DNA of 64,000 nt from an uncultured Bacteroidales bacterium (GTDB lineage: Bacteria > Bacteroidota > Bacteroidia > Bacteroidales > Bacteroidaceae). A program made the translations under genes and the position numbers. The stretch spans positions 62,001-126,000 of the forward strand of contig CADAEK010000003.1 in NCBI GenBank assembly GCA_902786925.1. Reading direction: 5' to 3'. Shown here in pieces: positions 1 to 64,000 of this stretch (within the stretch, counting starts at the first letter, position 1; the number at the start of each line of letters is the position of its first letter). The notes beneath the pieces are model-generated. The model was not told the origin of the DNA and searched no databases. It was given only the letters and a program-made list of their open reading frames with translations.

Positions 1-60
1 CGCGGCAAACGTGCTCATGCAGGCACACACCAAAGCCATAGTCAAAGCAAATTTCTTCAT
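1..60 (-). CDS. N-terminal fragment of a secreted protein (runs off left edge)
   Basis: Only the first 20 codons are inside the window. They read as a Sec signal peptide: MKKF at the start, a hydrophobic core (ALTMALVCACMST) and an Ala-rich end (FAA). Signal peptides of this form start many exported proteins in Bacteroidales. There is nothing to say what the mature protein is. The start codon is the ATG whose complement lies at 58-60. It lies 63 bp downstream of the lipoprotein gene that ends at 124, on the same strand. Confidence 0.6.
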   Translation of the reverse strand, partial: MKKFALTMALVCACMSTFAA

Positions 61-123
61 AATAGGTTATTCATTAGAGGTTTTTCTTCTATTTCGATGT
101 CATATCACCACATACGGGCTCGG

Positions 124-714
124 TCAGTTATAACGTTCAAACTCTGTCATAAACTCACCGTTCATCAGCACAAGGCTATCCGATGTCAACTGCATGATTT
201 CGAACGTGTCAACCACGGCAGGAGCCTCATCTCCGATTCGCTTGGGCACATGGAGCAGCAACTGTCCAGCCCGCACCTCCCAAGAGTCATAATCAATGGT
301 CATATTATAGGTTGCTGCCCGGCCGCCTGAGTTCAGCTCTAGGCTCTGCTCGCGACCATCTGCTCCACGCTGTGACCACAAGTGCTGCAACGAAGTGAGG
401 TTGACTGCTACGGAGGCAAAAATATCTTCATCGGACACGTTGTAAACCACCTGCACTTCATCACCCACGCGAACACCACCCATCACAGCCTGCCCTGGCA
501 CACGGATATAGACGGTGTCGCCATCATCACCAAGGAACTCCATCACATTCATGCTTGAGCCCTCGCCAATGGTGCCATGTGCCTCAACGATGCTTGGTAT
601 CTCATCCAACACACGTATTTCCACAGGCGGTTTCTGTGGTTCCTTTTTCTTCTCTTCACACGAAAAGAAGGCAAGCGCAACAAATGCCATTAAAGCAATC
701 GAAATCTTATTCAT
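124..714 (-). CDS. Hypothetical lipoprotein, 196 aa
   Basis: The N-terminus is a lipoprotein signal: MNKI, a hydrophobic stretch, then the lipobox LAFFSC with the acylated Cys near residue 19, followed by EEKKKEPQKPP, a charged tether. The rest is a small beta-rich domain without a motif I recognise. It is rich in Asp, Glu and Val, with segments such as GDDGDTVYIRVPGQAV and YNMTIDYDSWEV. The protein is probably anchored in the outer membrane. A TAnnTTTG box lies 26 bp upstream of the ATG. I do not recognise a family and assign no function. Confidence 0.75.
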   Translation of the reverse strand: MNKISIALMAFVALAFFSCEEKKKEPQKPPVEIRVLDEIPSIVEAHGTIGEGSSMNVMEFLGDDGDTVYIRVPGQAVMGGVRVGDEVQVVYNVSDEDIFASVAVNLTSLQHLWSQRGADGREQSLELNSGGRAATYNMTIDYDSWEVRAGQLLLHVPKRIGDEAPAVVDTFEIMQLTSDSLVLMNGEFMTEFERYN

Positions 715-739
715 GGTAAACTTCTATGACTTGATGTTG

Positions 740-747
740 CAAAGATA
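740..747 (-). promoter_or_regulatory. -7 box upstream of the 124-714 lipoprotein gene
   Basis: On the minus strand this reads TATCTTTG, which fits the Bacteroidetes primary-sigma -7 consensus TAnnTTTG. A TTG lies 16 nt further upstream (764-766), short of the usual spacing, so the -33 element is uncertain. Confidence 0.5.
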
Positions 748-876
748 GCACATATTTTCTCGGCAACGACACTTTTTCCGAAAAGTTTTTCGTGGGATGC
801 TCTACTTTCAGCTTTTACATTCAATTCGCCTATTACTTCGCTCCTACGGACGAAACAGAATAGCACCCCTACGCCG

Positions 877-958
877 ACACCCTGCGCGTAATTAATTGCG
901 CACCCTGCACAATAAAATATGCGCACCCTGCGCGTTAATACACGTGCAGGGTGCGCAC
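877..958. repeat. 23-bp periodic array with core GCACCCTGC (family A, block 1)
   Basis: Four copies of a 9-bp core start at exactly 23-bp steps: ACACCCTGC at 877, GCACCCTGC at 900 and 923, and the inverted form GCAGGGTGC at 946. Flanking bases extend the core to TGCGCACCCTGCGC in the better copies, so a unit is close to an inverted repeat. The array lies in the 285-bp gap between the 3' end of ddh and the lipoprotein gene. A second block of the same family lies at 36629-36715. Confidence 0.85.
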
Positions 959-999
959 TATAGAGGGCCTACAAGGGCCTAAATTGCATCCTCAGAAGC

Positions 1000-1899
1000 T
1001 TAGACAAGGTGACGGATGAGTTCCTCCTTATCACCACACAGCATGTCGATGACAGGAATCTCAATCATTGTGTAAGCACCTGGCTGCTGCTTGAGTGATG
1101 CACGAGCCACATTGACGAGCACCTGAGCCGTAAGCGCAGGGTTGTTAATCTTCATATCGAACTCGAAGAGTTGGTTGTGGGTCTTACCACTAACGCCCTT
1201 GCGAACGAGGTTCACGCCATGACCTACGTCGTTGAGGGCATCTACGCATGGAACCTGCTGCACGTGTGTTTCGTCATTGACGAAGTAAGGGTCAGCCTTG
1301 ATAGCAGCCTCCACAGCCTTGAAATCAGCACCTTCTTCCAGCTCTACATATACCATGCGGCGGTGAATGCCTGTGCCTACAGGAATCGTCATAGAAAGGG
1401 CATCCTTCACGCCATCAATGGCACGCACAGCCACAGAGTGACCCATTGAACGGCCTGGACCAAAGTTTGTATAGCTTACGCCCTTAGGAGCAAGACTCTC
1501 CATGAGAGAGCGCACAATAGAGTCAGAACCTGGATCCCAACCAGCAGAAATAACAGAAACAGCATTGTTAGCCTTGGCCACAGCGTCAAGCGAACGACGA
1601 AGGTCAACAATCTGGGTGTGGATGTCAAATGAGTCAACAGTGTTGATACCCAAAGCAAGGCACTGCTTTGCATATTCTTCAACCTTACGGGTTGGAGTGG
1701 CAAGAATAGCCACCTGCACATCCTTCAGGTCTGTGATATTCTTTACTACTGGATAGTTGGCCAGTTCAGCAGGCTTGTTGGCTTCGCCGTTGCGACGAAC
1801 CACGCCTACACACTCCATGTCCTCAGAAGCCTCAATAGCCTCGAGTGCATACTTTCCAATGTTGCCATAACCTACGATGGCGGCACGAATCTTTGTCAT
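1000..1899 (-). CDS. ddh: meso-diaminopimelate D-dehydrogenase
   Basis: This enzyme reductively aminates tetrahydrodipicolinate to meso-diaminopimelate with NADPH and ammonia (EC 1.4.1.16), a one-step branch of lysine and peptidoglycan precursor synthesis. The N-terminus has the Rossmann motif VGYGNIGKYALEA (residues 9-21). Family segments follow: ILATPTRKVEEYAKQ, SFDIHTQIVDLR, SAGWDPGSDS and NFGPGRSMGHS. At 299 aa it is somewhat shorter than the classical enzymes of about 320 aa but complete at both ends. It lies 117 bp downstream of secDF. The secDF terminator lies in that gap, and I find no clear TAnnTTTG box for ddh, so its promoter is unknown. Three ACCTATA words lie just upstream (about 1926-1960). 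Confidence 0.93.
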   Translation of the reverse strand: MTKIRAAIVGYGNIGKYALEAIEASEDMECVGVVRRNGEANKPAELANYPVVKNITDLKDVQVAILATPTRKVEEYAKQCLALGINTVDSFDIHTQIVDLRRSLDAVAKANNAVSVISAGWDPGSDSIVRSLMESLAPKGVSYTNFGPGRSMGHSVAVRAIDGVKDALSMTIPVGTGIHRRMVYVELEEGADFKAVEAAIKADPYFVNDETHVQQVPCVDALNDVGHGVNLVRKGVSGKTHNQLFEFDMKINNPALTAQVLVNVARASLKQQPGAYTMIEIPVIDMLCGDKEELIRHLV

Positions 1900-1969
1900 A
1901 ATTTTGTGTTGGTCTAAATAATAAAACCTATAAGTCCTGTTTAACCTATATAATACCTATAATTCTTAT

Positions 1970-2004
1970 TATAAAGAAGGGCAGCAACGTGCATGTTGCT
2001 GCCC
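1970..2004 (-). terminator. Intrinsic terminator of secDF
   Basis: A perfect 10-bp stem (1979-1988 with 1995-2004, GGGCAGCAAC and its complement) closes a 6-nt loop. On the minus strand it is followed by TTCTTTATAAT, a moderate U tract. It begins 13 bp after the secDF stop codon. Confidence 0.85.
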
Positions 2005-2016
2005 TCCTTGTTTGAT

Positions 2017-5000
2017 TTATTGCTGAACCGGCTCCTCCTCAGCCTCCTTGATGCGGGCACCCATAACAAGGTAAGCCGTTGGAGCTGCAATGAAGAGCGA
2101 AGAACTTGTACCGATAATGACGCCAAGCATCATGGCGAAGGCGAAGGCACGAATGCTATCACCACCGAGGATGAAGATGACGAGCAGCACGATGAACGTA
2201 GATACTGAAGTATTGATGGTACGTGCGAGAGTGCTGTTGAGCGAATCGTTGAAGATACGCTGACGGTCACGCTTTGGATAGTTTCTGAAGGTCTCACGGA
2301 TACGGTCGAAGATGACCACCTTATCGTTGATGGAGTAACCAATCACCGTCAGGATGGCACCGATGAACGTCTGGTCAACCTCAAGAGAGAAGCCAATCCA
2401 ACCGTAGCAAAGCGAGAACATACCGATAACGAGCACTGTATCGAGGGTCAACGCAATGATAGAACCTACAGAGTATGCCACGTTGCGGAAACGAACGAGG
2501 ATATACACGAAGATAACCACAATAGCGAAGAGCACTGACAGAACAGCACCACGGAGGATGTCAGACGCAATGGCTGGACCTACCTTCTGAGACGACACGA
2601 TAGAACCGCCTTCACGATTGTCGCGGTCAAGGAAGGCCTCTTCTGAAACAGCCTTATCTACCATTCCACCGTCAACAAATGCCTGATAGAGCAGAGACTC
2701 AATGTGAGCATCGGCCTCAGAGCTATTGTCCTGAATATTGAAGTTAGTAGATACACGAACATTGTTGCCTTCAGTACCGATAGCGATAACAGTAACATTA
2801 ATGGCCTCATCATTCTTGTTGTTAGCCTCAAACTGCTTCACGATAGCGTTCTTGACAGCCTCAGGCTCTACCTGCTTGACAAACTCAACCTTGTAGTTGC
2901 GGCCACCTGTAAAGTCGATAGACTGGCTCAAGCCACGAACAGCAAAGCTTGCACAAACAACCAACAAGAAGATGCCGAAAGCGACAAAAGACTTCTTATA
3001 GTTGCCCATGAAATTGAAGGCAGTATCCTTCATCATGTTCTGAGAGAACTTGGTCGTGAACTTGATGTCCTGCCACTTGCCACGGTTTAGGAAGTGCTCG
3101 TAAGCAATACGAGTCATCCACACAGCAGTGAAGAATGAGCAAACGATACCAATGATGAGGGTGGTAGCGAAGCCCTTGATGGGACCAGTACCAAAGTTAT
3201 AAAGGATAACACCCGTGAGGATGGTTGTCACGTTTGAGTCGAAGATAGCAGAGAACGCGTTGCTGTAACCTGCTGCCACAGCGGCATTGATGTTCTTGCC
3301 GGCTCGCATCTCTTCCTTCGTACGCTCATAGATGAGCACGTTGGCATCGACTGCCATACCCAGTGTGAGCACCATACCTGCAATACCAGACATGGTCAAA
3401 GCTGCACCGAGTGAAGTGAGGATACCAAATGAGAAGAAGAAGTTGAGAATCAGTGCGCAGTTAGCCACCATACCTTCACGAGCACCATACATGACAACCA
3501 TGTAGAGCATCAGGATGATGAAGGCAACAATACAAGAGATGAAACCTGCCTGAATAGACTGAGCACCGAGCGTAGGACCAACGATGTCTTCCTGAATAAT
3601 CGTTGCAGGTGCAGGCATCTTACCAGACTGAAGCACGTTAGCAAGGTCCTTGGTCTCATTCGTAGTGAAGCTACCAGAAATCTGTGTGCTACCACCGTCA
3701 ATCTTGTTCATGACGTTTGGTGCGCTATACACCAAGTTATCCAGTACGATAGCCACACAGTGGTTTACATTAGCCTCGGTGAGAGCAGCCCACTTACGAG
3801 CGCCTTCTGTGTTCATCTTCATGCTGACAACGGGGTTGCCATACTGGTCAAAGTCATCCTTCGCCTCAGTCACAACGTCGCCCTCCAGCGGAGCACGTCC
3901 GTTAGGACCAGTAGTACGAATTGCATAAAGCTCAAAAATCTTGCCAGCCTTATCCATAGACTTCACGCCCCACTTGAGTGAGAGGTCAGCAGGGAAAATC
4001 TGCTTTGCCACCTCTGAATTGAGGAGCGCATTGATTTCAGCAGTATCAAGCGCCTGTGCAAGGCCGACCATGCAGCCACGCTGAGCACCTGTTGGCTGAA
4101 GCATAGCGAAGAGAGGGTTATCCTTCTTAGCAGCATCAGAAGCCTTAGTTGCCTGTGCAGCATTGTCCTCCACCTTATTCACCTGAGCCAGCACACTCGC
4201 AGCGCTCTTAGTAGTGTCAGCCACTTCTGCGACCTGCTCTGCAGCCACTGTATCAGCAGCAACAGAGTCTGTTGCATTCGCTACAGCACCACCATTGCGA
4301 AGAGCCGCATTGAGCTGTGAAAGGTAAGGTGCTACCTGAGGAGCGTCATAAGTCTCCCAGAACTCAAGGTTAGCGCTACCCTGAAGAAGTTTACGCACAC
4401 GCTCTGGCTCTTTAATGCCAGGAAGCTCGACCATGATGCGTCCGCTCTGTCCCTCAATCTTCTGAATGTTGGGCTGAACGACACCAAAACGGTCAATACG
4501 AGTACGGAGCACGTTGAATGAATTGTCAACTGCCTCGTCCACGCTCTTACGAAGAACCTTCTCCACTTCTGCATCGCTGCTGTTGGTGTTAACCTGTCCC
4601 TTCAGCTGCTGGGTAGCAAAGATTGCTGCAAGTGGCTTACCTGCCGCATTCTTTTTATACGCCTTGACAAAAAGTGTGATGAAATCGCTCTGACTCTCCT
4701 GTGCTTCCTTAGCTGCCTCGCTGACAGACTTCAGGAATGCCTCGTCAGTCTTGTGGTCCGCCAACGTCTTGACAACCTCAGGCACGCTTACTTCGAGGAT
4801 GACGTTCATACCGCCCTTCAGGTCCAGACCCAGACCGATGCCGGTTTCGCGACAGTCCTTCAGCGTGTAGTTGCCAAGGTAGAATGGAGTCGTGTTCAAC
4901 GAATCCAAATACAACTCAGCAGCCTGCTCGTCCATCTCTGCAGCCTTGTTTTCCACATACTTGGTAACAAAGCCGAAGGAGAGGTAGAAGAGGCAAATGA

Positions 5001-5046
5001 GCGTCAACGCCACTGCTACAAACTTTACAAATCCTTTGTTTTGCAT
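2017..5046 (-). CDS. secDF: Protein translocase subunit SecDF (fused)
   Basis: This is the proton-driven accessory subunit of the Sec translocon, which pulls exported proteins across the inner membrane. Both halves are in one chain of 1009 aa, as is usual in Bacteroidetes. The SecD half has an N-terminal membrane helix, the segment TGIGLGLDLKGGMNVILEV, the large periplasmic domain, and a membrane block with GMAVDANVLIYERTKEEMR. The SecF half starts near residue 660 and has SIDFTGGRNYKVEF and GYSINDKVVIFDRIRE. An Ala/Asp/Thr-rich stretch around residues 255-310 is a low-complexity insert in the periplasmic domain. The start is the ATG at 5046. A -7 box lies about 150 bp upstream and a strong terminator follows. 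Confidence 0.97.
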   Translation of the reverse strand: MQNKGFVKFVAVALTLICLFYLSFGFVTKYVENKAAEMDEQAAELYLDSLNTTPFYLGNYTLKDCRETGIGLGLDLKGGMNVILEVSVPEVVKTLADHKTDEAFLKSVSEAAKEAQESQSDFITLFVKAYKKNAAGKPLAAIFATQQLKGQVNTNSSDAEVEKVLRKSVDEAVDNSFNVLRTRIDRFGVVQPNIQKIEGQSGRIMVELPGIKEPERVRKLLQGSANLEFWETYDAPQVAPYLSQLNAALRNGGAVANATDSVAADTVAAEQVAEVADTTKSAASVLAQVNKVEDNAAQATKASDAAKKDNPLFAMLQPTGAQRGCMVGLAQALDTAEINALLNSEVAKQIFPADLSLKWGVKSMDKAGKIFELYAIRTTGPNGRAPLEGDVVTEAKDDFDQYGNPVVSMKMNTEGARKWAALTEANVNHCVAIVLDNLVYSAPNVMNKIDGGSTQISGSFTTNETKDLANVLQSGKMPAPATIIQEDIVGPTLGAQSIQAGFISCIVAFIILMLYMVVMYGAREGMVANCALILNFFFSFGILTSLGAALTMSGIAGMVLTLGMAVDANVLIYERTKEEMRAGKNINAAVAAGYSNAFSAIFDSNVTTILTGVILYNFGTGPIKGFATTLIIGIVCSFFTAVWMTRIAYEHFLNRGKWQDIKFTTKFSQNMMKDTAFNFMGNYKKSFVAFGIFLLVVCASFAVRGLSQSIDFTGGRNYKVEFVKQVEPEAVKNAIVKQFEANNKNDEAINVTVIAIGTEGNNVRVSTNFNIQDNSSEADAHIESLLYQAFVDGGMVDKAVSEEAFLDRDNREGGSIVSSQKVGPAIASDILRGAVLSVLFAIVVIFVYILVRFRNVAYSVGSIIALTLDTVLVIGMFSLCYGWIGFSLEVDQTFIGAILTVIGYSINDKVVIFDRIRETFRNYPKRDRQRIFNDSLNSTLARTINTSVSTFIVLLVIFILGGDSIRAFAFAMMLGVIIGTSSSLFIAAPTAYLVMGARIKEAEEEPVQQ

Positions 5047-5195
5047 TTTGTTGATTTTATTAATTGATTGATTGTTATTTGTTGTCTATAAACGAATGTT
5101 GTAAAGGCCTTAGAGACCGTACAGCCCACACGAATCAGCGCGCTACATATTATTATATAGAACGCGCGCATAAACAAGGTGGTGCATTCAAGATG

Positions 5196-5203
5196 CAAAG
5201 GTA
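5196..5203 (-). promoter_or_regulatory. -7 box upstream of secDF
   Basis: The minus strand reads TACCTTTG (TAnnTTTG). This would give an untranslated leader of about 140 nt. No TTTG is found at 19-23 nt spacing, so only the -7 half is supported. Confidence 0.45.
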
Positions 5204-5330
5204 TACATTTTTTTACAAAACAGAAGAATTTCCCAACAAATTTATTTGTTTCACAGCCATCGGGCAAACTCTTTTACTTCAAATCGCATCTGGCTACACA
5301 AAGGAGCAAGTCCACTTGCGCGCCATCGAC

Positions 5331-6410
5331 TCATTCTTCGTCGAAGCTGATATAGCAATAAATAGGATAGTGGTCACTGGCCTTAGCGGAGCGATCAACA
5401 ACGGCCTTATAGGCTTTGATGTTAGGACTGACGAGAATGTGGTCCAAGCGGAAATACATGCCACTGCGGTGGTAACTGATGCCAGGGCCATTTCCACTTC
5501 GTGTGTATGCATCGTTCAAGTCTTTCGTCAATCTGTAATGGGCATAGGAAATGGGAGATGCGTTAAAATCTCCACACACGACGATGTACTTCCCTTCATT
5601 TTGCTGGACAAAAGCCGCCACAGAGTCAACCTGCATACCACGCAACGAGTCAGGAGAGGCGAGCTTTCCGAATAGGTTAAAGAGCTTCTCCTCCGAATCG
5701 TTCTCTTCCGGGTGATTATAATTTTGGATAATGGACTTATAGTCATCTTTATCCGCTTGACTCAGCCGATAAGACTCCAAGTGATTGTTGACGACCAGCA
5801 CTGTCTTGTCGCCTACCGCCACCTCATAAGCGTAAGAAGCGTTTGATGAAGAGGCATAATCTATCTTCCGTTCCGACAGGATGGGATATTTAGAAAGGCA
5901 AGCAAGAAAATTCTTTTCGTCTTCACCCAAACTATAATAGGGATACTGCTCCTTCAGCACCTCCAGCGCCTTCTTTGTTTCTCCATTCGTAGCCTCTTGC
6001 AGACAAACAATATCGGCACCGCACCGCTGCAGATACATCACAATCTCATTCTCATTCCATGGGACATCCTTCTTGTCCCCAAAGGTCATGATGTTATAGG
6101 ACAGCACCTTGATAGCTCCAGTAGGAGGCTCTTGCACAAAATTCAAAGGGGCATATGTCCTGATGCTGGCAGCGCACAACAACATGCCCGCCAAAGAAAT
6201 CAGCACAAAACGCCTCTTGAAGATAAGCCAAAACAAAAGGAATGCCACATTCATTATAAGAAATAAAGGAAACCACATCCCGCTTTCTGACAATCGAGTG
6301 TATTGCTGAGGAGGCAACACAACCGAATAGGCACAAAAAATCATTGCCACCACCGTCAGAACGTTGATGACAATGAATATCGTTTTGGGTATGGTCTTCA
6401 GCAATCTCAT
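5331..6410 (-). CDS. Membrane-anchored endonuclease/exonuclease/phosphatase family protein
   Basis: The 359-aa protein starts with three hydrophobic helices (about residues 8-30, 44-64 and 68-86). A soluble domain of the metal-dependent EEP fold follows. Its motifs are in order: KVLSYNIM (metal-binding Asn), IVCLQEA (catalytic Glu), VVNNHLES (Asn and His), VVCGDFNASP (Asp and Asn) and the C-terminal SDHYPI (Asp-His). Members hydrolyse phosphodiester or phosphomonoester bonds in nucleic acids, lipids or inositol phosphates, and the substrate cannot be read from the sequence. The catalytic domain probably lies on the outer face of the inner membrane. The ATG overlaps the stop of the rhomboid gene by 4 nt (ATGA), so the two are translationally coupled. 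Confidence 0.88.
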   Translation of the reverse strand: MRLLKTIPKTIFIVINVLTVVAMIFCAYSVVLPPQQYTRLSESGMWFPLFLIMNVAFLLFWLIFKRRFVLISLAGMLLCAASIRTYAPLNFVQEPPTGAIKVLSYNIMTFGDKKDVPWNENEIVMYLQRCGADIVCLQEATNGETKKALEVLKEQYPYYSLGEDEKNFLACLSKYPILSERKIDYASSSNASYAYEVAVGDKTVLVVNNHLESYRLSQADKDDYKSIIQNYNHPEENDSEEKLFNLFGKLASPDSLRGMQVDSVAAFVQQNEGKYIVVCGDFNASPISYAHYRLTKDLNDAYTRSGNGPGISYHRSGMYFRLDHILVSPNIKAYKAVVDRSAKASDHYPIYCYISFDEE

Positions 6411-7315
6411 TCTTCTCCTCTCATTCGCTTGCTGGCATTGAAAAGGGTCTCCTTCTCTTGGGCTGAAAGGTTTTGGTAACCATTCTTGCGGATTTTGTCC
6501 AAGATACGGTCTATTTCCTCGCTGTTCTGCGTCTTCTGTCTGTTGTACTCATGGTCAGCATGATTAACCTCACGCACATTCGTCACACGCATCTTGGGAG
6601 CTCGCGAAGCACCAAAGCCCTTCTTCACCTTCGACCAAAGTCCTTCTTCCTTGTCATAATGCGAGCCATTTGCCGATGCATCATATCTGCGGCTCCACGC
6701 GCCAGCACTCCTTTTGGCCTGTGCACGCCAAATGAAGAGCAACAGCAAGCCCACCAGAATACCACCCAGATGAGCGAAGTGTGCCACACCATCAATAGAC
6801 GTGATGCCCATATACATCTCCACCAGCGTGTAGAAACCCACCAGATACTTGAGCTTGATGGGGAATGGAATGGGGATGATAAAGAGCCTTGCATTGGGGA
6901 AGAAGAAGGCCGCAGCCACCATAACGCCATAAATGGCACCAGAAGCTCCCACCAGCTGAACAGGTGGAATCAGCCCAACATATGTGCACAACTGATTGAC
7001 AAGTGCAGCGCCAATGCCACTCAGCAGATAGTAATACACAAAGCGCTTGGTCCCCAACTGCTGCTCCACGGCATTGCCAAAAATCATCAGCGACCACATA
7101 TTAAAGAACAAATGCCACCAGCCGCCATGCATGAACATATAGGTGACATATTGATAAAGCGCAAAACCACTATAGCCTATTGGGTGCAGGGCATTAAAGT
7201 TCAAGAACCAATCCGTATGTCCATTCAACGCAACAGCCGGCGTAATCAAGTACGTCAGCAAATAAAACACCACATTAATAATCAGTATCACCTTTACGGC
7301 AGGAGTCATTCTCAT
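6407..7315 (-). CDS. Rhomboid family intramembrane serine protease
   Basis: Rhomboids cleave membrane helices of substrate proteins inside the bilayer. The 302-aa protein has six or so hydrophobic segments. It carries the catalytic serine motif GASGAIYG near residue 125 and the catalytic histidine in HFAHLGGILVG near residue 180. HGGWWHLFFNMWSLMIFG is the conserved first-loop/helix-2 segment. After the membrane core comes a soluble tail of about 100 residues, rich in Lys, Arg and Glu, with no recognised domain. The gene is the first of a pair with the EEP-family gene, overlapping it by 4 nt. A fitting promoter lies 52 bp upstream. Confidence 0.92.
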   Translation of the reverse strand: MRMTPAVKVILIINVVFYLLTYLITPAVALNGHTDWFLNFNALHPIGYSGFALYQYVTYMFMHGGWWHLFFNMWSLMIFGNAVEQQLGTKRFVYYYLLSGIGAALVNQLCTYVGLIPPVQLVGASGAIYGVMVAAAFFFPNARLFIIPIPFPIKLKYLVGFYTLVEMYMGITSIDGVAHFAHLGGILVGLLLLFIWRAQAKRSAGAWSRRYDASANGSHYDKEEGLWSKVKKGFGASRAPKMRVTNVREVNHADHEYNRQKTQNSEEIDRILDKIRKNGYQNLSAQEKETLFNASKRMRGEE

Positions 7316-7366
7316 ACAAGCCTTACATTTAGTAGTCTATAACACGTTTATCTTTCTTTTCCGGTG

Positions 7367-7401
7367 CAAAATTAGCGATTTTCCTCTGTTTATAGGGCAA
7401 A
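7367..7401 (-). promoter_or_regulatory. Promoter of the rhomboid/EEP operon
   Basis: The minus strand reads TTTG (7401-7398), a 23-nt spacer and TAATTTTG (7374-7367), matching the Bacteroidetes TTTG/TAnnTTTG pattern at the long end of the usual spacing. It is divergent from the HU promoter. Confidence 0.6.
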
Positions 7402-7456
7402 AATCGGGAAAACACGCGCTTTTTTGACTTTTTTCAACATTTTTTTCAATAATTTG

Positions 7457-7487
7457 TTTGTACATGAAAATATATCACATATATTTG
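7457..7487 (+). promoter_or_regulatory. Promoter of the HU gene
   Basis: TTTG at 7457-7460, a 19-nt spacer and TATATTTG at 7480-7487 match the Bacteroidetes -33/-7 consensus. Transcription would start near 7494, giving a leader of about 100 nt. Confidence 0.8.
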
Positions 7488-7591
7488 CAACAAAGTTTCA
7501 CGCCAAACAGGCTTGCAATCAGCACGTAAGCCCCGGTCTGACGCAAAAACTGTTTAACCACTTTATTAACAATACCTAAATTATCGAACTT

Positions 7592-7864
7592 ATGAACAAG
7601 ACAGAACTCGTTAGCTCTATCGCAGCAAAGGCTGGTTTGAGCAAGGCTGATTCAAAGAAGGCTCTCGACGCAACAATCGAAGCAATTGCAGAAGCTCTTA
7701 AGGCTGGTGACAAGATTTCTCTCGTTGGTTTTGGCACATTTGCTGTTGCTGAGCGTCCTGCTCGTCAAGGCATCAACCCTGCAACCAAGGCTCCTATCTC
7801 TATCCCTGCCAAGAAGGTTGCTAAGTTCAAGGCTGGTTCTGACCTCGAAAGCGCTATCAACTAA
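7592..7864 (+). CDS. HU family DNA-binding protein
   Basis: This is a small nucleoid-associated protein of 90 aa that binds and bends DNA as a dimer. The sequence is a full-length bacterial HU/IHF fold: MNKTELVSSIAAKAGLSKAD, the signature region KISLVGFGTFAVAERPARQGINP, and a Lys-rich C-terminus with AKKVAKFKAGSDLESAIN. Codon use is strongly biased (AAG, GCT, CGT), as expected of a very highly expressed gene. It is monocistronic, with a good promoter upstream and a strong intrinsic terminator 34 bp after the stop. Confidence 0.95.
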   Translation: MNKTELVSSIAAKAGLSKADSKKALDATIEAIAEALKAGDKISLVGFGTFAVAERPARQGINPATKAPISIPAKKVAKFKAGSDLESAIN

Positions 7865-7897
7865 CTGTATAGTCGCCTAAGACAGAAAAAAAGAACA

Positions 7898-7938
7898 AAA
7901 GGGTGCTGTTGTGAATCCACAACAGCACCTTTCTTTTT
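7898..7938 (+). terminator. Intrinsic terminator of the HU gene
   Basis: A perfect 12-bp stem (7902-7913 with 7918-7929, GGTGCTGTTGTG and its complement) closes an AATC loop and is followed by TTTCTTTTT. The A-run before the stem extends the pairing. Confidence 0.93.
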
Positions 7939-8034
7939 GCCCACACTCTCCTACAGGCAAACAGGAACATGCGAGCATATATTATAGATACACCATTAGG
8001 CAGGGACTAAAAGGCTTGTTGGCTAAACGCATAC

Positions 8035-8149
8035 GACTTACCGGGCAAAACATTTTTTATGACTGAGCGAGCCGTCATGCTATGACCGAGCAAAGCATTT
8101 CGTTATAACTGAACAAAGCATCTTACTATGACTAAGTAAAACGTCTCGC
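8035..8149. repeat. 23-bp tandem array, unit like TATGACCGAGCAAAGCATTT (family E)
   Basis: Four consecutive 23-bp units start at 8058, 8081, 8104 and 8127. Each begins TATRACYRAGY or a near variant (TATGACTGAG, TATGACCGAG, TATAACTGAA, TATGACTAAG), and most continue with AAAGC. A weaker fifth copy, offset by one base, precedes them at about 8035-8057. The array sits in the 537-bp gap between HU and the next gene. The rest of that gap holds the HU terminator and the downstream promoter. I see no open reading frame or RNA gene in it. Confidence 0.75.
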
Positions 8150-8338
8150 CAAGAATGGGAAAGGACTGTTCTACTCTACACCGAGTCAAAAGATGTCCCA
8201 CTTATGAAAGTCACTGCTTTACATAGACTTCTGTCCACAACCCTGCAATATACAAACAATGGTATCAGCTCAATCTAGGGACTATCCCACACCGACTGTA
8301 TCGAAATACGCTTATACTATCATTTTTTTATCTTTTTT

Positions 8339-8370
8339 TTTGGTTTATTTCACAATACACCTTATATTTG
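8339..8370 (+). promoter_or_regulatory. Promoter of the 8402 lipoprotein gene
   Basis: TTTG at 8339-8342, a 20-nt spacer and TATATTTG at 8363-8370 fit the Bacteroidetes consensus. The start codon lies 31 bp further on. Confidence 0.75.
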
Positions 8371-8401
8371 CCACATTATTTAATTTTATTAACCCTAACA
8401 T

Positions 8402-10267
8402 ATGATGAAAACTCGGCACTTTTTGTTCACCGGATTATCTGCACTATCCGTATTTGTGCTATCGTCGTGTGTCGACAGCGACTACGACTTGAGCGACATT
8501 GACTCCATGGCACGGTTCAAAACCAAGAACTTGGTTGTTCCTCTCAATCTTGACGCCATCACACTCGATCAAGTCATGGACTTGGACGAAGACAGTGAAA
8601 TTAAGAAATTCGAGGATCCAGAAACCGGCAAAACTTGGTATGCCATCAAGAAGGACGGAACATTCGACTCCGACCCTATTGACGTTGCCACATTCACAGC
8701 GGCCAAGCCTAACATCTCTCCATCAAGCAATACGCTGGACTTGACGCCTCTCACCCTTATACCAGGACAAATAGGCCAAATTTCCGCATACTATGACATT
8801 GCAGGCAAGAGTGACCCCACGTCGTTCGAAGCGAAGTCCGAGAATGTGGACAAGGCCATCAAGAGCATCAGCAAACTGGGTGTAAACACTACTTTCAATA
8901 TTAAGATTGCTGTGTCTAGCACAGGCTCCAGTAACATCATTCCATACCTCAAGTACGAAGGCGTGAAAATCCAGTTCCCCAAAGGACTCACCGCCACAGC
9001 AAGCAAGGGCACATACAACTCCAGCACGGGTATTCTTGACCTATCCAATGAGTCGCTTTCTCCCAATAGCAATGGTGAAGTGTCTGTAATGCTGACCATC
9101 ACCGCCATTGATGCCAAAGTAGCCAACATCACATTTACCGGCGCTTCTGGAGACAAGCAATACGGCACATTCATCTTTGCTGACGACGTAGAAATCATCG
9201 CAGGTCGAGTGAATATCTATAATGTAGATCCCAGCACACTCCCCAATCAGATTACCTTCACCTCTACACCGACACTGCAAGACATCGCAGTCACTACCTT
9301 TACGGGTGAAGTGGAGTACGACGTCGATGACTTCACCATTGACCCCATCGACCTGGCTGACGTGCCTGACATCATCAACCAGCCCGGCACCAAGCTGATG
9401 CTGGATAAGCCACAGCTTTTCCTCGAAATCAATAACCCTGTTGCGAAGTATAACCTCTACTTCGAAAGCGGTTTCGAACTCACCCCAGAACGTATTGTGC
9501 GTGAGAAAGATGTGGATATAAAGAAGCAGAAGACTTACGCAATCGACAATGCCACCTTTGGCACCAAGACTACAGACGGAAGTGCACAGAAGGCTGAAGG
9601 CAACCAATTCGTATTGGCTCCCTCTTTCGCGGCTGAAGACAATTTCCTCGAGACGGAATATCCTAATCCTAAGCACGTCCTCTTCAGCGACTTGAAGCGC
9701 ATCCTCATCCTCGACGAGGAAGTGGAAGAAGAGGAAATAGCAGAGACTGGCATTGGCATTCCAACCACCATCAATGTCAATGTGAAGGAGCCTAAGATTC
9801 CTAGACAAAGCGTGACAGACTTCGTATTGGGCGAGGAACTCAATGCAATCGTCGGCAAATACTCTTTCTATGCACCTCTCCAGCTCTCTGAAGAGTCGCA
9901 GATTGCCTACACCGACACCATTGACGACTGGAACGACGAAGACTTGGACAATGTCACCATCGAACACCTGATTATCAACTTCGATGCAACCACCGAGATT
10001 CCTTTCGATGCTGAGCTCACCATCTATCCTATCGATACCACAGGCGAGCCCATCGCAGGTGTCACCACCACGACTGCCCACATCAAGGCAAAGGCAGAGG
10101 ACCAGCCTGTAGAGGTAGAAATCACCGGTACTATCAAGCATCTTGACGGCTTGCTCATCAAGGCGCATATCCTCAATACGGAAAGTGATTTGCTCAGTCC
10201 TGACATGAAGATATATGTAAATAACAGCAAGGCCACCGTAACGGGCTATTATGATAAAGAACTCTAA
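8402..10267 (+). CDS. Large hypothetical lipoprotein, 621 aa
   Basis: The N-terminus is a lipoprotein signal peptide ending in the lipobox FVLSSC (Cys near residue 23), followed by the acidic stretch VDSDYDLSDIDS. The mature part is long, beta-rich and acidic, with repeated types of segment such as LDLTPLTLIPGQIGQ and VEYDVDDFTIDPIDLADVPDI. This suggests stacked beta-sandwich domains. I recognise no catalytic motif. It is followed after 22 bp by a DUF5723 barrel gene in the same direction, so the two are probably co-transcribed and may act together at the outer membrane. Two ATG codons are adjacent (8402 and 8405), and either could be the start. Confidence 0.8.
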   Translation: MMKTRHFLFTGLSALSVFVLSSCVDSDYDLSDIDSMARFKTKNLVVPLNLDAITLDQVMDLDEDSEIKKFEDPETGKTWYAIKKDGTFDSDPIDVATFTAAKPNISPSSNTLDLTPLTLIPGQIGQISAYYDIAGKSDPTSFEAKSENVDKAIKSISKLGVNTTFNIKIAVSSTGSSNIIPYLKYEGVKIQFPKGLTATASKGTYNSSTGILDLSNESLSPNSNGEVSVMLTITAIDAKVANITFTGASGDKQYGTFIFADDVEIIAGRVNIYNVDPSTLPNQITFTSTPTLQDIAVTTFTGEVEYDVDDFTIDPIDLADVPDIINQPGTKLMLDKPQLFLEINNPVAKYNLYFESGFELTPERIVREKDVDIKKQKTYAIDNATFGTKTTDGSAQKAEGNQFVLAPSFAAEDNFLETEYPNPKHVLFSDLKRILILDEEVEEEEIAETGIGIPTTINVNVKEPKIPRQSVTDFVLGEELNAIVGKYSFYAPLQLSEESQIAYTDTIDDWNDEDLDNVTIEHLIINFDATTEIPFDAELTIYPIDTTGEPIAGVTTTTAHIKAKAEDQPVEVEITGTIKHLDGLLIKAHILNTESDLLSPDMKIYVNNSKATVTGYYDKEL

Positions 10268-10289
10268 CCCAACAACGCACTAAAACGAA

Positions 10290-11684
10290 ATGATTATGAA
10301 ACACATAAAGTCTATCATTGCGGTTGCAGTTCTTGGAATGGCCTCAACTGCAACAGCCCAGAACCTCAACACTGGATACTTCAACGACGGTTACTTATAC
10401 CGCCATGAGGTAAACCCCGCTTTTGGCAACAACCAAGGCTATGTGGCAATGCCCGGCATCGGTAACCTCAACGTAGGCGTGAACAGTAACCTCCGCGTGG
10501 ACAATATCTTCTATAATGTGAATGGCCGCACCGCCCTGTTCCTCAATCCTGAAGTGAGCGACCAGAAGTTCCTTCGCCACATCAAGACGAAGCACAAGAT
10601 TTACGAGGACCTCAAGTTGCAGGTATTAGGCGTAGGCTTCAAAGCATTTGGCGGCTACAACACCGTCGAAATCAATGCACGCCAGAGCTTGCAGCTCAAT
10701 GTGCCTGGTTCCCTCTTGCGACTGGCCAAGGAAGGTGCACAGAACAAAACCTACCAAATCAACAAGTTGGCAGCGCATGTTGACGCCTATGCAGAATTGG
10801 CATTGGGTCACAGCCACCAGATTGACGAGCACCTCCGCGTAGGTGGTAAGGCTAAGCTCCTGCTCGGTATCGGTAACATGGATGCCGACTTCCGCAAGGC
10901 TACTCTCACTTTGGGTGAGGACAAATGGACCGCCATCACCGATGCCAAGGTGCAGACCAGCCTTAAGAGGATGAAATACAAGATGGAAGAAAAAGAACGC
11001 GGTGCAGATGGTGAAGAAACCACCCACCGCTATGTCAGCGGCATCGAAGACACCAACTGGAGTGTGGACGGTGTGGGCGTAGCGTTCGACCTCGGTGCAG
11101 AATACAAAGTGGACGACAACTGGTCTTTCTCTGCTGCTGTGCTCGACCTTGGCTTCATCAACTGGAACAACAACTACGTGGCTTCGACCCGTGGCGAACG
11201 TTTGGTGAATACCGACACGCACCTCTTCAGCTTGGACGATGACAAAGACAACTCGTTCGAAAGAGAAGGTGACCGCCTGATGGAAGACATTGCCAAACTC
11301 TATGAGCTGGATGATCTCGGCGATCAGGGCAAACGTTCTCGCATGCTGGCCACCACCATCAATGCAGGCGTTGAGTACACTCCTGATTTCTATGACAAGC
11401 TGTCCATCGGTCTCTTGAGCAGCACCCGTGTGGCTGGCAAATACACCACCACAGAGGTACGTCTCTCAGCCAATGTGTCGCCTACCAACATCTTCTCAGC
11501 CTCAACCTCTCTGGCTGTGAACTCCTTCGGCACAAGCTTTGGATGGCTCATCAACTTCCACCCATGCGGCTTCAACATCTTCCTTGCTACCGACCACCAG
11601 TTTGGCAAGATGTCCAAGCAGGCCATCCCACTCTCAGGCAGAGCTAACGTGAACTTTGGCATTAACTTCCCATTCGGACATTAA
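10290..11684 (+). CDS. DUF5723 family outer membrane beta-barrel protein
   Basis: The 464-aa protein has a signal peptide (MKHIKSIIAVAVLGMASTATAQ) and a mature start typical of DUF5723 proteins: LNTGYFNDGYLYRHEVNPAFGN. Many alternating hydrophobic strands follow, for example LKLQVLGVGFKAFGGY and NWSFSAAVLDLGFINW, and the protein ends in an aromatic-rich strand (VNFGINFPFGH). The family is confined, as far as I know, to Bacteroidetes and has no established function. The upstream lipoprotein gene is 22 bp away. A perfect terminator follows. The first ATG is at 10290, and a second at 10296 gives the more usual signal peptide start. Confidence 0.78.
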   Translation: MIMKHIKSIIAVAVLGMASTATAQNLNTGYFNDGYLYRHEVNPAFGNNQGYVAMPGIGNLNVGVNSNLRVDNIFYNVNGRTALFLNPEVSDQKFLRHIKTKHKIYEDLKLQVLGVGFKAFGGYNTVEINARQSLQLNVPGSLLRLAKEGAQNKTYQINKLAAHVDAYAELALGHSHQIDEHLRVGGKAKLLLGIGNMDADFRKATLTLGEDKWTAITDAKVQTSLKRMKYKMEEKERGADGEETTHRYVSGIEDTNWSVDGVGVAFDLGAEYKVDDNWSFSAAVLDLGFINWNNNYVASTRGERLVNTDTHLFSLDDDKDNSFEREGDRLMEDIAKLYELDDLGDQGKRSRMLATTINAGVEYTPDFYDKLSIGLLSSTRVAGKYTTTEVRLSANVSPTNIFSASTSLAVNSFGTSFGWLINFHPCGFNIFLATDHQFGKMSKQAIPLSGRANVNFGINFPFGH

Positions 11685-11710
11685 TGCAACCCATACTATT
11701 CATCAAGCGC

Positions 11711-11750
11711 AAGGGGCTGTGTCAACGACGACACAGCCCCTTGTGTTTTT
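11711..11750 (+). terminator. Intrinsic terminator after the DUF5723 gene
   Basis: A perfect 13-bp stem (11711-11723 with 11730-11742, AAGGGGCTGTGTC and its complement) closes a 6-nt loop and is followed by GTGTTTTT. Confidence 0.92.
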
Positions 11751-11773
11751 CCCCTCACCTTACGCCTCAAAAA

Positions 11774-11838
11774 CGGTGTGAGTCACACCGCATAGGTCGG
11801 TCTGAGTCACACCGGCACCCTCGGTCTGAGTCACACCG
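11774..11838. repeat. 24-bp periodic palindromic element (family B, copy 1)
   Basis: Three 17-bp units start at 11774, 11798 and 11822, exactly 24 bp apart. The first, CGGTGTGAGTCACACCG, is a perfect palindrome around its central base. The other two read CGGTCTGAGTCACACCG. The 7-bp spacers are CATAGGT and GCACCCT. The element lies between the convergent 3' ends of the DUF5723 and YqaA-like genes. A second copy at 47351-47415 differs at only 2 of 65 positions. Confidence 0.92.
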
Positions 11839-11854
11839 ATTTTGTAGTGCAACG

Positions 11855-12310
11855 TCAGCGAAGGGCAACCGCTGAATAAGCGACAATCATGTAACGAGTA
11901 AACTTGCCCACGAACGACCAGAAGATGACACCCCACATGTTGGCGCGCAAGATGCCCAGCGAGATAGATATAGCCGTTCCAAACACAGGGAGGAAAGAGA
12001 AGGCAGCAATCCATGAGCCTCTTTTCTCCACATAATCACGCGTCTTGCACAGACGTCTCTCCTTCACATGCATCCAATGCGCTATCTGCTCAATGCTGCC
12101 AATACGCCCGATGCAATAATTGAACATCGAGCCCAACACATTGCCGATGGTTCCGCTTATCACAGTGAGCATAGGGTCCATGCCCGTAGTGACCAGCAAA
12201 GCGCCCATCACCGCCTCGGAGCTGAAAGGCACAAACGTGCCCGCCAGAAAAGAGGCCATTGCCATGCCCCAGTAGCCGTATTCTATGAAAAACTGATTAA
12301 GTGGATCCAT
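11855..12310 (-). CDS. YqaA-like membrane protein (DedA/VTT superfamily)
   Basis: The 151-aa integral membrane protein has the VTT-type pattern FLAGTFVPFSSEAVMGALLVTTG, the Gly-rich segment ISGTIGNVLGSMFNYCIGR, the Arg-containing FSFLPVFGTAISISLGILR, and a C-terminal helix. Length and motifs agree with the YqaA branch of the DedA/SNARE-associated superfamily. Better studied DedA relatives move lipid carriers or support membrane homeostasis, but the role of YqaA is not settled. It lies 13 bp downstream of the membrane protein gene at 12324, so the two are probably co-transcribed. Confidence 0.85.
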   Translation of the reverse strand: MDPLNQFFIEYGYWGMAMASFLAGTFVPFSSEAVMGALLVTTGMDPMLTVISGTIGNVLGSMFNYCIGRIGSIEQIAHWMHVKERRLCKTRDYVEKRGSWIAAFSFLPVFGTAISISLGILRANMWGVIFWSFVGKFTRYMIVAYSAVALR

Positions 12311-12323
12311 GTATCTGTTCCTC

Positions 12324-13334
12324 TCAGAAAGTTAAACGAAGTTGAGAATCACACACATACTGAATCGTCCACACCGCAACAGCCAGCAGTGAGAGAATGA
12401 GGCAACAAATGTGCGAGAACCTCGTATGTGTCAATGTAAAGAAATGCCCAAACACCATTGCTGTACACATCAGCAGCATCGGCATCAGCACATCAGCGTA
12501 TTGTGGCTGCACACAAATCAGCACAATAACAACCGCGCCCATCAGGCAGATGGCGTCATAGATGATACGTGTTCGCACCCTGTCCAAATAGCGGTGGGCA
12601 TAGTTATCAATTGAACCTACCACAAAAAGCAGCACCAGGAAGAAGAATGTCACCACTTTCCGATAATCCAGCCCCAGATAATCGCCTGGATGGAAACTCA
12701 CCATTGCCCTCACATGCTCCAAGAACAATGGGAATCGACCTATGAGCGCAGCAAATCCTGCAAACAGCCAATACACGGTGAACACCGCCATCAGTGAAGC
12801 TAAGAAACTGCGAAATGAAAGAGTGCGGAAGAACCATTGCATCTGCCAAAACAGAGGGACGAACCACACCAGTTTTGGGAAAAAGAGCGAAGCCAGCGAA
12901 AGCAGCAGGAATGACCTGAAAGAAAAAGCCGGTTCGGGCCGCTGATAGGAAGCAAACAAGGGGAAGAACGACAGCAGCACCAGCAGCATGACCACAGAGC
13001 CGGGCTGAAAAACATGGTATGCAACAGCAACTGTCAGCAAGATGCCAAGCATACTGCCCAACATACGCGAGCTGACTCTCAGCAAAAGGTTCTTATTGTT
13101 CAGCTCCACCATCATGTACACAGCCAGAGCAGCACAAAGGAAGCCCCATCCGAGTGCACCATAGCCCTCCTGCATTGCCTCAGGGACAATGCGCCAAAAA
13201 CCATACTCCGCACCTTCCAAAGGCTCCGTTGTCAAAGATACAGGCGCCACCATCCACAACAATGCGGCTACGCCCCCCACAACAGGGAGCGTCATTTGGC
13301 TGCCAGCAATAGATTTCTGAATATTATACTTCAC
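12324..13334 (-). CDS. Integral membrane protein of unknown function, 336 aa
   Basis: The protein is hydrophobic almost throughout, with about ten likely membrane helices, for example MTLPVVGGVAALLWMVAPV, LGSMLGILLTVAVAYHVF and VLLSFFPLFA. Short polar loops carry positive residues such as KNLLLRVSSR and RVRTRIIY. I recognise no catalytic motif or named family, and nothing visible assigns a transport or enzymatic role. It is the first gene of a probable two-gene unit with the YqaA-like gene and is divergent from miaB across a region that holds heptad repeats. Confidence 0.75.
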   Translation of the reverse strand: MKYNIQKSIAGSQMTLPVVGGVAALLWMVAPVSLTTEPLEGAEYGFWRIVPEAMQEGYGALGWGFLCAALAVYMMVELNNKNLLLRVSSRMLGSMLGILLTVAVAYHVFQPGSVVMLLVLLSFFPLFASYQRPEPAFSFRSFLLLSLASLFFPKLVWFVPLFWQMQWFFRTLSFRSFLASLMAVFTVYWLFAGFAALIGRFPLFLEHVRAMVSFHPGDYLGLDYRKVVTFFFLVLLFVVGSIDNYAHRYLDRVRTRIIYDAICLMGAVVIVLICVQPQYADVLMPMLLMCTAMVFGHFFTLTHTRFSHICCLILSLLAVAVWTIQYVCDSQLRLTF

Positions 13335-13396
13335 AGATTGTTCGTTTTGCGACTTTGCACCTTCGCCTTTGGCGGAGCATCAGTGTAAATCAATTG

Positions 13397-13404
13397 CAAA
13401 GTTA
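13397..13404 (-). promoter_or_regulatory. -7 box of the 12324-13334 membrane protein gene
   Basis: The minus strand reads TAACTTTG (TAnnTTTG), 62 bp upstream of the ATG. The expected -33 position falls in the left heptad arm (13418-13428), which holds no TTG. Confidence 0.5.
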
Positions 13405-13417
13405 TGAAATTGGGGCG

Positions 13418-13513
13418 AAAAGTGAAGAAGAAAAGGTCAAAAATCATTTCTGCTCGCCGTTCAGATTGTCAGCAACTTAGTTTTTTCCCCTTCCACTCTT
13501 CACTTTTCACTTT
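13418..13513. repeat. Inverted heptad-like arms between divergent promoters
   Basis: AAAAGTGAAGA at 13418-13428 is the reverse complement of TCTTCACTTTT at 13497-13507. The right side continues as heptads (TCACTTT repeated). The arms lie just inside the -7 boxes of the two divergent genes, over the places where -33 elements would be. Related arms flank the purD/cysE region. Confidence 0.65.
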
Positions 13514-13520
13514 CTTTTCG

Positions 13521-13528
13521 TAACTTTG
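13521..13528 (+). promoter_or_regulatory. -7 box of the miaB operon
   Basis: TAACTTTG fits TAnnTTTG and lies 29 bp upstream of the miaB ATG. No TTG is found at the usual spacing, where the right heptad arm sits. Confidence 0.55.
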
Positions 13529-13557
13529 CGGCTGATTTTTGTACAAAAACGTTTTTG

Positions 13558-14865
13558 ATGAAAAAACTCTTTATTGAGACTTATGGCTGCCAAATGAACG
13601 TGGCGGACAGTGAAGTTATTGCCTCTGTAATGAAGATGGCAGGATATGACACCTGCGAATCCATCGAGGAGGCTGATGCCGTGTTGCTGAATACCTGCTC
13701 CGTGCGTGAGAATGCAGAAAACAAGATATACAACCGTCTGGAGGCCCTCCATGCGATGCAACGCAAGCGGGCATTTATCGTCGGCGTTGTGGGATGTATG
13801 GCTGAGCGAGTGAAGGACGACCTGATTGAGAATCACCACGTGAACCTTGTGGCAGGTCCTGACTCCTACCTCTCTCTCCCCGACCTTTTTGCCGCTGCTG
13901 AAATCGGCGAGAAGGCTATCAACGTGGAGCTGAGCACTACGGAGACTTACCGTGACGTCATCCCAGAGCGTGTCTGCGGTAGCCATATCAGCGGCTTCGT
14001 CAGCATCATGCGCGGATGCAACAACTTTTGCCACTACTGCATCGTTCCCTACACTCGTGGTCGCGAGCGCAGCCGTGAGGTCAACAGCATTCTGAATGAG
14101 GTGAAAGACCTGCAAGACAAGGGCTATAAGGAAGTGACACTTTTGGGACAGAATGTGAACAGCTACCAGTGTGGCGAAGTGGGATTCCCACAGCTCTTGG
14201 CCTCAGTGGCAGAAGCGTTCCCAAAGATGCGCATCCGCTTCACCACATCACATCCTAAGGACATGAGCGATGAGACACTGGAGGTGATTGCATCACACCC
14301 CAACATCTGCCGTCACATCCATCTGCCTGTGCAGAGCGGCTCTAACCGCATCCTGAAACTGATGAATCGGAAATACACACGCGAATGGTATCTGGAGCGT
14401 GTGGCAGCCATCCGACGCATCATTCCAGACTGCAGCATCACCACCGATATCTTTGTCGGCTATCATTCCGAGACGGAGGAAGACCATCAGCTTTCACTCT
14501 CGCTGATGCGAGAAGTGGGCTATGATTCCGCCTTCATGTTCAAATACTCTGAGCGCCCCGGCACTTACGCATCGAAACATCTTCCCGACGACGTGCCAGA
14601 GGAAACCAAGATTAGCCGTCTGAACGAGATGATTGCCCTGCAGAACGAACTTTCAGCAGAGAATTACAAGAAGGACCTTGGCAAGACATTCGAGATACTG
14701 GTGGAAGGTGTGTCGAAACGCAGCAGAGAACAGCTCTTCGGCCGCACACCACAAAACAAGGTGGTAGTGTTTGACCGAGGCAACCACCACATTGGCGACT
14801 TCGTCACAGTGAAAGTGACAGATTCTAGTTCAGCAACTCTCAAAGGCATTGAAATCCATGAATAA
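13558..14865 (+). CDS. miaB: tRNA-2-methylthio-N6-dimethylallyladenosine synthase MiaB
   Basis: This radical-SAM enzyme adds a methylthio group to i6A at position 37 of tRNAs reading UNN codons. It has the three expected domains. The N-terminal methylthiotransferase domain has Cys residues in ETYGCQMN, NTCSVRE and GVVGCMAE, which bind the second Fe-S cluster. The radical-SAM core has CNNFCHYC near residue 154. A C-terminal TRAM domain starts near residue 375. At 435 aa it is of normal length. I take the ATG at 13558, since the codon before it is TTG. The stop overlaps the ftsX start by 8 nt. Confidence 0.96.
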   Translation: MKKLFIETYGCQMNVADSEVIASVMKMAGYDTCESIEEADAVLLNTCSVRENAENKIYNRLEALHAMQRKRAFIVGVVGCMAERVKDDLIENHHVNLVAGPDSYLSLPDLFAAAEIGEKAINVELSTTETYRDVIPERVCGSHISGFVSIMRGCNNFCHYCIVPYTRGRERSREVNSILNEVKDLQDKGYKEVTLLGQNVNSYQCGEVGFPQLLASVAEAFPKMRIRFTTSHPKDMSDETLEVIASHPNICRHIHLPVQSGSNRILKLMNRKYTREWYLERVAAIRRIIPDCSITTDIFVGYHSETEEDHQLSLSLMREVGYDSAFMFKYSERPGTYASKHLPDDVPEETKISRLNEMIALQNELSAENYKKDLGKTFEILVEGVSKRSREQLFGRTPQNKVVVFDRGNHHIGDFVTVKVTDSSSATLKGIEIHE

Positions 14866-15727
14866 GAAAAGGCATTCGTTCCTTAGCACCCAATTCATCA
14901 CTGCCACCATCAGTACCACGCTGGTGCTGGTGCTTCTGGGCATCATCGTGCTGTTTGTCATGACAGCCCAGAACCTTTCCACATTCGTGAAAGAGAACAT
15001 CAAAATCAGTGTGCTCATCAACGATGAGATGAACGAGGCAGCGATCAAGCAGATGGAAAGCACGCTGAAGCTGGCACCCTATGCCAAGAGCGTGGAATAT
15101 ATCTCGAAAGAGCAAGCCCTGCAAGAGGAGATTGCCGCACAGGGAGTCGACCCTACCGAGTTCATCGGGATGAATCCTTACACAGCCTCATTCGAAATCA
15201 ACATCAATGCTGACCACGCCAACCCCGACAGTGTCAGCAAAGCCGTGAAACAACTGAAGGGAGACAGCAACGTGGTAGATGTCATTTATTCCAAGGACCT
15301 TATCAAGTCTGTGAATGACAATATCCGCAAAGTGAGCATCATTCTGCTCATCATCGCTGCGCTGTTCACCTATATTTCATTTGCCCTCATCAACAATACC
15401 GTGCGGCTCACTATCTTCTCCAAGCGCTTCATCATCAACACCATGAAGCTTGTAGGAGCCAGCTGGAGCTTCATACGCCGTCCCTTCTTGGTCAACGGCT
15501 TCACGCTCGGCATCGTCTCAGCCATCCTTGCCGACGCCGCTATTCTCAGCGGTTTGTACTGGCTGCACAACTTTGAGCCAACCATCCACGCTGTCATCGG
15601 TTTCAAGGACATCGTTGTGGTATCGGCAGCAGTCTTTCTGTTTGGCATTATCATTACCTTCTTCTGTACCTTTTTCTCTATTAACAAATACCTGAAGATG
15701 AACAGCAGAGAACTCTATTATATTTAA
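14858..15727 (+). CDS. ftsX: Cell division ABC-type permease FtsX
   Basis: FtsX is the membrane half of the FtsEX complex, which controls peptidoglycan hydrolases at the division site. The 289-aa protein has an N-terminal cytoplasmic tail, one helix (FITATISTTLVLVLLGIIVLF, given here in part), a periplasmic domain of about 120 residues, and three helices in the C-terminal half with the FtsX/MacB permease pattern. The ATPase partner FtsE is not encoded nearby. The ATG at 14858 lies within the end of miaB, and a TTG at 14849 is a less likely start. The order ftsX, DUF3098, uppP, truB, queA is, to my knowledge, a recurring gene order in Bacteroidales. Confidence 0.93.
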   Translation: MNKKRHSFLSTQFITATISTTLVLVLLGIIVLFVMTAQNLSTFVKENIKISVLINDEMNEAAIKQMESTLKLAPYAKSVEYISKEQALQEEIAAQGVDPTEFIGMNPYTASFEININADHANPDSVSKAVKQLKGDSNVVDVIYSKDLIKSVNDNIRKVSIILLIIAALFTYISFALINNTVRLTIFSKRFIINTMKLVGASWSFIRRPFLVNGFTLGIVSAILADAAILSGLYWLHNFEPTIHAVIGFKDIVVVSAAVFLFGIIITFFCTFFSINKYLKMNSRELYYI

Positions 15728-15755
15728 CATCTTATTTTAACACACTAATTACATT

Positions 15756-15785
15756 ATTAACTGTTTTTATATTAACTGTTTTTAT
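15756..15785. repeat. 15-bp perfect tandem duplication
   Basis: ATTAACTGTTTTTAT occurs twice in direct succession (15756-15770 and 15771-15785), 24 bp upstream of the DUF3098 start. It may come from replication slippage in an AT-rich gap. Confidence 0.8.
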
Positions 15786-15809
15786 CAATTTTATCAACTT
15801 TCAATTGAA

Positions 15810-16046
15810 ATGAAGAACTTCGCATTCACAAAAATCAACTACATCCTACTGGCGGTAGGATTCATTATCATTGTCGCGGGCTTCATCCTTATGTCTGGCG
15901 ACGCAACAACAGAGGAACAATTTAAAACAGAGATTTTCAGCGACACACGCATTAAACTTGCACCAATGGTGTGTCTCTTCGGCTTTCTTTTCGAGGTGGT
16001 GGCTATCCTGTGGCCCTCTTCCAAGAAGAAATCACGCACCGAATAA
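15810..16046 (+). CDS. DUF3098 family small membrane protein
   Basis: The 78-aa protein has two hydrophobic helices, residues 10-28 (INYILLAVGFIIIVAGFIL) and about 50-67 (APMVCLFGFLFEVVAILW). The loop between them contains FSDTRIKLAP, and the end is basic (PSSKKKSRTE). This is the usual shape of DUF3098, a Bacteroidetes family encoded between ftsX and uppP. No biochemical role is known to me. Position suggests a link to envelope growth or division, but that is inference from neighbours only. Confidence 0.88.
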   Translation: MKNFAFTKINYILLAVGFIIIVAGFILMSGDATTEEQFKTEIFSDTRIKLAPMVCLFGFLFEVVAILWPSSKKKSRTE

Positions 16047-16084
16047 TCGGTAAACAGAAAACTCGTTAAATCGAAAAAGAAAAG

Positions 16085-16903
16085 ATGGATTGGATTCAAG
16101 CTTTGATTTTAGGCATTGTTCAGGGCCTCACGGAGTATCTTCCTGTCAGCAGTAGCGGACACTTGCAAATCGGTCAGCATCTGCTGGGCGTGAACGAAGT
16201 GGGTGGGCTCACTTTCGACATTGTGGTGCATGTGGCCACTGTGCTCTCCACACTCGTCATTCTTTGGAAAGAGGTGGCATGGATATTCAAGGGCCTCTTC
16301 GTTTGGGACGGTCAGCTGAACAATCAGCAGCGATACGCCATCAACATTCTCATTTCGATGATTCCTATCGGCATCGTAGGCCTTTGCTTCAAGGACTACG
16401 TTGACGCCATTTTCCAAGACAGCCTCACCGTAGTGGGCACTTGCCTGCTGGTGACGGCTTGCCTCTTGGCACTCACCCACTTCTATCAGCCCAGAGAACG
16501 CGAGAAAATTACTCCAATACATGCGTTCATCATTGGTTTGGCACAAGCATGCGCTGTGCTGCCGGGCCTTTCACGAAGTGGTTCCACCATTGCCACAGGC
16601 CTTCTGCTGGGCAACAGCCGCAAGAACCTGGCGCAATTCTCATTCCTTATGGTCATTCCGCCCATCTTGGGCGAGGCACTGCTGGATTTCAAGCACATCG
16701 TTGCTCCCAGCGCTGAATACATTGCTGAGCATGGGGAAGCGGCACAGATTCCGACAATCGCCCTCGTGGTAGGCTTCCTTGCCGCCTTCGTCAGCGGCTG
16801 CTTTGCCTGCAAATGGATGATTGCCTTTGTGAAACGCGCCAAACTCATCTACTTCGCTCTTTATTGTGCTATCGTTGGCGCTCTTGCGCTCTATTTTGCA
16901 TAA
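16085..16903 (+). CDS. uppP: Undecaprenyl-diphosphate phosphatase UppP (BacA family)
   Basis: This membrane enzyme removes a phosphate from undecaprenyl diphosphate to regenerate the lipid carrier for peptidoglycan and other surface polymers. Extra copies are known to give bacitracin resistance. The 272-aa protein has the two family signatures: [16 protein letters not shown] (residues about 14-30, with the catalytic Glu) and [18 protein letters not shown] (near residues 158-175). Several further helices fill the rest. It follows the DUF3098 gene by 38 bp and precedes truB by 30 bp on the same strand. Confidence 0.96.
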
Positions 16904-16933
16904 ACCCTATCACGGCATAGTCCATCTCTGCCC

Positions 16934-17725
16934 ATGCTCATGAACCCACAAGCAGGTGAAATACTTATCTTCAACAAGCCCTATCGTTGGACCTCTTTCA
17001 ACTTAGTGGCTAAAGTGCGGGGAGAACTCTCGCACCGCCTGGGCGTGAAGAAGCTGAAAGTGGGTCATGCTGGCACGCTCGACCCTCTTGCCACAGGTGT
17101 GCTCATCATCTGCACGGGCAAGAGCACCAAACTGATAGACGAGCTCCAGTCTCACACGAAGGAATACGTAGCCACCATCAAACTCGGCGCTACCACCCCC
17201 TCGTTCGACATGGAGACGGCAGAAGATGCCACCTTCCCTACGGCTCACATTACCCGTGAGTTGGTGGAGGAGAAGCTCAAAGCCTTCAGAGGGCGCATTG
17301 AGCAGATTCCACCCACATTCTCTGCTGTCAAGGTGGATGGCAAACGTGCTTTCAAGTATGCCCGTCAAGGCGAGGAAGTAGAGCTGAAGCCCAAGATTCT
17401 GGTCATTGACGAGCTGGAGATTCTGCACTTTGGAGAAGTCAAGAACGAAGTTACCGACGAAGCCATTGATCCACGCGAGCGCATCAAGTACCAGAGCGAC
17501 AACCTGCAAGGCACCCACCTCTCACTCACCATCCGTGTGGTGTGCAGCAAAGGCACCTATATCCGCGCCTTGGCACGCGACATTGGCGAGGCACTCGGTT
17601 CGGGCGGTTATCTGACAGGGCTGGTACGCACCCGCATTGGCCAGTACACGCTCCAAGACTGCATGGATATCAACGAGTTCACGCAATGGCTCGACGAGCA
17701 GACACTGGAGAAAGCAGAAGGCTGA
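16934..17725 (+). CDS. truB: tRNA pseudouridine(55) synthase TruB
   Basis: TruB isomerises U55 of the T-loop in nearly all tRNAs. The 263-aa protein has the family opening GEILIFNKPYRWTSFNLV and the catalytic motif HAGTLDPLATGVLIICTGKSTK, whose Asp (near residue 47) is the nucleophile. Further conserved segments are PSFDMET, PPTFSAVKVDGKRAFKYAR, CSKGTYIRALARDIG and YLTGLVRTRIG. The start could be the ATG at 16934 or the one at 16940. An AGGAGAC/GTCTCCT hairpin without a U tract follows the stop. Confidence 0.96.
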   Translation: MLMNPQAGEILIFNKPYRWTSFNLVAKVRGELSHRLGVKKLKVGHAGTLDPLATGVLIICTGKSTKLIDELQSHTKEYVATIKLGATTPSFDMETAEDATFPTAHITRELVEEKLKAFRGRIEQIPPTFSAVKVDGKRAFKYARQGEEVELKPKILVIDELEILHFGEVKNEVTDEAIDPRERIKYQSDNLQGTHLSLTIRVVCSKGTYIRALARDIGEALGSGGYLTGLVRTRIGQYTLQDCMDINEFTQWLDEQTLEKAEG

Positions 17726-17806
17726 GGCAGGAGACGGTCTCCTCCCCACAACACTTAAATAGGTAGAAAGTTAATATTCAATTCCCGTCTATAATCAACT
17801 ATCAAT

Positions 17807-18889
17807 ATGAAGTTATCACAATTCAAGTTCAAACTCCCAGAGGATAGGATTGCTCTTTATCCACGCACTTACAATCCTGAAACAAAGTACTACAACCGCG
17901 ACGAAGCCAAGCTCATGGTTGTGCACAAAAAGACTGGCGAGATTGAGCACCGTCTCTTCAAAGACATCATCGAATACTTCGAAGAGGGCGATGCCTTTGT
18001 GTTCAACGATACAAAAGTATTCCCTGCACGTCTCTATGGCAACAAGGAGAAGACAGGTGCACGCATCGAGGTGTTCCTGCTGCGCGAGCTCAACGAGGAA
18101 CTTCGTCTGTGGGATGTGCTTGTTGACCCTGCCAGAAAGATTCGTATCGGCAACAAGCTCTATTTCGGTCCCGACGAGTCGCTCGTGGCTGAAGTCATCG
18201 ATAACACCACTTCACGTGGCCGTACCCTCCGTTTCCTCTACGATGGTCCTCACGACGCATTCAAAGAGGCTCTTTACTCACAGGGAGAAGCCCCAATCCC
18301 CGACGACATCCGCATGCACCGTCCTGCAGAAGAAGAGGATTTGGAACGTTTCCAGAACATCTACGCACGCCACGAAGGCGCTGTGACTGTGCCTGTTACG
18401 GGTCTCCACTTCTCACGCGAGCTGATGAAGCGCATGGAGATTCTTGGCATTGAGCAGGCATTCATCACCATGCACGCTGGCCTGGGCAACTTCCGCAGCA
18501 TCGATGTGGAAGACTTAACCAAGCACAAGACGGATTCCGAACAGATGTTTGTCACCAAAGAGGCTTGCGACATCGTGAACAAAGCCAAGGAGAATGGCCA
18601 CAAGATATGCGCCGTCGGCAACACGACCCTGCGTGCGCTCGAGACAGCCGTAGGCCCAGGCGGATTCATCAAGGAGTTCGACGGATGGACCAACAAGTTC
18701 ATCTTCCCTCCATACGACTTCACCGTAGCCGATGCGTTTGTGGTGAACTTCCAGATGCCGCTCACCACCATGCTCATGCTCGTCACCGCATTTGGTGGCT
18801 ATGATGTGGTGATGAATGCCTACAAGGAAGCGCTCAAGGGCGACTACATGTTCGGCACCTTCGGCGATGCCATGCTGATTATTGACTAA
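17807..18889 (+). CDS. queA: S-adenosylmethionine:tRNA ribosyltransferase-isomerase QueA
   Basis: QueA transfers and rearranges the ribosyl part of SAM onto 7-aminomethyl-7-deazaguanine at position 34 of tRNA, giving epoxyqueuosine. Diagnostic segments are LPEDRIALYP, FVFNDTKVFPARLYG, IPDDIRMHRPAEEEDLERFQ, VPVTGLHFSRELM, HAGLGNFRSIDVEDL, GHKICAVGNTTLRALET and FIFPPYDFTVADAFVVNF. At 360 aa it has the normal length. It uses SAM, whose synthase metK is encoded elsewhere in the window. It lies 81 bp after truB, with no clear promoter of its own. Confidence 0.96.
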   Translation: MKLSQFKFKLPEDRIALYPRTYNPETKYYNRDEAKLMVVHKKTGEIEHRLFKDIIEYFEEGDAFVFNDTKVFPARLYGNKEKTGARIEVFLLRELNEELRLWDVLVDPARKIRIGNKLYFGPDESLVAEVIDNTTSRGRTLRFLYDGPHDAFKEALYSQGEAPIPDDIRMHRPAEEEDLERFQNIYARHEGAVTVPVTGLHFSRELMKRMEILGIEQAFITMHAGLGNFRSIDVEDLTKHKTDSEQMFVTKEACDIVNKAKENGHKICAVGNTTLRALETAVGPGGFIKEFDGWTNKFIFPPYDFTVADAFVVNFQMPLTTMLMLVTAFGGYDVVMNAYKEALKGDYMFGTFGDAMLIID

Positions 18890-18915
18890 CCAGCCCACGC
18901 GCTGGGCAATTTCTC

Positions 18916-19353
18916 ATGCTCAAAGAGGTGCACACAGTATATCTCTCACTCGGTACCAACCTTGGCGACAAGGAGCAAAACCTCCTGACAGCCATTGCAG
19001 AAATAGGAAGGCGGATTGGCCCTATCAAGGCACAATCTGCCTTCCTCGCCACTGAGCCGTGGGGATTCGAGAGCGAAAACACGTTCCTCAATGCTGCCAT
19101 ACGCATCGAAACCGAACTCTCACCCATCGCCCTGCTCGACGAAACCCAGCAGATAGAGCGTGACATGGGGCGCACCCAAAAATCATCTGCCAACTGTCAA
19201 CTGTCAACTGTCAACTACCAAGACCGTATCATTGACATTGACATCCTGCTGTACGACGACCTCCATATCGACACACCTCGGCTCACGATTCCCCACCCTC
19301 TCATGCAGCAACGGGATTTCGTGCTCATTCCATTAAAAGAAATACTTGTATGA
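18916..19353 (+). CDS. folK: 2-amino-4-hydroxy-6-hydroxymethyldihydropteridine pyrophosphokinase FolK
   Basis: FolK transfers pyrophosphate from ATP to 6-hydroxymethyl-7,8-dihydropterin in folate synthesis. The 145-aa protein has VYLSLGTNLGDKEQNL at the start, PWGFESENTFLNAAI, ERDMGRTQKS, and the signature DRIIDIDILLYDD followed by IPHPLMQQRDFVLIPL. Between ERDMGRTQKS and the DRIIDIDILLYDD signature lie about eight extra residues (ANCQLSTVNY). They are encoded by three perfect copies of the heptanucleotide CAACTGT and a partial fourth. This is an unusual insert in a catalytic loop of a small enzyme. The stop overlaps the next ATG by 4 nt. Confidence 0.93.
   Translation: MLKEVHTVYLSLGTNLGDKEQNLLTAIAEIGRRIGPIKAQSAFLATEPWGFESENTFLNAAIRIETELSPIALLDETQQIERDMGRTQKSSANCQLSTVNYQDRIIDIDILLYDDLHIDTPRLTIPHPLMQQRDFVLIPLKEILV
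19191..19217. repeat. In-frame heptanucleotide array CAACTGT inside folK
   Basis: Three tandem CAACTGT copies (19191-19211) are followed by a partial CAACTA. Three copies make 21 nt, so the frame is kept. Gain or loss of one unit would shift it upstream of the catalytic DRIIDIDILLYDD motif. Confidence 0.9.
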
Positions 19354-21530
19354 AATCATTCACTTCTTTTCAACTAACAATCCTATTCGCTTTATTTCCC
19401 CTCGCACTTATGGCACAGAAACAACTCTTCACCATCAACGACCTCATCCCGGGCGGTTCCACCTACTACAGGAACTCTGTGCCTGAGAACAAATATCTCG
19501 TATGGTGGGGCGACGAATGTGTGGAACAAGACATTCAAGAGTGCCGCATCATCAACAAGAAGGATGGCTCCACCCAGACACTTGTCACTCAGGAACAGCT
19601 GAACGGCATCTTGGAAAAGGCTGGCCATAAGCGTCTCCAGCATCTCTACAACACGACCTTCCCCTATGCAGGCAAGACACTGGCTCTCACCACGTTCGGA
19701 CGTGAGCAGGCCCTCATCGACTGGACCGAGAACAAGGTGGTGTGGCACGCTACACTCGCCCCTGAAGCAGGCAACACAGACTGGAACGCGCAGTCTAAAG
19801 CCATGGCCTACACCAGCCGCCACAACCTCTTTGTCCTCACCGCTGACGGGAAGACACACCAAGTCTCTGCTGATGGCAGCCAGGACCTCACATACGGCAC
19901 ATCTGTGCACCGTGACGAGTTTGGCATCAGCAAAGGCACGTTCTGGAGTCCTGACGGCACCCTCTTGGCCTTCTACAAGATGGACCAGAGCATGGTGTCA
20001 AAGTATCCGCAAGTGAATATCAAAGCCCCCTCTGACAAAGAGGAGAATTGTGCCACGCTCGACCCCGACCCTTACCCCATGGCTGGCCAGACTTCCCACA
20101 AAGTCTATGTGGGCATCTTCAATCCGCAGACCGACCAAACCATTTATTTGAACACGGGCGACCCCACCGACCGCTATTTCACCAACATCGCATGGGCTCC
20201 CGACGGCAAGAAACTCTATCTCATAGAAGTGAACCGTGACCAGAATCATGGCTCTCTCGACGAGTACGATGCCTTGACGGGCGAGAAGCTGCGCACCCTC
20301 TTCACCGAGGACAACGACAAATACTTTGAGCCCCTGCACCCCATCCAGTTCCTGCCTTGGGACAAGACCAAATTCATCTATCAGACACGCAAGGATGGCT
20401 ACAACCACATCTACCTGTACAGCGTGAATGGGAAATGTCTCCAGCAGTTGACCAAAGGCACTTTCGAAGTATTCAACACACTGGGATTCAACAAGGAACA
20501 GAAGACCATCTTCTACACATCCAACGAACAGCATCCGCTCCAGCAGAATGTGTATAAGGTGGACATAAAAGGCAAGCGAACCCTCCTGGGCGACGCTACA
20601 GGATGGCACAACGCTACCCTTTCAGAGTCAGGCAATTTCTTCATCGACAACTATTCCTCACCCGACATTGCGCGCCATATTGATATTGTCTCAACGCTCC
20701 GTCCCCAAGCTACGGCGCTCACTTATTTCAAGGCAAATGACCCTTGGGAGAACTTCCGAGTGCCAGAAATCAAGACAGGCACCCTCAAGGCAGCAGACGG
20801 AGTGACCGACCTCTACTATCGTCTCATCCTGCCCACCGATTTCGACCCCAACAAGAAGTATCCCGCTGTCGTCTATGTCTATGGTGGTCCTCATGCCCAC
20901 AATATCGATGCTTCCCGCAACTGGGGCGCACGCGGTTGGGACATTTGGATGGCACAGCAGGGATATGTGATGTTCTGCCTCGACAATCGCGGCAGTGAGC
21001 ACCGTGGACTCGCCTTCGAGCAAGCCACCTTCCGCCAGCTCGGTGTGGAAGAGATGAAAGACCAGCTCTGTGGCGTGGACTACCTCAAAAGCCTTCCCTA
21101 TGTGGATGCCAACCGTTTGGGCGTGCACGGATGGAGTTTTGGCGGCTTTATGACTACCAGCCTTATGACGACCTATCCTGATGTCTTCAAGGTGGGTGTA
21201 GCAGGCGGTCCCGTCATCGACTGGCACTTCTACGAGGTGATGTATGGCGAACGCTATATGGACACCCCACAAGCCAATCCTGAAGGGTATAAGCAGACAT
21301 CCCTGCTCAACAAGGCGAAGAACCTCAAGGGCCGCCTTCTCGTCATCTACGGAGGAAATGACCCCGTGTGTGTGCCTCAGCATACCCTCTCCTTCATGCG
21401 TGCCTGCATCAATGCCGACACCTACCCCGACCTCTTCACCTATCCGGGCGATGGACACAACATGCAGGGTACTGACCGCATACACCTCCACAACACCATC
21501 ACACGCTACTTCGAAGACCATCTGAAGTAA
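19350..21530 (+). CDS. Dipeptidyl peptidase IV (S9 family)
   Basis: This exported serine peptidase removes X-Pro or X-Ala dipeptides from peptide N-termini. The 726-aa protein has a signal peptide (LFALFPLALMAQ), a beta-propeller N-terminal domain (to about residue 470) with repeats such as FWSPDGTLLAFYK and IAWAPDGKKLYLIE, and a C-terminal alpha/beta-hydrolase domain. The catalytic Ser is in GWSFGGFMT near residue 594, the Asp in GGNDPV near residue 669 and the His in DGHNMQG near residue 703. Length and order match DPP IV of oral and gut Bacteroidales. The ATG overlaps the folK stop by 4 nt. It is the last gene of the miaB-to-DPP run. Confidence 0.93.
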   Translation: MKSFTSFQLTILFALFPLALMAQKQLFTINDLIPGGSTYYRNSVPENKYLVWWGDECVEQDIQECRIINKKDGSTQTLVTQEQLNGILEKAGHKRLQHLYNTTFPYAGKTLALTTFGREQALIDWTENKVVWHATLAPEAGNTDWNAQSKAMAYTSRHNLFVLTADGKTHQVSADGSQDLTYGTSVHRDEFGISKGTFWSPDGTLLAFYKMDQSMVSKYPQVNIKAPSDKEENCATLDPDPYPMAGQTSHKVYVGIFNPQTDQTIYLNTGDPTDRYFTNIAWAPDGKKLYLIEVNRDQNHGSLDEYDALTGEKLRTLFTEDNDKYFEPLHPIQFLPWDKTKFIYQTRKDGYNHIYLYSVNGKCLQQLTKGTFEVFNTLGFNKEQKTIFYTSNEQHPLQQNVYKVDIKGKRTLLGDATGWHNATLSESGNFFIDNYSSPDIARHIDIVSTLRPQATALTYFKANDPWENFRVPEIKTGTLKAADGVTDLYYRLILPTDFDPNKKYPAVVYVYGGPHAHNIDASRNWGARGWDIWMAQQGYVMFCLDNRGSEHRGLAFEQATFRQLGVEEMKDQLCGVDYLKSLPYVDANRLGVHGWSFGGFMTTSLMTTYPDVFKVGVAGGPVIDWHFYEVMYGERYMDTPQANPEGYKQTSLLNKAKNLKGRLLVIYGGNDPVCVPQHTLSFMRACINADTYPDLFTYPGDGHNMQGTDRIHLHNTITRYFEDHLK

Positions 21531-21560
21531 GGCACATAAAGCGCCATTTCAGTAGTACTG

Positions 21561-21631
21561 CCTTCATCGCAATTACCTATCAGCCAACAACGTAATTACG
21601 ATGAAGGCGGTATCGTATTTACGATGAAAGG
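21561..21631. repeat. 23-bp spaced repeat with core TTACGATGAAGG (family D)
   Basis: Two direct units, CGTAATTACGATGAAGGC at 21591 and CGTATTTACGATGAAAGG at 21614, are exactly 23 bp apart. An inverted unit, CCTTCATCGCAATTAC, lies at 21561-21576. The block begins 30 bp after the dipeptidyl peptidase stop codon. The inverted pair can form a hairpin. No U tract follows closely. Confidence 0.75.
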
Positions 21632-21748
21632 AACAAGAGAAAAGCGTGTGAGAGCACAACGAAAAAACGGCGCAGAAAGACAGGATATACCTATGCCAAG
21701 AAAAAGAAAATAGCGCCACAAGGGGGAATGGATTCGCATCAGAAAAAA

Positions 21749-21889
21749 GCGCCAAATGCCAAATAACAAATAAGAAAAAATGCCCCCTATATATATTATA
21801 TATACTAATAGGGATAGAAGTAAATGGATAGGAATATATATAATATAATAACAAGGCCTTCACGCTTATTTGGCATTTGGCGTTTGGCA
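21749..21889. repeat. Long inverted repeat with GCCAAAT heptads upstream of ridA
   Basis: CGCCAAATGCCAAATAA (starting near 21749) is the reverse complement of TTATTTGGCATTTGGCG (ending near 21883), and both arms are runs of GCCAAAT-like heptads. The interval between the arms is itself nearly self-complementary AT-rich DNA (CCCCTATATATATTATATAT and similar around 21782-21840). The 507-bp gap 21531-22037 contains this, the family D block and the ridA promoter. I see no gene in it. Confidence 0.7.
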
Positions 21890-21976
21890 GAAATGCAGAT
21901 TCGGCACCCCATTCGCCACATTCATTTTTCTTCAAAACTATTCCCGAAAAACTTTTCTAATTCCAGCTTTTTTTCG

Positions 21977-21984
21977 TATCTTTG
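21977..21984 (+). promoter_or_regulatory. -7 box upstream of ridA
   Basis: TATCTTTG fits TAnnTTTG, 53 bp before the ridA ATG. No -33 TTG is evident. Confidence 0.55.
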
Positions 21985-22037
21985 TACTGTTATTAGAAAG
22001 TACCGGTATTTAAGAATTCAATCATACAACAACAAGC

Positions 22038-22412
22038 ATGAAAGCAATTAGCACAAAGAAGGCTCCAGGGGCTATCGGTCCTTACAGCCAGGCCATTGAG
22101 GCAGGAGATTTCGTTTACACATCAGGACAGCTGGGTCTGGACCCTGCAACAGGTGCGTTCCCCGAGGGCGGCGTGAAGGAACAGGCTCGTCAGTCATTGC
22201 TGAACGTGAAGGCCATTCTGGAAGAGGCTGGCACATCGATGAGCAACGTAGTGAAGACAACCGTGTTCATGGCCGACATGGGTGACTTCGCCGAGATGAA
22301 CAGCGTGTATGCAGAATTCTTCACAGAGCCCTATCCAGCCCGCTCGGCTGTAGCAGTGAAGACCCTCCCCAAGAATGCGCTGGTAGAGATTGAGGTAGTG
22401 GCAAAGAAGTGA
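22038..22412 (+). CDS. ridA: RidA family enamine/imine deaminase
   Basis: RidA hydrolyses reactive 2-aminoacrylate and related enamines released by PLP enzymes, protecting other enzymes. The 124-aa protein is a typical YjgF/YER057c/UK114 trimer subunit: APGAIGPYSQAIEAGDFVYTSGQLGLDP at the start, VVKTTVFMADMGDFAEMNSVYAEFF in the middle, and PARSAVAVKTLPKNALVEIEVVA with the catalytic Arg near residue 105. argB follows after 30 bp, so both are probably in one transcript. Confidence 0.94.
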   Translation: MKAISTKKAPGAIGPYSQAIEAGDFVYTSGQLGLDPATGAFPEGGVKEQARQSLLNVKAILEEAGTSMSNVVKTTVFMADMGDFAEMNSVYAEFFTEPYPARSAVAVKTLPKNALVEIEVVAKK

Positions 22413-22442
22413 TAAAGCGGAACAGCTAAAATCAAAGCAACG

Positions 22443-23240
22443 ATGAAGAAACTGACAGTGGTGAAGGTCGGGGGCAAAATCGTAGAAGACGAAAGTTCCC
22501 TGCAACAGCTTTTGAAGGACTTCTCAGCCATCGAAGGTGCCAAGGTTCTGGTGCATGGCGGTGGCAGATCGGCCACAAAGGTGGCAGCGCAACTGGGCAT
22601 TGAAAGCACCATGATTGGTGGCAGACGCGTGACCGACGCCGAGATGCTACGCGTGGTGACCATGGTGTATGGCGGTCTGGTGAACAAGAACATCGTGGCA
22701 CGTCTGCAAGCTTGCGGCATCAATGCGTTGGGATTGACAGGAGCCGACATGAACGTGATGCTGTCGCACAAGCGCCCTCTGAAAAAGGTGAAAATGGATG
22801 ACGGCACAGAGCAGATGGTGGATTTCGGCTTTGTGGGCGACGTGGACCTATGCGACGGACGCATGCTTGCCACACTGATTGGCGAGGGCGTAGTACCCGT
22901 GATGGCACCGCTGACACACGACAAGCAAGGCAACCTGCTGAACACAAACGCCGACACGATTGCAGGTGAAACAGCCAAGGCGCTAGCTCCCCACTTCGAT
23001 GTGACGCTCATCTACAGCTTTGAGCACGCAGGTGTGCTGACCAACCCCGACGACGAGGCCTCTGTCATCCCCCACATTGACGCACAGAGCTTTGAGGAAC
23101 TGAAAGCCGACGGCACCGTGAACGGCGGCATGATTCCAAAGATAGAGAACGCCCTTGAGGCAGTACGCGCAGGCGTGAAGCAAGTAATTATCACCAAAGC
23201 TGACGCCATCGACGGCACAAAAGGAACAGTGATTAACTAA
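22443..23240 (+). CDS. argB: Acetylglutamate kinase ArgB
   Basis: ArgB phosphorylates N-acetylglutamate in arginine synthesis. In some Bacteroidetes the acyl group is succinyl rather than acetyl, and the sequence alone does not settle that here. The 265-aa protein has the amino acid kinase fold: TVVKVGGKIVEDESSLQQLL at the start, VHGGGRSATKVAAQLG, and the C-terminal segments LIYSFEHAGVLTNPDD and VNGGMIPKIENALEAVRAGVKQVIITK. The gene is complete, 30 bp after ridA and 14 bp before the sigma factor gene. speA further along the window uses arginine. Confidence 0.93.
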   Translation: MKKLTVVKVGGKIVEDESSLQQLLKDFSAIEGAKVLVHGGGRSATKVAAQLGIESTMIGGRRVTDAEMLRVVTMVYGGLVNKNIVARLQACGINALGLTGADMNVMLSHKRPLKKVKMDDGTEQMVDFGFVGDVDLCDGRMLATLIGEGVVPVMAPLTHDKQGNLLNTNADTIAGETAKALAPHFDVTLIYSFEHAGVLTNPDDEASVIPHIDAQSFEELKADGTVNGGMIPKIENALEAVRAGVKQVIITKADAIDGTKGTVIN

Positions 23241-23254
23241 TATCAATTAAGCCG

Positions 23255-23761
23255 ATGGATTTCCGGCACAACATACTCCCGCTCAAGAACATTGTCTTCA
23301 GAACAGCATTGCGCATCGTCCTGAACAGGGAGGAAGCGGAGGATATTGTGCAGGACACACTGGTGAAGTTGTGGGAGCGACGCGAGGAACTGGGCAAGGT
23401 GGAGAACCTAGAGGCTTTCGCGCTGACGATGGCCCGGAACCTGGCACTCGACCGGAAAGAGAAGATGGACAACCGGCACGTGACTTTCGACGATGACGTG
23501 CATGACCGACCCGACGAGAACACCGAGGGCGCCGACAAGATGCTGGCACACAAGGAAACAACGGGAGCCATTGCCCAAATCATCAACTCTCTGCCCGAGA
23601 AGCAACGCACCATCATACAATTGAGAGACATCGAAGGGAAATCATATCAAGAGATAGCGAACACGTTAAGCATTTCAGAATCAGACGTAAAAGTAACGCT
23701 CTTCCGCGCTCGACAAGCGATGAAAGAAAAAATCTTGCAAAAAAAATCATTTTTCTTGTAA
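23255..23761 (+). CDS. ECF-type RNA polymerase sigma factor
   Basis: The 168-aa protein has a sigma region 2 (about residues 10-80), with ALRIVLNREEAEDIVQDTLVKLWER and FALTMARNLALDRKEK, and a region 4 helix-turn-helix (about residues 110-160), with INSLPEKQRTIIQLRDIEGKSYQEI, given here across the motif, and SESDVKVTLFRARQAMKE. This is the two-domain form of extracytoplasmic-function sigma factors. It follows argB by only 14 bp. A membrane protein gene lies 59 bp downstream and could encode its anti-sigma factor. Target promoters cannot be told from the window. Confidence 0.92.
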   Translation: MDFRHNILPLKNIVFRTALRIVLNREEAEDIVQDTLVKLWERREELGKVENLEAFALTMARNLALDRKEKMDNRHVTFDDDVHDRPDENTEGADKMLAHKETTGAIAQIINSLPEKQRTIIQLRDIEGKSYQEIANTLSISESDVKVTLFRARQAMKEKILQKKSFFL

Positions 23762-23820
23762 CTTTTCTGTTCCTCATCCGTCGTCATATCAGAAGCCGTC
23801 AAAAAAGACTCACTCAAACA

Positions 23821-24372
23821 ATGGACTACAAGTACATCGAACAACTCATTGAAAGCTATTTCGCCTGCACCACAACATTGCAGGAGGAACAGATTCTGCG
23901 TTCGTTCTTCTCGCAAGAAGATGTACCAGCCCATTTGGCTCAATATGCCAACCTCTTCAACTACGAAACCAAAGCCAAAGAGGAAGTGTTGGATGAGGAT
24001 TTCGACGAGCGGTTAATGAGTCAGATTGAAGCAGCCGAGACCAAGGCAGAAGAGGTGGAAAAGCCACGCATCATCAAGTTGGCAGCCCGCCCATTCGCAG
24101 AGAGAAGATTCCTGGGCATTGCACCCCAAGTCTTCACTCCTTTCTTCAAAGCCGCAGCAGTGGTGGCCATTGCACTCACCATCGGACGTGCTGCAGAGCA
24201 TGCCATTGGCGAGCAGGAAGCCGAAGAGAAAGGCAATGTGGTGGCAGTTGACCCCTACATCAAGACAAGCGATGTACAGCAAGCCATCCGCGTGAAGGAT
24301 GTGAGCCAAGCCGAGATGAAGGCTACCAACGACTCCATCATCAACATCGCCACCAAAGACGAGATTCAGTGA
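23821..24372 (+). CDS. Probable single-pass membrane protein, candidate anti-sigma factor
   Basis: The 183-aa protein has an acidic, helical N-terminal part (MDYKYIEQLIESYFACTTTLQEEQ onward, to about residue 100) that resembles the short helical modules binding ECF sigma factors. One hydrophobic helix follows (FFKAAAVVAIALTIGRAA, about residues 103-120), then a polar C-terminal region of about 60 residues. Position right after an ECF sigma gene and topology (cytoplasmic N-terminus, one helix) support an anti-sigma role. I see no HxxxCxxC zinc motif and no clear family match, so the function is inferred from context. A CGAGA/TCTCG hairpin lies just after the stop. Confidence 0.65.
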   Translation: MDYKYIEQLIESYFACTTTLQEEQILRSFFSQEDVPAHLAQYANLFNYETKAKEEVLDEDFDERLMSQIEAAETKAEEVEKPRIIKLAARPFAERRFLGIAPQVFTPFFKAAAVVAIALTIGRAAEHAIGEQEAEEKGNVVAVDPYIKTSDVQQAIRVKDVSQAEMKATNDSIINIATKDEIQ

Positions 24373-24474
24373 TGAACTCGGCAAAACGAGAACACGCTCT
24401 CGCATGACTCATTTGTTTGAACTTTTGCTTTTACAAAAACGATAAACAATTAATGCTTAACTAAACCGAAACCT

Positions 24475-24622
24475 ATTGAAGGTGAAGCTGTGAAGCCCAC
24501 TACCTTCCGCCAAAGGAGACGAATCCGGAGGCAACATTGAACTAAGGTTCAATTCTCTTGAAACCAACTTCGTGCTTCGGCACGAAAAAAGGGGCAACTC
24601 CACGGAGATGCCCCTTTTTCTT
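24475..24622 (+). ncRNA. Candidate structured RNA ending in an intrinsic terminator
   Basis: No open reading frame covers this stretch, yet it folds into successive hairpins. GAAGGT (24478-24483) pairs with ACCTTC (24512-24517) and encloses GCT-GTGA-AGC with a GNRA loop. TTGAAC (24537) pairs with GTTCAA (ending 24552). TTCGTGC-TTCG-GCACGAA (24569-24586) is a perfect stem with a UUCG tetraloop. The terminator follows. Stable tetraloops plus a terminator suggest a small RNA or a structured 3' untranslated region of the sigma operon. I find no consensus promoter, and I do not recognise an Rfam family. Confidence 0.4.
24590..24620. terminator. Bidirectional intrinsic terminator between convergent operons
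   Basis: AGGGGCA (24590-24596) pairs with TGCCCCT (24609-24615), and CTC/GAG extends the stem inside. On the plus strand it is followed by TTTTTCTTT. On the minus strand the A-run before it supplies TTTTTTC. It can therefore serve both the sigma/anti-sigma operon and the greA operon. Confidence 0.9.
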
Positions 24623-24674
24623 TCTATTCACATTCTTGCTGAGGAAGAAGAATCCTCGAGCCACAGGAAAGTGA

Positions 24675-25097
24675 TCATTTACGCTTGATGATGCGGTTCG
24701 TTACACGCTCGGCCGAAATGATGGTGCCATCCTCACCCACAATGTCAACGTTCCACACATGGGTGCTTTTGCCTGCATGAACCAAGCGCGCCTTGGCAAA
24801 CACCTTGCCCTCGGTGGCAGACATGGCCACATGGCTTGCATTCACCTCCGTACCACACACCGCGAGAGATTCGTCGAAGTGGGTCAAATGAAGGGAGCCA
24901 ACGCCCGCTATGGTCTCGGCCAGTGCAAGGGACGCCCCACCATGCACAACGCCCAAATACTGGCGTGTACGGGGCGAAATAGGCATCTCTGCCACCGCAT
25001 ACTCATCGTCGGTAGGAAGAAAACGAATGCCCAAGGCTTCGATGAGCGTGCCTTGCATACGGGCATGAAGGAAATCACATTCTTGTTGAGTCAGCAC
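24675..25097 (-). CDS. PaaI-type hotdog-fold thioesterase
   Basis: The 140-aa protein has the hotdog thioesterase pattern: MQGTLIEALGIRF near the start, then YLGVVHGGASLALAETIAGVGS, which contains the HGG motif and the catalytic acid, then VNASHVAMSATEGKVFAKARLVHAGKSTHVWNV. Relatives hydrolyse acyl-CoA thioesters such as phenylacetyl-CoA derivatives or 1,4-dihydroxy-2-naphthoyl-CoA. The substrate here is not determinable from sequence. The first in-frame start is a GTG at 25097, and the upstream frame closes quickly with a stop. It is the last gene of the greA operon, 59 bp after the YgjP-like gene. Confidence 0.85.
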   Translation of the reverse strand: MLTQQECDFLHARMQGTLIEALGIRFLPTDDEYAVAEMPISPRTRQYLGVVHGGASLALAETIAGVGSLHLTHFDESLAVCGTEVNASHVAMSATEGKVFAKARLVHAGKSTHVWNVDIVGEDGTIISAERVTNRIIKRK

Positions 25098-25156
25098 GAT
25101 TACACTTGCTATTTTAATGTTTTACTATTTACTCTTGAGGGGAACTGCTGGGCAAC

Positions 25157-25696
25157 TTAGGCGGTGTGGTACTGCCGCAATTCTGCACGCAAGGCATGTG
25201 ACTTGCCATCGGTCACTTGATCCATCAACGCCCAGAATCGGGCAGAATGGTCGTGGTGAACGGTGTGGCAAAGCTCATGAAGGATGACGTAGTCCTGCAG
25301 ATGTTCGGGCACTTGCATGAGATAGAGCGAAAGGCTGATGGTGTTTCTTCCCGAACAGGAGCCCCATCGAGTCTTGGAGTCACGGATGGTGAGCCCCTCG
25401 TAATGGAAGCCATGCATATAAGCCAATTCGGCCACACGGCGAGGCAGAAGCGCCTTTGCTTCTCGTCGCATCCGCTCCACATCCTCGGCCGTCACTTGGG
25501 GACGTTCTTTCAGCATCTGCTGCTTCCTCATCAGTGAAGAGCGGAACTTGTCGATGGTGCCCATGACAAAAGCCAACGAAGCGCCCCTGAAGGCGGTTAC
25601 ACGAAGACCGCCAACCTCAGGGCGCATAATGATGCTGCGTGCTCTTGGGTTGACGGTCACCGTCACTGTACCTAATTCTTCATCTTGGTACGTCAT
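25157..25696 (-). CDS. YgjP-like zinc metallopeptidase domain protein (DUF45)
   Basis: The 179-aa protein carries the zinc-binding motif HELCHTVHHDHS near residue 139, with two His and a catalytic Glu in HELCH and a third His downstream. The conserved DSKTRWGSCSGRNTISLSLYLMQVP precedes it (shown here across the motif). This is the arrangement of the YgjP/WLM-like M48-related family, whose substrates are unknown. At 179 aa it is shorter at the N-terminus than E. coli YgjP-type proteins of 160-240 aa would require for concern, so I regard it as complete. It is cytoplasmic, with no signal peptide, and lies 29 bp after the HIT gene. Confidence 0.88.
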   Translation of the reverse strand: MTYQDEELGTVTVTVNPRARSIIMRPEVGGLRVTAFRGASLAFVMGTIDKFRSSLMRKQQMLKERPQVTAEDVERMRREAKALLPRRVAELAYMHGFHYEGLTIRDSKTRWGSCSGRNTISLSLYLMQVPEHLQDYVILHELCHTVHHDHSARFWALMDQVTDGKSHALRAELRQYHTA

Positions 25697-25725
25697 TCGT
25701 TCATCACGCCCAACGGCGTGCGAGT

Positions 25726-26121
25726 TTATTTGGAAAACTCCTGATATATCTTGCTGGCAATCTCCTGCATCTCCTCAGAAGAGAGACTGAGCTTTGGATT
25801 GGCAAAGTTCATGTCCTTCTCGCTCTGCATAGGGATGAGATGGATGTGCGCATGAGGCACTTCAAGCCCTAAAACGGCTTGTCCGACCTTCACACAAGGG
25901 AAAGCAGCCTTGATGGCAACAGCAACCTTCTTGGCAAACACCTCGAAGCGAGCCAGTTCGTCGTCCTCCATATCGAAGATGTAATCAACTTCACGACGGG
26001 GAATAACCAGGGTGTGGCCCTTCACCAGTGGATTGATATCGAGGAATGCGTAAAACTCATCGTTCTCGGCGCATTTATAAGAAGGGATTTCCCCTGCTGC
26101 GATTTTGCTGAAGATGCTCAT
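25726..26121 (-). CDS. HIT family nucleotide hydrolase (HinT-like)
   Basis: HIT proteins hydrolyse or transfer nucleoside phosphoramidates and related compounds. The 131-aa protein begins SIFSKIAAGEIPSYKCAEND, has VIPRREVDYIFDME, and ends its core with the histidine triad HAHIHLIPM near residues 90-98. The Gln/Gly segment VGQAVLGLEVPHAHIHL matches the HinT branch. The ATG is 2 bp after the greA stop codon, so the two genes are co-transcribed and probably coupled in translation. Confidence 0.93.
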   Translation of the reverse strand: MSIFSKIAAGEIPSYKCAENDEFYAFLDINPLVKGHTLVIPRREVDYIFDMEDDELARFEVFAKKVAVAIKAAFPCVKVGQAVLGLEVPHAHIHLIPMQSEKDMNFANPKLSLSSEEMQEIASKIYQEFSK

Positions 26122-26123
26122 AA

Positions 26124-26594
26124 TTATCCGAAACTAATGCTCATGATTTCAAACTTCATCACGCCACGTGGCACAGTCACCTCTGCCACATCGCCCACCT
26201 TCTTGCCCAGAAGTCCCTGTGCAATAGGTGTCTTGATGGAAATCTTGTTCTCACGAAGATTTGCCTCACCCTCGCTCACGATGGTATAGGTGAGTTTCAT
26301 GCCGTTCTCCACATTCTTCAGCTCCACCTTTGACAGAATCTGCACTTCGTCTTTCTTCGTCAATTTGGATGGGTCAAGAATCTTAGTGTCGGCAAGAATA
26401 GCCTTTAACTCTGCAATTTTAGTTTCAAGCTTACCCTGCGCCTCTTTCGCTGCATCATACTCTGCATTCTCTGAGAGGTCGCCCTTTTCACGCGCCTCGG
26501 CAATCTGACGGATCACCTCAGGGCGCTCCACTTCCTCCAATTGCTTAATTTGGGCACGAAGCTTGTCGTAGCCCTCTTGTGACATATAAGCCAT
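26124..26594 (-). CDS. greA: Transcription elongation factor GreA
   Basis: GreA enters the secondary channel of backtracked RNA polymerase and stimulates transcript cleavage. The 156-aa protein has the N-terminal coiled-coil (about residues 5-75), with the acidic tip in EKGDLSENAEYDAAKEAQG, and the C-terminal FKBP-like domain with YTIVSEGEANLRENKISIKT and GLLGKKVGDVAEVTVPRG. The start MAYMSQEGYDKL allows either of two ATG codons. It is the first gene of the greA, HIT, YgjP-like, thioesterase operon. Confidence 0.96.
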   Translation of the reverse strand: MAYMSQEGYDKLRAQIKQLEEVERPEVIRQIAEAREKGDLSENAEYDAAKEAQGKLETKIAELKAILADTKILDPSKLTKKDEVQILSKVELKNVENGMKLTYTIVSEGEANLRENKISIKTPIAQGLLGKKVGDVAEVTVPRGVMKFEIMSISFG

Positions 26595-26709
26595 AATGCT
26601 GTTTCTTGTTTTGGTTTTCTTGTGTTACTAAAAGCGTTTCTTTGAAAGATGAAAAGAAAAAGAATCCCAACACCATTTGATGCTGGAACCCTTCCAATCT
26701 TTTCGTGTG

Positions 26710-26741
26710 CAAAGGTAAGGTTTTTCGCCTATACCACCAAA
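26710..26741 (-). promoter_or_regulatory. Promoter of the greA operon
   Basis: The minus strand reads TTTG (26741-26738), a 20-nt spacer and TACCTTTG (26717-26710), a good Bacteroidetes promoter. The leader to the greA ATG would be about 110 nt. Confidence 0.78.
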
Positions 26742-26828
26742 TTTTTACTCTTTTTTTTACGAGAGTGCGCATAGCGTGAAGAATGAGGAAGTTGCACTAT
26801 CTCTCGCTCTGCCTTGTGTGGCTGTCCA

Positions 26829-28496
26829 CTAAAAGCTTAGGGCTACACCACCCAGCACGTTCACACCCATCTGACGATAGCCCCAATAGCGGTCATACTT
26901 GTAGTCAAACAGGTTGTCACCCTTCACAAACAGAGTACAGGGAAGTTTGACTGGCAGTGTGTAGCGGATGCTTGCACCCAGGTTCAGCATGTTGGGACGC
27001 TCATAGGATGCGCCTATCAGCTCATAATCATACAAGGGTTCGTCGTAGATAGCGAAATCCCAGTCCAAGCCTACATACAAGCCTTTCGTCACTTTGGCAT
27101 CGGCAGTCCAGTCCATCATGAAGACGGGTTTTGTGAACGAGCCCTTCACCCATTCATCATCAATCTTGCTACCCACCATGTTAATCTGGTTCTTGGCCTC
27201 CACCTTCAAGATATCGCCGTAGGCATAAGAGAAATCGGCATTGATATAGAAGTTGCGACGTTTGGCAAACTCCACGCAAGGCATATAGCGTCCATTCTGT
27301 GCAATAGACATCCAATCCAAGGCAGACTTGTTCTTGACCATATCAAGACCCGCATTCAGATGGGCACTAAAGCCGTTGATGCTTTTGATACGGTATCCTA
27401 CACTGACATCAATCTGATGATATTCAGCCTTCATCTTGATGATGCTCTTGTCACTCCATGCCAAATCATCGCTGAACGCGAAATAGGGATGCTCACGAGC
27501 ATAGCGCTGGAAACTGTTGTCGGTCTCATAACTGGATGCCTTTACATACACCTCACTCTGTGGGTCTATACGGTATGACACCCATGCATCGGGGCCAACC
27601 TCGCCACTGGTGCTGGCAAAGAAACCCACTTGTGCACTCAGTTGCTTGCCCACAAACTGATAGTGTGGAGAGAGACGAAGACTGGTGATGCCTTCAAACT
27701 CCGCATTGCCATAAGAGGAACTGAAAAAGCCTAAGCCTAAGCCTACCTGATGCTGCTCTGTAAACTGATACGCACCTACCAGATCCAAATGAACTAATGT
27801 TTCGCCTAACTTCTCCGTCAAAGAGGTCTGGTAGTTTTGGCTGAAGAAATCCACACCACCTTTAGCCTCAACCATGAGGTCCTCTACTTGATAAGGCATC
27901 AAACCAAAGTCTAATGTGCCAAGTACATTGTGTTGCTTGTCCGTATAATTAGTTCCTCCCATGTAGTTGAACACCCGGTTTTCAAAAGCGCCACGTGCAT
28001 ACACGTCTGCACCGCGCTCGATATGGTGATTGTATTTCACGGCTGCCCGATTGCGGTAATCACGGCTGCGCCAATCTTTTACACCATAAAAATTGTTGTT
28101 GCGCACTTTCCCATCAAAGCCTTGCAGCATCAGGCTAACACCCAAAGCATCATCCTCTGTGAGACAGAACTGATACGATGCACTGCCATCCAGTTGTCCA
28201 TGTGTTCCACCTCCCAAATGCACATATCCTTTCTTGTTGCCCTTCACTACCTCTTCTGTGGCATAATCACCTACAGGCTCTTCTGCATAATTGGTAGTAG
28301 GTTGCCCTTCTGTGGCATACTGCATGGTGTAGTGCTTCACTTGCGTCTGTACCGCCTGTGTTTTCACCTCCACCTTCTTGGCATCAGTTACCACGGGTTT
28401 TACCTCGTTGGTCACTTCCACGGTGTTGTTCAACTGTGCCATTGCTGCAAGGCAAGTGAAAAGTGAAATATGAACTGTGAATAATCTATGTTTCAT
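26829..28496 (-). CDS. TonB-dependent-receptor-like outer membrane beta-barrel protein
   Basis: The 555-aa protein has a signal peptide (ending LAAMAQ near residue 20), a short linker with repeated V/T/K/E residues, then a long series of amphipathic strands (for example ALGVSLMLQGFDGKV and NFYINADFSYAYGD) and a terminal strand ending in Phe (VNVLGGVALSF), as in outer membrane barrels. The C-terminal part, TLFVKGDNLFDYKYDRYWGY, is typical of TonB-dependent receptors, but there is no plug domain. It is therefore a plug-less barrel of unknown function. It lies 23 bp downstream of the TPR gene and is probably co-transcribed. The signal peptide is encoded by heptads (about 28451-28480). Confidence 0.8.
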   Translation of the reverse strand: MKHRLFTVHISLFTCLAAMAQLNNTVEVTNEVKPVVTDAKKVEVKTQAVQTQVKHYTMQYATEGQPTTNYAEEPVGDYATEEVVKGNKKGYVHLGGGTHGQLDGSASYQFCLTEDDALGVSLMLQGFDGKVRNNNFYGVKDWRSRDYRNRAAVKYNHHIERGADVYARGAFENRVFNYMGGTNYTDKQHNVLGTLDFGLMPYQVEDLMVEAKGGVDFFSQNYQTSLTEKLGETLVHLDLVGAYQFTEQHQVGLGLGFFSSSYGNAEFEGITSLRLSPHYQFVGKQLSAQVGFFASTSGEVGPDAWVSYRIDPQSEVYVKASSYETDNSFQRYAREHPYFAFSDDLAWSDKSIIKMKAEYHQIDVSVGYRIKSINGFSAHLNAGLDMVKNKSALDWMSIAQNGRYMPCVEFAKRRNFYINADFSYAYGDILKVEAKNQINMVGSKIDDEWVKGSFTKPVFMMDWTADAKVTKGLYVGLDWDFAIYDEPLYDYELIGASYERPNMLNLGASIRYTLPVKLPCTLFVKGDNLFDYKYDRYWGYRQMGVNVLGGVALSF

Positions 28497-28519
28497 AACC
28501 GTTGTCTTCTTTCTTGTTT

Positions 28520-30511
28520 TTACTTCAGTCTTTCTTCTATCATCGCCTTGATATCATCATCTTCTTTGTAGTTTGCCTTGAGCGATTCCAACGTCTGACG
28601 TGCTTCAACGGCACGCTCTTCCGCCTTATAGATATCGCTCAGCAGGATAAAGGCGCGAGCCAACCAGTAGGATTTTCCAATACCTTCATCAATAGCCTTG
28701 TTCAACTGCTGCTCTGCTTGTGCATATTCCCCTGCATCATACAAAGCCTGGGCTGCCAACACTGGAGCCTTGGCCTGTTCTGTCGCGATGGAATCTTGTG
28801 CTGCGGCAATAGAATCTTGAATAGCAATATTGGCTGCCATATTAGCCAACTCTTCGCTGGCTTTCTGTGCATATTCCGTATTGGGGTATCTCATCGCCAA
28901 GTCGCCAAAAGCCGTTGCCGCTTCATCCGTCTTGCCCTGCAACACATAGGCACGTCCTTTCTCATACAAAGCCTTTGCGCCCAATGACGATTGAGTGTAT
29001 TCAGCGTTCATTTGCTGAATCAGCTCCACTTTCTTGTCATAGTTGCCACGAAGCCCTTCTATATAGGCTTGTTGCAGCATGGCGTAGTCGCCCAATGAAT
29101 GGTCCATCTCCTTAGCCTGTCGATAGCAAGCATCTGCCACATCATAGTTGCGCATATTCAGGTAACTGTCGCCCATACGGTTATAAGCATCTGCACGCAT
29201 AGCCTTGCTGCCTTCTGGCATCTCAGCCACTTTCTGGAACTGAGCAATGGCTGCGTTATACTTCTGCAATTTGAATTGCGCGTATCCCAAGCTGTACTGA
29301 GCATAGGCCGCGTTTTTCAGCGCTCCACTTGATGTCTGTGTACCCAGATTCAAAGCTGTATTGAGGTCGTTTGCTGCTTGTGCATAGTTACCCAAACGAT
29401 AATTGCAATCTCCCTTGATATAGAATGATTCAGCATAAGCCTCTACATCTTGGCGGCCCAACCCGACAGACTGTGTGGCATAAGTCAGCGCCTCTTGCAC
29501 ACGGTTTCTGTTCAGTTCCTGTACTGCCAAGTTGTATAGCACCCGCTGCTTGTCGGTTTGCGTATTGGAATCAGGCGTTTGCACCTTGCTGATGGCTTGA
29601 AGCGCTTTGGAGTAATCTTTCTTTGTCATATACACCTCGGTCAGGCACTGTGACACAGGCTTAGCCCACCGTGAGGCAGGAAACTCGCCGAGGAAGCGTT
29701 CCATGACAGATACTGTTTGAGGCGATTTTTGCTCGTGCAGCGTCAAGGCATAATTATAAAGCGACTGTTCGCGCAGAGATGCTTGAGCCGACATGCTTGA
29801 TGCATTCAGGAAGGCTGTCTGCGCCATCTGCTTCTGGCCCTGCTGTAAGGCCGCAAGACCAGCATGCAGCCACGCATTCTGTGCCATTTCATCTTGATTG
29901 CTGCCTGCCGATTCTGTCAGCGTGTTCCACGCACGGTCCCATTGTCCAAGAGTGTAATAGCACATGCCTTGCTTATACTGCGACGTGCGGGTTTTCTCGC
30001 CTGCTTCCAGATAAGAAAGAGCCTGTGCGTACTCACCTTTGTCATACAAGCGTTCTCCTGCCATTCTATACAGCACACCATTGCAGGCACAAGCCTCATC
30101 GCTCAGGTTTGAGAGCGGATAAGCCAATGGTAATTCCAAAGAGCGGCCCTCTTCTTCATCCTCCAGGAATGACAACAAAGCCTCGTCATAGCGCGCTTCC
30201 CTAATGAGCAAATTACGATGGAACACACGCAATGCGTCTGTATACTGCGAGAAAGGATGTTGCTCCACCCAATCACCCATGCGGTCAGCTGTTCCAGACA
30301 CATCCAACACATAATCACATACCAAAAGAAGTGGCATGGCATCTTCATGCCCCTTGCCATTGTCTGTTTCAACTAAAAAAAGTTCCAGCTGTTGCTTGGC
30401 ACCCAGATAATGTCCGTCTGCCAACGCTTTCACTGCCGTACGCTGCGCTTGGGCACTAATTGCCACGCCAGCCATCAGCCACGGCATCAACATTCGTGAA
30501 TACCTCTTCAT
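28520..30511 (-). CDS. Secreted tetratricopeptide repeat protein
   Basis: The 663-aa protein has a signal peptide (LMPWLMAGVAISAQA) and is otherwise almost entirely helical TPR-like repeats, for example LGNYAQAANDLNTALNLGTQT, LQKYNAAIAQFQKVAEMPEGS, MRNYDVADACYRQAKEMDH and KTDEAATAFGDLAMRYPNTEY, each spaced by about 34 residues. Ala, Gln and Tyr at TPR consensus positions are well kept. Such proteins are protein-binding scaffolds. With a barrel gene downstream, a role in outer membrane assembly or in holding partners near the barrel is possible, but this is inferred from neighbours. Confidence 0.88.
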   Translation of the reverse strand: MKRYSRMLMPWLMAGVAISAQAQRTAVKALADGHYLGAKQQLELFLVETDNGKGHEDAMPLLLVCDYVLDVSGTADRMGDWVEQHPFSQYTDALRVFHRNLLIREARYDEALLSFLEDEEEGRSLELPLAYPLSNLSDEACACNGVLYRMAGERLYDKGEYAQALSYLEAGEKTRTSQYKQGMCYYTLGQWDRAWNTLTESAGSNQDEMAQNAWLHAGLAALQQGQKQMAQTAFLNASSMSAQASLREQSLYNYALTLHEQKSPQTVSVMERFLGEFPASRWAKPVSQCLTEVYMTKKDYSKALQAISKVQTPDSNTQTDKQRVLYNLAVQELNRNRVQEALTYATQSVGLGRQDVEAYAESFYIKGDCNYRLGNYAQAANDLNTALNLGTQTSSGALKNAAYAQYSLGYAQFKLQKYNAAIAQFQKVAEMPEGSKAMRADAYNRMGDSYLNMRNYDVADACYRQAKEMDHSLGDYAMLQQAYIEGLRGNYDKKVELIQQMNAEYTQSSLGAKALYEKGRAYVLQGKTDEAATAFGDLAMRYPNTEYAQKASEELANMAANIAIQDSIAAAQDSIATEQAKAPVLAAQALYDAGEYAQAEQQLNKAIDEGIGKSYWLARAFILLSDIYKAEERAVEARQTLESLKANYKEDDDIKAMIEERLK

Positions 30512-30550
30512 GTTTCCTATAGGTTTCGTTTATCAATTAGAATTTCGCCA

Positions 30551-30582
30551 CAAAGATATAACTTTTAATTTATAATTGACAA
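30551..30582 (-). promoter_or_regulatory. Promoter of the TPR/barrel operon
   Basis: The minus strand reads TTG (30582-30580), a 21-nt spacer and TATCTTTG (30558-30551). The -33 TTG lies inside the left heptad arm. Confidence 0.68.
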
Positions 30583-30677
30583 TTGCCAACTGATAATTAG
30601 CCATTTGACACTCGTTTTCATGCTCTAATATAGGTTGAATAGCAAAATTGTTAAGCATCAATTGTCAATTGTCAATT
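30574..30677. repeat. Inverted heptad arms between divergent TPR and nadB promoters
   Basis: AATTGACAATTGCCAACTGA (30574-30593, plus T) and the right arm at 30657-30677 are inverted copies matching at 19 of 21 positions. Each arm is a run of heptads (GACAATT, or CAATTGT on the other strand). Both arms contain the TTG that serves as -33 element of the outward promoter. The 62 bp between them is AT-rich with no recognisable feature. Confidence 0.85.
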
Positions 30678-30692
30678 AAATACCTACCTTTG
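30662..30692 (+). promoter_or_regulatory. Promoter of nadB
   Basis: TTG at 30662-30664 (within the right heptad arm), a 20-nt spacer and TACCTTTG at 30685-30692. The nadB ATG follows 20 bp later. Confidence 0.72.
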
Positions 30693-30712
30693 CATGTCAA
30701 CATTAGCTAATT

Positions 30713-32302
30713 ATGACGAAGAAATACGATTTTCTCATTATCGGCTCAGGTGTAGCCGGTATGAGTTATGCCCTCAAGGTGGCAGAGGCCAAGAAGGGCA
30801 AGATTGCCATCATTTGTAAAACAACACTGGAAGAGGCCAACACGGCAAAGGCTCAAGGCGGTATCGCATCAGTCACCAACCTGTTGGTCGATAATTTTGA
30901 GAAGCACATTGAAGACACCATGATTGCCGGCGACTGGATTAGTGACCCTGAGGCGGTGAAGCAAGTGGTCATGGGTGGTCCCGCTGGCATCAAAGATTTG
31001 CTACGGTGGGGAGTCAACTTCGACAAGAAAGAAGATGGCTCGTTTGACCTGCATCGTGAAGGCGGGCACTCTGAGTTCCGCATTCTGCACCATGCTGATG
31101 ACACGGGTGCAGAGATTCAGCGTGGCTTGATGGAGGCTGTGCGCAACCATCCCGACATTGATGTGCTGGAGAATCATTTTGCGGTGGAAATCATCACCCA
31201 GCACCATCTGGGCATCCGCGTAACACGCCGAACTCCAGACATTGAATGTTACGGAGCTTATGTGCTGAACCCAAAGACAGGAAAGATTGACACGTTCTTG
31301 TCTAAAGTGACACTGATGGCTACAGGTGGAACTGGTGCCATCTACGCCACCACATCCAACCCCAACATCGCTACTGGCGACGGTATTGCTATGGTGTACC
31401 GTGCTAAAGGAAAGGTAAAGGACATGGAGTTTGTGCAGTTCCACCCCACGGTGTTGTTCAACCCTGCCGAAACACATCCTGCTTACCTCATCACTGAAGC
31501 CATGCGTGGCTATGGTGGCATTCTCCGCCTGCCTAATGGCGAGGAATTCATGCAGAAGTATGACGAACGGCTCTCTTTGGCTCCACGCGACATCGTGGCA
31601 CGTGCCATCGACAACGAGATGAAGATTCACGCTCTTGACCACGTTTGCCTGGATGTGACTCATAAAGACCCTGAGGAGACGAAACATCACTTCCCCAACA
31701 TTTACGCCAAGTGTCTCTCTATTGGCATCGACATTACCAAGGAGTACATTCCAGTAGCCCCTTCGGCTCACTACATGTGCGGTGGCATTCAAGTGGACCT
31801 TGATGGCCAGTCAAGCATCAAGCGTCTCTATGCTGTCGGCGAATGTTCCTGCACGGGGTTGCATGGCGGCAACCGTCTGGCATCCAACTCTCTCATTGAA
31901 GCTGTAGTGTATGCTGACGCCGCAGCTAAACATTCACTCGAAGTGATTGACCAATATGAGTTTAACGATAAGGTACCTGCATGGAATGACGAAGGAACCA
32001 TGACGAACGAGGAGAAGGTGCTCATCGCACAAGACGTGAAAGAAGTGGGACAAATCATGTCCACCTATGTAGGCATCGTTCGCTCCGACCTGCGCCTGCA
32101 CCGTGCATGGGAACGTCTTGACTTGCTTTATGAAGAGACCGAACACCTCTTCAAACGAGTGAAGCCCACTCGCGACATCTGCGAGCTCCGCAACATGATT
32201 AATGTGGGCTATCTCATTACCCGTCAAGCGCTCGAACGCAAAGAGAGCCGCGGACTCCATTACACCGTGGATTATGCTAAACACGCATTAGACAAGAAAT
32301 AA
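30713..32302 (+). CDS. nadB: L-aspartate oxidase NadB
   Basis: NadB oxidises L-aspartate to iminoaspartate with FAD, the first step of de novo NAD synthesis. The 529-aa protein has the FAD-binding start FLIIGSGVAGMSYALKVAEA and the family segments AKAQGGIASV, HREGGHSEFRILHHADDTG, TGGTGAIYATTSNPNIATGDG, FVQFHPTVLF, HYMCGGIQVDLDG, GECSCTGLHGGNRLASNSL and a helical C-terminal domain. Next-step genes nadA and nadC are not in the window. It has its own promoter, shared in layout with the divergent TPR gene. Confidence 0.95.
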   Translation: MTKKYDFLIIGSGVAGMSYALKVAEAKKGKIAIICKTTLEEANTAKAQGGIASVTNLLVDNFEKHIEDTMIAGDWISDPEAVKQVVMGGPAGIKDLLRWGVNFDKKEDGSFDLHREGGHSEFRILHHADDTGAEIQRGLMEAVRNHPDIDVLENHFAVEIITQHHLGIRVTRRTPDIECYGAYVLNPKTGKIDTFLSKVTLMATGGTGAIYATTSNPNIATGDGIAMVYRAKGKVKDMEFVQFHPTVLFNPAETHPAYLITEAMRGYGGILRLPNGEEFMQKYDERLSLAPRDIVARAIDNEMKIHALDHVCLDVTHKDPEETKHHFPNIYAKCLSIGIDITKEYIPVAPSAHYMCGGIQVDLDGQSSIKRLYAVGECSCTGLHGGNRLASNSLIEAVVYADAAAKHSLEVIDQYEFNDKVPAWNDEGTMTNEEKVLIAQDVKEVGQIMSTYVGIVRSDLRLHRAWERLDLLYEETEHLFKRVKPTRDICELRNMINVGYLITRQALERKESRGLHYTVDYAKHALDKK

Positions 32303-32333
32303 AACAACGACTATAAAACAACAAAAACTATCA

Positions 32334-35135
32334 ATGAAAAAGTTACTATTAGCTTTGGTCATGCTCTTGGGCATGATGACACGTGCGGCTGCACAGGAGA
32401 TGACTCTACCTATGGATGCAGAAGTACGCAAGGGCACGTTGCCCAATGGACTGACGTACTATCTGCGTCACAACGAGTGGCCTGAAAAGCGCGCTTTCTT
32501 CTACATCGCACAGAAGGTTGGCTCTATTCAGGAAGAAGATAATCAGCGAGGTCTGGCTCACTTCCTTGAGCACATGTGCTTCAACGGCACTACAAACTTC
32601 CCTGGCGACAACCTCAAGAAGTACCTCGAGGGCATCGGCGTGAAGTTTGGCGAAAACCTGAATGCTTACACCTCTTTTGACGAGACCGTCTATAACATTG
32701 ACAATGTGAACGTGGAAATTGCAGGCGCACTCGACTCTTGCTTGCTCATTCTCCACGACTGGAGCCACGACCTCTTGCTGGAAGACAAGGAGATTGACAA
32801 GGAGCGCGGCGTCATCAATGAGGAATGGCGTATGCGTTCTTCAGCCATGATGCGCATGTATGAGAAAGCGCTGCCCGAGATTTATCCTGGCAGCAAGTAT
32901 GGTGTACGTCTGCCTATCGGCACGATGGACATCGTCATGAACTTCCCTTACGAAGCACTTCGCAGCTACTACCGCAAGTGGTACCGTCCTGACTTGCAGG
33001 CCATCGTCATTGTGGGCGACATCAACGTGGATGAGATGGAGCAGAAGATTCAGAAGGTGTTTGCTGACATCCAGCCTGCTGGTGCAGATGCTGCCAAGTT
33101 TGAATACTACTCAGTACCCGACAATGCTGAACCTATCGTGTCCATCAATAAGGATAAGGAACAGCGCACCAACAACGTCATCTTCATGTGGAAGACAGAA
33201 GCCTTCCCACGCGAGATGAAGAATACTCCCAACTACTTGGTTACAAACCTGATTGCAAACGCTATGGCAAGCATGTTCAGCGAGCGCATCAGCGACATCC
33301 TGCAGAAAGAGAACGCTCCATTCCTGAATGCAGGCTTTGGTTACGAGAACTTCTTCGTATCGAAAACAAAGGAGTCTTACAGCGGCAGTGTGACTTGCGA
33401 GGACAACAAGTATGAAATGGGTGTTAAGGCTCTCTACCGCGAGATTCTGCGTGCCAAGAAGTACGGCTTCACGGCTGCAGAGTACGAGCGCTTCAAGTCC
33501 GAACTCCTTTCTCAACTCGAGAGCGCTTACCTCCATCGTGACAAGATTCAGAGCAGAAGCTTCGTGAACGAATGTGTGCGTCACTTCCTTGAGAACGAGC
33601 CTATGACGGGCATTGAATGGGAATACAACGCCATGAACCAGATTGTGCCTAACACTAACGTTGACATGGTGAACCAGCTCATTCAGCAGATGCCTTCCAA
33701 CAACCTCGTCATTACCCTGTTTGCTGCCGATAAGGAAGACAACATCCTGCCTGCCAAGGAAGACATCCTCCGCTGGATGGCAGAAGTGGAAGCTGAGAAT
33801 ATTGAGCCACTAAAGGAAGAGGCCAATAACGCTCCACTCATTGAGAAGATGCCAAAGCCCGGCAAGGTGAAGAAGATTGAGGATGACAAGTATGATGCTA
33901 AGCTCATTACCCTTAAGAACGGCATCAAGGTGCACGTGAAGAAGACAGACTTCTCGCCTAACCAAATCAGCATGTACGCCCACAGCTGGGGTGGCACATC
34001 TCTCTATAGCATCGACGAGTACGACCAGACCGATAACATCGGATGGGTCAGCGTAGGCGGCTGGGGCAACTTCAGCGCCACAGAACTGAACAAGCGTTTG
34101 GCTGGTATTCAGGCTAATGTCAGCACAGGTGTAGACACAGAGAGCGAGACAGTGTCTGGCTCATGTGTAAAGAAAGACTTTGAGACCATGCTCCAGCTCA
34201 CTTATCTCCACTTCACAGCCCCTCGTAAGGACCTCGAAGCCTACAACTCCGCTCTCCAGCGCACCAAGGGACAGATGAAGAATCAAGAACTGGTGCCTAC
34301 TACTGCATTGCAAGACACCATTGCGAAGGTAGTTTACAATAACAATATCCGTGCCGTGCGCACTAAGCCAGAGGATCTTGACCGCATCAACTACGACCGC
34401 ATCATTGAACTCTACAAGGAGCGCTTTGCCGATGCCGATGATTTCGAGTTCTTCATCGTAGGCGACTGCGATGCTGACTCTATTGCACCATTGCTTGCCA
34501 AGTATCTGGGCGCACTTCCTACCAAGAAGGGCTCTGAAACCTATAAGACCATTGACTTCAAGATGGCGGAAGGCCAACTGAAGAATGTATTTGAGAAGCA
34601 GATGGAAACTCCTAATGCCATCGTGCTCTTCGTCTACCATACACCTCTGGAGATGAATCTCCGCAACAGAATCATGATGAGCATGCTGGATCAGCTGATG
34701 GATATGCTCTATACTGAAACCGTACGCGAAGACGAAGGTGGTGCTTACGGTGTGCCTGTCAACTCTGGTCTCAGCCGTTACCCTCAAGAGGAAGCCACTG
34801 TGCAGATTCAGCTGCCTACTGCCCCAGAGAAGCGTGAGCGTATGACTGAAATCGTCTATAAGGGCGTAGAAACCATGGTCAACAACGGTCCTAAGGAGGA
34901 AGACCTCAAGAAAGTAAAGGAATACCTGCTCCGCAGCCATGAAGAGAGCCTGAAGAAGAATGGCTACTGGATGAACCAGATGGCATCTTACGTACTCTAC
35001 GGCGAGGAGAATGTGGCTCCTTATGTGGAGACCGTCAACAACATCACCGCTGCAGATATCCAGGAACTGGCACGCCGCATCTTCAAGAGCGGCAACTGCA
35101 TCGAAGTTGGCATGACCAGCCCTGTGGCTCAATAA
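32334..35135 (+). CDS. M16 family zinc metalloprotease (insulinase/pitrilysin type)
   Basis: The 933-aa protein has a signal peptide (LLGMMTRAAAQ) and two repeated halves, each of two M16 domains. The first half carries the inverted zinc motif HFLEH near residues 76-80, with the third ligand in the ERGVINEEWRMR region. The second half lacks it, as usual. Further family segments are PEKRAFFYIAQKVGSIQEEDNQ, shown in part, and GGAYGVPVNSGLSRYPQEE. It probably acts in the periplasm on peptides. It lies 31 bp after nadB, so co-transcription is possible. A good terminator follows. Confidence 0.93.
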   Translation: MKKLLLALVMLLGMMTRAAAQEMTLPMDAEVRKGTLPNGLTYYLRHNEWPEKRAFFYIAQKVGSIQEEDNQRGLAHFLEHMCFNGTTNFPGDNLKKYLEGIGVKFGENLNAYTSFDETVYNIDNVNVEIAGALDSCLLILHDWSHDLLLEDKEIDKERGVINEEWRMRSSAMMRMYEKALPEIYPGSKYGVRLPIGTMDIVMNFPYEALRSYYRKWYRPDLQAIVIVGDINVDEMEQKIQKVFADIQPAGADAAKFEYYSVPDNAEPIVSINKDKEQRTNNVIFMWKTEAFPREMKNTPNYLVTNLIANAMASMFSERISDILQKENAPFLNAGFGYENFFVSKTKESYSGSVTCEDNKYEMGVKALYREILRAKKYGFTAAEYERFKSELLSQLESAYLHRDKIQSRSFVNECVRHFLENEPMTGIEWEYNAMNQIVPNTNVDMVNQLIQQMPSNNLVITLFAADKEDNILPAKEDILRWMAEVEAENIEPLKEEANNAPLIEKMPKPGKVKKIEDDKYDAKLITLKNGIKVHVKKTDFSPNQISMYAHSWGGTSLYSIDEYDQTDNIGWVSVGGWGNFSATELNKRLAGIQANVSTGVDTESETVSGSCVKKDFETMLQLTYLHFTAPRKDLEAYNSALQRTKGQMKNQELVPTTALQDTIAKVVYNNNIRAVRTKPEDLDRINYDRIIELYKERFADADDFEFFIVGDCDADSIAPLLAKYLGALPTKKGSETYKTIDFKMAEGQLKNVFEKQMETPNAIVLFVYHTPLEMNLRNRIMMSMLDQLMDMLYTETVREDEGGAYGVPVNSGLSRYPQEEATVQIQLPTAPEKRERMTEIVYKGVETMVNNGPKEEDLKKVKEYLLRSHEESLKKNGYWMNQMASYVLYGEENVAPYVETVNNITAADIQELARRIFKSGNCIEVGMTSPVAQ

Positions 35136-35156
35136 CAAATAATGTATCATTCATAA

Positions 35157-35199
35157 TAGCCATGCGGCATGTTGACAGACACGCAGCATGGCTATTTTT
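35157..35199 (+). terminator. Intrinsic terminator after the M16 protease gene
   Basis: TAGCCATGC (35157-35165) pairs with GCATGGCTA (35186-35194) around a 20-nt loop, followed by TTTTTA. It overlaps the longer reading frame of dacB, which supports the downstream ATG as the dacB start. Confidence 0.82.
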
Positions 35200-35211
35200 A
35201 CAAAAAGCGAC

Positions 35212-36534
35212 ATGAAAGGGATACTATCACTTATCGTTCTCGGTTTTTCCGTATTAGTCTCCACAACGGCACAAGACATTGTACCACAATCCTTGATGTC
35301 AGAACAGAGAGACACGCTCACCGCTGACACGCTTACGTCACTCTCTTGGGAGCAACGACTCAAGACCTCTTTGGACCAATTGGCACGCGAGGCGGATAAT
35401 GCCTACTTCAATACTGGCATCTGCGTATGGGATCTCACCGCAGACTCCATGCTATGGGGCTATAATCAACGGAAAGTGATGCGCCCAGCCTCTACCCAGA
35501 AGGTGCTCACAGCCATCTCTGCGCTCAATATCCTTGGCGCACAGCATGAGTTCAGGACTCGGGCTTACTATACTGGCAGCATCTCGCCAGACAGCACACT
35601 GACTGGTGACATCTATGTGGTGGGAAGCTTCGATCCCATGTACTCGTACGGTGATATCCGCGAACTGGCTCGCGCTGTCCACGACCTTGGCATCCGCCGC
35701 ATCAGCGGAAGCATCTACGGTGATGCCAGCATGAAGAACAATGACCTCTATGGCAACGGCTGGTGCTGGGACGACGTGCCCAGCAAGTACGAGCCTTATC
35801 TCTGTGCTCTCATGTTGGAACGCGGCAGAACTTATCCCCATTTCAGTTCCTACTCAAAGGACGCCAACTTCCACCCTGCCACTCACTTTGCCTACGTCCT
35901 CTCGCGCGAACTGCAGGAGCTCAGCATCATGCCTGCCGACACTTTGAGGCCTTTCATCGATTATGGCATGAAGAACTATCCTGGCAACGGGCGCAACTTC
36001 CACACAAAAACTCGCACCATCGACCAAGTGATGCAACGCATGCTCAAGAATTCGGATAACCTTCATGCTGAAGCCGTATTCTTCCAATTGGCCCACGTGA
36101 ACCAAGGCAAGTATTGCTCTTGGAAGGATGGTGCACGCCAAGTGGAGAATGTCATCCGCAAGGCAGGAGCATCCACGGCATATGTGGAAGTGGCTGATGG
36201 CAGTGGTGTATCGCTCTACAACTATGTCAGTCCTGAGACCGAAGTGGCTATGCTGCGCTATGCCTTCCGCAATCAGCAGATATACCGGTACTTCTACCCA
36301 GCTCTTCCTATTGCCGGTGTCGACGGCACACTGAGCGACCGCATGCGCTCTGGATGCGCTTACCGCAACGTTCATGCCAAGACTGGCACACTCGAAGGCG
36401 TCATTGCCCTCACGGGCTATGTGTCTGCTTCTAATGGACATCAACTAGCCTTCTCTATTCTCATCAATGGTGTGCTGCAAGCTAAGACCGCGCGCGACTA
36501 CCAAGACCGTTTCTGTCAGGAACTGGCACGATAG
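35212..36534 (+). CDS. dacB: D-alanyl-D-alanine carboxypeptidase/endopeptidase (PBP4, S13 family)
   Basis: This periplasmic enzyme trims or opens cross-links in peptidoglycan. The 440-aa protein has a signal peptide (MKGILSLIVLGFSVLVSTTA) and the three penicillin-binding motifs: SxxK as STQK in RPASTQKVLTA near residue 93, SxN as SDN in KNSDNLHAEAVFF near residue 282, and KTG in HAKTGTLEG near residue 389. I chose the ATG at 35212. A longer frame from 35188 would run through the terminator stem and add eight residues before the signal peptide. No clear promoter lies in the 76-bp gap, so it may depend on read-through. Confidence 0.92.
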   Translation: MKGILSLIVLGFSVLVSTTAQDIVPQSLMSEQRDTLTADTLTSLSWEQRLKTSLDQLAREADNAYFNTGICVWDLTADSMLWGYNQRKVMRPASTQKVLTAISALNILGAQHEFRTRAYYTGSISPDSTLTGDIYVVGSFDPMYSYGDIRELARAVHDLGIRRISGSIYGDASMKNNDLYGNGWCWDDVPSKYEPYLCALMLERGRTYPHFSSYSKDANFHPATHFAYVLSRELQELSIMPADTLRPFIDYGMKNYPGNGRNFHTKTRTIDQVMQRMLKNSDNLHAEAVFFQLAHVNQGKYCSWKDGARQVENVIRKAGASTAYVEVADGSGVSLYNYVSPETEVAMLRYAFRNQQIYRYFYPALPIAGVDGTLSDRMRSGCAYRNVHAKTGTLEGVIALTGYVSASNGHQLAFSILINGVLQAKTARDYQDRFCQELAR

Positions 36535-36628
36535 CAACCTCTCTGCTGCTACATGAGGCAGCGATGGAATGCGACCCTTTCTCATCAACTGTGGGTTGCA
36601 AATCCAATCAGCCCACAACTATCAAAAA

Positions 36629-36715
36629 CGTGCACCCTGCGCTTGTTTAATTGCGCAGGGTGCACGTTTATTTATGCGCAGGGTGCTTGAAATCACTTGC
36701 GCAGGGTGCGCACGT
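36629..36715. repeat. 23-bp periodic array with core GCAGGGTGC (family A, block 2)
   Basis: Four copies of the core start at 36632 (inverted, GCACCCTGC), 36655, 36678 and 36701 (GCAGGGTGC), each exactly 23 bp after the last. The best copy reads TTGCGCAGGGTGCGCACG. The block lies between the convergent ends of dacB and purD and has the same period and core as the block at 877-958. Confidence 0.9.
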
Positions 36716-36771
36716 AGGAGTCCAAACGACGTCTGCTTTTCTTCTATTAGAGTACGCTGAAGACGGAGTGC

Positions 36772-38073
36772 TTAGCACAACAAATCTTGACCGATATCGC
36801 GGCGGAAGTACTTGCCCTCAAACTTGATTTTTTCAGCCTCAGTAAAGGACTTGACAAGGGCTTCGTTCTGGGTCTTGCCATAGGAAGAGACAGCGATGAC
36901 ACGCCCACCAGCAGTAACCACCTGGCCATCCTTGAGAGCAGTGCCAGCATGGAACACTACCGATTCCGGATTCACTTGGTCAATACCCGTGATAGGGAAG
37001 CCCTTCTTGTAGGCCTGTGGATAACCTCCGCTCACCATCATGACACAAACAGCAGAACGAGAATCGAACTCGAGCGTGCGAGTGTTGAGATTACCTTCGG
37101 CAACACCTTCGAATAAGTCAACGAGGTCACTCTTGACACGAAGCATGACAGTCTCGGTCTCAGGGTCGCCCATGCGGACGTTGTACTCGATAACAACTGG
37201 GTCGCCAGCCTTGGCATAAGCATAATCGCGATCCACCTTAATGAGTCCAAGGAAAATGAAACCCTTATAGTCAATACCTTCGGCTGCCAAACCTTCAATA
37301 GTGGGCTTGACAATGCGCTCTTCAACCTTCTGTATCCACTCCTTGTTAGCAAATGGAACGGGCGACACACTGCCCATGCCACCGGTATTCAAGCCTGTAT
37401 CACCTTCACCGATGCGCTTGTAGTCCTTGGCTTCGGGAAGTATCTTGTAGTTCTTGCCATCGGTGAGCACAAAGACTGAGCACTCGATGCCTGAAAGGAA
37501 TTCCTCAATAACCACGGTAGCACTGGCTTCGCCAAACATGCCGTCAAGCATGCCACGGAACTCCTTCTTAGCCTCCTCAAGGGTAGGAACAATGAGCACT
37601 CCCTTGCCAGCACAAAGACCATCGGCCTTGAGCACATAAGGTGGCTGAAGCGTCTCAAGGAATGCGATGCCCTCTTCAATGTTGGTGCCATTGAAAGAAC
37701 GGTAAGCCGCTGTAGGGATGTCATGACGCTGCATGAAGCTCTTGGCAAAGTCCTTACTGCCTTCAAGCACAGCTCCCGCCTTGGATGGACCAATAACAGG
37801 AATATCCTTCAACTCTGCGTCCTGCTTAAAATAATCATAAACACCCTTTACAAGTGGGTCTTCAGGACCAACAACCACCATGTCAATGGCATGCTGAAGC
37901 ACAAATGCCTTGATGCCATCGAAATCATCGGCCTTCAGAGGCACATTCTCACCCACGCCAGCCGTACCGGCATTGCCTGGGGCTATATACAATTTTTCAA
38001 TCTTCGGGCTTTGGGCAATCTTCCAAGCCAAGGCGTGCTCACGGCCGCCACTGCCAAGCAGAAGTAGTTTCAT
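36772..38073 (-). CDS. purD: Phosphoribosylamine-glycine ligase PurD
   Basis: PurD joins glycine to phosphoribosylamine using ATP, the second step of purine synthesis. The 433-aa protein has the N-terminal [22 protein letters not shown], the substrate segment [14 protein letters not shown], the ATP-grasp part [15 protein letters not shown], and the signature [11 protein letters not shown], here [16 protein letters not shown]. The C-terminal domain is complete ([15 protein letters not shown]). The ATG at 38073 is chosen, as the two codons before it are TTG TCA. It is divergent from cysE. Confidence 0.96.
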
Positions 38074-38123
38074 TGACAATTCAACAATTTACAATTTACG
38101 ATTTATAATTATCTTTCAGTGTG

Positions 38124-38131
38124 CAAAGGTA
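38124..38131 (-). promoter_or_regulatory. -7 box of purD
   Basis: The minus strand reads TACCTTTG, 50 bp upstream of the purD ATG. The -33 position falls in the left heptad arm, which lacks TTG. Confidence 0.58.
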
Positions 38132-38141
38132 GTCTTTTTTG

Positions 38142-38239
38142 AGTGAAAAGTGAAGAGTGAAAAGTGAAAAATCAAAGATACTCACCACCCGAAAGGCTTG
38201 TAATATAGATTTTTCACTTTTCACTCTTCACTTTTCACT
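38142..38239. repeat. Perfect 31-bp inverted heptad arms between purD and cysE
   Basis: The left arm (38142-38172) and right arm (38209-38239) are exact reverse complements over 31 bp. Each is built of AGTGAAA/AGTGAAG heptads. The 36-bp loop between them contains CACCACCCGAAAGGC and no gene. The arms lie just inside the -7 boxes of the two divergent genes. Confidence 0.92.
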
Positions 38240-38248
38240 TCTTTTCCC

Positions 38249-38256
38249 TACCTTTG
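38249..38256 (+). promoter_or_regulatory. -7 box of cysE
   Basis: TACCTTTG, 28 bp upstream of the cysE ATG. The -33 position lies in the right heptad arm. Confidence 0.58.
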
Positions 38257-38284
38257 TAGCCAAAAGTTATATATAACAACCTAC

Positions 38285-39250
38285 ATGAGTGCAAGAACTC
38301 TTGCTGACACCTTGACGCGCACCGTCGAAGCGCTAGCACAACCAGCGTCTTATAAGGATCTTTATCACGAACACAGCGATGGCGTGCCACTTCCCTCCAG
38401 TGATGTGCTGGAGAAGATTGTCGACCTCGCTCGAGGAATCATCTTCCCGGGATATTATGGCCGTTCGTGCATTAACCCAACCGTACTGAAGTATCAATTG
38501 GGAGTGGACACCGAACAGCTCCATTCTCTACTCGTATCACAAATTCAGGCAGGACTCTCTTTCGCCAACTTCGAAGAGAGAACCGCTGTCTTTGCGGCCT
38601 ACAACCAAGTGACTCTCGACACCGAGATGCGCCGCATGGCAGAAGAAAGGGCCGAGAAGTTTATCAGCCGCCTTCCTGAACTGCGCAGAGTGCTGGCCAC
38701 CGATGTGGTAGCAGCCTTCAATGGCGACCCTGCTGCAAAGAACTACGGAGAAATCATCAGCTGCTATCCCGTCATCAAAGAACTGACAGTATATCGCATA
38801 GCCCACGAACTGTGGAATCTGGACGTGCCGCTCATCCCTCGCATGCTGACAGAGATGGCACACTCGGAGACAGGCATCGACATACATCCTGGTGCAACAA
38901 TTGGTGAATACTTCACCATCGACCACGGCACTGGTGTGGTTATCGGTGAGACATGTATCATTGGGCGCAACGTAAAACTCTATCAGGGTGTAACGCTGGG
39001 TGCCAAGAGTTTCCCACTCGACAAGGACGGCAACCCCATCAAAGGCATTCCACGCCACCCTGTTCTGGAGGATGACGTCATCGTCTATTCCAATGCCTCT
39101 ATCCTGGGTCGCATCACCATTGGCAAGGGTGCCGTAATTGGCGGTAACATTTGGGTGACAAAAGATGTGCCTGCAGGAGCAAGCATCACACAGCAAGCCC
39201 ATGCATCATCGGGCGGAGATTGCCATTCAGACAATAGGAAACAACTATAG
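38285..39250 (+). CDS. cysE: Serine O-acetyltransferase (CysE/EpsC type)
   Basis: This enzyme acetylates serine for cysteine synthesis. The 321-aa protein has a helical N-terminal half (to about residue 190) and a left-handed beta-helix of hexapeptide repeats: IDIHPGATIGEYFTIDHGTG, VVIGETCIIGRNVKLYQGVT and VLEDDVIVYSNASILGRITI. The catalytic His/Asp pair is in the HPGA and DHGTG region. It is longer than E. coli CysE (273 aa), mainly at the N-terminus. The stop is 4 bp before the start of the RNA methyltransferase gene, so the two are co-transcribed. Confidence 0.9.
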   Translation: MSARTLADTLTRTVEALAQPASYKDLYHEHSDGVPLPSSDVLEKIVDLARGIIFPGYYGRSCINPTVLKYQLGVDTEQLHSLLVSQIQAGLSFANFEERTAVFAAYNQVTLDTEMRRMAEERAEKFISRLPELRRVLATDVVAAFNGDPAAKNYGEIISCYPVIKELTVYRIAHELWNLDVPLIPRMLTEMAHSETGIDIHPGATIGEYFTIDHGTGVVIGETCIIGRNVKLYQGVTLGAKSFPLDKDGNPIKGIPRHPVLEDDVIVYSNASILGRITIGKGAVIGGNIWVTKDVPAGASITQQAHASSGGDCHSDNRKQL

Positions 39251-39254
39251 AATT

Positions 39255-40979
39255 ATGACAGAATTCAAGATAATCGCAAAGACCTTCCAAGGCTTAGAGG
39301 AGGTTCTTGCCAAGGAACTCATCAATTTGGGTGCCAACAATGTGGAAATAGGCCGACGCATGGTGTCGCTCACCGGCGACAAGGAAATGCTCTATAAAGC
39401 CAACTTCTGTACACGAACAGCCGTGAAGATTCTGAAGCCAATCAAGGAATTCAAGGCAACAGACGCCGACGAAGTGTACGAAGTTGTAAAGAAGATTGAC
39501 TGGGAACAGTACATGGACGTGAAGAACACGTTCCTTGTCGATTCCGTCATCTTCAGCGACAACTTCCGCCATTCAAAGTTTGTAGCATACCGCGTTAAAG
39601 ACGCCATTGCTGACTATTGGCGCGAGAAGACTGGCGACCGTCCCAATGTAGGCATCAGTAACCCTGACATCCGCATCAACGTGCACATCTCAGAGAACGA
39701 CGTGACTATCTCACTCGACTCATCCGGCGAAAGCCTCCATCAGCGTGGCTACAAAACAGGCACAGTGCCCGCCCCCATCAACGAAGTGCTGGCAGCAGGC
39801 CTCATCATGCTGACTGGATGGGACGGCGAGTGCGACTTGATTGACCCATTCTGCGGATCAGGCACCATCCTCATCGAGGCTGCACTGATTGCACAGAACG
39901 TCTATCCTGGCGTGTTCCGCAAAGAGTATGCTTTCGAGAAATGGAAAGACTTTGACGCCGACTTGTTCGACCGCATCTACAACGACGACAGTCAAGAAAG
40001 AGAGTTCGACCACAAGATATACGGCTACGACATCAACCGACAAGTGGTACAGATTGCCACCGACAACGTGCTGAATGCAGGCGTGAAGGATGTTGTAAGC
40101 GTGGAACAGCGCGACTTCTACGAGTTCGAGCAGCCACGAGAAAAGGCCATCATCATCACCAATCCTCCTTATGGAGACCGCATCACAACAGATGACATCT
40201 ATGACCTCTACGAGACCATCGGCAAGAACCTGAAGCGCAACTTTGTGGGCAACGACGCATGGATCATCACCCACCACGAAGAGCTCTTCGACCGCATTGG
40301 ATTCCGTCCATCCACAAAATACGCCTTGTTCAATGGTTCGCTGGAGTGCGAGTTCCGCAAGTATCAAATCTTCGACGGACGCCTGAAAGATCGCCGCGAA
40401 GAGGGACTGGATATCAAGACGGAAGAGGAACTCCTCCAAAACCGCCGCTTCAAGCCACATAAGAAGAATGAGGATGGAGAATGGGGCAACGACCGCAAGA
40501 CCGATGATGAAAGCCACTACTTCAAGTCAAAGCCCTTCAAGGAAAGACCATCAAAGGACAGGCCTTTCCAAGACTTTGAGTCAAGAAGAATGATGTTTGA
40601 AGCCGCAGACGAGGAAGAAGCTGAAATCATCAACCGCCATCTAGGCAAATGGGGTGACAGAAACGTACGCCCAAGCCGAGACAGAGACGGTTTCCGCGGC
40701 AACAAAAGAAAGGACGACCGCAGAGATCGAGACCGCAGAAGAGACGATGAGCGAGACAACGAGCGCGAACGCTTCACAAGCCGCGAATCACGTCAGGATG
40801 CCCGCCGCGAGTTCTTTGCAGCACAAGGAAAGGGCAAAACTTTCAGCGGAAAATCGTTTGGCGAGGGTCACAGAGGTGCTCAAGACGAGCGACGTCCACG
40901 TCGAGATGGCGAGCGACCTGGTCGTAAATTTGACGGACCGAAAGACGGGAATCGTCCGTTTCGAGGAAAAAAGGACTAA
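39255..40979 (+). CDS. THUMP-domain class I SAM-dependent RNA methyltransferase (RlmL type)
   Basis: The 574-aa protein starts with a ferredoxin-like/THUMP RNA-binding region (to about residue 155; GLEEVLAKELINLGANNVEI). A Rossmann methyltransferase domain follows, with LIDPFCGSGTILIEAALIA (SAM-binding), YGYDINRQVV and the catalytic-loop motif TNPPYGDRI. Relatives methylate N2 of G2445 in 23S rRNA. From about residue 380 to the end there is a highly charged tail of nearly 200 residues, dominated by Arg, Asp, Lys and Glu. The start is the ATG at 39255; a longer frame runs back through the end of cysE. The last 137 bp lie antisense to the end of tatD. Confidence 0.88.
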   Translation: MTEFKIIAKTFQGLEEVLAKELINLGANNVEIGRRMVSLTGDKEMLYKANFCTRTAVKILKPIKEFKATDADEVYEVVKKIDWEQYMDVKNTFLVDSVIFSDNFRHSKFVAYRVKDAIADYWREKTGDRPNVGISNPDIRINVHISENDVTISLDSSGESLHQRGYKTGTVPAPINEVLAAGLIMLTGWDGECDLIDPFCGSGTILIEAALIAQNVYPGVFRKEYAFEKWKDFDADLFDRIYNDDSQEREFDHKIYGYDINRQVVQIATDNVLNAGVKDVVSVEQRDFYEFEQPREKAIIITNPPYGDRITTDDIYDLYETIGKNLKRNFVGNDAWIITHHEELFDRIGFRPSTKYALFNGSLECEFRKYQIFDGRLKDRREEGLDIKTEEELLQNRRFKPHKKNEDGEWGNDRKTDDESHYFKSKPFKERPSKDRPFQDFESRRMMFEAADEEEAEIINRHLGKWGDRNVRPSRDRDGFRGNKRKDDRRDRDRRRDDERDNERERFTSRESRQDARREFFAAQGKGKTFSGKSFGEGHRGAQDERRPRRDGERPGRKFDGPKDGNRPFRGKKD

Positions 40980-41541
40980 CCGTTGAATCCTTAGGGATTC
41001 CCTTATTTCCAAGCCTTTCCGTCCCAACAGAACTACTAAAGACATACCGCAGCGTTTCAACATGATAGTGATGGCCGAAGGAGAACATAAATCCTTTGGC
41101 CATCATTTGTTTGGCCTGCTCTGGTCCACCGCGGAAACCATGAAGCACCCAAGGCTGAGGACAACAGGAGCGCTGCTTGCACATAAGCACCACCTCACGG
41201 CGAACCTCCAACAACTCATCGTATGCCTTGACACAATGGAGCACAAGAGGCTTGTGAACCTCCTCCGCCAACAGTGCCTGAGCACGGAATGCCTCTATTT
41301 GAAGCGATAGGGCCTCGCCACGGACCTTATCCAGTCCACACTCCCCTATTGCCCACACACGCTCGTCCAAAGCCGCTGCGCGCACAAGAGAGAACGTTTC
41401 CTGCCAACCAGCAGAAACATTCCAAGGGTGCAACCCAACAGAAAGGGCCACATGAGAAGGGAACGACTCCTGCCAATGCTGCACATCAACATTCAGCAGG
41501 CAAGGTACTTCATCAATATGGTGTGTATGGAAGTTAAACAT
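40843..41541 (-). CDS. TatD family metal-dependent hydrolase
   Basis: TatD proteins are TIM-barrel metallohydrolases, in studied cases DNases. The 232-aa protein has FNFHTHHID (metal-binding His pair), SVGLHPWNV, IGECGLDK (Glu ligand), KPLVLHCVKAYDEL, WVLHGFRGG and LETDDSRL (Asp ligand). This is the full motif order, though the protein is somewhat shorter than the usual 250-265 aa. The ATG at 41541 is used; the longer frame begins with TTG. It starts 2 bp after the yidD stop and ends by running 137 bp into the antisense strand of the RNA methyltransferase gene. Confidence 0.88.
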   Translation of the reverse strand: MFNFHTHHIDEVPCLLNVDVQHWQESFPSHVALSVGLHPWNVSAGWQETFSLVRAAALDERVWAIGECGLDKVRGEALSLQIEAFRAQALLAEEVHKPLVLHCVKAYDELLEVRREVVLMCKQRSCCPQPWVLHGFRGGPEQAKQMMAKGFMFSFGHHYHVETLRYVFSSSVGTERLGNKGIPKDSTVSPFFLETDDSRLSVRQIYDQVARHLDVDVARLEHLCDPRQTIFR

Positions 41542-41543
41542 CT

Positions 41544-41810
41544 TCACCAATGGAACGTGTCGGGCACTGGGTCATAGCCGCTTCCACCCCAAGGATGGCA
41601 GCGCAATAGTCGGCGACACGCCAAATACAAGCCTTTCAACGGGCCATGCTTGCGGATGGCATCAATAGCATATTGGGAACAAGTCGGCGTGAATCGGCAT
41701 GTAGGAGGAAAGAGCGGAGATATAGCCATCCGATAGAAGTGGATGGGAAGCAGCAAAAGAAAAGAAACCGCTGCACGAACCCAAGAAACCAAGCGAGTCC
41801 ACACGTTCAT
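41544..41810 (-). CDS. yidD: Membrane protein insertion efficiency factor YidD
   Basis: YidD is a small membrane-associated protein thought to help YidC insert proteins. The 88-aa sequence has an amphipathic N-terminal helix ([20 protein letters not shown]) and the hallmark region [19 protein letters not shown] with paired Cys residues, ending [14 protein letters not shown]. It lies 18 bp after rnpA, the partner usual across bacteria, and 2 bp before tatD. Confidence 0.95.
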
Positions 41811-41828
41811 AACACCCTCCTCTCCCAG

Positions 41829-42245
41829 TTATGCCGGCAAACCTTCCATACGTTCCACAATGCGGTTCAGTACCTTCACCACACTCTTATTGACTGTACG
41901 GAAAGACGGCAAAGTGTCAGTGATGCACACAAAAGCCATAACCAAACGCACATTCTTATCTGCCATGGCATCCCAAAGAATATGCTTATTCAAGCGATAA
42001 GCCTCACGCACCAATCGCTTCATGCGGTTGCGGTCAACGGCATGACGGAAACGCTTCTTAGGGACAGAAACAAGGATAGAAACAGGAGGCAAAGCAGCAT
42101 CTGCACCGCTCTTCTCCGCCTTCTCCACCTGCATATAAACAACTCGCAGGGGAAATGCTGCCATAGAAGCATTTCCTCCTGCGAAAAGTTTATCAATGAG
42201 AATCTGGCTTGTCAGCCTTTCTGATTTCTTAAACGTATTATTCAT
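41829..42245 (-). CDS. rnpA: Ribonuclease P protein component RnpA
   Basis: RnpA is the protein subunit of RNase P, which matures tRNA 5' ends. The 138-aa protein has FKKSERLTSQILIDKLFAGG, VPKKRFRHAVDRNRMKRLVREAYR (the RNR signature, about residues 64-87) and a conserved C-terminal helix VVKVLNRIVER. The linker around residues 40-55 is slightly long and acidic (EKAEKSGADAALPP). Its ATG overlaps the hemD stop by one base (TAATG). The RNA subunit gene is not seen in this window. Confidence 0.94.
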   Translation of the reverse strand: MNNTFKKSERLTSQILIDKLFAGGNASMAAFPLRVVYMQVEKAEKSGADAALPPVSILVSVPKKRFRHAVDRNRMKRLVREAYRLNKHILWDAMADKNVRLVMAFVCITDTLPSFRTVNKSVVKVLNRIVERMEGLPA

Positions 42246-42979
42246 TACAGCGTTTTTGCATACGCCTCAATGATAGCTGGAACCGAGCGAAGCTCAGGAG
42301 TTGGCTGGAAATCCACATGAATGCCAGCCTCTTCAGCTGCCTTGATGGTCTTAGTGCCCAAGCAGGCTACTTTCACGTCGCCCTGCTCAAAGTCCGGGAA
42401 GTTCTTCATTAGCGAGTGAATACCCTCTGGAGAGAAGAACACCAACATGTTATAGTCAAACGCCTCATCTGGGGCAAAATCATTTGCCACTGTATAGTAC
42501 ATCACAGCCTCATCATGATCCAGTCCTGCCTCGTCAAGCATACGCCTCATGTCGTCAGTATGAACAGAAGACTGAGGAACGAAATACTTCTCCGTATGGT
42601 GCTTGGCCATAATAGGAATCAAGTCTGTAAGAAGTCCTGTCTCTGGGAAGAAGTTCTTACGCTTGCGGTACTGCACATATTTCTGGATGTACAAAGACAC
42701 CTGCTCTGACACACAGAAATACTTCATGTCATCAGGAATCGACACACGCAGCTCCTTGCACAAGGCAAAGAAGTGGTCGATAGCATGACGCGACGTGAAG
42801 ACAATCGCTGTGTGGCCTGGGATTGATACTTTCTGCTGGCGGAAGTCCTTCGCAGACATTGGATCAATCTTAATAAATGGTCGGAAAACCAAATCTACGT
42901 TGTATTTCTTTGCCACCTCATAATAGGGAGACTTCTCCGTTTGAGGTTTTGGCTGAGATACCAAGATTTTTGCTAACAT
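42245..42979 (-). CDS. hemD: Uroporphyrinogen-III synthase HemD
   Basis: HemD closes the tetrapyrrole ring with inversion of ring D. Its family is poorly conserved, and the call rests on the fold pattern and local gene order. The 244-aa protein begins LAKILVSQPKPQTEKSPYYEVA, has VFTSRHAIDHFFALC, CVSEQVSLYIQKYV, FVPQSSVHTDDMRRMLDEAG and LVFFSPEGIHSLMKNF, the two alternating alpha/beta domains expected. The ATG at 42979 overlaps the DUF4271 stop by one base (TAATG). Some Bacteroidales use heme or B12 routes only in part, so presence of hemD does not prove a full pathway. Confidence 0.85.
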   Translation of the reverse strand: MLAKILVSQPKPQTEKSPYYEVAKKYNVDLVFRPFIKIDPMSAKDFRQQKVSIPGHTAIVFTSRHAIDHFFALCKELRVSIPDDMKYFCVSEQVSLYIQKYVQYRKRKNFFPETGLLTDLIPIMAKHHTEKYFVPQSSVHTDDMRRMLDEAGLDHDEAVMYYTVANDFAPDEAFDYNMLVFFSPEGIHSLMKNFPDFEQGDVKVACLGTKTIKAAEEAGIHVDFQPTPELRSVPAIIEAYAKTL

Positions 42980-43773
42980 TAATATACAAAGTTTTGGACT
43001 ATAACACTTCTGCTTACCCACACCAACACGTCATTCGCAACGAGGGTAGGCAGCAACTCGACGGTGCAAAAGTACAAAATATTTAACAAATAGCCATCCG
43101 TCTGTGTCCGAAAGTTGATAAAAAGCTTATAAAACAATAGCGACTCGTACAAAAACACAACCATAATGACACATCCAGTGACAATTTCATGGCTCCACAC
43201 CGCACACACATCCAACAAGGTCAGCAGGTAGAATGGGAAGGCCGTCGTGGCTGTCATCAGCAAATAGCTGGACATCCAGCACTGGCTTGACTCGCTGTCA
43301 TAAAACACCCAGTTCACCAGCGAATACACCCAAGCCTTCACATAGACGGTTGCGAGCAGAACAAAAAAAGCACACACCAGCAATCCGTAAGACAGCGCTG
43401 TTCCGGCCTGCTCCACCTGCTCTTTCCAAAACATCACGGAGAGGCTTGCCACGCTGATTAAAATCAGCAAGAAGACATTCACCTTCCACTTCGTGTTGCT
43501 GGCTGCATTGGCATCCACATATAGTCTCTTAGACGTGAAGAAGTCCTTAAGACGGTAAACCAGTGCAGAGCGGTTCAGAAAGAGGATAGCAGCAATAGCC
43601 ATAAAAGCCACAGCCATCGCCACCATCACATAGCCATTATCCGCCACCACATCGCCACATTCCTGCATAGGCACCGTGTGGGAAGACACAGTCGCTCCCA
43701 CCTTGTAGAACTCCGTGACAGTCACCACGTTCGAGTCCGTTGCCGTCAGAATGCTGTCGTAGTCAGGCGTCAT
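42979..43773 (-). CDS. DUF4271 family membrane protein
   Basis: The 264-aa protein has a soluble N-terminal segment of about 45 residues and seven or so membrane helices, for example YVMVAMAVAFMAIAAILFL, VNVFLLILISVASLSVMFW and LSYGLLVCAFFVLLATVYV. It ends in a strongly conserved-looking helix pair with FFVL-like spacing. DUF4271 is a Bacteroidetes family regularly found upstream of hemD; its function is unknown to me. The ATG at 43773 is used, as the longer frame begins with TTG. It lies 35 bp after metK, and its stop overlaps the hemD start. Confidence 0.85.
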   Translation of the reverse strand: MTPDYDSILTATDSNVVTVTEFYKVGATVSSHTVPMQECGDVVADNGYVMVAMAVAFMAIAAILFLNRSALVYRLKDFFTSKRLYVDANAASNTKWKVNVFLLILISVASLSVMFWKEQVEQAGTALSYGLLVCAFFVLLATVYVKAWVYSLVNWVFYDSESSQCWMSSYLLMTATTAFPFYLLTLLDVCAVWSHEIVTGCVIMVVFLYESLLFYKLFINFRTQTDGYLLNILYFCTVELLPTLVANDVLVWVSRSVIVQNFVY

Positions 43774-43808
43774 GATTCTGTACAATCACCTCTCTTCTCT
43801 ATCTGTGC

Positions 43809-45134
43809 TTACAGACCGAAGCACTTCTTGATTTGAGGTTGGAGCTTCTCCGTCTCCTCCCAAGGGAAAAGAGTCACAGTCACTTCCTTGTCGCCCTGAT
43901 AGCGGTTGCTGAACTTCTTCACCACCGTCTCAGTCTTTCTGCCGAAGTGTCCATACGAAGCAGTTTCCAGATAAATAGGCTTGCGCAAGTCGAAACGAGT
44001 CTCGATAGCCTTTGGACGCAAGTCAAAAATCTCGTCAATCTTTTTAGCAATCTCACCATCCGACAGCGCTACCTTAGCCGTACCGTACGTGTTCACGTAG
44101 ATGCTCACAGGACGAGCCACACCAATAGCGTAACTCAACTGCACCAGCATTTCATCAGCTACACCAGCAACCACCAAATTCTTGGCGATATGGCGTGCCG
44201 CATAAGCTGCAGAACGGTCCACCTTGCTGGGGTCCTTTCCAGAGAAAGCACCACCACCATGCGCACCACGCCCACCGTATGTATCCACAATAATCTTACG
44301 ACCTGTCAGACCGGTATCACCATGAGGGCCACCAATCACAAACTTACCTGTTGGATTCACATGATACGTGATGCCATCCTTGAAGAGTGCCTTCACCTTA
44401 TCATCATCCATCTCGGCAATCACACGTGGAATCAGCACGTTGATGACATCCTCCTTGATGCGCTGAAGCATCTTCTCGTCTGCCTCTTCCTGCGTCTTGA
44501 CATCCTTGCCGTCCACCAGCACAAACTCATCATGCTGGGTGCTCACCACAATTGTGTGGATGCGCAGAGGCTTGTTGTCGTCTCCATACTCGATGGTCAC
44601 CTGGCTCTTAGCATCAGGGCGCAGGTATGTAGCCACCCTTCCGTTAGGACGCACATATGTCATCACCTTGCCTTCACGGCGGATATCAGCCAACACGCGC
44701 AAGATACGGTGAGACAAGTCCAGCGACAGCGGCATGCAGTTTTCCGTCTCGTTCGTTGCATAGCCAAACATCATGCCCTGGTCGCCAGCACCCTGGTCTT
44801 CAGGATTCTCGCGCTCCACACCACGGTTGATGTCACCACTCTGCTCGTGGATAGCGTTCAGCACACCACAGCTTTCGCCATCAAACTTATAAGAAGACTT
44901 CGTGTAACCAATCTTGTTGATGGTCTCACGAGCCACCTCCTGCAGGTCCACATACGCATTGCTTTTCACCTCACCAGCTACCACCACCTGGCCCGTAGTG
45001 ACCAGCGTTTCGCAAGCCACCTTCGAGTTAGGGTCATATGCCAACAAGTTATCCAGTACAGCGTCACTAATCTGGTCGGCCACTTTGTCTGGATGTCCTT
45101 CCGAAACCGATTCAGATGTAAATAAATATCCCAT
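43809..45134 (-). CDS. metK: S-adenosylmethionine synthase MetK
   Basis: MetK makes SAM from methionine and ATP. The 441-aa protein has [20 protein letters not shown] at the start, the ATP/methionine motif [29 protein letters not shown], and [22 protein letters not shown], given in part. It is somewhat longer than the E. coli enzyme (384 aa), as is normal in Bacteroidetes. The start is ATG 45134. It is the first gene of a run metK, DUF4271, hemD, rnpA, yidD, tatD with overlaps or short gaps, so a SAM-sensing leader upstream could affect all of them. Confidence 0.97.
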
Positions 45135-45221
45135 AGTCAATGAATAATTAAAAATAAATAATTAACAATGTATGGGGAAGATTGGGAGAACATGCACCGA
45201 CAAAACACCGCCTCCCGCAGA

Positions 45222-45284
45222 GGCTATCCTTTGTCGTTTTAGCATTTTTTACTGTGGTTGCAAGCAGCCCAAATCTATCCACAT
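45222..45284 (-). promoter_or_regulatory. SAM-II riboswitch in the metK leader
   Basis: The minus strand shows the ordered SAM-II (metA motif) landmarks. TGTGG (45283-45279) pairs with CCACA (45257-45253) as P1. Inside it are GATTTG and CTTGCA. After it come TAAAAAA, GCTAAA (45243-45238) and AAAGG (45232-45228), as in the pseudoknot 3' strand. GGCT in the loop can pair with AGCC at 45225-45222. The same AGCC is also part of a downstream hairpin (GCCTC/GAGGC at 45210-45224) followed by GGTGTTTTG, so two exclusive folds are possible. The leader is about 155 nt. The call rests on remembered consensus. Confidence 0.72.
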
Positions 45285-45298
45285 TTTGAAAATCGCTG

Positions 45299-45329
45299 CA
45301 AAGATACGGATAAGTGCGCACTCTACAAA
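45299..45329 (-). promoter_or_regulatory. Promoter of the metK operon
   Basis: The minus strand reads TTTG (45329-45326), a 19-nt spacer and TATCTTTG (45306-45299), the best Bacteroidetes promoter in the window. It lies directly upstream of the riboswitch. Confidence 0.82.
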
Positions 45330-45450
45330 AAGAAAGAGTGGAAAAATGGCATTCATAGACAAAGACATATGCTATTCTGGCACGCATTGTCTTCAGCCGA
45401 GAACAATAGGAGATTTAGGACAACGGTCGCTGCACTTGGGCAGACACAAA

Positions 45451-45476
45451 GCGGCACACCCGAAGGGGTGCGCCGC
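45451..45476 (-). terminator. Probable terminator of the 45544-47124 lipoprotein gene
   Basis: On the minus strand GCGGC-G-CACCC pairs with GGGTG-T-GCCGC around a CTTC loop and is followed by TTTGTGT, a weak U tract. It lies 67 bp after the stop. The 409-bp gap 45135-45543 holds this, the metK promoter and the riboswitch. Confidence 0.55.
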
Positions 45477-45543
45477 AGACTTTATGGTATGAGATGTTTG
45501 CTGAGTCAGCAAGAGATACTCTTGTCAATGTCAGAATGACTCG

Positions 45544-47124
45544 CTATTTCACCATCTTGTCCAGATTCTTCATCAGCTGGATATCGATGGGAGTAAGTGG
45601 GGTGTAGGTGTCGTATTCTGACTCATCATCTAATACGTTTCCCAGACGAAGCTCATTGTTCTTGACAGTCCACCAATAGAGTTCCGTGTCATCGAAATTC
45701 TTCTTGTTCACATGCACTTCTATCACTTGACCATCATATTCATCGGTGTCGGCATCGCCAACTACCACTGTTTCTGTGGTACGCTTGCAGTTCTTATCCC
45801 CATCAAATATGTAGCACGTGGAGGTGAGAGTACCATCATCGCTAATCTGAAGCATCTTGTAGATGTATTCCCCATCTTCCACGCTGGAGCCAAACCATCT
45901 GCCCACATAGTCGTTGCCTTGTATTCTGCGGTCAAACTCACTTATCAGCTGCAATTCCGCAGTTGAGGGACGGTGGAAACGGAAGGAAAAATCGCTTTCG
46001 GGAGAGTAGCAAATCAGTCCATCGTTCGTCAGGACGTAGCGGTCAATCTCAAGGTCGTCTTCGCCGTCATCAAAGGCGAGGGTGCCTGCTTCCTTGTCAA
46101 CAGTATAGATTGCGTGGCGACGAATGCGCTCATCATAAGAAACGGGGTGATCGGGATAAATCCAATAGGTCGTATTGACGGCAACGCCATCCTCAGTCAA
46201 ATTGAGGAGTGCATAGAATTTCCGGGGTTCGCCATCTATGACAGACTCCACGACTGTCATCCATTGGCCCGTGAGCGTTTCTGTCACATCCGATTCAGAG
46301 CCATCCACGCGGTTCATGCTGAAAGTGGTGGTATAAGTAGAGCCGTCAGCTTTCTGACGAAGAGCCGTCCACTCCATGACGCCGTTCTTGATAGACTTGA
46401 TTTCCCAGCTTTCGCGCTTCTCCGTGTCGTCGCCTACATTTTTCCAACGCGAGCAGAGCAGGATGCCGTCAACATAATATTCGGACATGGTGTTTTCGCT
46501 GGCCACCCATCTGTTGTGTTCATCCAAACTGTAATAGACGAAGGTGCCGTCGGTCTTGAATTCCCAACGGTGCAACTTACCATCGGTATAGGTATCTTGG
46601 TCGCTGGTGTGACGTCCTTCCCAAGTGCCAATAATGTCGGTAGAATAGTCATGAGTCACACGCACTTTATGCTCCTGCAACCCGCTCGTGACTCTGTATG
46701 ACTGGCCATCTACGAAGGTCTCGTTATTCACCACGAGACGCATGTCTTTGTCGGTAATAGAGAGAATATTGAGCTCCTGAGCAAACTTGATGTTGGCATC
46801 AGGAATTTCAACAGTCTGGGACAAGCGATTGCCATTGATGTTCAAACGGCCCTCGCAGCCATGCATCCAAATGTTCAAGTCACTGATAGCACTGATGGAC
46901 AGACTGTACAAGAATCTCGAGTCCGATTCGTAAGTCAGCACCTGCTTCGAGTCGGTAGGCACAGGCTTTCCGCCTACTTCGGCCATAATCCACTTGCCCT
47001 TGAGCTTTGCTGCCAGACGGCTTGCATCGGTTCCCGATGGGATGTCGTCGTCGCTACAGGATGTCAGCACATTTGTGCCACAGATAAGAAGGATGGCCAA
47101 CATCCATAGAATGTTCTTTTTCAT
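45544..47124 (-). CDS. Lipoprotein built of four lipocalin-like repeats
   Basis: The 526-aa protein has a lipoprotein signal ending VLTSC (Cys near residue 23). The mature part shows a segment of the kind GxW near the start of each of four blocks: LKGKWIMAEVGGK (about residue 42), IIGTWEGRHTSDQD (about 164), LTGQWMTVVESVIDG (about 286) and YVGRWFGSSVEDGEY (about 411). Each is followed by YxFxxDGTF-like strands such as WEFKTDGTFVYYSLDE and LQISDDGTLTSTCY. This is the pattern of lipocalin-like DUF4488/DUF5004-type Bacteroidetes domains, repeated in tandem. Ligand and role are unknown. It is on the outer membrane or cell surface by inference. Confidence 0.78.
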   Translation of the reverse strand: MKKNILWMLAILLICGTNVLTSCSDDDIPSGTDASRLAAKLKGKWIMAEVGGKPVPTDSKQVLTYESDSRFLYSLSISAISDLNIWMHGCEGRLNINGNRLSQTVEIPDANIKFAQELNILSITDKDMRLVVNNETFVDGQSYRVTSGLQEHKVRVTHDYSTDIIGTWEGRHTSDQDTYTDGKLHRWEFKTDGTFVYYSLDEHNRWVASENTMSEYYVDGILLCSRWKNVGDDTEKRESWEIKSIKNGVMEWTALRQKADGSTYTTTFSMNRVDGSESDVTETLTGQWMTVVESVIDGEPRKFYALLNLTEDGVAVNTTYWIYPDHPVSYDERIRRHAIYTVDKEAGTLAFDDGEDDLEIDRYVLTNDGLICYSPESDFSFRFHRPSTAELQLISEFDRRIQGNDYVGRWFGSSVEDGEYIYKMLQISDDGTLTSTCYIFDGDKNCKRTTETVVVGDADTDEYDGQVIEVHVNKKNFDDTELYWWTVKNNELRLGNVLDDESEYDTYTPLTPIDIQLMKNLDKMVK

Positions 47125-47156
47125 ATTATTTGCGATTTACAAGTTGTTAACGGCTA

Positions 47157-47164
47157 CAAAAATA
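47157..47164 (-). promoter_or_regulatory. -7 box of the lipocalin-repeat lipoprotein gene
   Basis: The minus strand reads TATTTTTG (TAnnTTTG), 32 bp upstream of the ATG. No -33 TTG is seen at normal spacing. Confidence 0.45.
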
Positions 47165-47350
47165 GCATTTTCACTTCTTAATTTAACATCATTTCACCTT
47201 AACTGAATACTTTTTAACCTTGTTTTATGACAATATGAACAATCTTCGTTCATTTTCATGATAAGCATTAGACCAATATAGCCCACATGAGTGTGCATAA
47301 AAGGCCCAACAGAGGAAGCCTTCAAAGAGGGGCACTGTATGCCACAAAAT

Positions 47351-47415
47351 CGGTGTGACTCACACCGCATAGGTCGGTCTGAGTCACACCGGCACCCCCG
47401 GTCTGAGTCACACCG
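47351..47415. repeat. 24-bp periodic palindromic element (family B, copy 2)
   Basis: Three 17-bp units start at 47351, 47375 and 47399, with spacers CATAGGT and GCACCCC. The first unit, CGGTGTGACTCACACCG, is palindromic and the others read CGGTCTGAGTCACACCG. The element matches the copy at 11774-11838 at 63 of 65 positions. It lies 77 bp after the stop of the secreted metalloprotease-like gene, in the 368-bp gap 47125-47492, where I see nothing else besides the promoter. Confidence 0.92.
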
Positions 47416-47492
47416 CCTGAGAGGCTGTGACTGCAGCGTTTGAGGGGTAGAAAAACCACATAACGGAAGAGGAAGTGTCTGGGCAAGTCTGT

Positions 47493-50246
47493 TTACTCCA
47501 CAATGACTTTATATGTGTCTGCTTTCCCGTGATGAGTGAACTTGAGGAAGTAAAGTCCATGGGGCAGGTTAGCCGGCAAGGTGTAGGAAAGTCCCTGTAG
47601 AGGGGCGTCATCGACCACAATGCCCGAAAGACCAAGCATATTGACGCGCACATCATTGCTATCAATGCCAGATGCGAGTTCGACAGTGACAGGACGACCA
47701 GCCTGGCAATAGCCCGTGAGGAGTTTCACGCCATTGGCACCGGGCACAGAGGAAGAGGACGCAGAGTCATCGGCTTGTTGCAGGGCATCGATGGCAAGGG
47801 CTATGTTGCGCTCCTCGCGTGCAGTCTCCTCATTGAATGACGGGTCGGTGAGGGTCTGCTCATTCAGGCTCCATTTGGTGTAGAGGTCTGCCACTTGCAA
47901 GGCTCCTTCGAGCAGACGGACACGATAATCGTAATGTGTCTTGCGCTGCTCGTCGCCAGTGTAAATGTAATCTGTGTTACACACCACGAAGAAGACCACA
48001 TTGTTGGCAGGACGGCTGGCAAGGTCTATCTGAGTCTTTCCGCAGCGGACGGGTTGCGAATAGTGGCATGTTCCATCCTTGGTCACATAACATAGCTGGG
48101 CACGCATCTCGGTGTTCTGAGGCAGGAACTCAACCGTAGCGCTGGCAGCCTCGGAATCGACATGAATCGGAATGATGTTGGCACCAGACCAACCAGGATT
48201 AGTGAGCGTGTCGGGCGCCATCCAGCCATCAGCAGAGTTCTTTTTCAAACCTTGATAAGGAGTAAGCTTGAAGGGAGCCACATTTATCCAGTAGGGTTCC
48301 CACTCAGGCTTGACAACTGTGCCAATGTTTCCGTTCATCACATTTCGGTAGCCCTTTTTCCAGCCACCGATATCGAAGGTAGCCATACGGGCACGATACT
48401 GGAGGATGAGCTGGCGCATTGTCTCATCGCCCAGATACTCGCCAATGCCCTTGAGCACATAGTCCTCACAGTTGCGCCAAATCCACGGGATGCTGCCTTT
48501 CCCGCATATTTCACCAAGGATGATGGGGAAAGAGTTGCCATACTGGGTTCCGCCCAAAAGATTGCGCCACGTGCAGATTTGCTGGCCACTGCCGTTGTAC
48601 ATGTTGACGCCCTCGGCCTGTGGACCGCCAAAGGAACCGTCTTGCAACCAGCCAGAGTAGCACTCGATGGGCATGAAAGGAGCCACAAGCGGACAAGCGT
48701 CAAGGAAACCTGGGTCGCCATAGCGGTTGTAGCGCTCAGTGTTCATGGCACTTTGCAGCCAAGTGTTGCCCGCCTCGTGGAACCAGCTGGAACGCCGGCA
48801 ATGATTGAGGTCGGCAAAGATGGCATGAATACCCTCATGAATCATGGCCTCACGCTGGTAGTCGCCATCGCTCCACTTCTTGTCTGCATCATCGCGGAAA
48901 CGGGAGAATGGATAGTAAGAGGCATACACACAAGGCCACCCGCCGATAGCGCTCTGGTATCCACCCTTCTCGGTGTTGGAGGTATTGTCCTGCTGCAGAC
49001 CGGAGCCAAAGATATAGACAAGGGAACGGTAGCCATTGCGCGCACGGAGGTCGGGCGGCCACCCCATCTGCTCACGGATGTAGCCGAAATCGTCGTCATA
49101 CTTCTTCATCATGTTCTCGGCACACTTCCTCACTTCTTCCGAATCGGGGTCGCCCGCTTCGGCATTCAAGTTGCTGCCCCAGCACACGGTCCACCACTCG
49201 CCGTTTACCCAATGAGTTGCTTTGCCGCTGCGATCGGTGGCAGACACGTCATCACGGTTCCTGGTAGGCTTCTCATAGACTCCATAATTATATTGCGGGT
49301 CCTGTTTCCAGTCGTGCGAGAACTGCGGAACCCGCCCTTCCCAAAAGAAAGGGGTTCCTAAAGGGGCTTCTTGCACATCCACATAGATACGAAGGTTGCT
49401 TTGAGAAAAGACGTGTCCCTCTGCATCCTTGTAGCGCACATCGCAGTAGTAATAACCGCCATCGCTAATCTGGGCACTCTCAGTGAGCACAAACTCAGGA
49501 TTGGCTTTGGACACGCGCAGACTCTTCTTTTTGGCATCCTTATAAGCTACACGATAAACGGTATTGGGAGAGCGGTCGGCACAACTGAAGGATATCTTGT
49601 CGCCTACCATCACTTGAATGTAGTGCTGAGGAAGCCACTCTCCCTCGTTCTGGCGCACAAGAGGCTGCACTTTCCACACATCGATTTCATCCTTCCGATG
49701 CTCAAGCACCTCCTCGTAGGGAGGCTGATCGGTGTCTATGCGCTCAGCTGAGCCCATAGTGACATTGAACACGTATTCGACAGTGTCAGTACCCATGACA
49801 AAAAGCTGAGTGAAGGAATAGGAATCACCTGTGTTCACATAGGGCACACCCTTCAAGTTGCTGCCCGTGCGGTGAATGAGATGGAAGTACCCATCCTCGT
49901 ATTTGCATGCCACACGACGGTTTCCGTTCTCGGCAGTGACCACTACACTGCCTGAGGTGAACCAGTAGCCATGAGCGCCATAGGAAACGGCGCTGGAGAT
50001 GGTGCCTTTACTGCCCGATTTGGCGAGGAACTTGACAGAACCTGCCGCAAGAGCCTTGAAGAAGGCTTCTTCGGACGAGAGCTGGAAGGCCTCAACTAGC
50101 ACATTCGTGCTCACACGCATGAGTGCAGGTTGGCTTTCTGTCTTTGCCACATCGCGGACGATGTCGGTAGTGTAGATTTGTTTCGCCCCTGCGAAACTGA
50201 TGGCCACATAGCATACCATCAAGAGAGTCAGTAAATTTTTCTTCAT
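47493..50246 (-). CDS. Secreted putative zinc metalloprotease with Ig-like domain and T9SS-like C-terminus
   Basis: The 917-aa protein has a signal peptide (LLMVCYVAISFAGA) and an Ig-like region around residues 205-290 with KISFSCADRS and SDGGYYYCDVRY. Near residue 470, IHEGIHAIFADLNH contains HExxH, followed within 20 residues by WFHEAGNTW, a possible third ligand Glu, as in gluzincins. The last 70 residues (VRVNMLGLSGIVVD, then LPHGLYFLKF and DTYKVIVE) look like the C-terminal sorting domain of type IX secreted proteins. The central region contains many Trp and Gly residues. I do not recognise a named peptidase family, so activity is inferred from the motif. Confidence 0.75.
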   Translation of the reverse strand: MKKNLLTLLMVCYVAISFAGAKQIYTTDIVRDVAKTESQPALMRVSTNVLVEAFQLSSEEAFFKALAAGSVKFLAKSGSKGTISSAVSYGAHGYWFTSGSVVVTAENGNRRVACKYEDGYFHLIHRTGSNLKGVPYVNTGDSYSFTQLFVMGTDTVEYVFNVTMGSAERIDTDQPPYEEVLEHRKDEIDVWKVQPLVRQNEGEWLPQHYIQVMVGDKISFSCADRSPNTVYRVAYKDAKKKSLRVSKANPEFVLTESAQISDGGYYYCDVRYKDAEGHVFSQSNLRIYVDVQEAPLGTPFFWEGRVPQFSHDWKQDPQYNYGVYEKPTRNRDDVSATDRSGKATHWVNGEWWTVCWGSNLNAEAGDPDSEEVRKCAENMMKKYDDDFGYIREQMGWPPDLRARNGYRSLVYIFGSGLQQDNTSNTEKGGYQSAIGGWPCVYASYYPFSRFRDDADKKWSDGDYQREAMIHEGIHAIFADLNHCRRSSWFHEAGNTWLQSAMNTERYNRYGDPGFLDACPLVAPFMPIECYSGWLQDGSFGGPQAEGVNMYNGSGQQICTWRNLLGGTQYGNSFPIILGEICGKGSIPWIWRNCEDYVLKGIGEYLGDETMRQLILQYRARMATFDIGGWKKGYRNVMNGNIGTVVKPEWEPYWINVAPFKLTPYQGLKKNSADGWMAPDTLTNPGWSGANIIPIHVDSEAASATVEFLPQNTEMRAQLCYVTKDGTCHYSQPVRCGKTQIDLASRPANNVVFFVVCNTDYIYTGDEQRKTHYDYRVRLLEGALQVADLYTKWSLNEQTLTDPSFNEETAREERNIALAIDALQQADDSASSSSVPGANGVKLLTGYCQAGRPVTVELASGIDSNDVRVNMLGLSGIVVDDAPLQGLSYTLPANLPHGLYFLKFTHHGKADTYKVIVE

Positions 50247-50283
50247 AGGAATCTAGCTATTAGTTAGTCGTTGATTGTCAGCA

Positions 50284-50291
50284 CAAATGTA
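50284..50291 (-). promoter_or_regulatory. -7 box of the secreted metalloprotease-like gene
   Basis: The minus strand reads TACATTTG (TAnnTTTG), 37 bp upstream of the ATG. The bases just beyond it form a strong hairpin (50309-50351). Confidence 0.5.
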
Positions 50292-50308
50292 GAGGATTCT
50301 CACCAAAC

Positions 50309-50351
50309 AAAAGGTCTTGCCTACAGACTTTTTTCGTAGGCAAGACCTTTT
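50309..50351. other. Perfect 16-bp hairpin between divergent promoters
   Basis: AAAAGGTCTTGCCTAC (50309-50324) pairs perfectly with GTAGGCAAGACCTTTT (50336-50351) around an 11-nt loop. It lies upstream of both the metalloprotease-like gene and the small His-rich lipoprotein gene. It could be an operator, or a terminator of an unseen transcript. On the plus strand TTTT and GG follow; on the minus strand TTTTG follows. Two direct repeats, TATGAATGGACGATTG and TATGAGTGGACGACTG, lie 19 bp apart at 50366 and 50385. The 333-bp gap 50247-50579 has no other feature I can support. Confidence 0.6.
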
Positions 50352-50476
50352 TTGGATAATTGTGATATGAATGGACGATTGTTGTATGAGTGGACGACTG
50401 GAGGGATTGAATACCCAAGATGGGGAAAAGACCGATACAGCGTAGGGATTTCTCGGAACTGTTTAGGAAAAAGGCT

Positions 50477-50508
50477 CTTGATCGGGCGTTGAAGTGCTTG
50501 TATCTTTG
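50477..50508 (+). promoter_or_regulatory. Promoter of the His-rich lipoprotein gene
   Basis: CTTG at 50477-50480, a 20-nt spacer and TATCTTTG at 50501-50508. The start codon is 71 bp downstream of the -7 box. Confidence 0.62.
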
Positions 50509-50579
50509 CATCGTAAACCTCCACATAGCGGACGGTTCGAGAAAGAAACAGATTGTTGAACGCTTAAAACAATGGCCTT

Positions 50580-50744
50580 ATGAAAACTAAGTTGATTCTT
50601 ATCCTTGCGATGATTCTTGGCTCGCTGCTGATGCAGTCTTGCTATTGCGAATTATGGGACTATGGCCCAGTTTGCCGCATTGACGTACCGCCTCCACCAC
50701 CGCCACCTCATCATCACCACCATCACCATCACTATGGCTGGTAG
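50580..50744 (+). CDS. Small lipoprotein with poly-Pro/poly-His tail, 54 aa
   Basis: The reading frame codes for MKTKLILILAMILGSLLMQS and then Cys, a textbook lipoprotein signal with the lipobox LMQSC. The mature part is only 34 residues: CYCELWDYGPVCRIDV, then seven Pro, eight His and YGW. The His run and three Cys suggest metal binding (Zn, Ni or Cu), as in other His-rich bacterial proteins. That is inference. It has a consensus promoter and ends 5 bp before the convergent S46 peptidase gene. It is divergent from the HExxH protein gene. Confidence 0.8.
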   Translation: MKTKLILILAMILGSLLMQSCYCELWDYGPVCRIDVPPPPPPPHHHHHHHHYGW

Positions 50745-50749
50745 GGATG

Positions 50750-52864
50750 CTACTCGATAGTCAACTCCTTGATGAGCCGCTTGGCATGGCTATAGTCATC
50801 CATGACGGAGAGCACATAGCGAATGTCAACTCCGATGCAACGCTGAAGGGCGTTATCGAACTTCAAGTCGCCAGACATGGCTTCCCAGTTGCCATCAAAG
50901 GCAAGGCCGATGAGACGTCCACGACCATCGAACATGCCTGAACCGGAGTTTCCGCCAGTAATGTCGTTTGTCGTGAGGAAACAGAGAGGAAGCTGACCCG
51001 TCTGAGCATCTATATACTGCTTGGAGAACTTACCACGCTTCATCCACTTATACACTTGGGGGATAAGCTCGAAGTCAAGATTGTCGGGGTTCTGCTCATG
51101 CTTGTTGAGGAACGAACGGGGGGAGGTAATCAAAGAGGTTGCCTCCTCCTTCAGTCCTGTAGTGCCAGGAGCGAAGTCAATGGGCTTGCAGAGACCGTAA
51201 CTGAGGCGCATGGTGAAGTTGGCATCGGGATAGTACTCATGGTCGTGGTTCATCTCGCGGATACCGTCGCCAAGAAGCTGCTCATAGGGTTCTTCGCGAT
51301 GGAGCGTGCCCGACAAAGCATAAAATGGCATCAAAAGATCAAGAACTGTGCTGAACATGGGATCATCACGAAGCTCAGAGATATCCGTCACCTTCTTAAG
51401 CTCATCGGGACGAGCCAACAGGCTGGTAGCATAGAGATGGTCCACGAAACGCTCGTAATTTCCCTCCCACAGAGAATCGACGTTCTGAATGACCGCGTCA
51501 ATCTGGTAGCGCTCATCTGGCACATGGCTCATATAGTTCTTCAGCATGGCCAAGAACACTTTCTTGTCTGTGGCAATATCGATGTCGCGATAGGTCTTAG
51601 CAATGCGCTCCTGAAGGTTGCCCACAGGACCGAAGATGTTCTTGATGACAAAGGAAAGGATATCGCTGCCACCATAGAAGGATTCCACCCAAAGGTTGTA
51701 GGTGTAGAGCATGTCGCGCTCCTGCTGATAGATAGCCTTAAGGGAGTCGAGCACACCGACATAGCGTGCACGGGCAATGGTGTCAGCCTGTATCCATGCG
51801 GCCAGCTCACGCTCTTGCTGCTGTTTCTCGTCTATCACCTTGAGATTGTCAAGTGCCGTATTCTGACCCAGGGAGAACTTCCAATAGTTGGAGCATGAGG
51901 CGTGCTTGGAGGCATACATGATGCGGATGGCATCGCTTTGGCGCATCGCCTCGTTGAGGATGTCAAGCTTGACGCCGCGCACCTGATAGCGAACATCGTT
52001 GACAGCGCGCATGGTGCTCTCAATGCCATAGGAAGAAAGATAGCGGTCGGTGCTGCCTGGATAGCCAAGGGTCATGGCATAGGAGCCATCTTGATAGCCC
52101 TGAGTGCTAACATGGGCATACTTGCGGGGATGGTAAGGAACGTTGTCCTTGCTATATTCGGCAGGAGCGTTGTTCTTGTCGGCATAAATACGGAAGACGC
52201 TGAAGTCGCAGGTCTGGCGGGGCCACATCCAGTTGTCGGTGTCACCACCATACTTGCCCAGACACTGTGGTGGGGCATAGACAAGGCGCACATCATCAAA
52301 GCGCTGATAGACGGACAGGAAGTATTTGCTGCCCTTATAGAAAGGGTTCACCTCGCTTTGGATACCTTTTGCACTATAATCTACCATGTTCATGAGCTGA
52401 GCGGAAACGGTATTGATAACGGAGTCACGCTCCCACTCGCTAGCACCTGCCGGCACTGCGCCAAGGATGAGGTCTGTTACATCAATGGTCTTGATGTGAA
52501 AAAGCACATAAAGGCCGTCGTTGGGGAGCTCGTCAGCAAAGGACTTTGCGACGAAGCCATATTTGAGGTAGTCGTGCTTGGTGGTGGAGTGGTCCTGAAT
52601 GGAACCGAAACCACAATGGTGGTTGGTAAACATTAGGCCATCGTTGGACACAACAACACCGGAACAGAAGCCGCCCAACTGCACAATGGCATCGTTGAGA
52701 GAGGGTTGCTCGGTGCTGTAAAGTTCCTCGGGCGTAAGTTCAAGTCCAAGTGAACGAAGGATGGAGTCTGTTTTCTCCGAAATGTTGCCCATCACCCACA
52801 TGCCTTCATCGGCTTGTGCCGTAAGGCTGAAGAGGGCAATCATAATAAAAACAAATCTTTTCAT
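50750..52864 (-). CDS. S46 family serine dipeptidyl peptidase (DPP7/DPP11 type)
   Basis: S46 enzymes release dipeptides from peptide N-termini in the periplasm of asaccharolytic and other Bacteroidales. The 704-aa protein has a signal peptide (ALFSLTAQA), the mature start DEGMWVMGNI, the catalytic His in LMFTNHHCGFGSIQ near residue 80, and the catalytic Ser in TGGNSGSGMFDGRGRLIGL near residue 638. FDGNWEAMSGDLKFD follows it. That region holds the residue separating DPP7 (Gly) from DPP11 (Arg) types. The Gly in MSGD favours DPP7, but I have not aligned it. The start is 6 bp after the flippase stop. Confidence 0.93.
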   Translation of the reverse strand: MKRFVFIMIALFSLTAQADEGMWVMGNISEKTDSILRSLGLELTPEELYSTEQPSLNDAIVQLGGFCSGVVVSNDGLMFTNHHCGFGSIQDHSTTKHDYLKYGFVAKSFADELPNDGLYVLFHIKTIDVTDLILGAVPAGASEWERDSVINTVSAQLMNMVDYSAKGIQSEVNPFYKGSKYFLSVYQRFDDVRLVYAPPQCLGKYGGDTDNWMWPRQTCDFSVFRIYADKNNAPAEYSKDNVPYHPRKYAHVSTQGYQDGSYAMTLGYPGSTDRYLSSYGIESTMRAVNDVRYQVRGVKLDILNEAMRQSDAIRIMYASKHASCSNYWKFSLGQNTALDNLKVIDEKQQQERELAAWIQADTIARARYVGVLDSLKAIYQQERDMLYTYNLWVESFYGGSDILSFVIKNIFGPVGNLQERIAKTYRDIDIATDKKVFLAMLKNYMSHVPDERYQIDAVIQNVDSLWEGNYERFVDHLYATSLLARPDELKKVTDISELRDDPMFSTVLDLLMPFYALSGTLHREEPYEQLLGDGIREMNHDHEYYPDANFTMRLSYGLCKPIDFAPGTTGLKEEATSLITSPRSFLNKHEQNPDNLDFELIPQVYKWMKRGKFSKQYIDAQTGQLPLCFLTTNDITGGNSGSGMFDGRGRLIGLAFDGNWEAMSGDLKFDNALQRCIGVDIRYVLSVMDDYSHAKRLIKELTIE

Positions 52865-52870
52865 ATATAG

Positions 52871-54334
52871 CTATTTTCTGAATTTCTTTCCTATGACAGG
52901 AATACTGTGCAGGGGCATGTCGCGACGCACCAGCCAAATAAGGAAGATAACAATAAGTCCTGAGTTAAGAACCATGCGGAGCCAAGCAGGCCAGACAGCT
53001 GGCATATTCTCCATGATTACAAACAGGACGGCCGTAAGCAGCGTGTAGGCGAAGATGCTCTTCAAGTCGTAACGGATAGGGTTCACCTTCTGACCGACAA
53101 AGTAGCTGAGCACCATGGCTGTGCCATAACCAGCGAAACCGCCCCAAGCGCAGGCCATGTAGCTGTAGTGGGGCACCAAAAGAATATTGACAGCCACCAG
53201 CACGATGCATCCAGCAAAGGAGAACCATGCGCCCCAAATGGTCTTGTCTATCAGCTTGTACCAGAAAGAGAGGTTGAAATAGACGCCCATCATAATTTCG
53301 GCTACCATCACAATAGGAACGACTTTCAGACCTTCATGATAGTCGGAATCAACGATGCGCTTGAGCAAGTCGAGATAGCCTTCCACACAAAGGAAGGCAA
53401 AGAGGGTGAAGATGATGAAGTATTTCATCGCCACCGCATAGTATTCCTTGGAGTCTTTATCCTTTGACTTGGCAAAGACAATAGGCTCATAAGCATAGCG
53501 GAAGGCCTGGGTAATCATGGCCATTATCATGGCGACCTTCACACAGCCACCGTAGATGCCAAGCTGCACTTGAGCCTCTTTCATAGTGTGCTCACCTGTA
53601 TAGGTATAGGCCCATGGGAAAATCATCTTGTCAAAGGCCTGATTGAGAATACCGGCAATGCCCAGCACAAGGATGGGCCAGGAGTATTGGAACATGCGGC
53701 GAAGCAAAGAGAAATCGACTTCCCAGCGAACGCCAAACAGTTCGGGAATGAAGAAGAAGGTGATAAGTCCGGTGCACACCAGATTAAGGGTGAACACATA
53801 GCCAACTTCTGTCTTGCCCAATTGAACGAAGAACAGCAGGTTCAGACCGATGTTCAGGACAATAAACAAGAGCTTGAGAGAAGCGAACTTGATGGCTTTC
53901 TTCTGATAGCGCAAATAGGAGAATGGGATAGCTTGCAACACATCGAGCGTGGTCACAATGGCCATTACCTGCACATATTCAGGATGGTCTGCATAGCCCA
54001 TGGCTTCTGTGACAGGACCGATGAAGACCAACACTCCCACTAAAAACAGCAGAGCCAAAGTTCCGACCATCGCAATAGCCGTGGAGAAGACTGCATGAGG
54101 ATTTTCGCCTTCTTTATTGGCGAAGCGGAAGAATGTTGTCTCCATTCCAAACGTCAGGATGACCAGGAAAAGAGCCGAATAAGCATAGAGATTGGTAACG
54201 ACGCCATAGCCACCACTCTCAGCAGAGATGACGTGAGTGTATAGAGGTACAAGCAGGTAGTTCAGGAACCTGCCTACGATTGAGGACATACCATAGATGG
54301 CGGTGTCCTTCACAAGACCTTTTAGATTTGCCAT
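52871..54334 (-). CDS. Polysaccharide/oligosaccharide flippase (Wzx/MATE-like superfamily)
   Basis: The 487-aa integral membrane protein has about 14 predicted helices. The N-terminus, LKGLVKDTAIYGMSSIVGRFLNYLLVPLYTHVIS, is typical of polysaccharide exporters, here shown across the region and given in pieces: VKDTAIYGMSSIVGRF and LLVPLYTHV. ETTFFRFANKE and a C-terminal polysaccharide-synthesis domain follow. Members flip lipid-linked glycans across the inner membrane. There is no glycosyltransferase cluster next to it, so the substrate is unknown. It sits between speA (49-bp gap) and the S46 peptidase gene on one strand. Confidence 0.88.
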   Translation of the reverse strand: MANLKGLVKDTAIYGMSSIVGRFLNYLLVPLYTHVISAESGGYGVVTNLYAYSALFLVILTFGMETTFFRFANKEGENPHAVFSTAIAMVGTLALLFLVGVLVFIGPVTEAMGYADHPEYVQVMAIVTTLDVLQAIPFSYLRYQKKAIKFASLKLLFIVLNIGLNLLFFVQLGKTEVGYVFTLNLVCTGLITFFFIPELFGVRWEVDFSLLRRMFQYSWPILVLGIAGILNQAFDKMIFPWAYTYTGEHTMKEAQVQLGIYGGCVKVAMIMAMITQAFRYAYEPIVFAKSKDKDSKEYYAVAMKYFIIFTLFAFLCVEGYLDLLKRIVDSDYHEGLKVVPIVMVAEIMMGVYFNLSFWYKLIDKTIWGAWFSFAGCIVLVAVNILLVPHYSYMACAWGGFAGYGTAMVLSYFVGQKVNPIRYDLKSIFAYTLLTAVLFVIMENMPAVWPAWLRMVLNSGLIVIFLIWLVRRDMPLHSIPVIGKKFRK

Positions 54335-54383
54335 ATTTTCTTCTGTTTCCGAACTCTTGTCTTTTCAAGGCAATGTGACCTTC

Positions 54384-56279
54384 CTATTCAAGATAGGTGT
54401 ATCCGTAGAGACCTGAACGATAGGTATCCAAGAACTCTTTGCCTTCTTCGAGTGTTATCTTGCCATCCTTGATGGCTTGCTTTGCCCATACTTCAAGGCT
54501 TCGGACAAGCTTCTTGGGTTCATACTGCACGTAGCTGAGCACATCTGCCACGGTTTCTCCATCAATGACATTCTTGATGTGGTAGCCGTCTTTGTCGGTG
54601 GTCACGTGCACAGCATTGGTGTCGCCAAAGAGGTTGTGCATGTCGCCAAGAATCTCTTGGTATGCACCGACCAGGAATACACCAATGTAGTAGGAACCCT
54701 TCTTCTTGTCAAGCGCATGCATCGGGATGAAATGGCTTACACCCGTCTCTGTGGCAAACTGTGCAATCTTGCCATCGGAGTCGCAAGTAATGTCTTGCAA
54801 AGTGGCATTGTGATCAGGGCGCTCGTTCAAGCGCTGGATTGGCATGATGGGGAAGATTTGGTCAATCGCCCAAGAGTCTGGCAGCGAATGGAAGAGAGAG
54901 AAGTTGCAGAAGTATTTGTCTGCCAAAAGCTTGTCGAGTGAAAGGAACTCTTCTGGTACATGCTTCATCGTGTGGACGAGCGTGTTGATTTCGCGTGCCA
55001 CCGCCCAATACATTCTTTCTATTTCTGCACGCGTACGCAAGTCAAGCATGCCATGAGAGAAGAGGTCGAGCGCTTCTTCACGAATCTGTTGCGCATCGTG
55101 CCAGTTCTCAAGCATGTTGCGCACATTGATGTTGCACCAGATATCGTAGAGGTCTTTAGCCAAAGCATGGTCATCTTCTTTCACCTCGAACTCATCGGGC
55201 ATGGCTGGCACTTCGGTTGTTTCGAGCACCTCCATGATAAGTACGGAATGATGAGCGGCCAAAGAGCGTCCACCTTCTGTAATGATGTTGGGATGAGGTA
55301 TCTGATTAGCATTGGCTGCATCTACAAACGTATAAACGCAGTTGTTCACGTACTCTTGGATAGAATAGTTGACGGAACTCTCGCTGTTGCTTGAACGGCT
55401 ACCGTCGTAGTCAACACCTAATCCTCCACCGCAATCGACAAATTCCACACCGTAGCCCAGTTTGTGAAGCTGAACGTAGAACATGCTGGCCTCTCGCAAT
55501 GCGTTCTGAATACGACGAATCTTCGTGATTTGAGAACCAATATGGAAATGAATCAGCTTGAGACAGTCCTTCATGCCATTCTCCTCTATATACTGAAGAG
55601 CTGTCAAGAGCTCACCTGAGGTCAGACCGAACTTGCTGGCATCACCACCACTCTCTTCCCACTTTCCTGAGCCTGACGCTGCAAGCTTGATACGGATGCC
55701 CATATTGGGACGCACGCCTATCTTCTTGGCCATGCGTGTGATGATTTCAAGCTCATTGAACTTCTCCACTACAATGAAGATACGCTTTCCCATCTTCTGA
55801 GCCAAAAGAGCCAGCTCAATGTAATCTTGGTCTTTGTAACCGTTGCAAATGATGAGTGAATCGCTGTTCATGTTGACTGCCAACACAGCATGCAGCTCTG
55901 GCTTAGAACCGGCTTCAAGGCCAAGGTTGAACTTCTTGCCATGCTTGATAACTTCCTCAACAACCGGACTAATCTGATTGACTTTAATCGGATAAATGAT
56001 GAAGTTCTCAGCATTGTAGCCATATTCTTTAGCCGCTTTCGTAAAGCAGGTGGCAGTTTTCTCAATACGATTGTCAATGATGTCGGGGAAACGCACTAAC
56101 ACAGGGGCTGACACATCGCGCAATGCAAGGTCGTCCATCACCTCCTTCAAATCGACTTCCACACCATCCTTACGTGGTGTAACAGCCACATTTCCTTTTT
56201 CATTGATACGGAAATAATTAATGCCCCAACCATTGATACCGTATAGCTCGTTGGAGTCTTCGATGCGCCATTTTCTCAT
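54384..56279 (-). CDS. speA: Biosynthetic arginine decarboxylase SpeA
   Basis: SpeA is a PLP enzyme converting arginine to agmatine for polyamine synthesis. The 631-aa protein begins KWRIEDSNELYGINGWGINYF and has the PLP lysine in FIIYPIKVNQ near residue 99. It also has FNLGLEAGSKPELHAVLA, KLIHFHIGSQIT, FVDCGGGLGVDYDGSRS, NIITEGGRSLAAHHS and a C-terminal DxxE-rich region. This is full length for the ACR4 (SpeA) family. Its ATG overlaps the aroK stop by 4 nt. Downstream enzymes of polyamine synthesis are not in the window. Confidence 0.96.
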   Translation of the reverse strand: MRKWRIEDSNELYGINGWGINYFRINEKGNVAVTPRKDGVEVDLKEVMDDLALRDVSAPVLVRFPDIIDNRIEKTATCFTKAAKEYGYNAENFIIYPIKVNQISPVVEEVIKHGKKFNLGLEAGSKPELHAVLAVNMNSDSLIICNGYKDQDYIELALLAQKMGKRIFIVVEKFNELEIITRMAKKIGVRPNMGIRIKLAASGSGKWEESGGDASKFGLTSGELLTALQYIEENGMKDCLKLIHFHIGSQITKIRRIQNALREASMFYVQLHKLGYGVEFVDCGGGLGVDYDGSRSSNSESSVNYSIQEYVNNCVYTFVDAANANQIPHPNIITEGGRSLAAHHSVLIMEVLETTEVPAMPDEFEVKEDDHALAKDLYDIWCNINVRNMLENWHDAQQIREEALDLFSHGMLDLRTRAEIERMYWAVAREINTLVHTMKHVPEEFLSLDKLLADKYFCNFSLFHSLPDSWAIDQIFPIMPIQRLNERPDHNATLQDITCDSDGKIAQFATETGVSHFIPMHALDKKKGSYYIGVFLVGAYQEILGDMHNLFGDTNAVHVTTDKDGYHIKNVIDGETVADVLSYVQYEPKKLVRSLEVWAKQAIKDGKITLEEGKEFLDTYRSGLYGYTYLE

Positions 56280-56797
56280 ATTAGACCAATGATTTGATTG
56301 ACGTAATTCTGAATTTGTTCTTGGGTGTGAATAGTATCTATCTTCAAGACATGCTTGGCTTTCTGATAAAAAGGAAGCCGCTTTTGGAGCGAGTCCTTAA
56401 TATAGGCAATAAGCTCTTCGTCTGTTTTACCCACAATGAGGGGACGAATCGTTTTGCCCATATGAAGATGCTCGTTAAGCACTTGAGGCGAGGCATCGAG
56501 AAAGATGGTTTCACCACGAGTGTTCATATAATCCATATTATCGAAGAAGCAGGGTGTCCCGCCACCACACGAGATGATGACATCTTCAAACTCCGCAACC
56601 TCATGCAGCATCTTTTGCTCGATACTGCGGAAGCCTTCCTCCCCCTTTTCTGCAAAGATATCAGGAATCTTCTGATGGAAACGGTCCTCAATATAATTAT
56701 CCAGGTCGTAGAAGTCCAGCCCAAGGGTACGTGCCAACACTTTACCAATGGTCGTCTTCCCTGCCCCCATATAACCTATCAGAATAATACGGGTCAT
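56276..56797 (-). CDS. aroK: Shikimate kinase AroK
   Basis: AroK phosphorylates shikimate with ATP on the way to chorismate. The 173-aa protein has the Walker A motif GYMGAGKTTIGKVLA (residues 8-22), the shikimate-binding DLDNYIEDRF with FRSIEQKMLHEV, the GGG motif in VIISCGGGTPCF, and the lid with Arg (KTIRPLI). It is of normal length. The start overlaps the topA stop by 4 nt and its own stop overlaps the speA start by 4 nt. Confidence 0.95.
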   Translation of the reverse strand: MTRIILIGYMGAGKTTIGKVLARTLGLDFYDLDNYIEDRFHQKIPDIFAEKGEEGFRSIEQKMLHEVAEFEDVIISCGGGTPCFFDNMDYMNTRGETIFLDASPQVLNEHLHMGKTIRPLIVGKTDEELIAYIKDSLQKRLPFYQKAKHVLKIDTIHTQEQIQNYVNQIIGLI

Positions 56798-59124
56798 GCT
56801 TTCGATGCAGATTTACGTCCACGCTTAGCTGCTGCTTTGGCAGGCTGTGGAGTATTGATAATGTTCATGCACTCTTCATAAGTGAGGTTGGCAGGCTCCT
56901 TGATTGTACGCGGCAACTTATAGTTAGCACCCTTATACTTTAGATAAGGGCCAAAACGGCCATTCATTACCTCCAGCTCTGCATCCTCCTCAAACGTCTT
57001 AATATGAGCAGAAGCTTCACCCTGACGACGCTCCTCAATAAGACTGATGGCCTCTTCAAGTGTAATGCGCATGGGATCGGCACCCTTAGGCAGAGAAACG
57101 TACTTCTTCTTGTGAAGCACATAAGGGCCAAAGCGACCAGCTCCTACAGTAACGTTTTCGCCTTCATATTCACCCAGTTCACGAGGAAGTTTGAAGAGAT
57201 CAAGCGCTTCTTCAAGAGTGATGGTAGCAATGCTCTGCCCCTTGTTGAGCTGAGCGAAACGTGGCTTTTCATTCTCGTCAGCAACGCCAATCTGCACCAT
57301 CGGGCCAAAACGACCTATCTTCACACTAACAGGCTTTCCTGTTCCTGGTTCTGTTCCCAAAACGCGCTCGCCGACCTTGTGCTCACTCTTCTCTTGCAAA
57401 GTTGCATCTACCATCGGTTCCAGCTTGGAGTAGAAGTCTCGCATCATTTCGTGCCAATTCTCTCTTCCATCGGCAATCTCGTCAAACTCCTTCTCCACAT
57501 TGGCTGTGAAATTGTAGTCAACAATATCAGGGAAAGACTGAATAAGGAAGTCATTCACAACTGTACCTATATCCGTTGGAATAAGCTTTCCCTTCTCATT
57601 ACCTACAATTTCTTTTTTAGTAGATTTCTTCAACTTACCTGCCGACAACTTAATGATGGCATAGCTACGCTCTTCACCCTTCTTATCGCCTTTTTCCACA
57701 TACTCACGCTGCTGGATGGTCGATATTGTTGGCGCATAAGTAGAAGGACGGCCAATGCCGAGCTCCTCCAGCTTCTTCACCAAGCTTGCCTCTGTGTAAC
57801 GCAAAGGATGCTGAGTGAAGCGTTGAGTCGCCACCATCTCCTTCATCTGCAAGGTTTCACCCTCTTTCACGGTTGGGAGCAGACCCTCGGCCTCTTCCTG
57901 CTGACTGTCGTCATCATAAGATTCTTTGTAAACACGCAAGAAACCATCAAAGGTAATCACCTCACCTGTTGCAACAAAAGATGCGCCGGTCTCCGCATTA
58001 GAGATGGTGATAGTCGTCTTCTCCGCCTCTGCATCTGCCATCTGGCAAGCTACAGTACGTTTCCAAATCAAATCGTAGAGACGCTTTTCCTGTGAATTGC
58101 CCGTAATCTCATGCTCGGCGACAAAGGTTGGACGGATGGCCTCGTGCGCTTCCTGTGCTCCCTTTGAACTTGTATGGAACTGGCGAGGCTTAGAGTAGCG
58201 CTCTCCATGTATCTTGGCAATCTCTTCCTTCGTCGAATTGATACAAAGCGAGGAAAGATTCACAGAGTCTGTTCGCATATAAGTAATGTGTCCAGATTCA
58301 TACAAGTGCTGTGCCACCATCATGGTCTGGCTTACAGTAAAGCCAAGCTTGCGCGCCGCTTCTTGCTGCAAGGTTGAAGTGGTGAAAGGAGGCGCAGGGC
58401 TCTTCTTCACTGGCTTCTTTTCAATGTCGGTGATGGTAAATTCCTTATCTTTGCAAGAAAGCAAGAATTGCTCTGCTTCCTCTTCAGTCTTGAAGTTGTG
58501 TCCCAATGAAGCCTTGATTTCCTGGCCTTCGCCCATAAACACAGCATTCACGCGGTATGAGAACTCGCTATGGAAGTTCTCAATCTCTTTCTCACGCTCC
58601 ACAATCAAGCGCACAGCCACGCTCTGCACACGCCCTGCTGAAAGACTGGGTTTAAGTTTCTTCCACAACACTGGAGAAAGCTTGAAACCCACAATGCGGT
58701 CAAGCACACGACGTGCTTGCTGAGCATTCACCAGTCCCATATCAATAGTACGTGGCGTCTCGATAGCCTTCAAGATTGCAGTCTTCGTAATCTCATGGAA
58801 GACAATTCTTTTTGCCGCCTTAGGATCAAGCCCCAACACTTGGCTCAAATGCCAAGAGATAGCCTCTCCCTCGCGGTCTTCATCGGAAGCCAACCAAACT
58901 GTATCAGCTTTCTTAGCCTCATTGCGGAGGCTCTTCACAACGCTCTCCTTATCAGAAGGGATCTCATACTCTGGCGAGAAATCATCCAGATTCACACTCA
59001 TCTCCTTCTTCTTCAAATCACGGATATGCCCGTATGAGGACATCACTTTGTAATCCTTGCCAAGAAACTTCTCCAGCGTCTTTGCCTTAGCAGGAGACTC
59101 GACAATCACTAAGTTTTTCTGCAT
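56794..59124 (-). CDS. topA: DNA topoisomerase I TopA
   Basis: TopA relaxes negative supercoils through a transient 5' phosphotyrosine. The 776-aa protein has the TOPRIM domain (LVIVESPAKAKTLEKFLG, SDEDREGEAISWHL), the catalytic Tyr in HITYMRTDSVNLS near residue 283, and C-terminal repeats without a clear zinc-ribbon Cys pattern: KIGRFGPMVQIG, GAGRFGPYVLHKKKY and NGRFGPYLKYKG. It ends in a basic Lys/Arg/Ala tail (AKAAAKRGRKSASKA). This is the Bacteroidetes-type arrangement. It is the first gene of a probable five-gene run. Confidence 0.96.
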   Translation of the reverse strand: MQKNLVIVESPAKAKTLEKFLGKDYKVMSSYGHIRDLKKKEMSVNLDDFSPEYEIPSDKESVVKSLRNEAKKADTVWLASDEDREGEAISWHLSQVLGLDPKAAKRIVFHEITKTAILKAIETPRTIDMGLVNAQQARRVLDRIVGFKLSPVLWKKLKPSLSAGRVQSVAVRLIVEREKEIENFHSEFSYRVNAVFMGEGQEIKASLGHNFKTEEEAEQFLLSCKDKEFTITDIEKKPVKKSPAPPFTTSTLQQEAARKLGFTVSQTMMVAQHLYESGHITYMRTDSVNLSSLCINSTKEEIAKIHGERYSKPRQFHTSSKGAQEAHEAIRPTFVAEHEITGNSQEKRLYDLIWKRTVACQMADAEAEKTTITISNAETGASFVATGEVITFDGFLRVYKESYDDDSQQEEAEGLLPTVKEGETLQMKEMVATQRFTQHPLRYTEASLVKKLEELGIGRPSTYAPTISTIQQREYVEKGDKKGEERSYAIIKLSAGKLKKSTKKEIVGNEKGKLIPTDIGTVVNDFLIQSFPDIVDYNFTANVEKEFDEIADGRENWHEMMRDFYSKLEPMVDATLQEKSEHKVGERVLGTEPGTGKPVSVKIGRFGPMVQIGVADENEKPRFAQLNKGQSIATITLEEALDLFKLPRELGEYEGENVTVGAGRFGPYVLHKKKYVSLPKGADPMRITLEEAISLIEERRQGEASAHIKTFEEDAELEVMNGRFGPYLKYKGANYKLPRTIKEPANLTYEECMNIINTPQPAKAAAKRGRKSASKA

Positions 59125-59164
59125 ATATTGTTGTTTATTCTATTCTTTTTGAGAAAATCGGGTG

Positions 59165-59172
59165 CAAAGGTA
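59165..59172 (-). promoter_or_regulatory. -7 box of the topA operon
   Basis: The minus strand reads TACCTTTG, 40 bp upstream of the topA ATG. The -33 position is AT-rich (TATATATA) and lacks TTTG. Confidence 0.55.
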
Positions 59173-59322
59173 AATAAAATATTTCTTCTCTTATATATAT
59201 AATGTGTAATTTTTTGAAAAATACAAAGCTCTTGTGCTATTTCCACTATTCAAGAGCCACTAGTTTTGCCCTTTCGGAAAGATTTGTTTCATAATTGCAA
59301 GGAGAAGGAGTAGAGAATATCG

Positions 59323-59330
59323 TAACTTTG
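59323..59330 (+). promoter_or_regulatory. -7 box of the GH3 gene
   Basis: TAACTTTG fits TAnnTTTG, 99 bp upstream of the ATG. The nearest TTG upstream is at 25 nt spacing, too long for confidence. The 305-bp gap 59125-59429 holds this and the topA box and nothing else I recognise. Confidence 0.5.
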
Positions 59331-59429
59331 TCATGCTTATTCATTTAAGGGCCCATTAAACTGCTTTTACTGCTTGATTAGAACTAATAACACTCATTAT
59401 ATTTTTAACCAAAACTCAAATAACCTAGT

Positions 59430-62378
59430 ATGAAGAAAATCCATTCTGCCGTGATGGGGCTGATGATGATAGCCTCAACATCGCTGGCACAAACACAGAA
59501 GAGTCCCGTTACATTTAACGCATATGAGTGGGACTTTGGCACTATCAATGCCATGAAAGGAACAGTCTGCCACACGTTCACGCTGAAAAACACGTCGAAT
59601 GCAGCAATCAAGATTGGCAGGGCCATTCCAAGTTGCGAGTGCATCAAGGCACATTATCCCCAAGAGGCTATCTTGCCTGGAGAGGTAACCAAGGTCATGG
59701 TCGCCATGTCTCCTTCTGGCTCATCGGGGAAGACATACCGCAGCGTCGAATTGGTGGACACAGAAGGACGCACACTTGGCACCCTTTCGACAAAGGCCGT
59801 TGTTGAAGAGAAGACCCCTTCTTTTCTGATGCCCGACGGAGAGACGTATCCTTTCCAAAACCCGAATCTTTCTAACGAAGAGCGCGTGGAGAATCTCCTT
59901 TCGCTCCTTACGCCAGAAGAGAAGGTTGGACTGATGATGAACAAATCCGTTTCCGTCGATCGCCTCGGCATTCCATCCTATAACTGGTGGAGTGAAGCCT
60001 GCCACGGTGTTCGCCAAGGAGGCTATACCGTATACCCACAGCCTATTGGCATGGCAGCCGCATTCAGCGAGAAGCTGGTTTACGATGTATTCTCCACTGT
60101 ATCTGATGAAGCACGTGCCAACTGGAATCGTTCTGACCATAACGTGTTCAATGTGCCAATGGGAGTCACTTACTACCCAGGCAATCCTGAACTGACGTTT
60201 TGGTGTCCAAACGTGAACATCTTCCGCGACCCTCGCTGGGGACGTGGCCAAGAGACTTGCGGTGAAGACCCATACCTAAATGCTGTGCTGGGCGTACAGA
60301 CCGTACTTGGCATGCAAGGAAATGACGACAAGTACTTCAAGACCCATGCTTGCGCAAAGCACTATGCTGTGCACAGCGGACCAGAGCCTTTGCGCCACAC
60401 CTACAATGCCTCTGTTTCCATGCGAGACCTATGGGAAACATATCTACCAGCATTCAAAGCCTTGGTGAAGAAAGGCAATGTACGTGAGGTGATGTGTGCC
60501 TACAACCGCTACGAAGGCAAGCCTTGCTGCACCAGCGACCGCCTCTTGGTCGATATCCTTCGCCGCAAATGGGGCTACAACGCTATTGTTGTGACCGACT
60601 GCGACGCCATCAACAACTTCTATAACAAGGGACAGCATGAGACGCACCCTGACCCACTTTCTGCTTCTGTAGATGCCGTGCTGAATGGCACCGACCTCGA
60701 GTGCGGAAAGGTCTTCATGGTTCTGACAGAAGCTTTACAGAAAGGCCTCATCCAAGAATCCACGCTGGACGACCACTTGCGCAAGACACTTATGGGCCGC
60801 TTCGAGTTAGGCATGTTTGATCCTGCCGACATGCTGCCATGGGCCAACCTCGGTCCTGAAGTCATCAGCAGCGAGTCCAACAACGACCTTGCCACCCAAG
60901 CAGCCCGCGAGTCGATGGTACTGCTGAAAAACAACGGTGTCCTTCCCCTCTCTAAAAGCCTCAAAAACATCGCAGTAGTGGGTCCGAATGCAGACGACAC
61001 CGAACTGCTCAACGGTAACTATGGCGGCACCCCCACCAAAGAGCATACACACTCTCTGCTGGAAGGTATCCGCAATGCCGTGCCCAACGCTAACATCTTC
61101 TACAAGAAGGCTTGCGAACTCAACGACGAATATGCCACCGTTCATCATCTGAGCGATTTCAACGATGGCAAAGGCGTGCGTGTTGAGTTCTTCAATAACA
61201 ACTCATTGAGCGGCAATCCCGACAAGACCGACTACTACAACGAGCTTAACTTTAGCACGTTCGGTGCATGGGGATTTGCTCAAGGCATCAGCAAGGACAC
61301 CCTCTCTGTTCGAGTATCAGGCACATATAAGGCAACCTTCACTGGCGACATGAAATACACCCTCTCCACCGACAACGGCTATGTGCTCAAGGTGAATGGT
61401 GAAGTGGTAGAGGAAGCCTCTGCTGGTGGCCGCCGTGGCGGTTTCGGCTTTGGACGCAACGTGCAGTACAAGTCCTTCCCCGTAGAAGAGGGCAAGACCT
61501 ATGATGTCGTGATTGAGTACAAACATGGCAACGGCAACTTCGCCATGCTACGTGGTGACATCTGCGAACGCAAGCCCGTTGAGTTCACCGACCTTGCCGA
61601 GGAAGTGAAGAACATGGATGCCATTATCATCATCGGCGGCATCTCTGCACGAATGGAAGGAGAAGGCGGAGACAAGGCTGACATTGAACTGCCTATCGTA
61701 CAACAGCGTTTGGTGAAGGCCATGCACGCCACAGGAAAACCCGTCGTGTTCGTCAACTGCTCTGGTTCTGCCATCGCTTTCGGCAGCGTGGAAGACAGCT
61801 ACGACGCGCTTCTTCAGGCTTGGTACCCCGGACAGGGTGGAGCTAAAGCCTTGGCAGAAGTGCTCTTCGGCGACTATAACCCTGGCGGCAAACTGCCCGT
61901 CACATTCTATCGCTCCAACGATGACCTTCCCGATTTCCTTGACTACAGCATGGACAATCGCACCTACCGCTATTTCCAGGGCGCCCCACTCTATGCCTTC
62001 GGCCAAGGACTCTCATACACCACCTTCTCGGTAGGCAAAGGCAAGTTGTCAAAAAGCGCCATGAAAGCAGACGGAGCCGTGAAACTGACTGTTCCTGTCA
62101 CAAATACAGGTAAACGTGAAGGTACCGAAACAGTACAAGTCTATGTGAAGGCTCTTGACTATCCCGAGGCCCCCATCAAGTCGCTCAAAGGATTCCAGAA
62201 GTTAGCACTTCAAGCAGGCGAAACAGGAAAAGCAATCATCACGCTGGACGGTGAAGCCTTTGAGTATTACGATCCTTCTATTGACGAGCTCTCTACTCGT
62301 CCAGGACGATACCAGATTCTTTACGGTACCTCTTCGCTCGACAGCGACTTGCAGAGCCTCATCTTTGTAGTGAAATAA
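59430..62378 (+). CDS. Secreted glycoside hydrolase family 3 enzyme with N-terminal DUF1573 domain
   Basis: The 982-aa protein has a signal peptide (MIASTSLAQ), then a DUF1573 domain (about residues 28-135: WDFGTINAMKGTVCHTF and IPSCECIKAHYP). The GH3 catalytic barrel follows (about 165-470), with NWWSEACHGVR, AKHYAVHSGPE and the nucleophile Asp in VVTDCDAINN near residue 390. The second GH3 domain is interrupted by a PA14-like insert (about 580-700), and a fibronectin-like C-terminal domain ends it. The substrate is likely a beta-xyloside or beta-glucoside, judging from the nucleophile context. A Gly/Arg-rich loop (GGRRGGFGFGRN) lies in the insert. There is no SusC/SusD pair nearby. Confidence 0.9.
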   Translation: MKKIHSAVMGLMMIASTSLAQTQKSPVTFNAYEWDFGTINAMKGTVCHTFTLKNTSNAAIKIGRAIPSCECIKAHYPQEAILPGEVTKVMVAMSPSGSSGKTYRSVELVDTEGRTLGTLSTKAVVEEKTPSFLMPDGETYPFQNPNLSNEERVENLLSLLTPEEKVGLMMNKSVSVDRLGIPSYNWWSEACHGVRQGGYTVYPQPIGMAAAFSEKLVYDVFSTVSDEARANWNRSDHNVFNVPMGVTYYPGNPELTFWCPNVNIFRDPRWGRGQETCGEDPYLNAVLGVQTVLGMQGNDDKYFKTHACAKHYAVHSGPEPLRHTYNASVSMRDLWETYLPAFKALVKKGNVREVMCAYNRYEGKPCCTSDRLLVDILRRKWGYNAIVVTDCDAINNFYNKGQHETHPDPLSASVDAVLNGTDLECGKVFMVLTEALQKGLIQESTLDDHLRKTLMGRFELGMFDPADMLPWANLGPEVISSESNNDLATQAARESMVLLKNNGVLPLSKSLKNIAVVGPNADDTELLNGNYGGTPTKEHTHSLLEGIRNAVPNANIFYKKACELNDEYATVHHLSDFNDGKGVRVEFFNNNSLSGNPDKTDYYNELNFSTFGAWGFAQGISKDTLSVRVSGTYKATFTGDMKYTLSTDNGYVLKVNGEVVEEASAGGRRGGFGFGRNVQYKSFPVEEGKTYDVVIEYKHGNGNFAMLRGDICERKPVEFTDLAEEVKNMDAIIIIGGISARMEGEGGDKADIELPIVQQRLVKAMHATGKPVVFVNCSGSAIAFGSVEDSYDALLQAWYPGQGGAKALAEVLFGDYNPGGKLPVTFYRSNDDLPDFLDYSMDNRTYRYFQGAPLYAFGQGLSYTTFSVGKGKLSKSAMKADGAVKLTVPVTNTGKREGTETVQVYVKALDYPEAPIKSLKGFQKLALQAGETGKAIITLDGEAFEYYDPSIDELSTRPGRYQILYGTSSLDSDLQSLIFVVK

Positions 62379-62445
62379 ACAAGGTCTTGCAAGAAAAGAG
62401 AATGAGGCGTGTCAAAAGAGATGCCTCCAGAACCTCAAAATCGAA

Positions 62446-62509
62446 GTCCCCCACACCGGTCAACCGATGTGGGGGACTTTGACTAACCGATGTGGGGCAC
62501 ATCAGTTTT
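62446..62509. repeat. Repeat element with core ACCGATGTGGGG, also a terminator (family C)
   Basis: GTCCCCCACA (62446-62455) pairs perfectly with TGTGGGGGAC (62468-62477), with CGG/CCG inside, forming a long hairpin. A second direct copy of AACCGATGTGGGG starts 23 bp after the first (62462 and 62485). The second copy forms GATGTG-GGG-CACATC followed by TTTTTT, which fits an intrinsic terminator for the GH3 gene. The element lies between the convergent GH3 and ruvB genes. Confidence 0.75.
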
Positions 62510-62564
62510 TGGGGTGTTTAGCTCATGCTTTGATAGCACACCCTCCATTTTATGCGTCATTGCC

Positions 62565-63611
62565 TCAATCAAACAGATTGCGCATGCCCGTCGTGTCGTT
62601 GGGATTAGCCCAAGGATTGCGGCCCAAGTGCTTATAGGCCAATTCTGTCACCTCACGTCCACGTGGAGTACGCTTGATAAAGCCCTCCTTAATGAGGAAT
62701 GGCTCATAAACCTCTTCCACCGTGCCCGTATCTTCGCCGATGGCTGTAGCAATGGTGCCAAGCCCCACAGGGCCTCCCTTAAACTTATCAATGATGGTGG
62801 TGAGTAGCTTGTTGTCTATCTCGTCCAGACCAAACTTGTCAATGTTCAACGCTTCAAGCGCCATGTGGGCAATTGGCAAATCAATAGTGCCATTACCTTT
62901 CACCTGAGCGAAGTCACGCACACGGCGCAAAAGGGCATTGGCAATACGGGGCGTGCCACGAGAGCGGGAAGCAATCTCGCCTGCCGCATCGAAATCGCAA
63001 GGGATGCCTAACAACTTGGATGAACGGAGAATGATCTTCGTCAGCACTTCTGCATCATAGTATTCAAGGTGAAGGTTGATGCCGAAACGTGCACGCAGCG
63101 GAGCCGTCAAGAGTCCACTACGAGTTGTAGCGCCCACCAGCGTGAAAGGATTCAGGTCAATCTGAATGCTACGAGCCGACGGTCCCTTGTCTATCATGAT
63201 GTCAATACGGTAGTCCTCCATGGCAGAGTAAAGGTACTCCTCCACAATCGGCGAAAGACGGTGTATCTCGTCAATGAAAAGCACATCATTCTCTTCCAGC
63301 GACGTAAGGATGCCAGCGAGGTCGCCTGGCTTGTCAAGCACAGGACCCGACGTCACCTTAAACCCTACACCCAACTCATTGGCAATGATATTGGAAAGCG
63401 TGGTCTTACCCAGTCCTGGAGGGCCGTGCAGCAAGGTGTGGTCAAGAGGCTCACCACGAAAACGGGCCGCCTCAACAAACACACTCAGGTTTTCCACCAC
63501 CTTGTTCTGGCCACTGAAATCATCAAAGCGGAGCGGACGGAGGGCATTCTCAAAGTCCTTGTCCTTTGTGTTCCGCTGTTCACGTATATCAAAATCTTCT
63601 TGCATAGTCAT
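62565..63611 (-). CDS. ruvB: Holliday junction DNA helicase RuvB
   Basis: RuvB is the AAA+ motor that drives Holliday junction branch migration with RuvA. The 348-aa protein has [19 protein letters not shown], Walker A in [14 protein letters not shown] near residue 65, Walker B in [13 protein letters not shown], sensor 1 in [19 protein letters not shown], and the C-terminal winged helix with [16 protein letters not shown] and [19 protein letters not shown] take the ATG at 63611; a nearer one is at 63605, and the longer frame begins with TTG. The upstream gene's stop is 9 bp away. ruvA and ruvC are not in the window. Confidence 0.97.
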
Positions 63612-63620
63612 TTCAAGCAA

Positions 63621-64000
63621 TTATTCATTCACCATAAACTTGCCTTCAGGCGTCATTCCCTCACAAGAAATATACATCTCGTGACACGAAGAGTTATTGT
63701 AGAACTCCACCGTGGCTTTGCCTTCAGCATCGGTCTTCACTTCCGGCTCCCAGAACAGAGTACGGCGGAAGTCATCCATCGGAGGCAGCACCGAATAGTC
63801 ATCCGTCTCGAAGGTTGTAGCCTTGTTGAAAGCATGGAAATGAGTGTTGCGCAATCCTTTCTGCTTCACTTGGAACGAATGGTGTGTATAGACGAACACA
63901 GTCACGGGATTCGGAATGGACGGAATCGTCCTCAGGTAGCGCGAATAGATATCCGATTTTTCGGTCACATAGACGGATTTCACCTCGTCCAAATCCATAT
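63621..64000 (-). CDS. C-terminal fragment of a large exported protein (runs off right edge)
   Basis: About 126 codons of the 3' end are inside the window. The end reads LPPMDDFRRTLFWEPEVKTDAEGKA, given here in pieces as LPPMDDFRRTLFWEPEV and KTDAEGKATVEFYNNSS, then GMTPEGKFMVNE. Endings of this kind occur in large Bacteroidales MG2/TonB-plug-like surface proteins. That is recollection of family shape, not an alignment. SDIYSRYLRTIPSIPNPV lies earlier in the fragment. The start is beyond the right edge. The stop codon lies 9 bp upstream of the ruvB start, so it is probably in one operon with ruvB. Confidence 0.7.
   Translation of the reverse strand, partial: MDLDEVKSVYVTEKSDIYSRYLRTIPSIPNPVTVFVYTHHSFQVKQKGLRNTHFHAFNKATTFETDDYSVLPPMDDFRRTLFWEPEVKTDAEGKATVEFYNNSSCHEMYISCEGMTPEGKFMVNE

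Follow-up and report, generated by a model that had tools for sequence, protein, structure and literature searches.

Within a stretch of 64,000 nucleotides from an uncultured member of the Bacteroidaceae (hereafter the window), small tandem arrays built on different short cores recur with a distance of 23 or 24 bp between their units, and the question raised by this locus is what gives different sequences the same period. A preliminary description had regarded the arrays as several unrelated repeat families placed after the 3' ends of genes and had suggested a shared machinery, for example a polymerase slippage process with a fixed step or a protein family with variable specificity. The window corresponds to C3:62001-126000 of the source genome (G000; 2.59 Mb in 48 contigs, 92% complete), which was compared with other genomes, 55-99% complete and denoted below by G numbers. 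Among these, the close relative G010 is collinear with G000, at 88-95% identity across large aligned blocks.

Arrays of the window and their families

The cores named in the preliminary description are all present at the seven places given for them, at which the following features are located (a strand is given where one is assigned).

877..954, no strand: family B array of four units, core GCA-SSS-TGC, step 23 bp, starts at 877, 900, 923 and 946 (TRF)
8058..8150, plus strand: family E array of four TATGACYGAGCAAAGC-like units, step 23 bp, starts at 8058, 8081, 8104 and 8127
11765..11774, plus strand: left end motif of the A element, CCTCAAAAAC
11775..11837, no strand: family A array of three units, GGTSTGASTCACACC, step 24 bp, starts at 11775, 11799 and 11823
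11838-11851: right end of the A element, GATTTTGTAGTGCA, bearing the inverted motif
21563..21630, no strand: family D, two direct TTACGATGAAGG units with one 23-bp interval, starts at 21596 and 21619
36632..36709, no strand: family B array of four units, step 23 bp, starts at 36632, 36655, 36678 and 36701
47352..47414, no strand: family A array of three units, step 24 bp, starts at 47352, 47376 and 47400
62449..62497, no strand: family F5, ACCGATGTGGGG units with one 23-bp interval, starts at 62463 and 62486

The last unit of the first B array is inverted, and its spacers are 14 bp long and AT-rich. Inverted copies also accompany family D, at 21563 and out of step, and family F5, at 62449. The D locus is conserved in G010, which also harbors orthologues of the F5 array and of the A array at 47352..47414, the latter with one flipped centre. 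By eye, a second E-like array was recognized at C3:163549 of the same genome, and an F5-similar array of three units in G007. The genes flanking the arrays are ordinary: the B array at 36632..36709 sits between convergent genes for an S13 peptidase and purD, the F5 array is flanked by GH3 and ruvB genes, and the Pfam names obtained for flanking genes are diaminopimelate dehydrogenase, DUF5723, VTT domain, DPP IV, S13 peptidase, phosphoribosylglycinamide synthetase, GH3 and RuvB, with 1 of 10 flanking proteins lacking a Pfam match. A 90-aa HU-family DNA-binding protein (7592-7864, plus strand; PF00216, E 1.5e-32) is encoded immediately upstream of the E array. Elsewhere, the window holds a SAM-II riboswitch aptamer (45229-45288, minus strand; 57 bits against a gathering cut-off of 44) and, between divergent genes, two opposed 7-bp microsatellites (AGTGAAA and TTTTCAC) that form an inverted repeat (38142-38240).

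Core A has 69 matches on the plus strand and 75 on the minus strand of G000, against 0 for the core read backwards, and 98 of 114 A arrays from seven genomes comprise three units. Family B contributes 32 unit pairs genome-wide, all 32 of them at 23 bp even though 22-24 bp was permitted. The other 23-bp families of G000, grouped by eye, are TGTTACA-NN-TGTAACA, F4 (ACCGAYGTC-NNN-GAYRTCGGT), F5, E and a GCTTTGCCCGTAAGC type. In G015, the palindromes GAGTTAACTC and GAACATATGTTC, which themselves offer hardly any space for an RNA hairpin, obey the same rule at a 22-bp step. A further core, CGTACCCCTCGGGTACG, was observed at a 23-bp step in G002 (L154:9864-9934), with similar units in G035 and G013. 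The core A loci with a named source come from Prevotellaceae, Bacteroidaceae or Bacteroidales MAGs, several of them bearing RUG names or labelled as goat reticulum.

A periodic signal in intergenic DNA

The periodic signal is real and strong, involves multiple families, and is larger than first claimed. For a sample of 450 kb of G000 (C2, parts of C3, and the window), the autocorrelation of intergenic 8-mers at lags of 22, 23 and 24 bp was 111, 105 and 92, compared with 2.0, 0 and 1.0 in Markov-1 shuffles and 1.2, 2.0 and 7.2 in genes scaled to an equal number of words. The peak at 23-24 bp restricted to intergenic DNA that the preliminary description had anticipated is therefore found against both shuffles and genes, and sister species do carry different cores. 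The height of the signal at lag 22 is mostly owed to two long arrays, at C2:66119 and C2:242496. These intergenic arrays (C2:66119-66274 and C2:242496-242783; L027 and L036) consist of CTAGG/CTCCTTTAGTG-like units of 11 bp and show lags of 11, 22, 33 and 44, half of the main step and its multiples; they may be related to the arrays described here.

A pair finder whose sole requirement is that two quasi-palindromes be similar returned 45 pairs at 21-25 bp from the same 450 kb, where 0.8 were expected, with 43 of these at 23-24 bp and 2 at 21-22 bp; shuffles gave about 0.1 pairs per spacing. Nine pairs were present at 10-14 bp (0.4 expected), 1 at 15-20 bp, 1 at 26-31 bp, 3 at 32-40 bp and 25 at 41-50 bp, and 23 of these last 25 lie at 46 or 48 bp, the double step. 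Contig starts of five genomes of the genus (G002, G015, G025, G030 and G033), sampled blind to arrays, gave 24 pairs at 21-25 bp against 0.6 expected. Of these 24, 13 belong to three arrays of G015, including a plain minisatellite, and chance may account for several of the remainder, which are AT-rich. Stretches of G012, G036, G038, G032, G013 and G034, partly picked around known hits, held 25 pairs against 0.8. Other genera of the family gave 10 pairs at 21-23 bp against 0.8 expected, mostly of two units, such as GACCTAGGTC in G049, and some of low complexity. Four stretches from other families gave 1 pair against 0.8 expected.

Step length by species

When G000 was searched with a single-unit pattern, all 42 A intervals were 24 bp long, and the same is true of all 212 intervals over seven genomes, the loci of the six relatives having mostly been fetched by a 24-bp pattern. 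A search for A with free spacing (2-24 bp; palindromic places appear on both strands) was evaluated by counting steps from coordinates by eye, save for 67 G019 rows. Among the matches listed, core A has a step of 24 bp in G021 (11/11), G013 (88/88), G036 (7/7) and G030 (18/19), and a step of 23 bp in G043 (23/25), G007 (24/25), G023 (10/12), G032 (5/5) and G019 (97/100; 67 scripted and 33 by eye). For G002, 6 of the 8 matches listed are at 24 bp and 2 at 25 bp. One core thus takes its step genome by genome. The step is not invariant, as is evident from the 25-bp interval in G002 and from one A array in G038 that mixes a 23-bp and a 24-bp interval. The F4 centres are of the CCC/CCG types in 43 of 43 units in G013 and of the GAC/GTC types in 21 of 26 units in G036. 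Taken as a whole, core and step look like properties set at the level of the genome.

Dyad symmetry without base pairing

The units are dyad-symmetric in a manner that does not depend on base pairing. For family B, the outer pairs are Watson-Crick in 9, 8 and 5 of 17 units, compared with 7.7, 8.9 and 6.2 after shuffling, and since the arms do not covary, the expectation under a pairing constraint fails. Perfect palindromes of F4 are rarer than independent halves predict, at 5 of 43 units where 14.4 were expected and 4 of 26 where 8.3 were expected. The G019 spacers fit RCYNNRGY in 63 of 64 rows, and their outermost pair is Watson-Crick in 13 of 64. One mismatched stem pair is found in 40 of the 65 A units of G000. 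A coherent change of the outer pair from C-G to A-T in G013 was considered and rejected, as the pairs there are a mixture (AT 13, GT 7, AC 6, CT 2, TT 2, AG 1; n = 31). Judging from the sequences, the constraint is on a dyad in the purine/pyrimidine pattern, as would be imposed by a dimeric protein or a reader of DNA shape, and symmetry without base pairing makes both RNA hairpins and REP-type hairpins unlikely.

Conserved cores within arrays that arrive and disappear

Eight orthologous A arrays could be compared between G000 and G010. Their core arms changed at 3 of 288 positions, with 0/48 changes in the outer pair and 0/48 at positions 4/12, compared with 10/112 in the spacers and 38/304, 68/632 and 139/1432 in the flanks (Fisher p 3e-4 or smaller). 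The core arms thus evolve about tenfold more slowly than the flanks, an estimate for which the arrays were picked by the pattern fit of the G000 copy, a choice that might conceal roughly half of the changes in the cores but not nine tenths of them. Loci within a family share descent, and unit counts are therefore not independent. The number of units differs between the two genomes in the B array at C3:98632 (36632 in the window; four in G000 and three in G010), in the E array at C3:70058 (8058 in the window; four and six), and at L270 and L278 (one and three, with orthology judged by eye from the flanks). Among the A arrays, 5 of 24 dyad centres are flipped between C and G, and one F4 array has its middle unit exactly inverted along with the half-spacers, as judged by eye. 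The compared arrays keep their place in both genomes, except for the TGTTACA array at C3:26622, where the gap in G010 holds other DNA. About 0.95 kb of G010 (C21 ~177717-178674) is missing from G000 and ends just before an F4 array.

The families had been described as unrelated, and this is only partly right, since A and F4 have common flanking ends in G000. In G000, the end motif TTCCTGCACCTCAAAAWCGG, examined also with a view to an autonomous partner with such ends, was matched 16 times when up to 3 mismatches were allowed, against 1 per strand for the backwards control, and all 16 abut A or F4 cores (9 loci inspected and the rest judged by coordinates, with 8% of the genome missing). End motifs are inverted on both A and F4, yet the left and right ends of a single element are often unlike. 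Species groups vary in the outer half of the end (TTCCTGCACC.. in G000 and G010, TTCCACTRCC.. in G012 and G036, and GCTCGTCACC.. in G034). Orthologous gaps free of arrays exist, too diverged for placing a junction or a target-site duplication. The inverted ends and the presence or absence of arrays in the same gap show that arrays arrive, or get lost, as elements. A closing RNA stem formed from both ends was also considered and rejected, as in none of 7 genomes did pairability exceed that of shuffled ends by more than rounding (0.557 against 0.634 in G000; 0.700 against 0.699 in G038).

Gene context and gene-gap slots

Every array of the window abuts a 3' end, as the preliminary description had noted, but genome-wide there is no significant preference for this placement. 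Family A occupies convergent gaps in 16 of 61 cases, compared with 68 of 381 intergenic regions without A (chi-square p=0.28), and lies between divergent genes in 14 of 61. For all families in the 450 kb, arrays are found in 8 of 33 convergent, 9 of 76 tandem and 3 of 33 divergent gaps. These gap classes derive from crude gene calls (ORFs of at least 90 aa). The orientation of arrays relative to genes is near random and therefore implies no regulated gene.

Two gene gaps, or slots, were followed through 30 loci each, and different cores were found to occupy one and the same gap. Slot 1 adjoins the gene at 11855-12310, which has a match in 45 of 45 genomes of the genus (a weak relative, 28% identical, in G011, G020 and G021); array readings here were made by eye. 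Of the seven genomes in which the DUF5723 neighbour is kept, G000 and G010 carry A at step 24, G043 carries A at step 23, G032 has CGGAGTC-CCC-GACTCCG, G035 has a weak CGTACCCC-type candidate, and in G034 and G017 an array is absent. Next to another neighbour, the 3' side of this gene contains F4 types in G012 (CCC centre) and G036 (GTC centre, identical arms), TGTAGCA/TGCTACA in G038, TGTTACA/TGTAACA in G013, A at step 23 in G019, and weaker candidates in G018 and G033. None was seen within 420 bp (156 bp in G023) at the remaining 16 of the 30 loci. Slot 2 is the convergent gap around 36632, whose gene pair is kept in 13 genomes: B is present in G000 and G010, and G032 and G043 combine a B-like pair with an F4-like array; in G034, G024, G019, G009, G015 and G023 the gap measures 3-125 bp and has no array, and a clear array is absent from the inspected parts of longer gaps in G025, G026 and G017. 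Where purD has a different neighbour, an A array lies on its 3' side in G013, G038 and G002, and in G007 an F5-like array. It is clear from the six genomes that keep the convergent pair with an array-free gap that arrays are dispensable at a slot.

Arrays as proposed ladders of protein-binding sites

Our preferred reading, held with about even confidence, is that the arrays are ladders of sites for dimeric DNA-binding proteins of differing specificity, and that the arrays spread as small elements and then came under selection. Each array would offer two to five, usually three, dyad-symmetric sites to a putative dimeric protein, and the sites would lie one dimer-length apart (22-24 bp, just over two helical turns), such that neighbouring dimers would touch. 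The core families may have readers that differ in specificity, or a single protein may read them with a specificity that changes from species to species. The arrays would have dispersed in the form of short elements whose ends are inverted, with whole units gained or lost through recombination or slippage, and the cores would afterwards have been held by purifying selection. A protein that reads the sequence is favoured by the slow cores, the exact step, and the genome-level choice of core and step. We infer the protein as reader, its cooperative binding, and a role in nucleoid architecture or as a roadblock or insulator between transcription units. The earlier suggestion of a protein family with variable specificity accords with the conserved arms, the non-pairing symmetry, and the setting of core and step at the genome level. 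A bolder proposal, possible yet somewhat doubtful, is that a chromosome-wide set of such ladders has its core sequence and its step (22, 23 or 24 bp) recast jointly from one related species to another, along with the reader family, constituting a coevolving architectural or insulating code that is unlike REP, MITE, iteron and operator systems and in which selection acts against perfect hairpins.

The copies are dispersed, arrays are present or absent in the same gap, an orientation rule is missing, and the inverted ends vary by species group and are common to A and F4, all of which would suit selfish REP/BIME- or MITE-like elements that are non-autonomous and mobilized in trans by a transposase, with palindromes and ends as recognition sites of the mobilizer and otherwise neutral. 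We consider this explanation unlikely, as the cores stay, after insertion, tenfold more conserved than flanks and ends, and the arrays of G000 and G010 are co-located except at C3:26622, which implies little recent movement. PF01797 (RAYT) was searched for at E<=0.001 in 18 A-bearing genomes; it is above the cut-off in G003, G019, G030 and G041, there are sub-cut-off matches only in 3, and none was found in 11, G000 included. G019 is very rich in A (98+116 matches), and its PF01797 gene favours mobilization; a role for RAYT may apply to these four genomes and is rejected for G000 and the 10 other A-bearing genomes without a match. The exact A-pair and B-triple were not found in viral contigs, nor was similarity to 11700-11870 of the window found in phages or plasmids, and an origin from either was rejected on these grounds. 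A purely neutral origin as minisatellites, with slippage in replication or template switching proceeding by a fixed step, seems very improbable. The slippage process proposed earlier would account for the whole units that orthologues gain and lose, the C-G flips of dyad centres and the inversion of the F4 middle unit are expected of template switching, and one plain 23-bp minisatellite does exist in G015 (L157:17012). However, slippage leaves unexplained that spacers of unrelated sequence hold an exact length, one core is dispersed over many loci, the cores are conserved relative to the spacers, and quasi-palindrome repair would yield perfect palindromes, which F4 avoids.

The arrays might instead function at the RNA level, as hairpins in tandem at which transcripts end or by which they are protected, possibly as bidirectional terminators, and for family A there are data in keeping with this: outer A units can fold into 6-7-bp stems, and a T-run is present at 130 of 190 outer ends, at both ends in 41 of 95 three-unit arrays and at one end in 48. 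A terminator role may fit these T-runs. However, they are independent of stem perfection (72/103 against 58/87, p=0.64), and a perfect GC stem directly before a T-run, as in an intrinsic terminator, was not the arrangement found. F4 avoids perfect stems, outermost Watson-Crick pairs are few in the G019 spacers, covariation is lacking in the B outer pairs, mismatches are frequent in the A stems of G000, the stems of some families are too short for RNA, and the placement of 14 of 61 A arrays between divergent genes also argues against this account. Rfam gave 9 matches in the window with E values of up to 1, and none of them overlaps an array; the sole match near one (11702-11747) is far under the gathering score and falls on the preceding terminator. 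A terminator scan of 11600-12000 called none, and by eye a 7-bp stem followed by T5 is discernible on the minus strand at 11775. We therefore regard an RNA-level explanation as improbable.

Relation to known systems

REP/BIME elements are small arrays between genes, made up of short palindromic units with linkers, with many copies and several families per genome, and the arrays described here resemble them in being dispersed intergenic palindromic units. They differ from REP/BIME with RAYT (Y1) in their exact step, in the avoidance of perfect palindromes by F4, and in that 11 of the 18 genomes bearing core A have no match to RAYT. REP units are true hairpins with conserved pairing, and what was found instead is an under-representation of perfect palindromes in F4 and no covariation in B; membership among REP elements fails on pairing and, in those 11 genomes, on RAYT. 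The nearest precedent for the step is provided by the operators OR and OL of phage lambda, each with three quasi-palindromic sites in a row whose centres are about 23-24 bp apart; mycobacteriophage stoperators are many sites scattered across a genome. As in operator arrays, dyad sites at a fixed spacing that appear to be under selection are present here, but the arrays are chromosomal, numerous and built on many cores, with no tie to a promoter or a phage. The iterons and centromere repeats of plasmids are likewise sites for protein binding in tandem, spaced by about two helical turns, but they are single-locus elements of a replicon, whereas the arrays described here are dispersed over the chromosome.

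The BrickBuilt MITE of Porphyromonas gingivalis is described as a 23-nt tandem repeat that is always intergenic, has short inverted-repeat ends, and varies in unit number among strains (PMC4596501). The 23-nt step and the intergenic site are common to both systems. BrickBuilt is one sequence family, with direct repeats that lack spacers inside a longer MITE (PMC4596501), whereas the present arrays are built on many cores, have few units, which are quasi-palindromic, and contain spacers that are variable but of fixed length; a defined spacer-free 23-nt repeat within a leader and a tail was not what these arrays contain. Six core strings were not found in 5.39 million open-access papers, a scope outside which most subscription papers fall, and keyword searches returned nothing relevant.

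If the arrays bind protein, array-rich genomes of Prevotellaceae would each hide dozens of occupied intergenic sites whose specificity shifts between relatives, and the slots, with one gene gap and one layout but different cores, would provide natural replicates for studying the coevolution of a protein and its sites. If they are selfish, they would represent a class of short palindromic elements, mostly without RAYT, whose cores are conserved nonetheless. Under either reading, the step of 22-24 bp is a simple search signature for further genomes.
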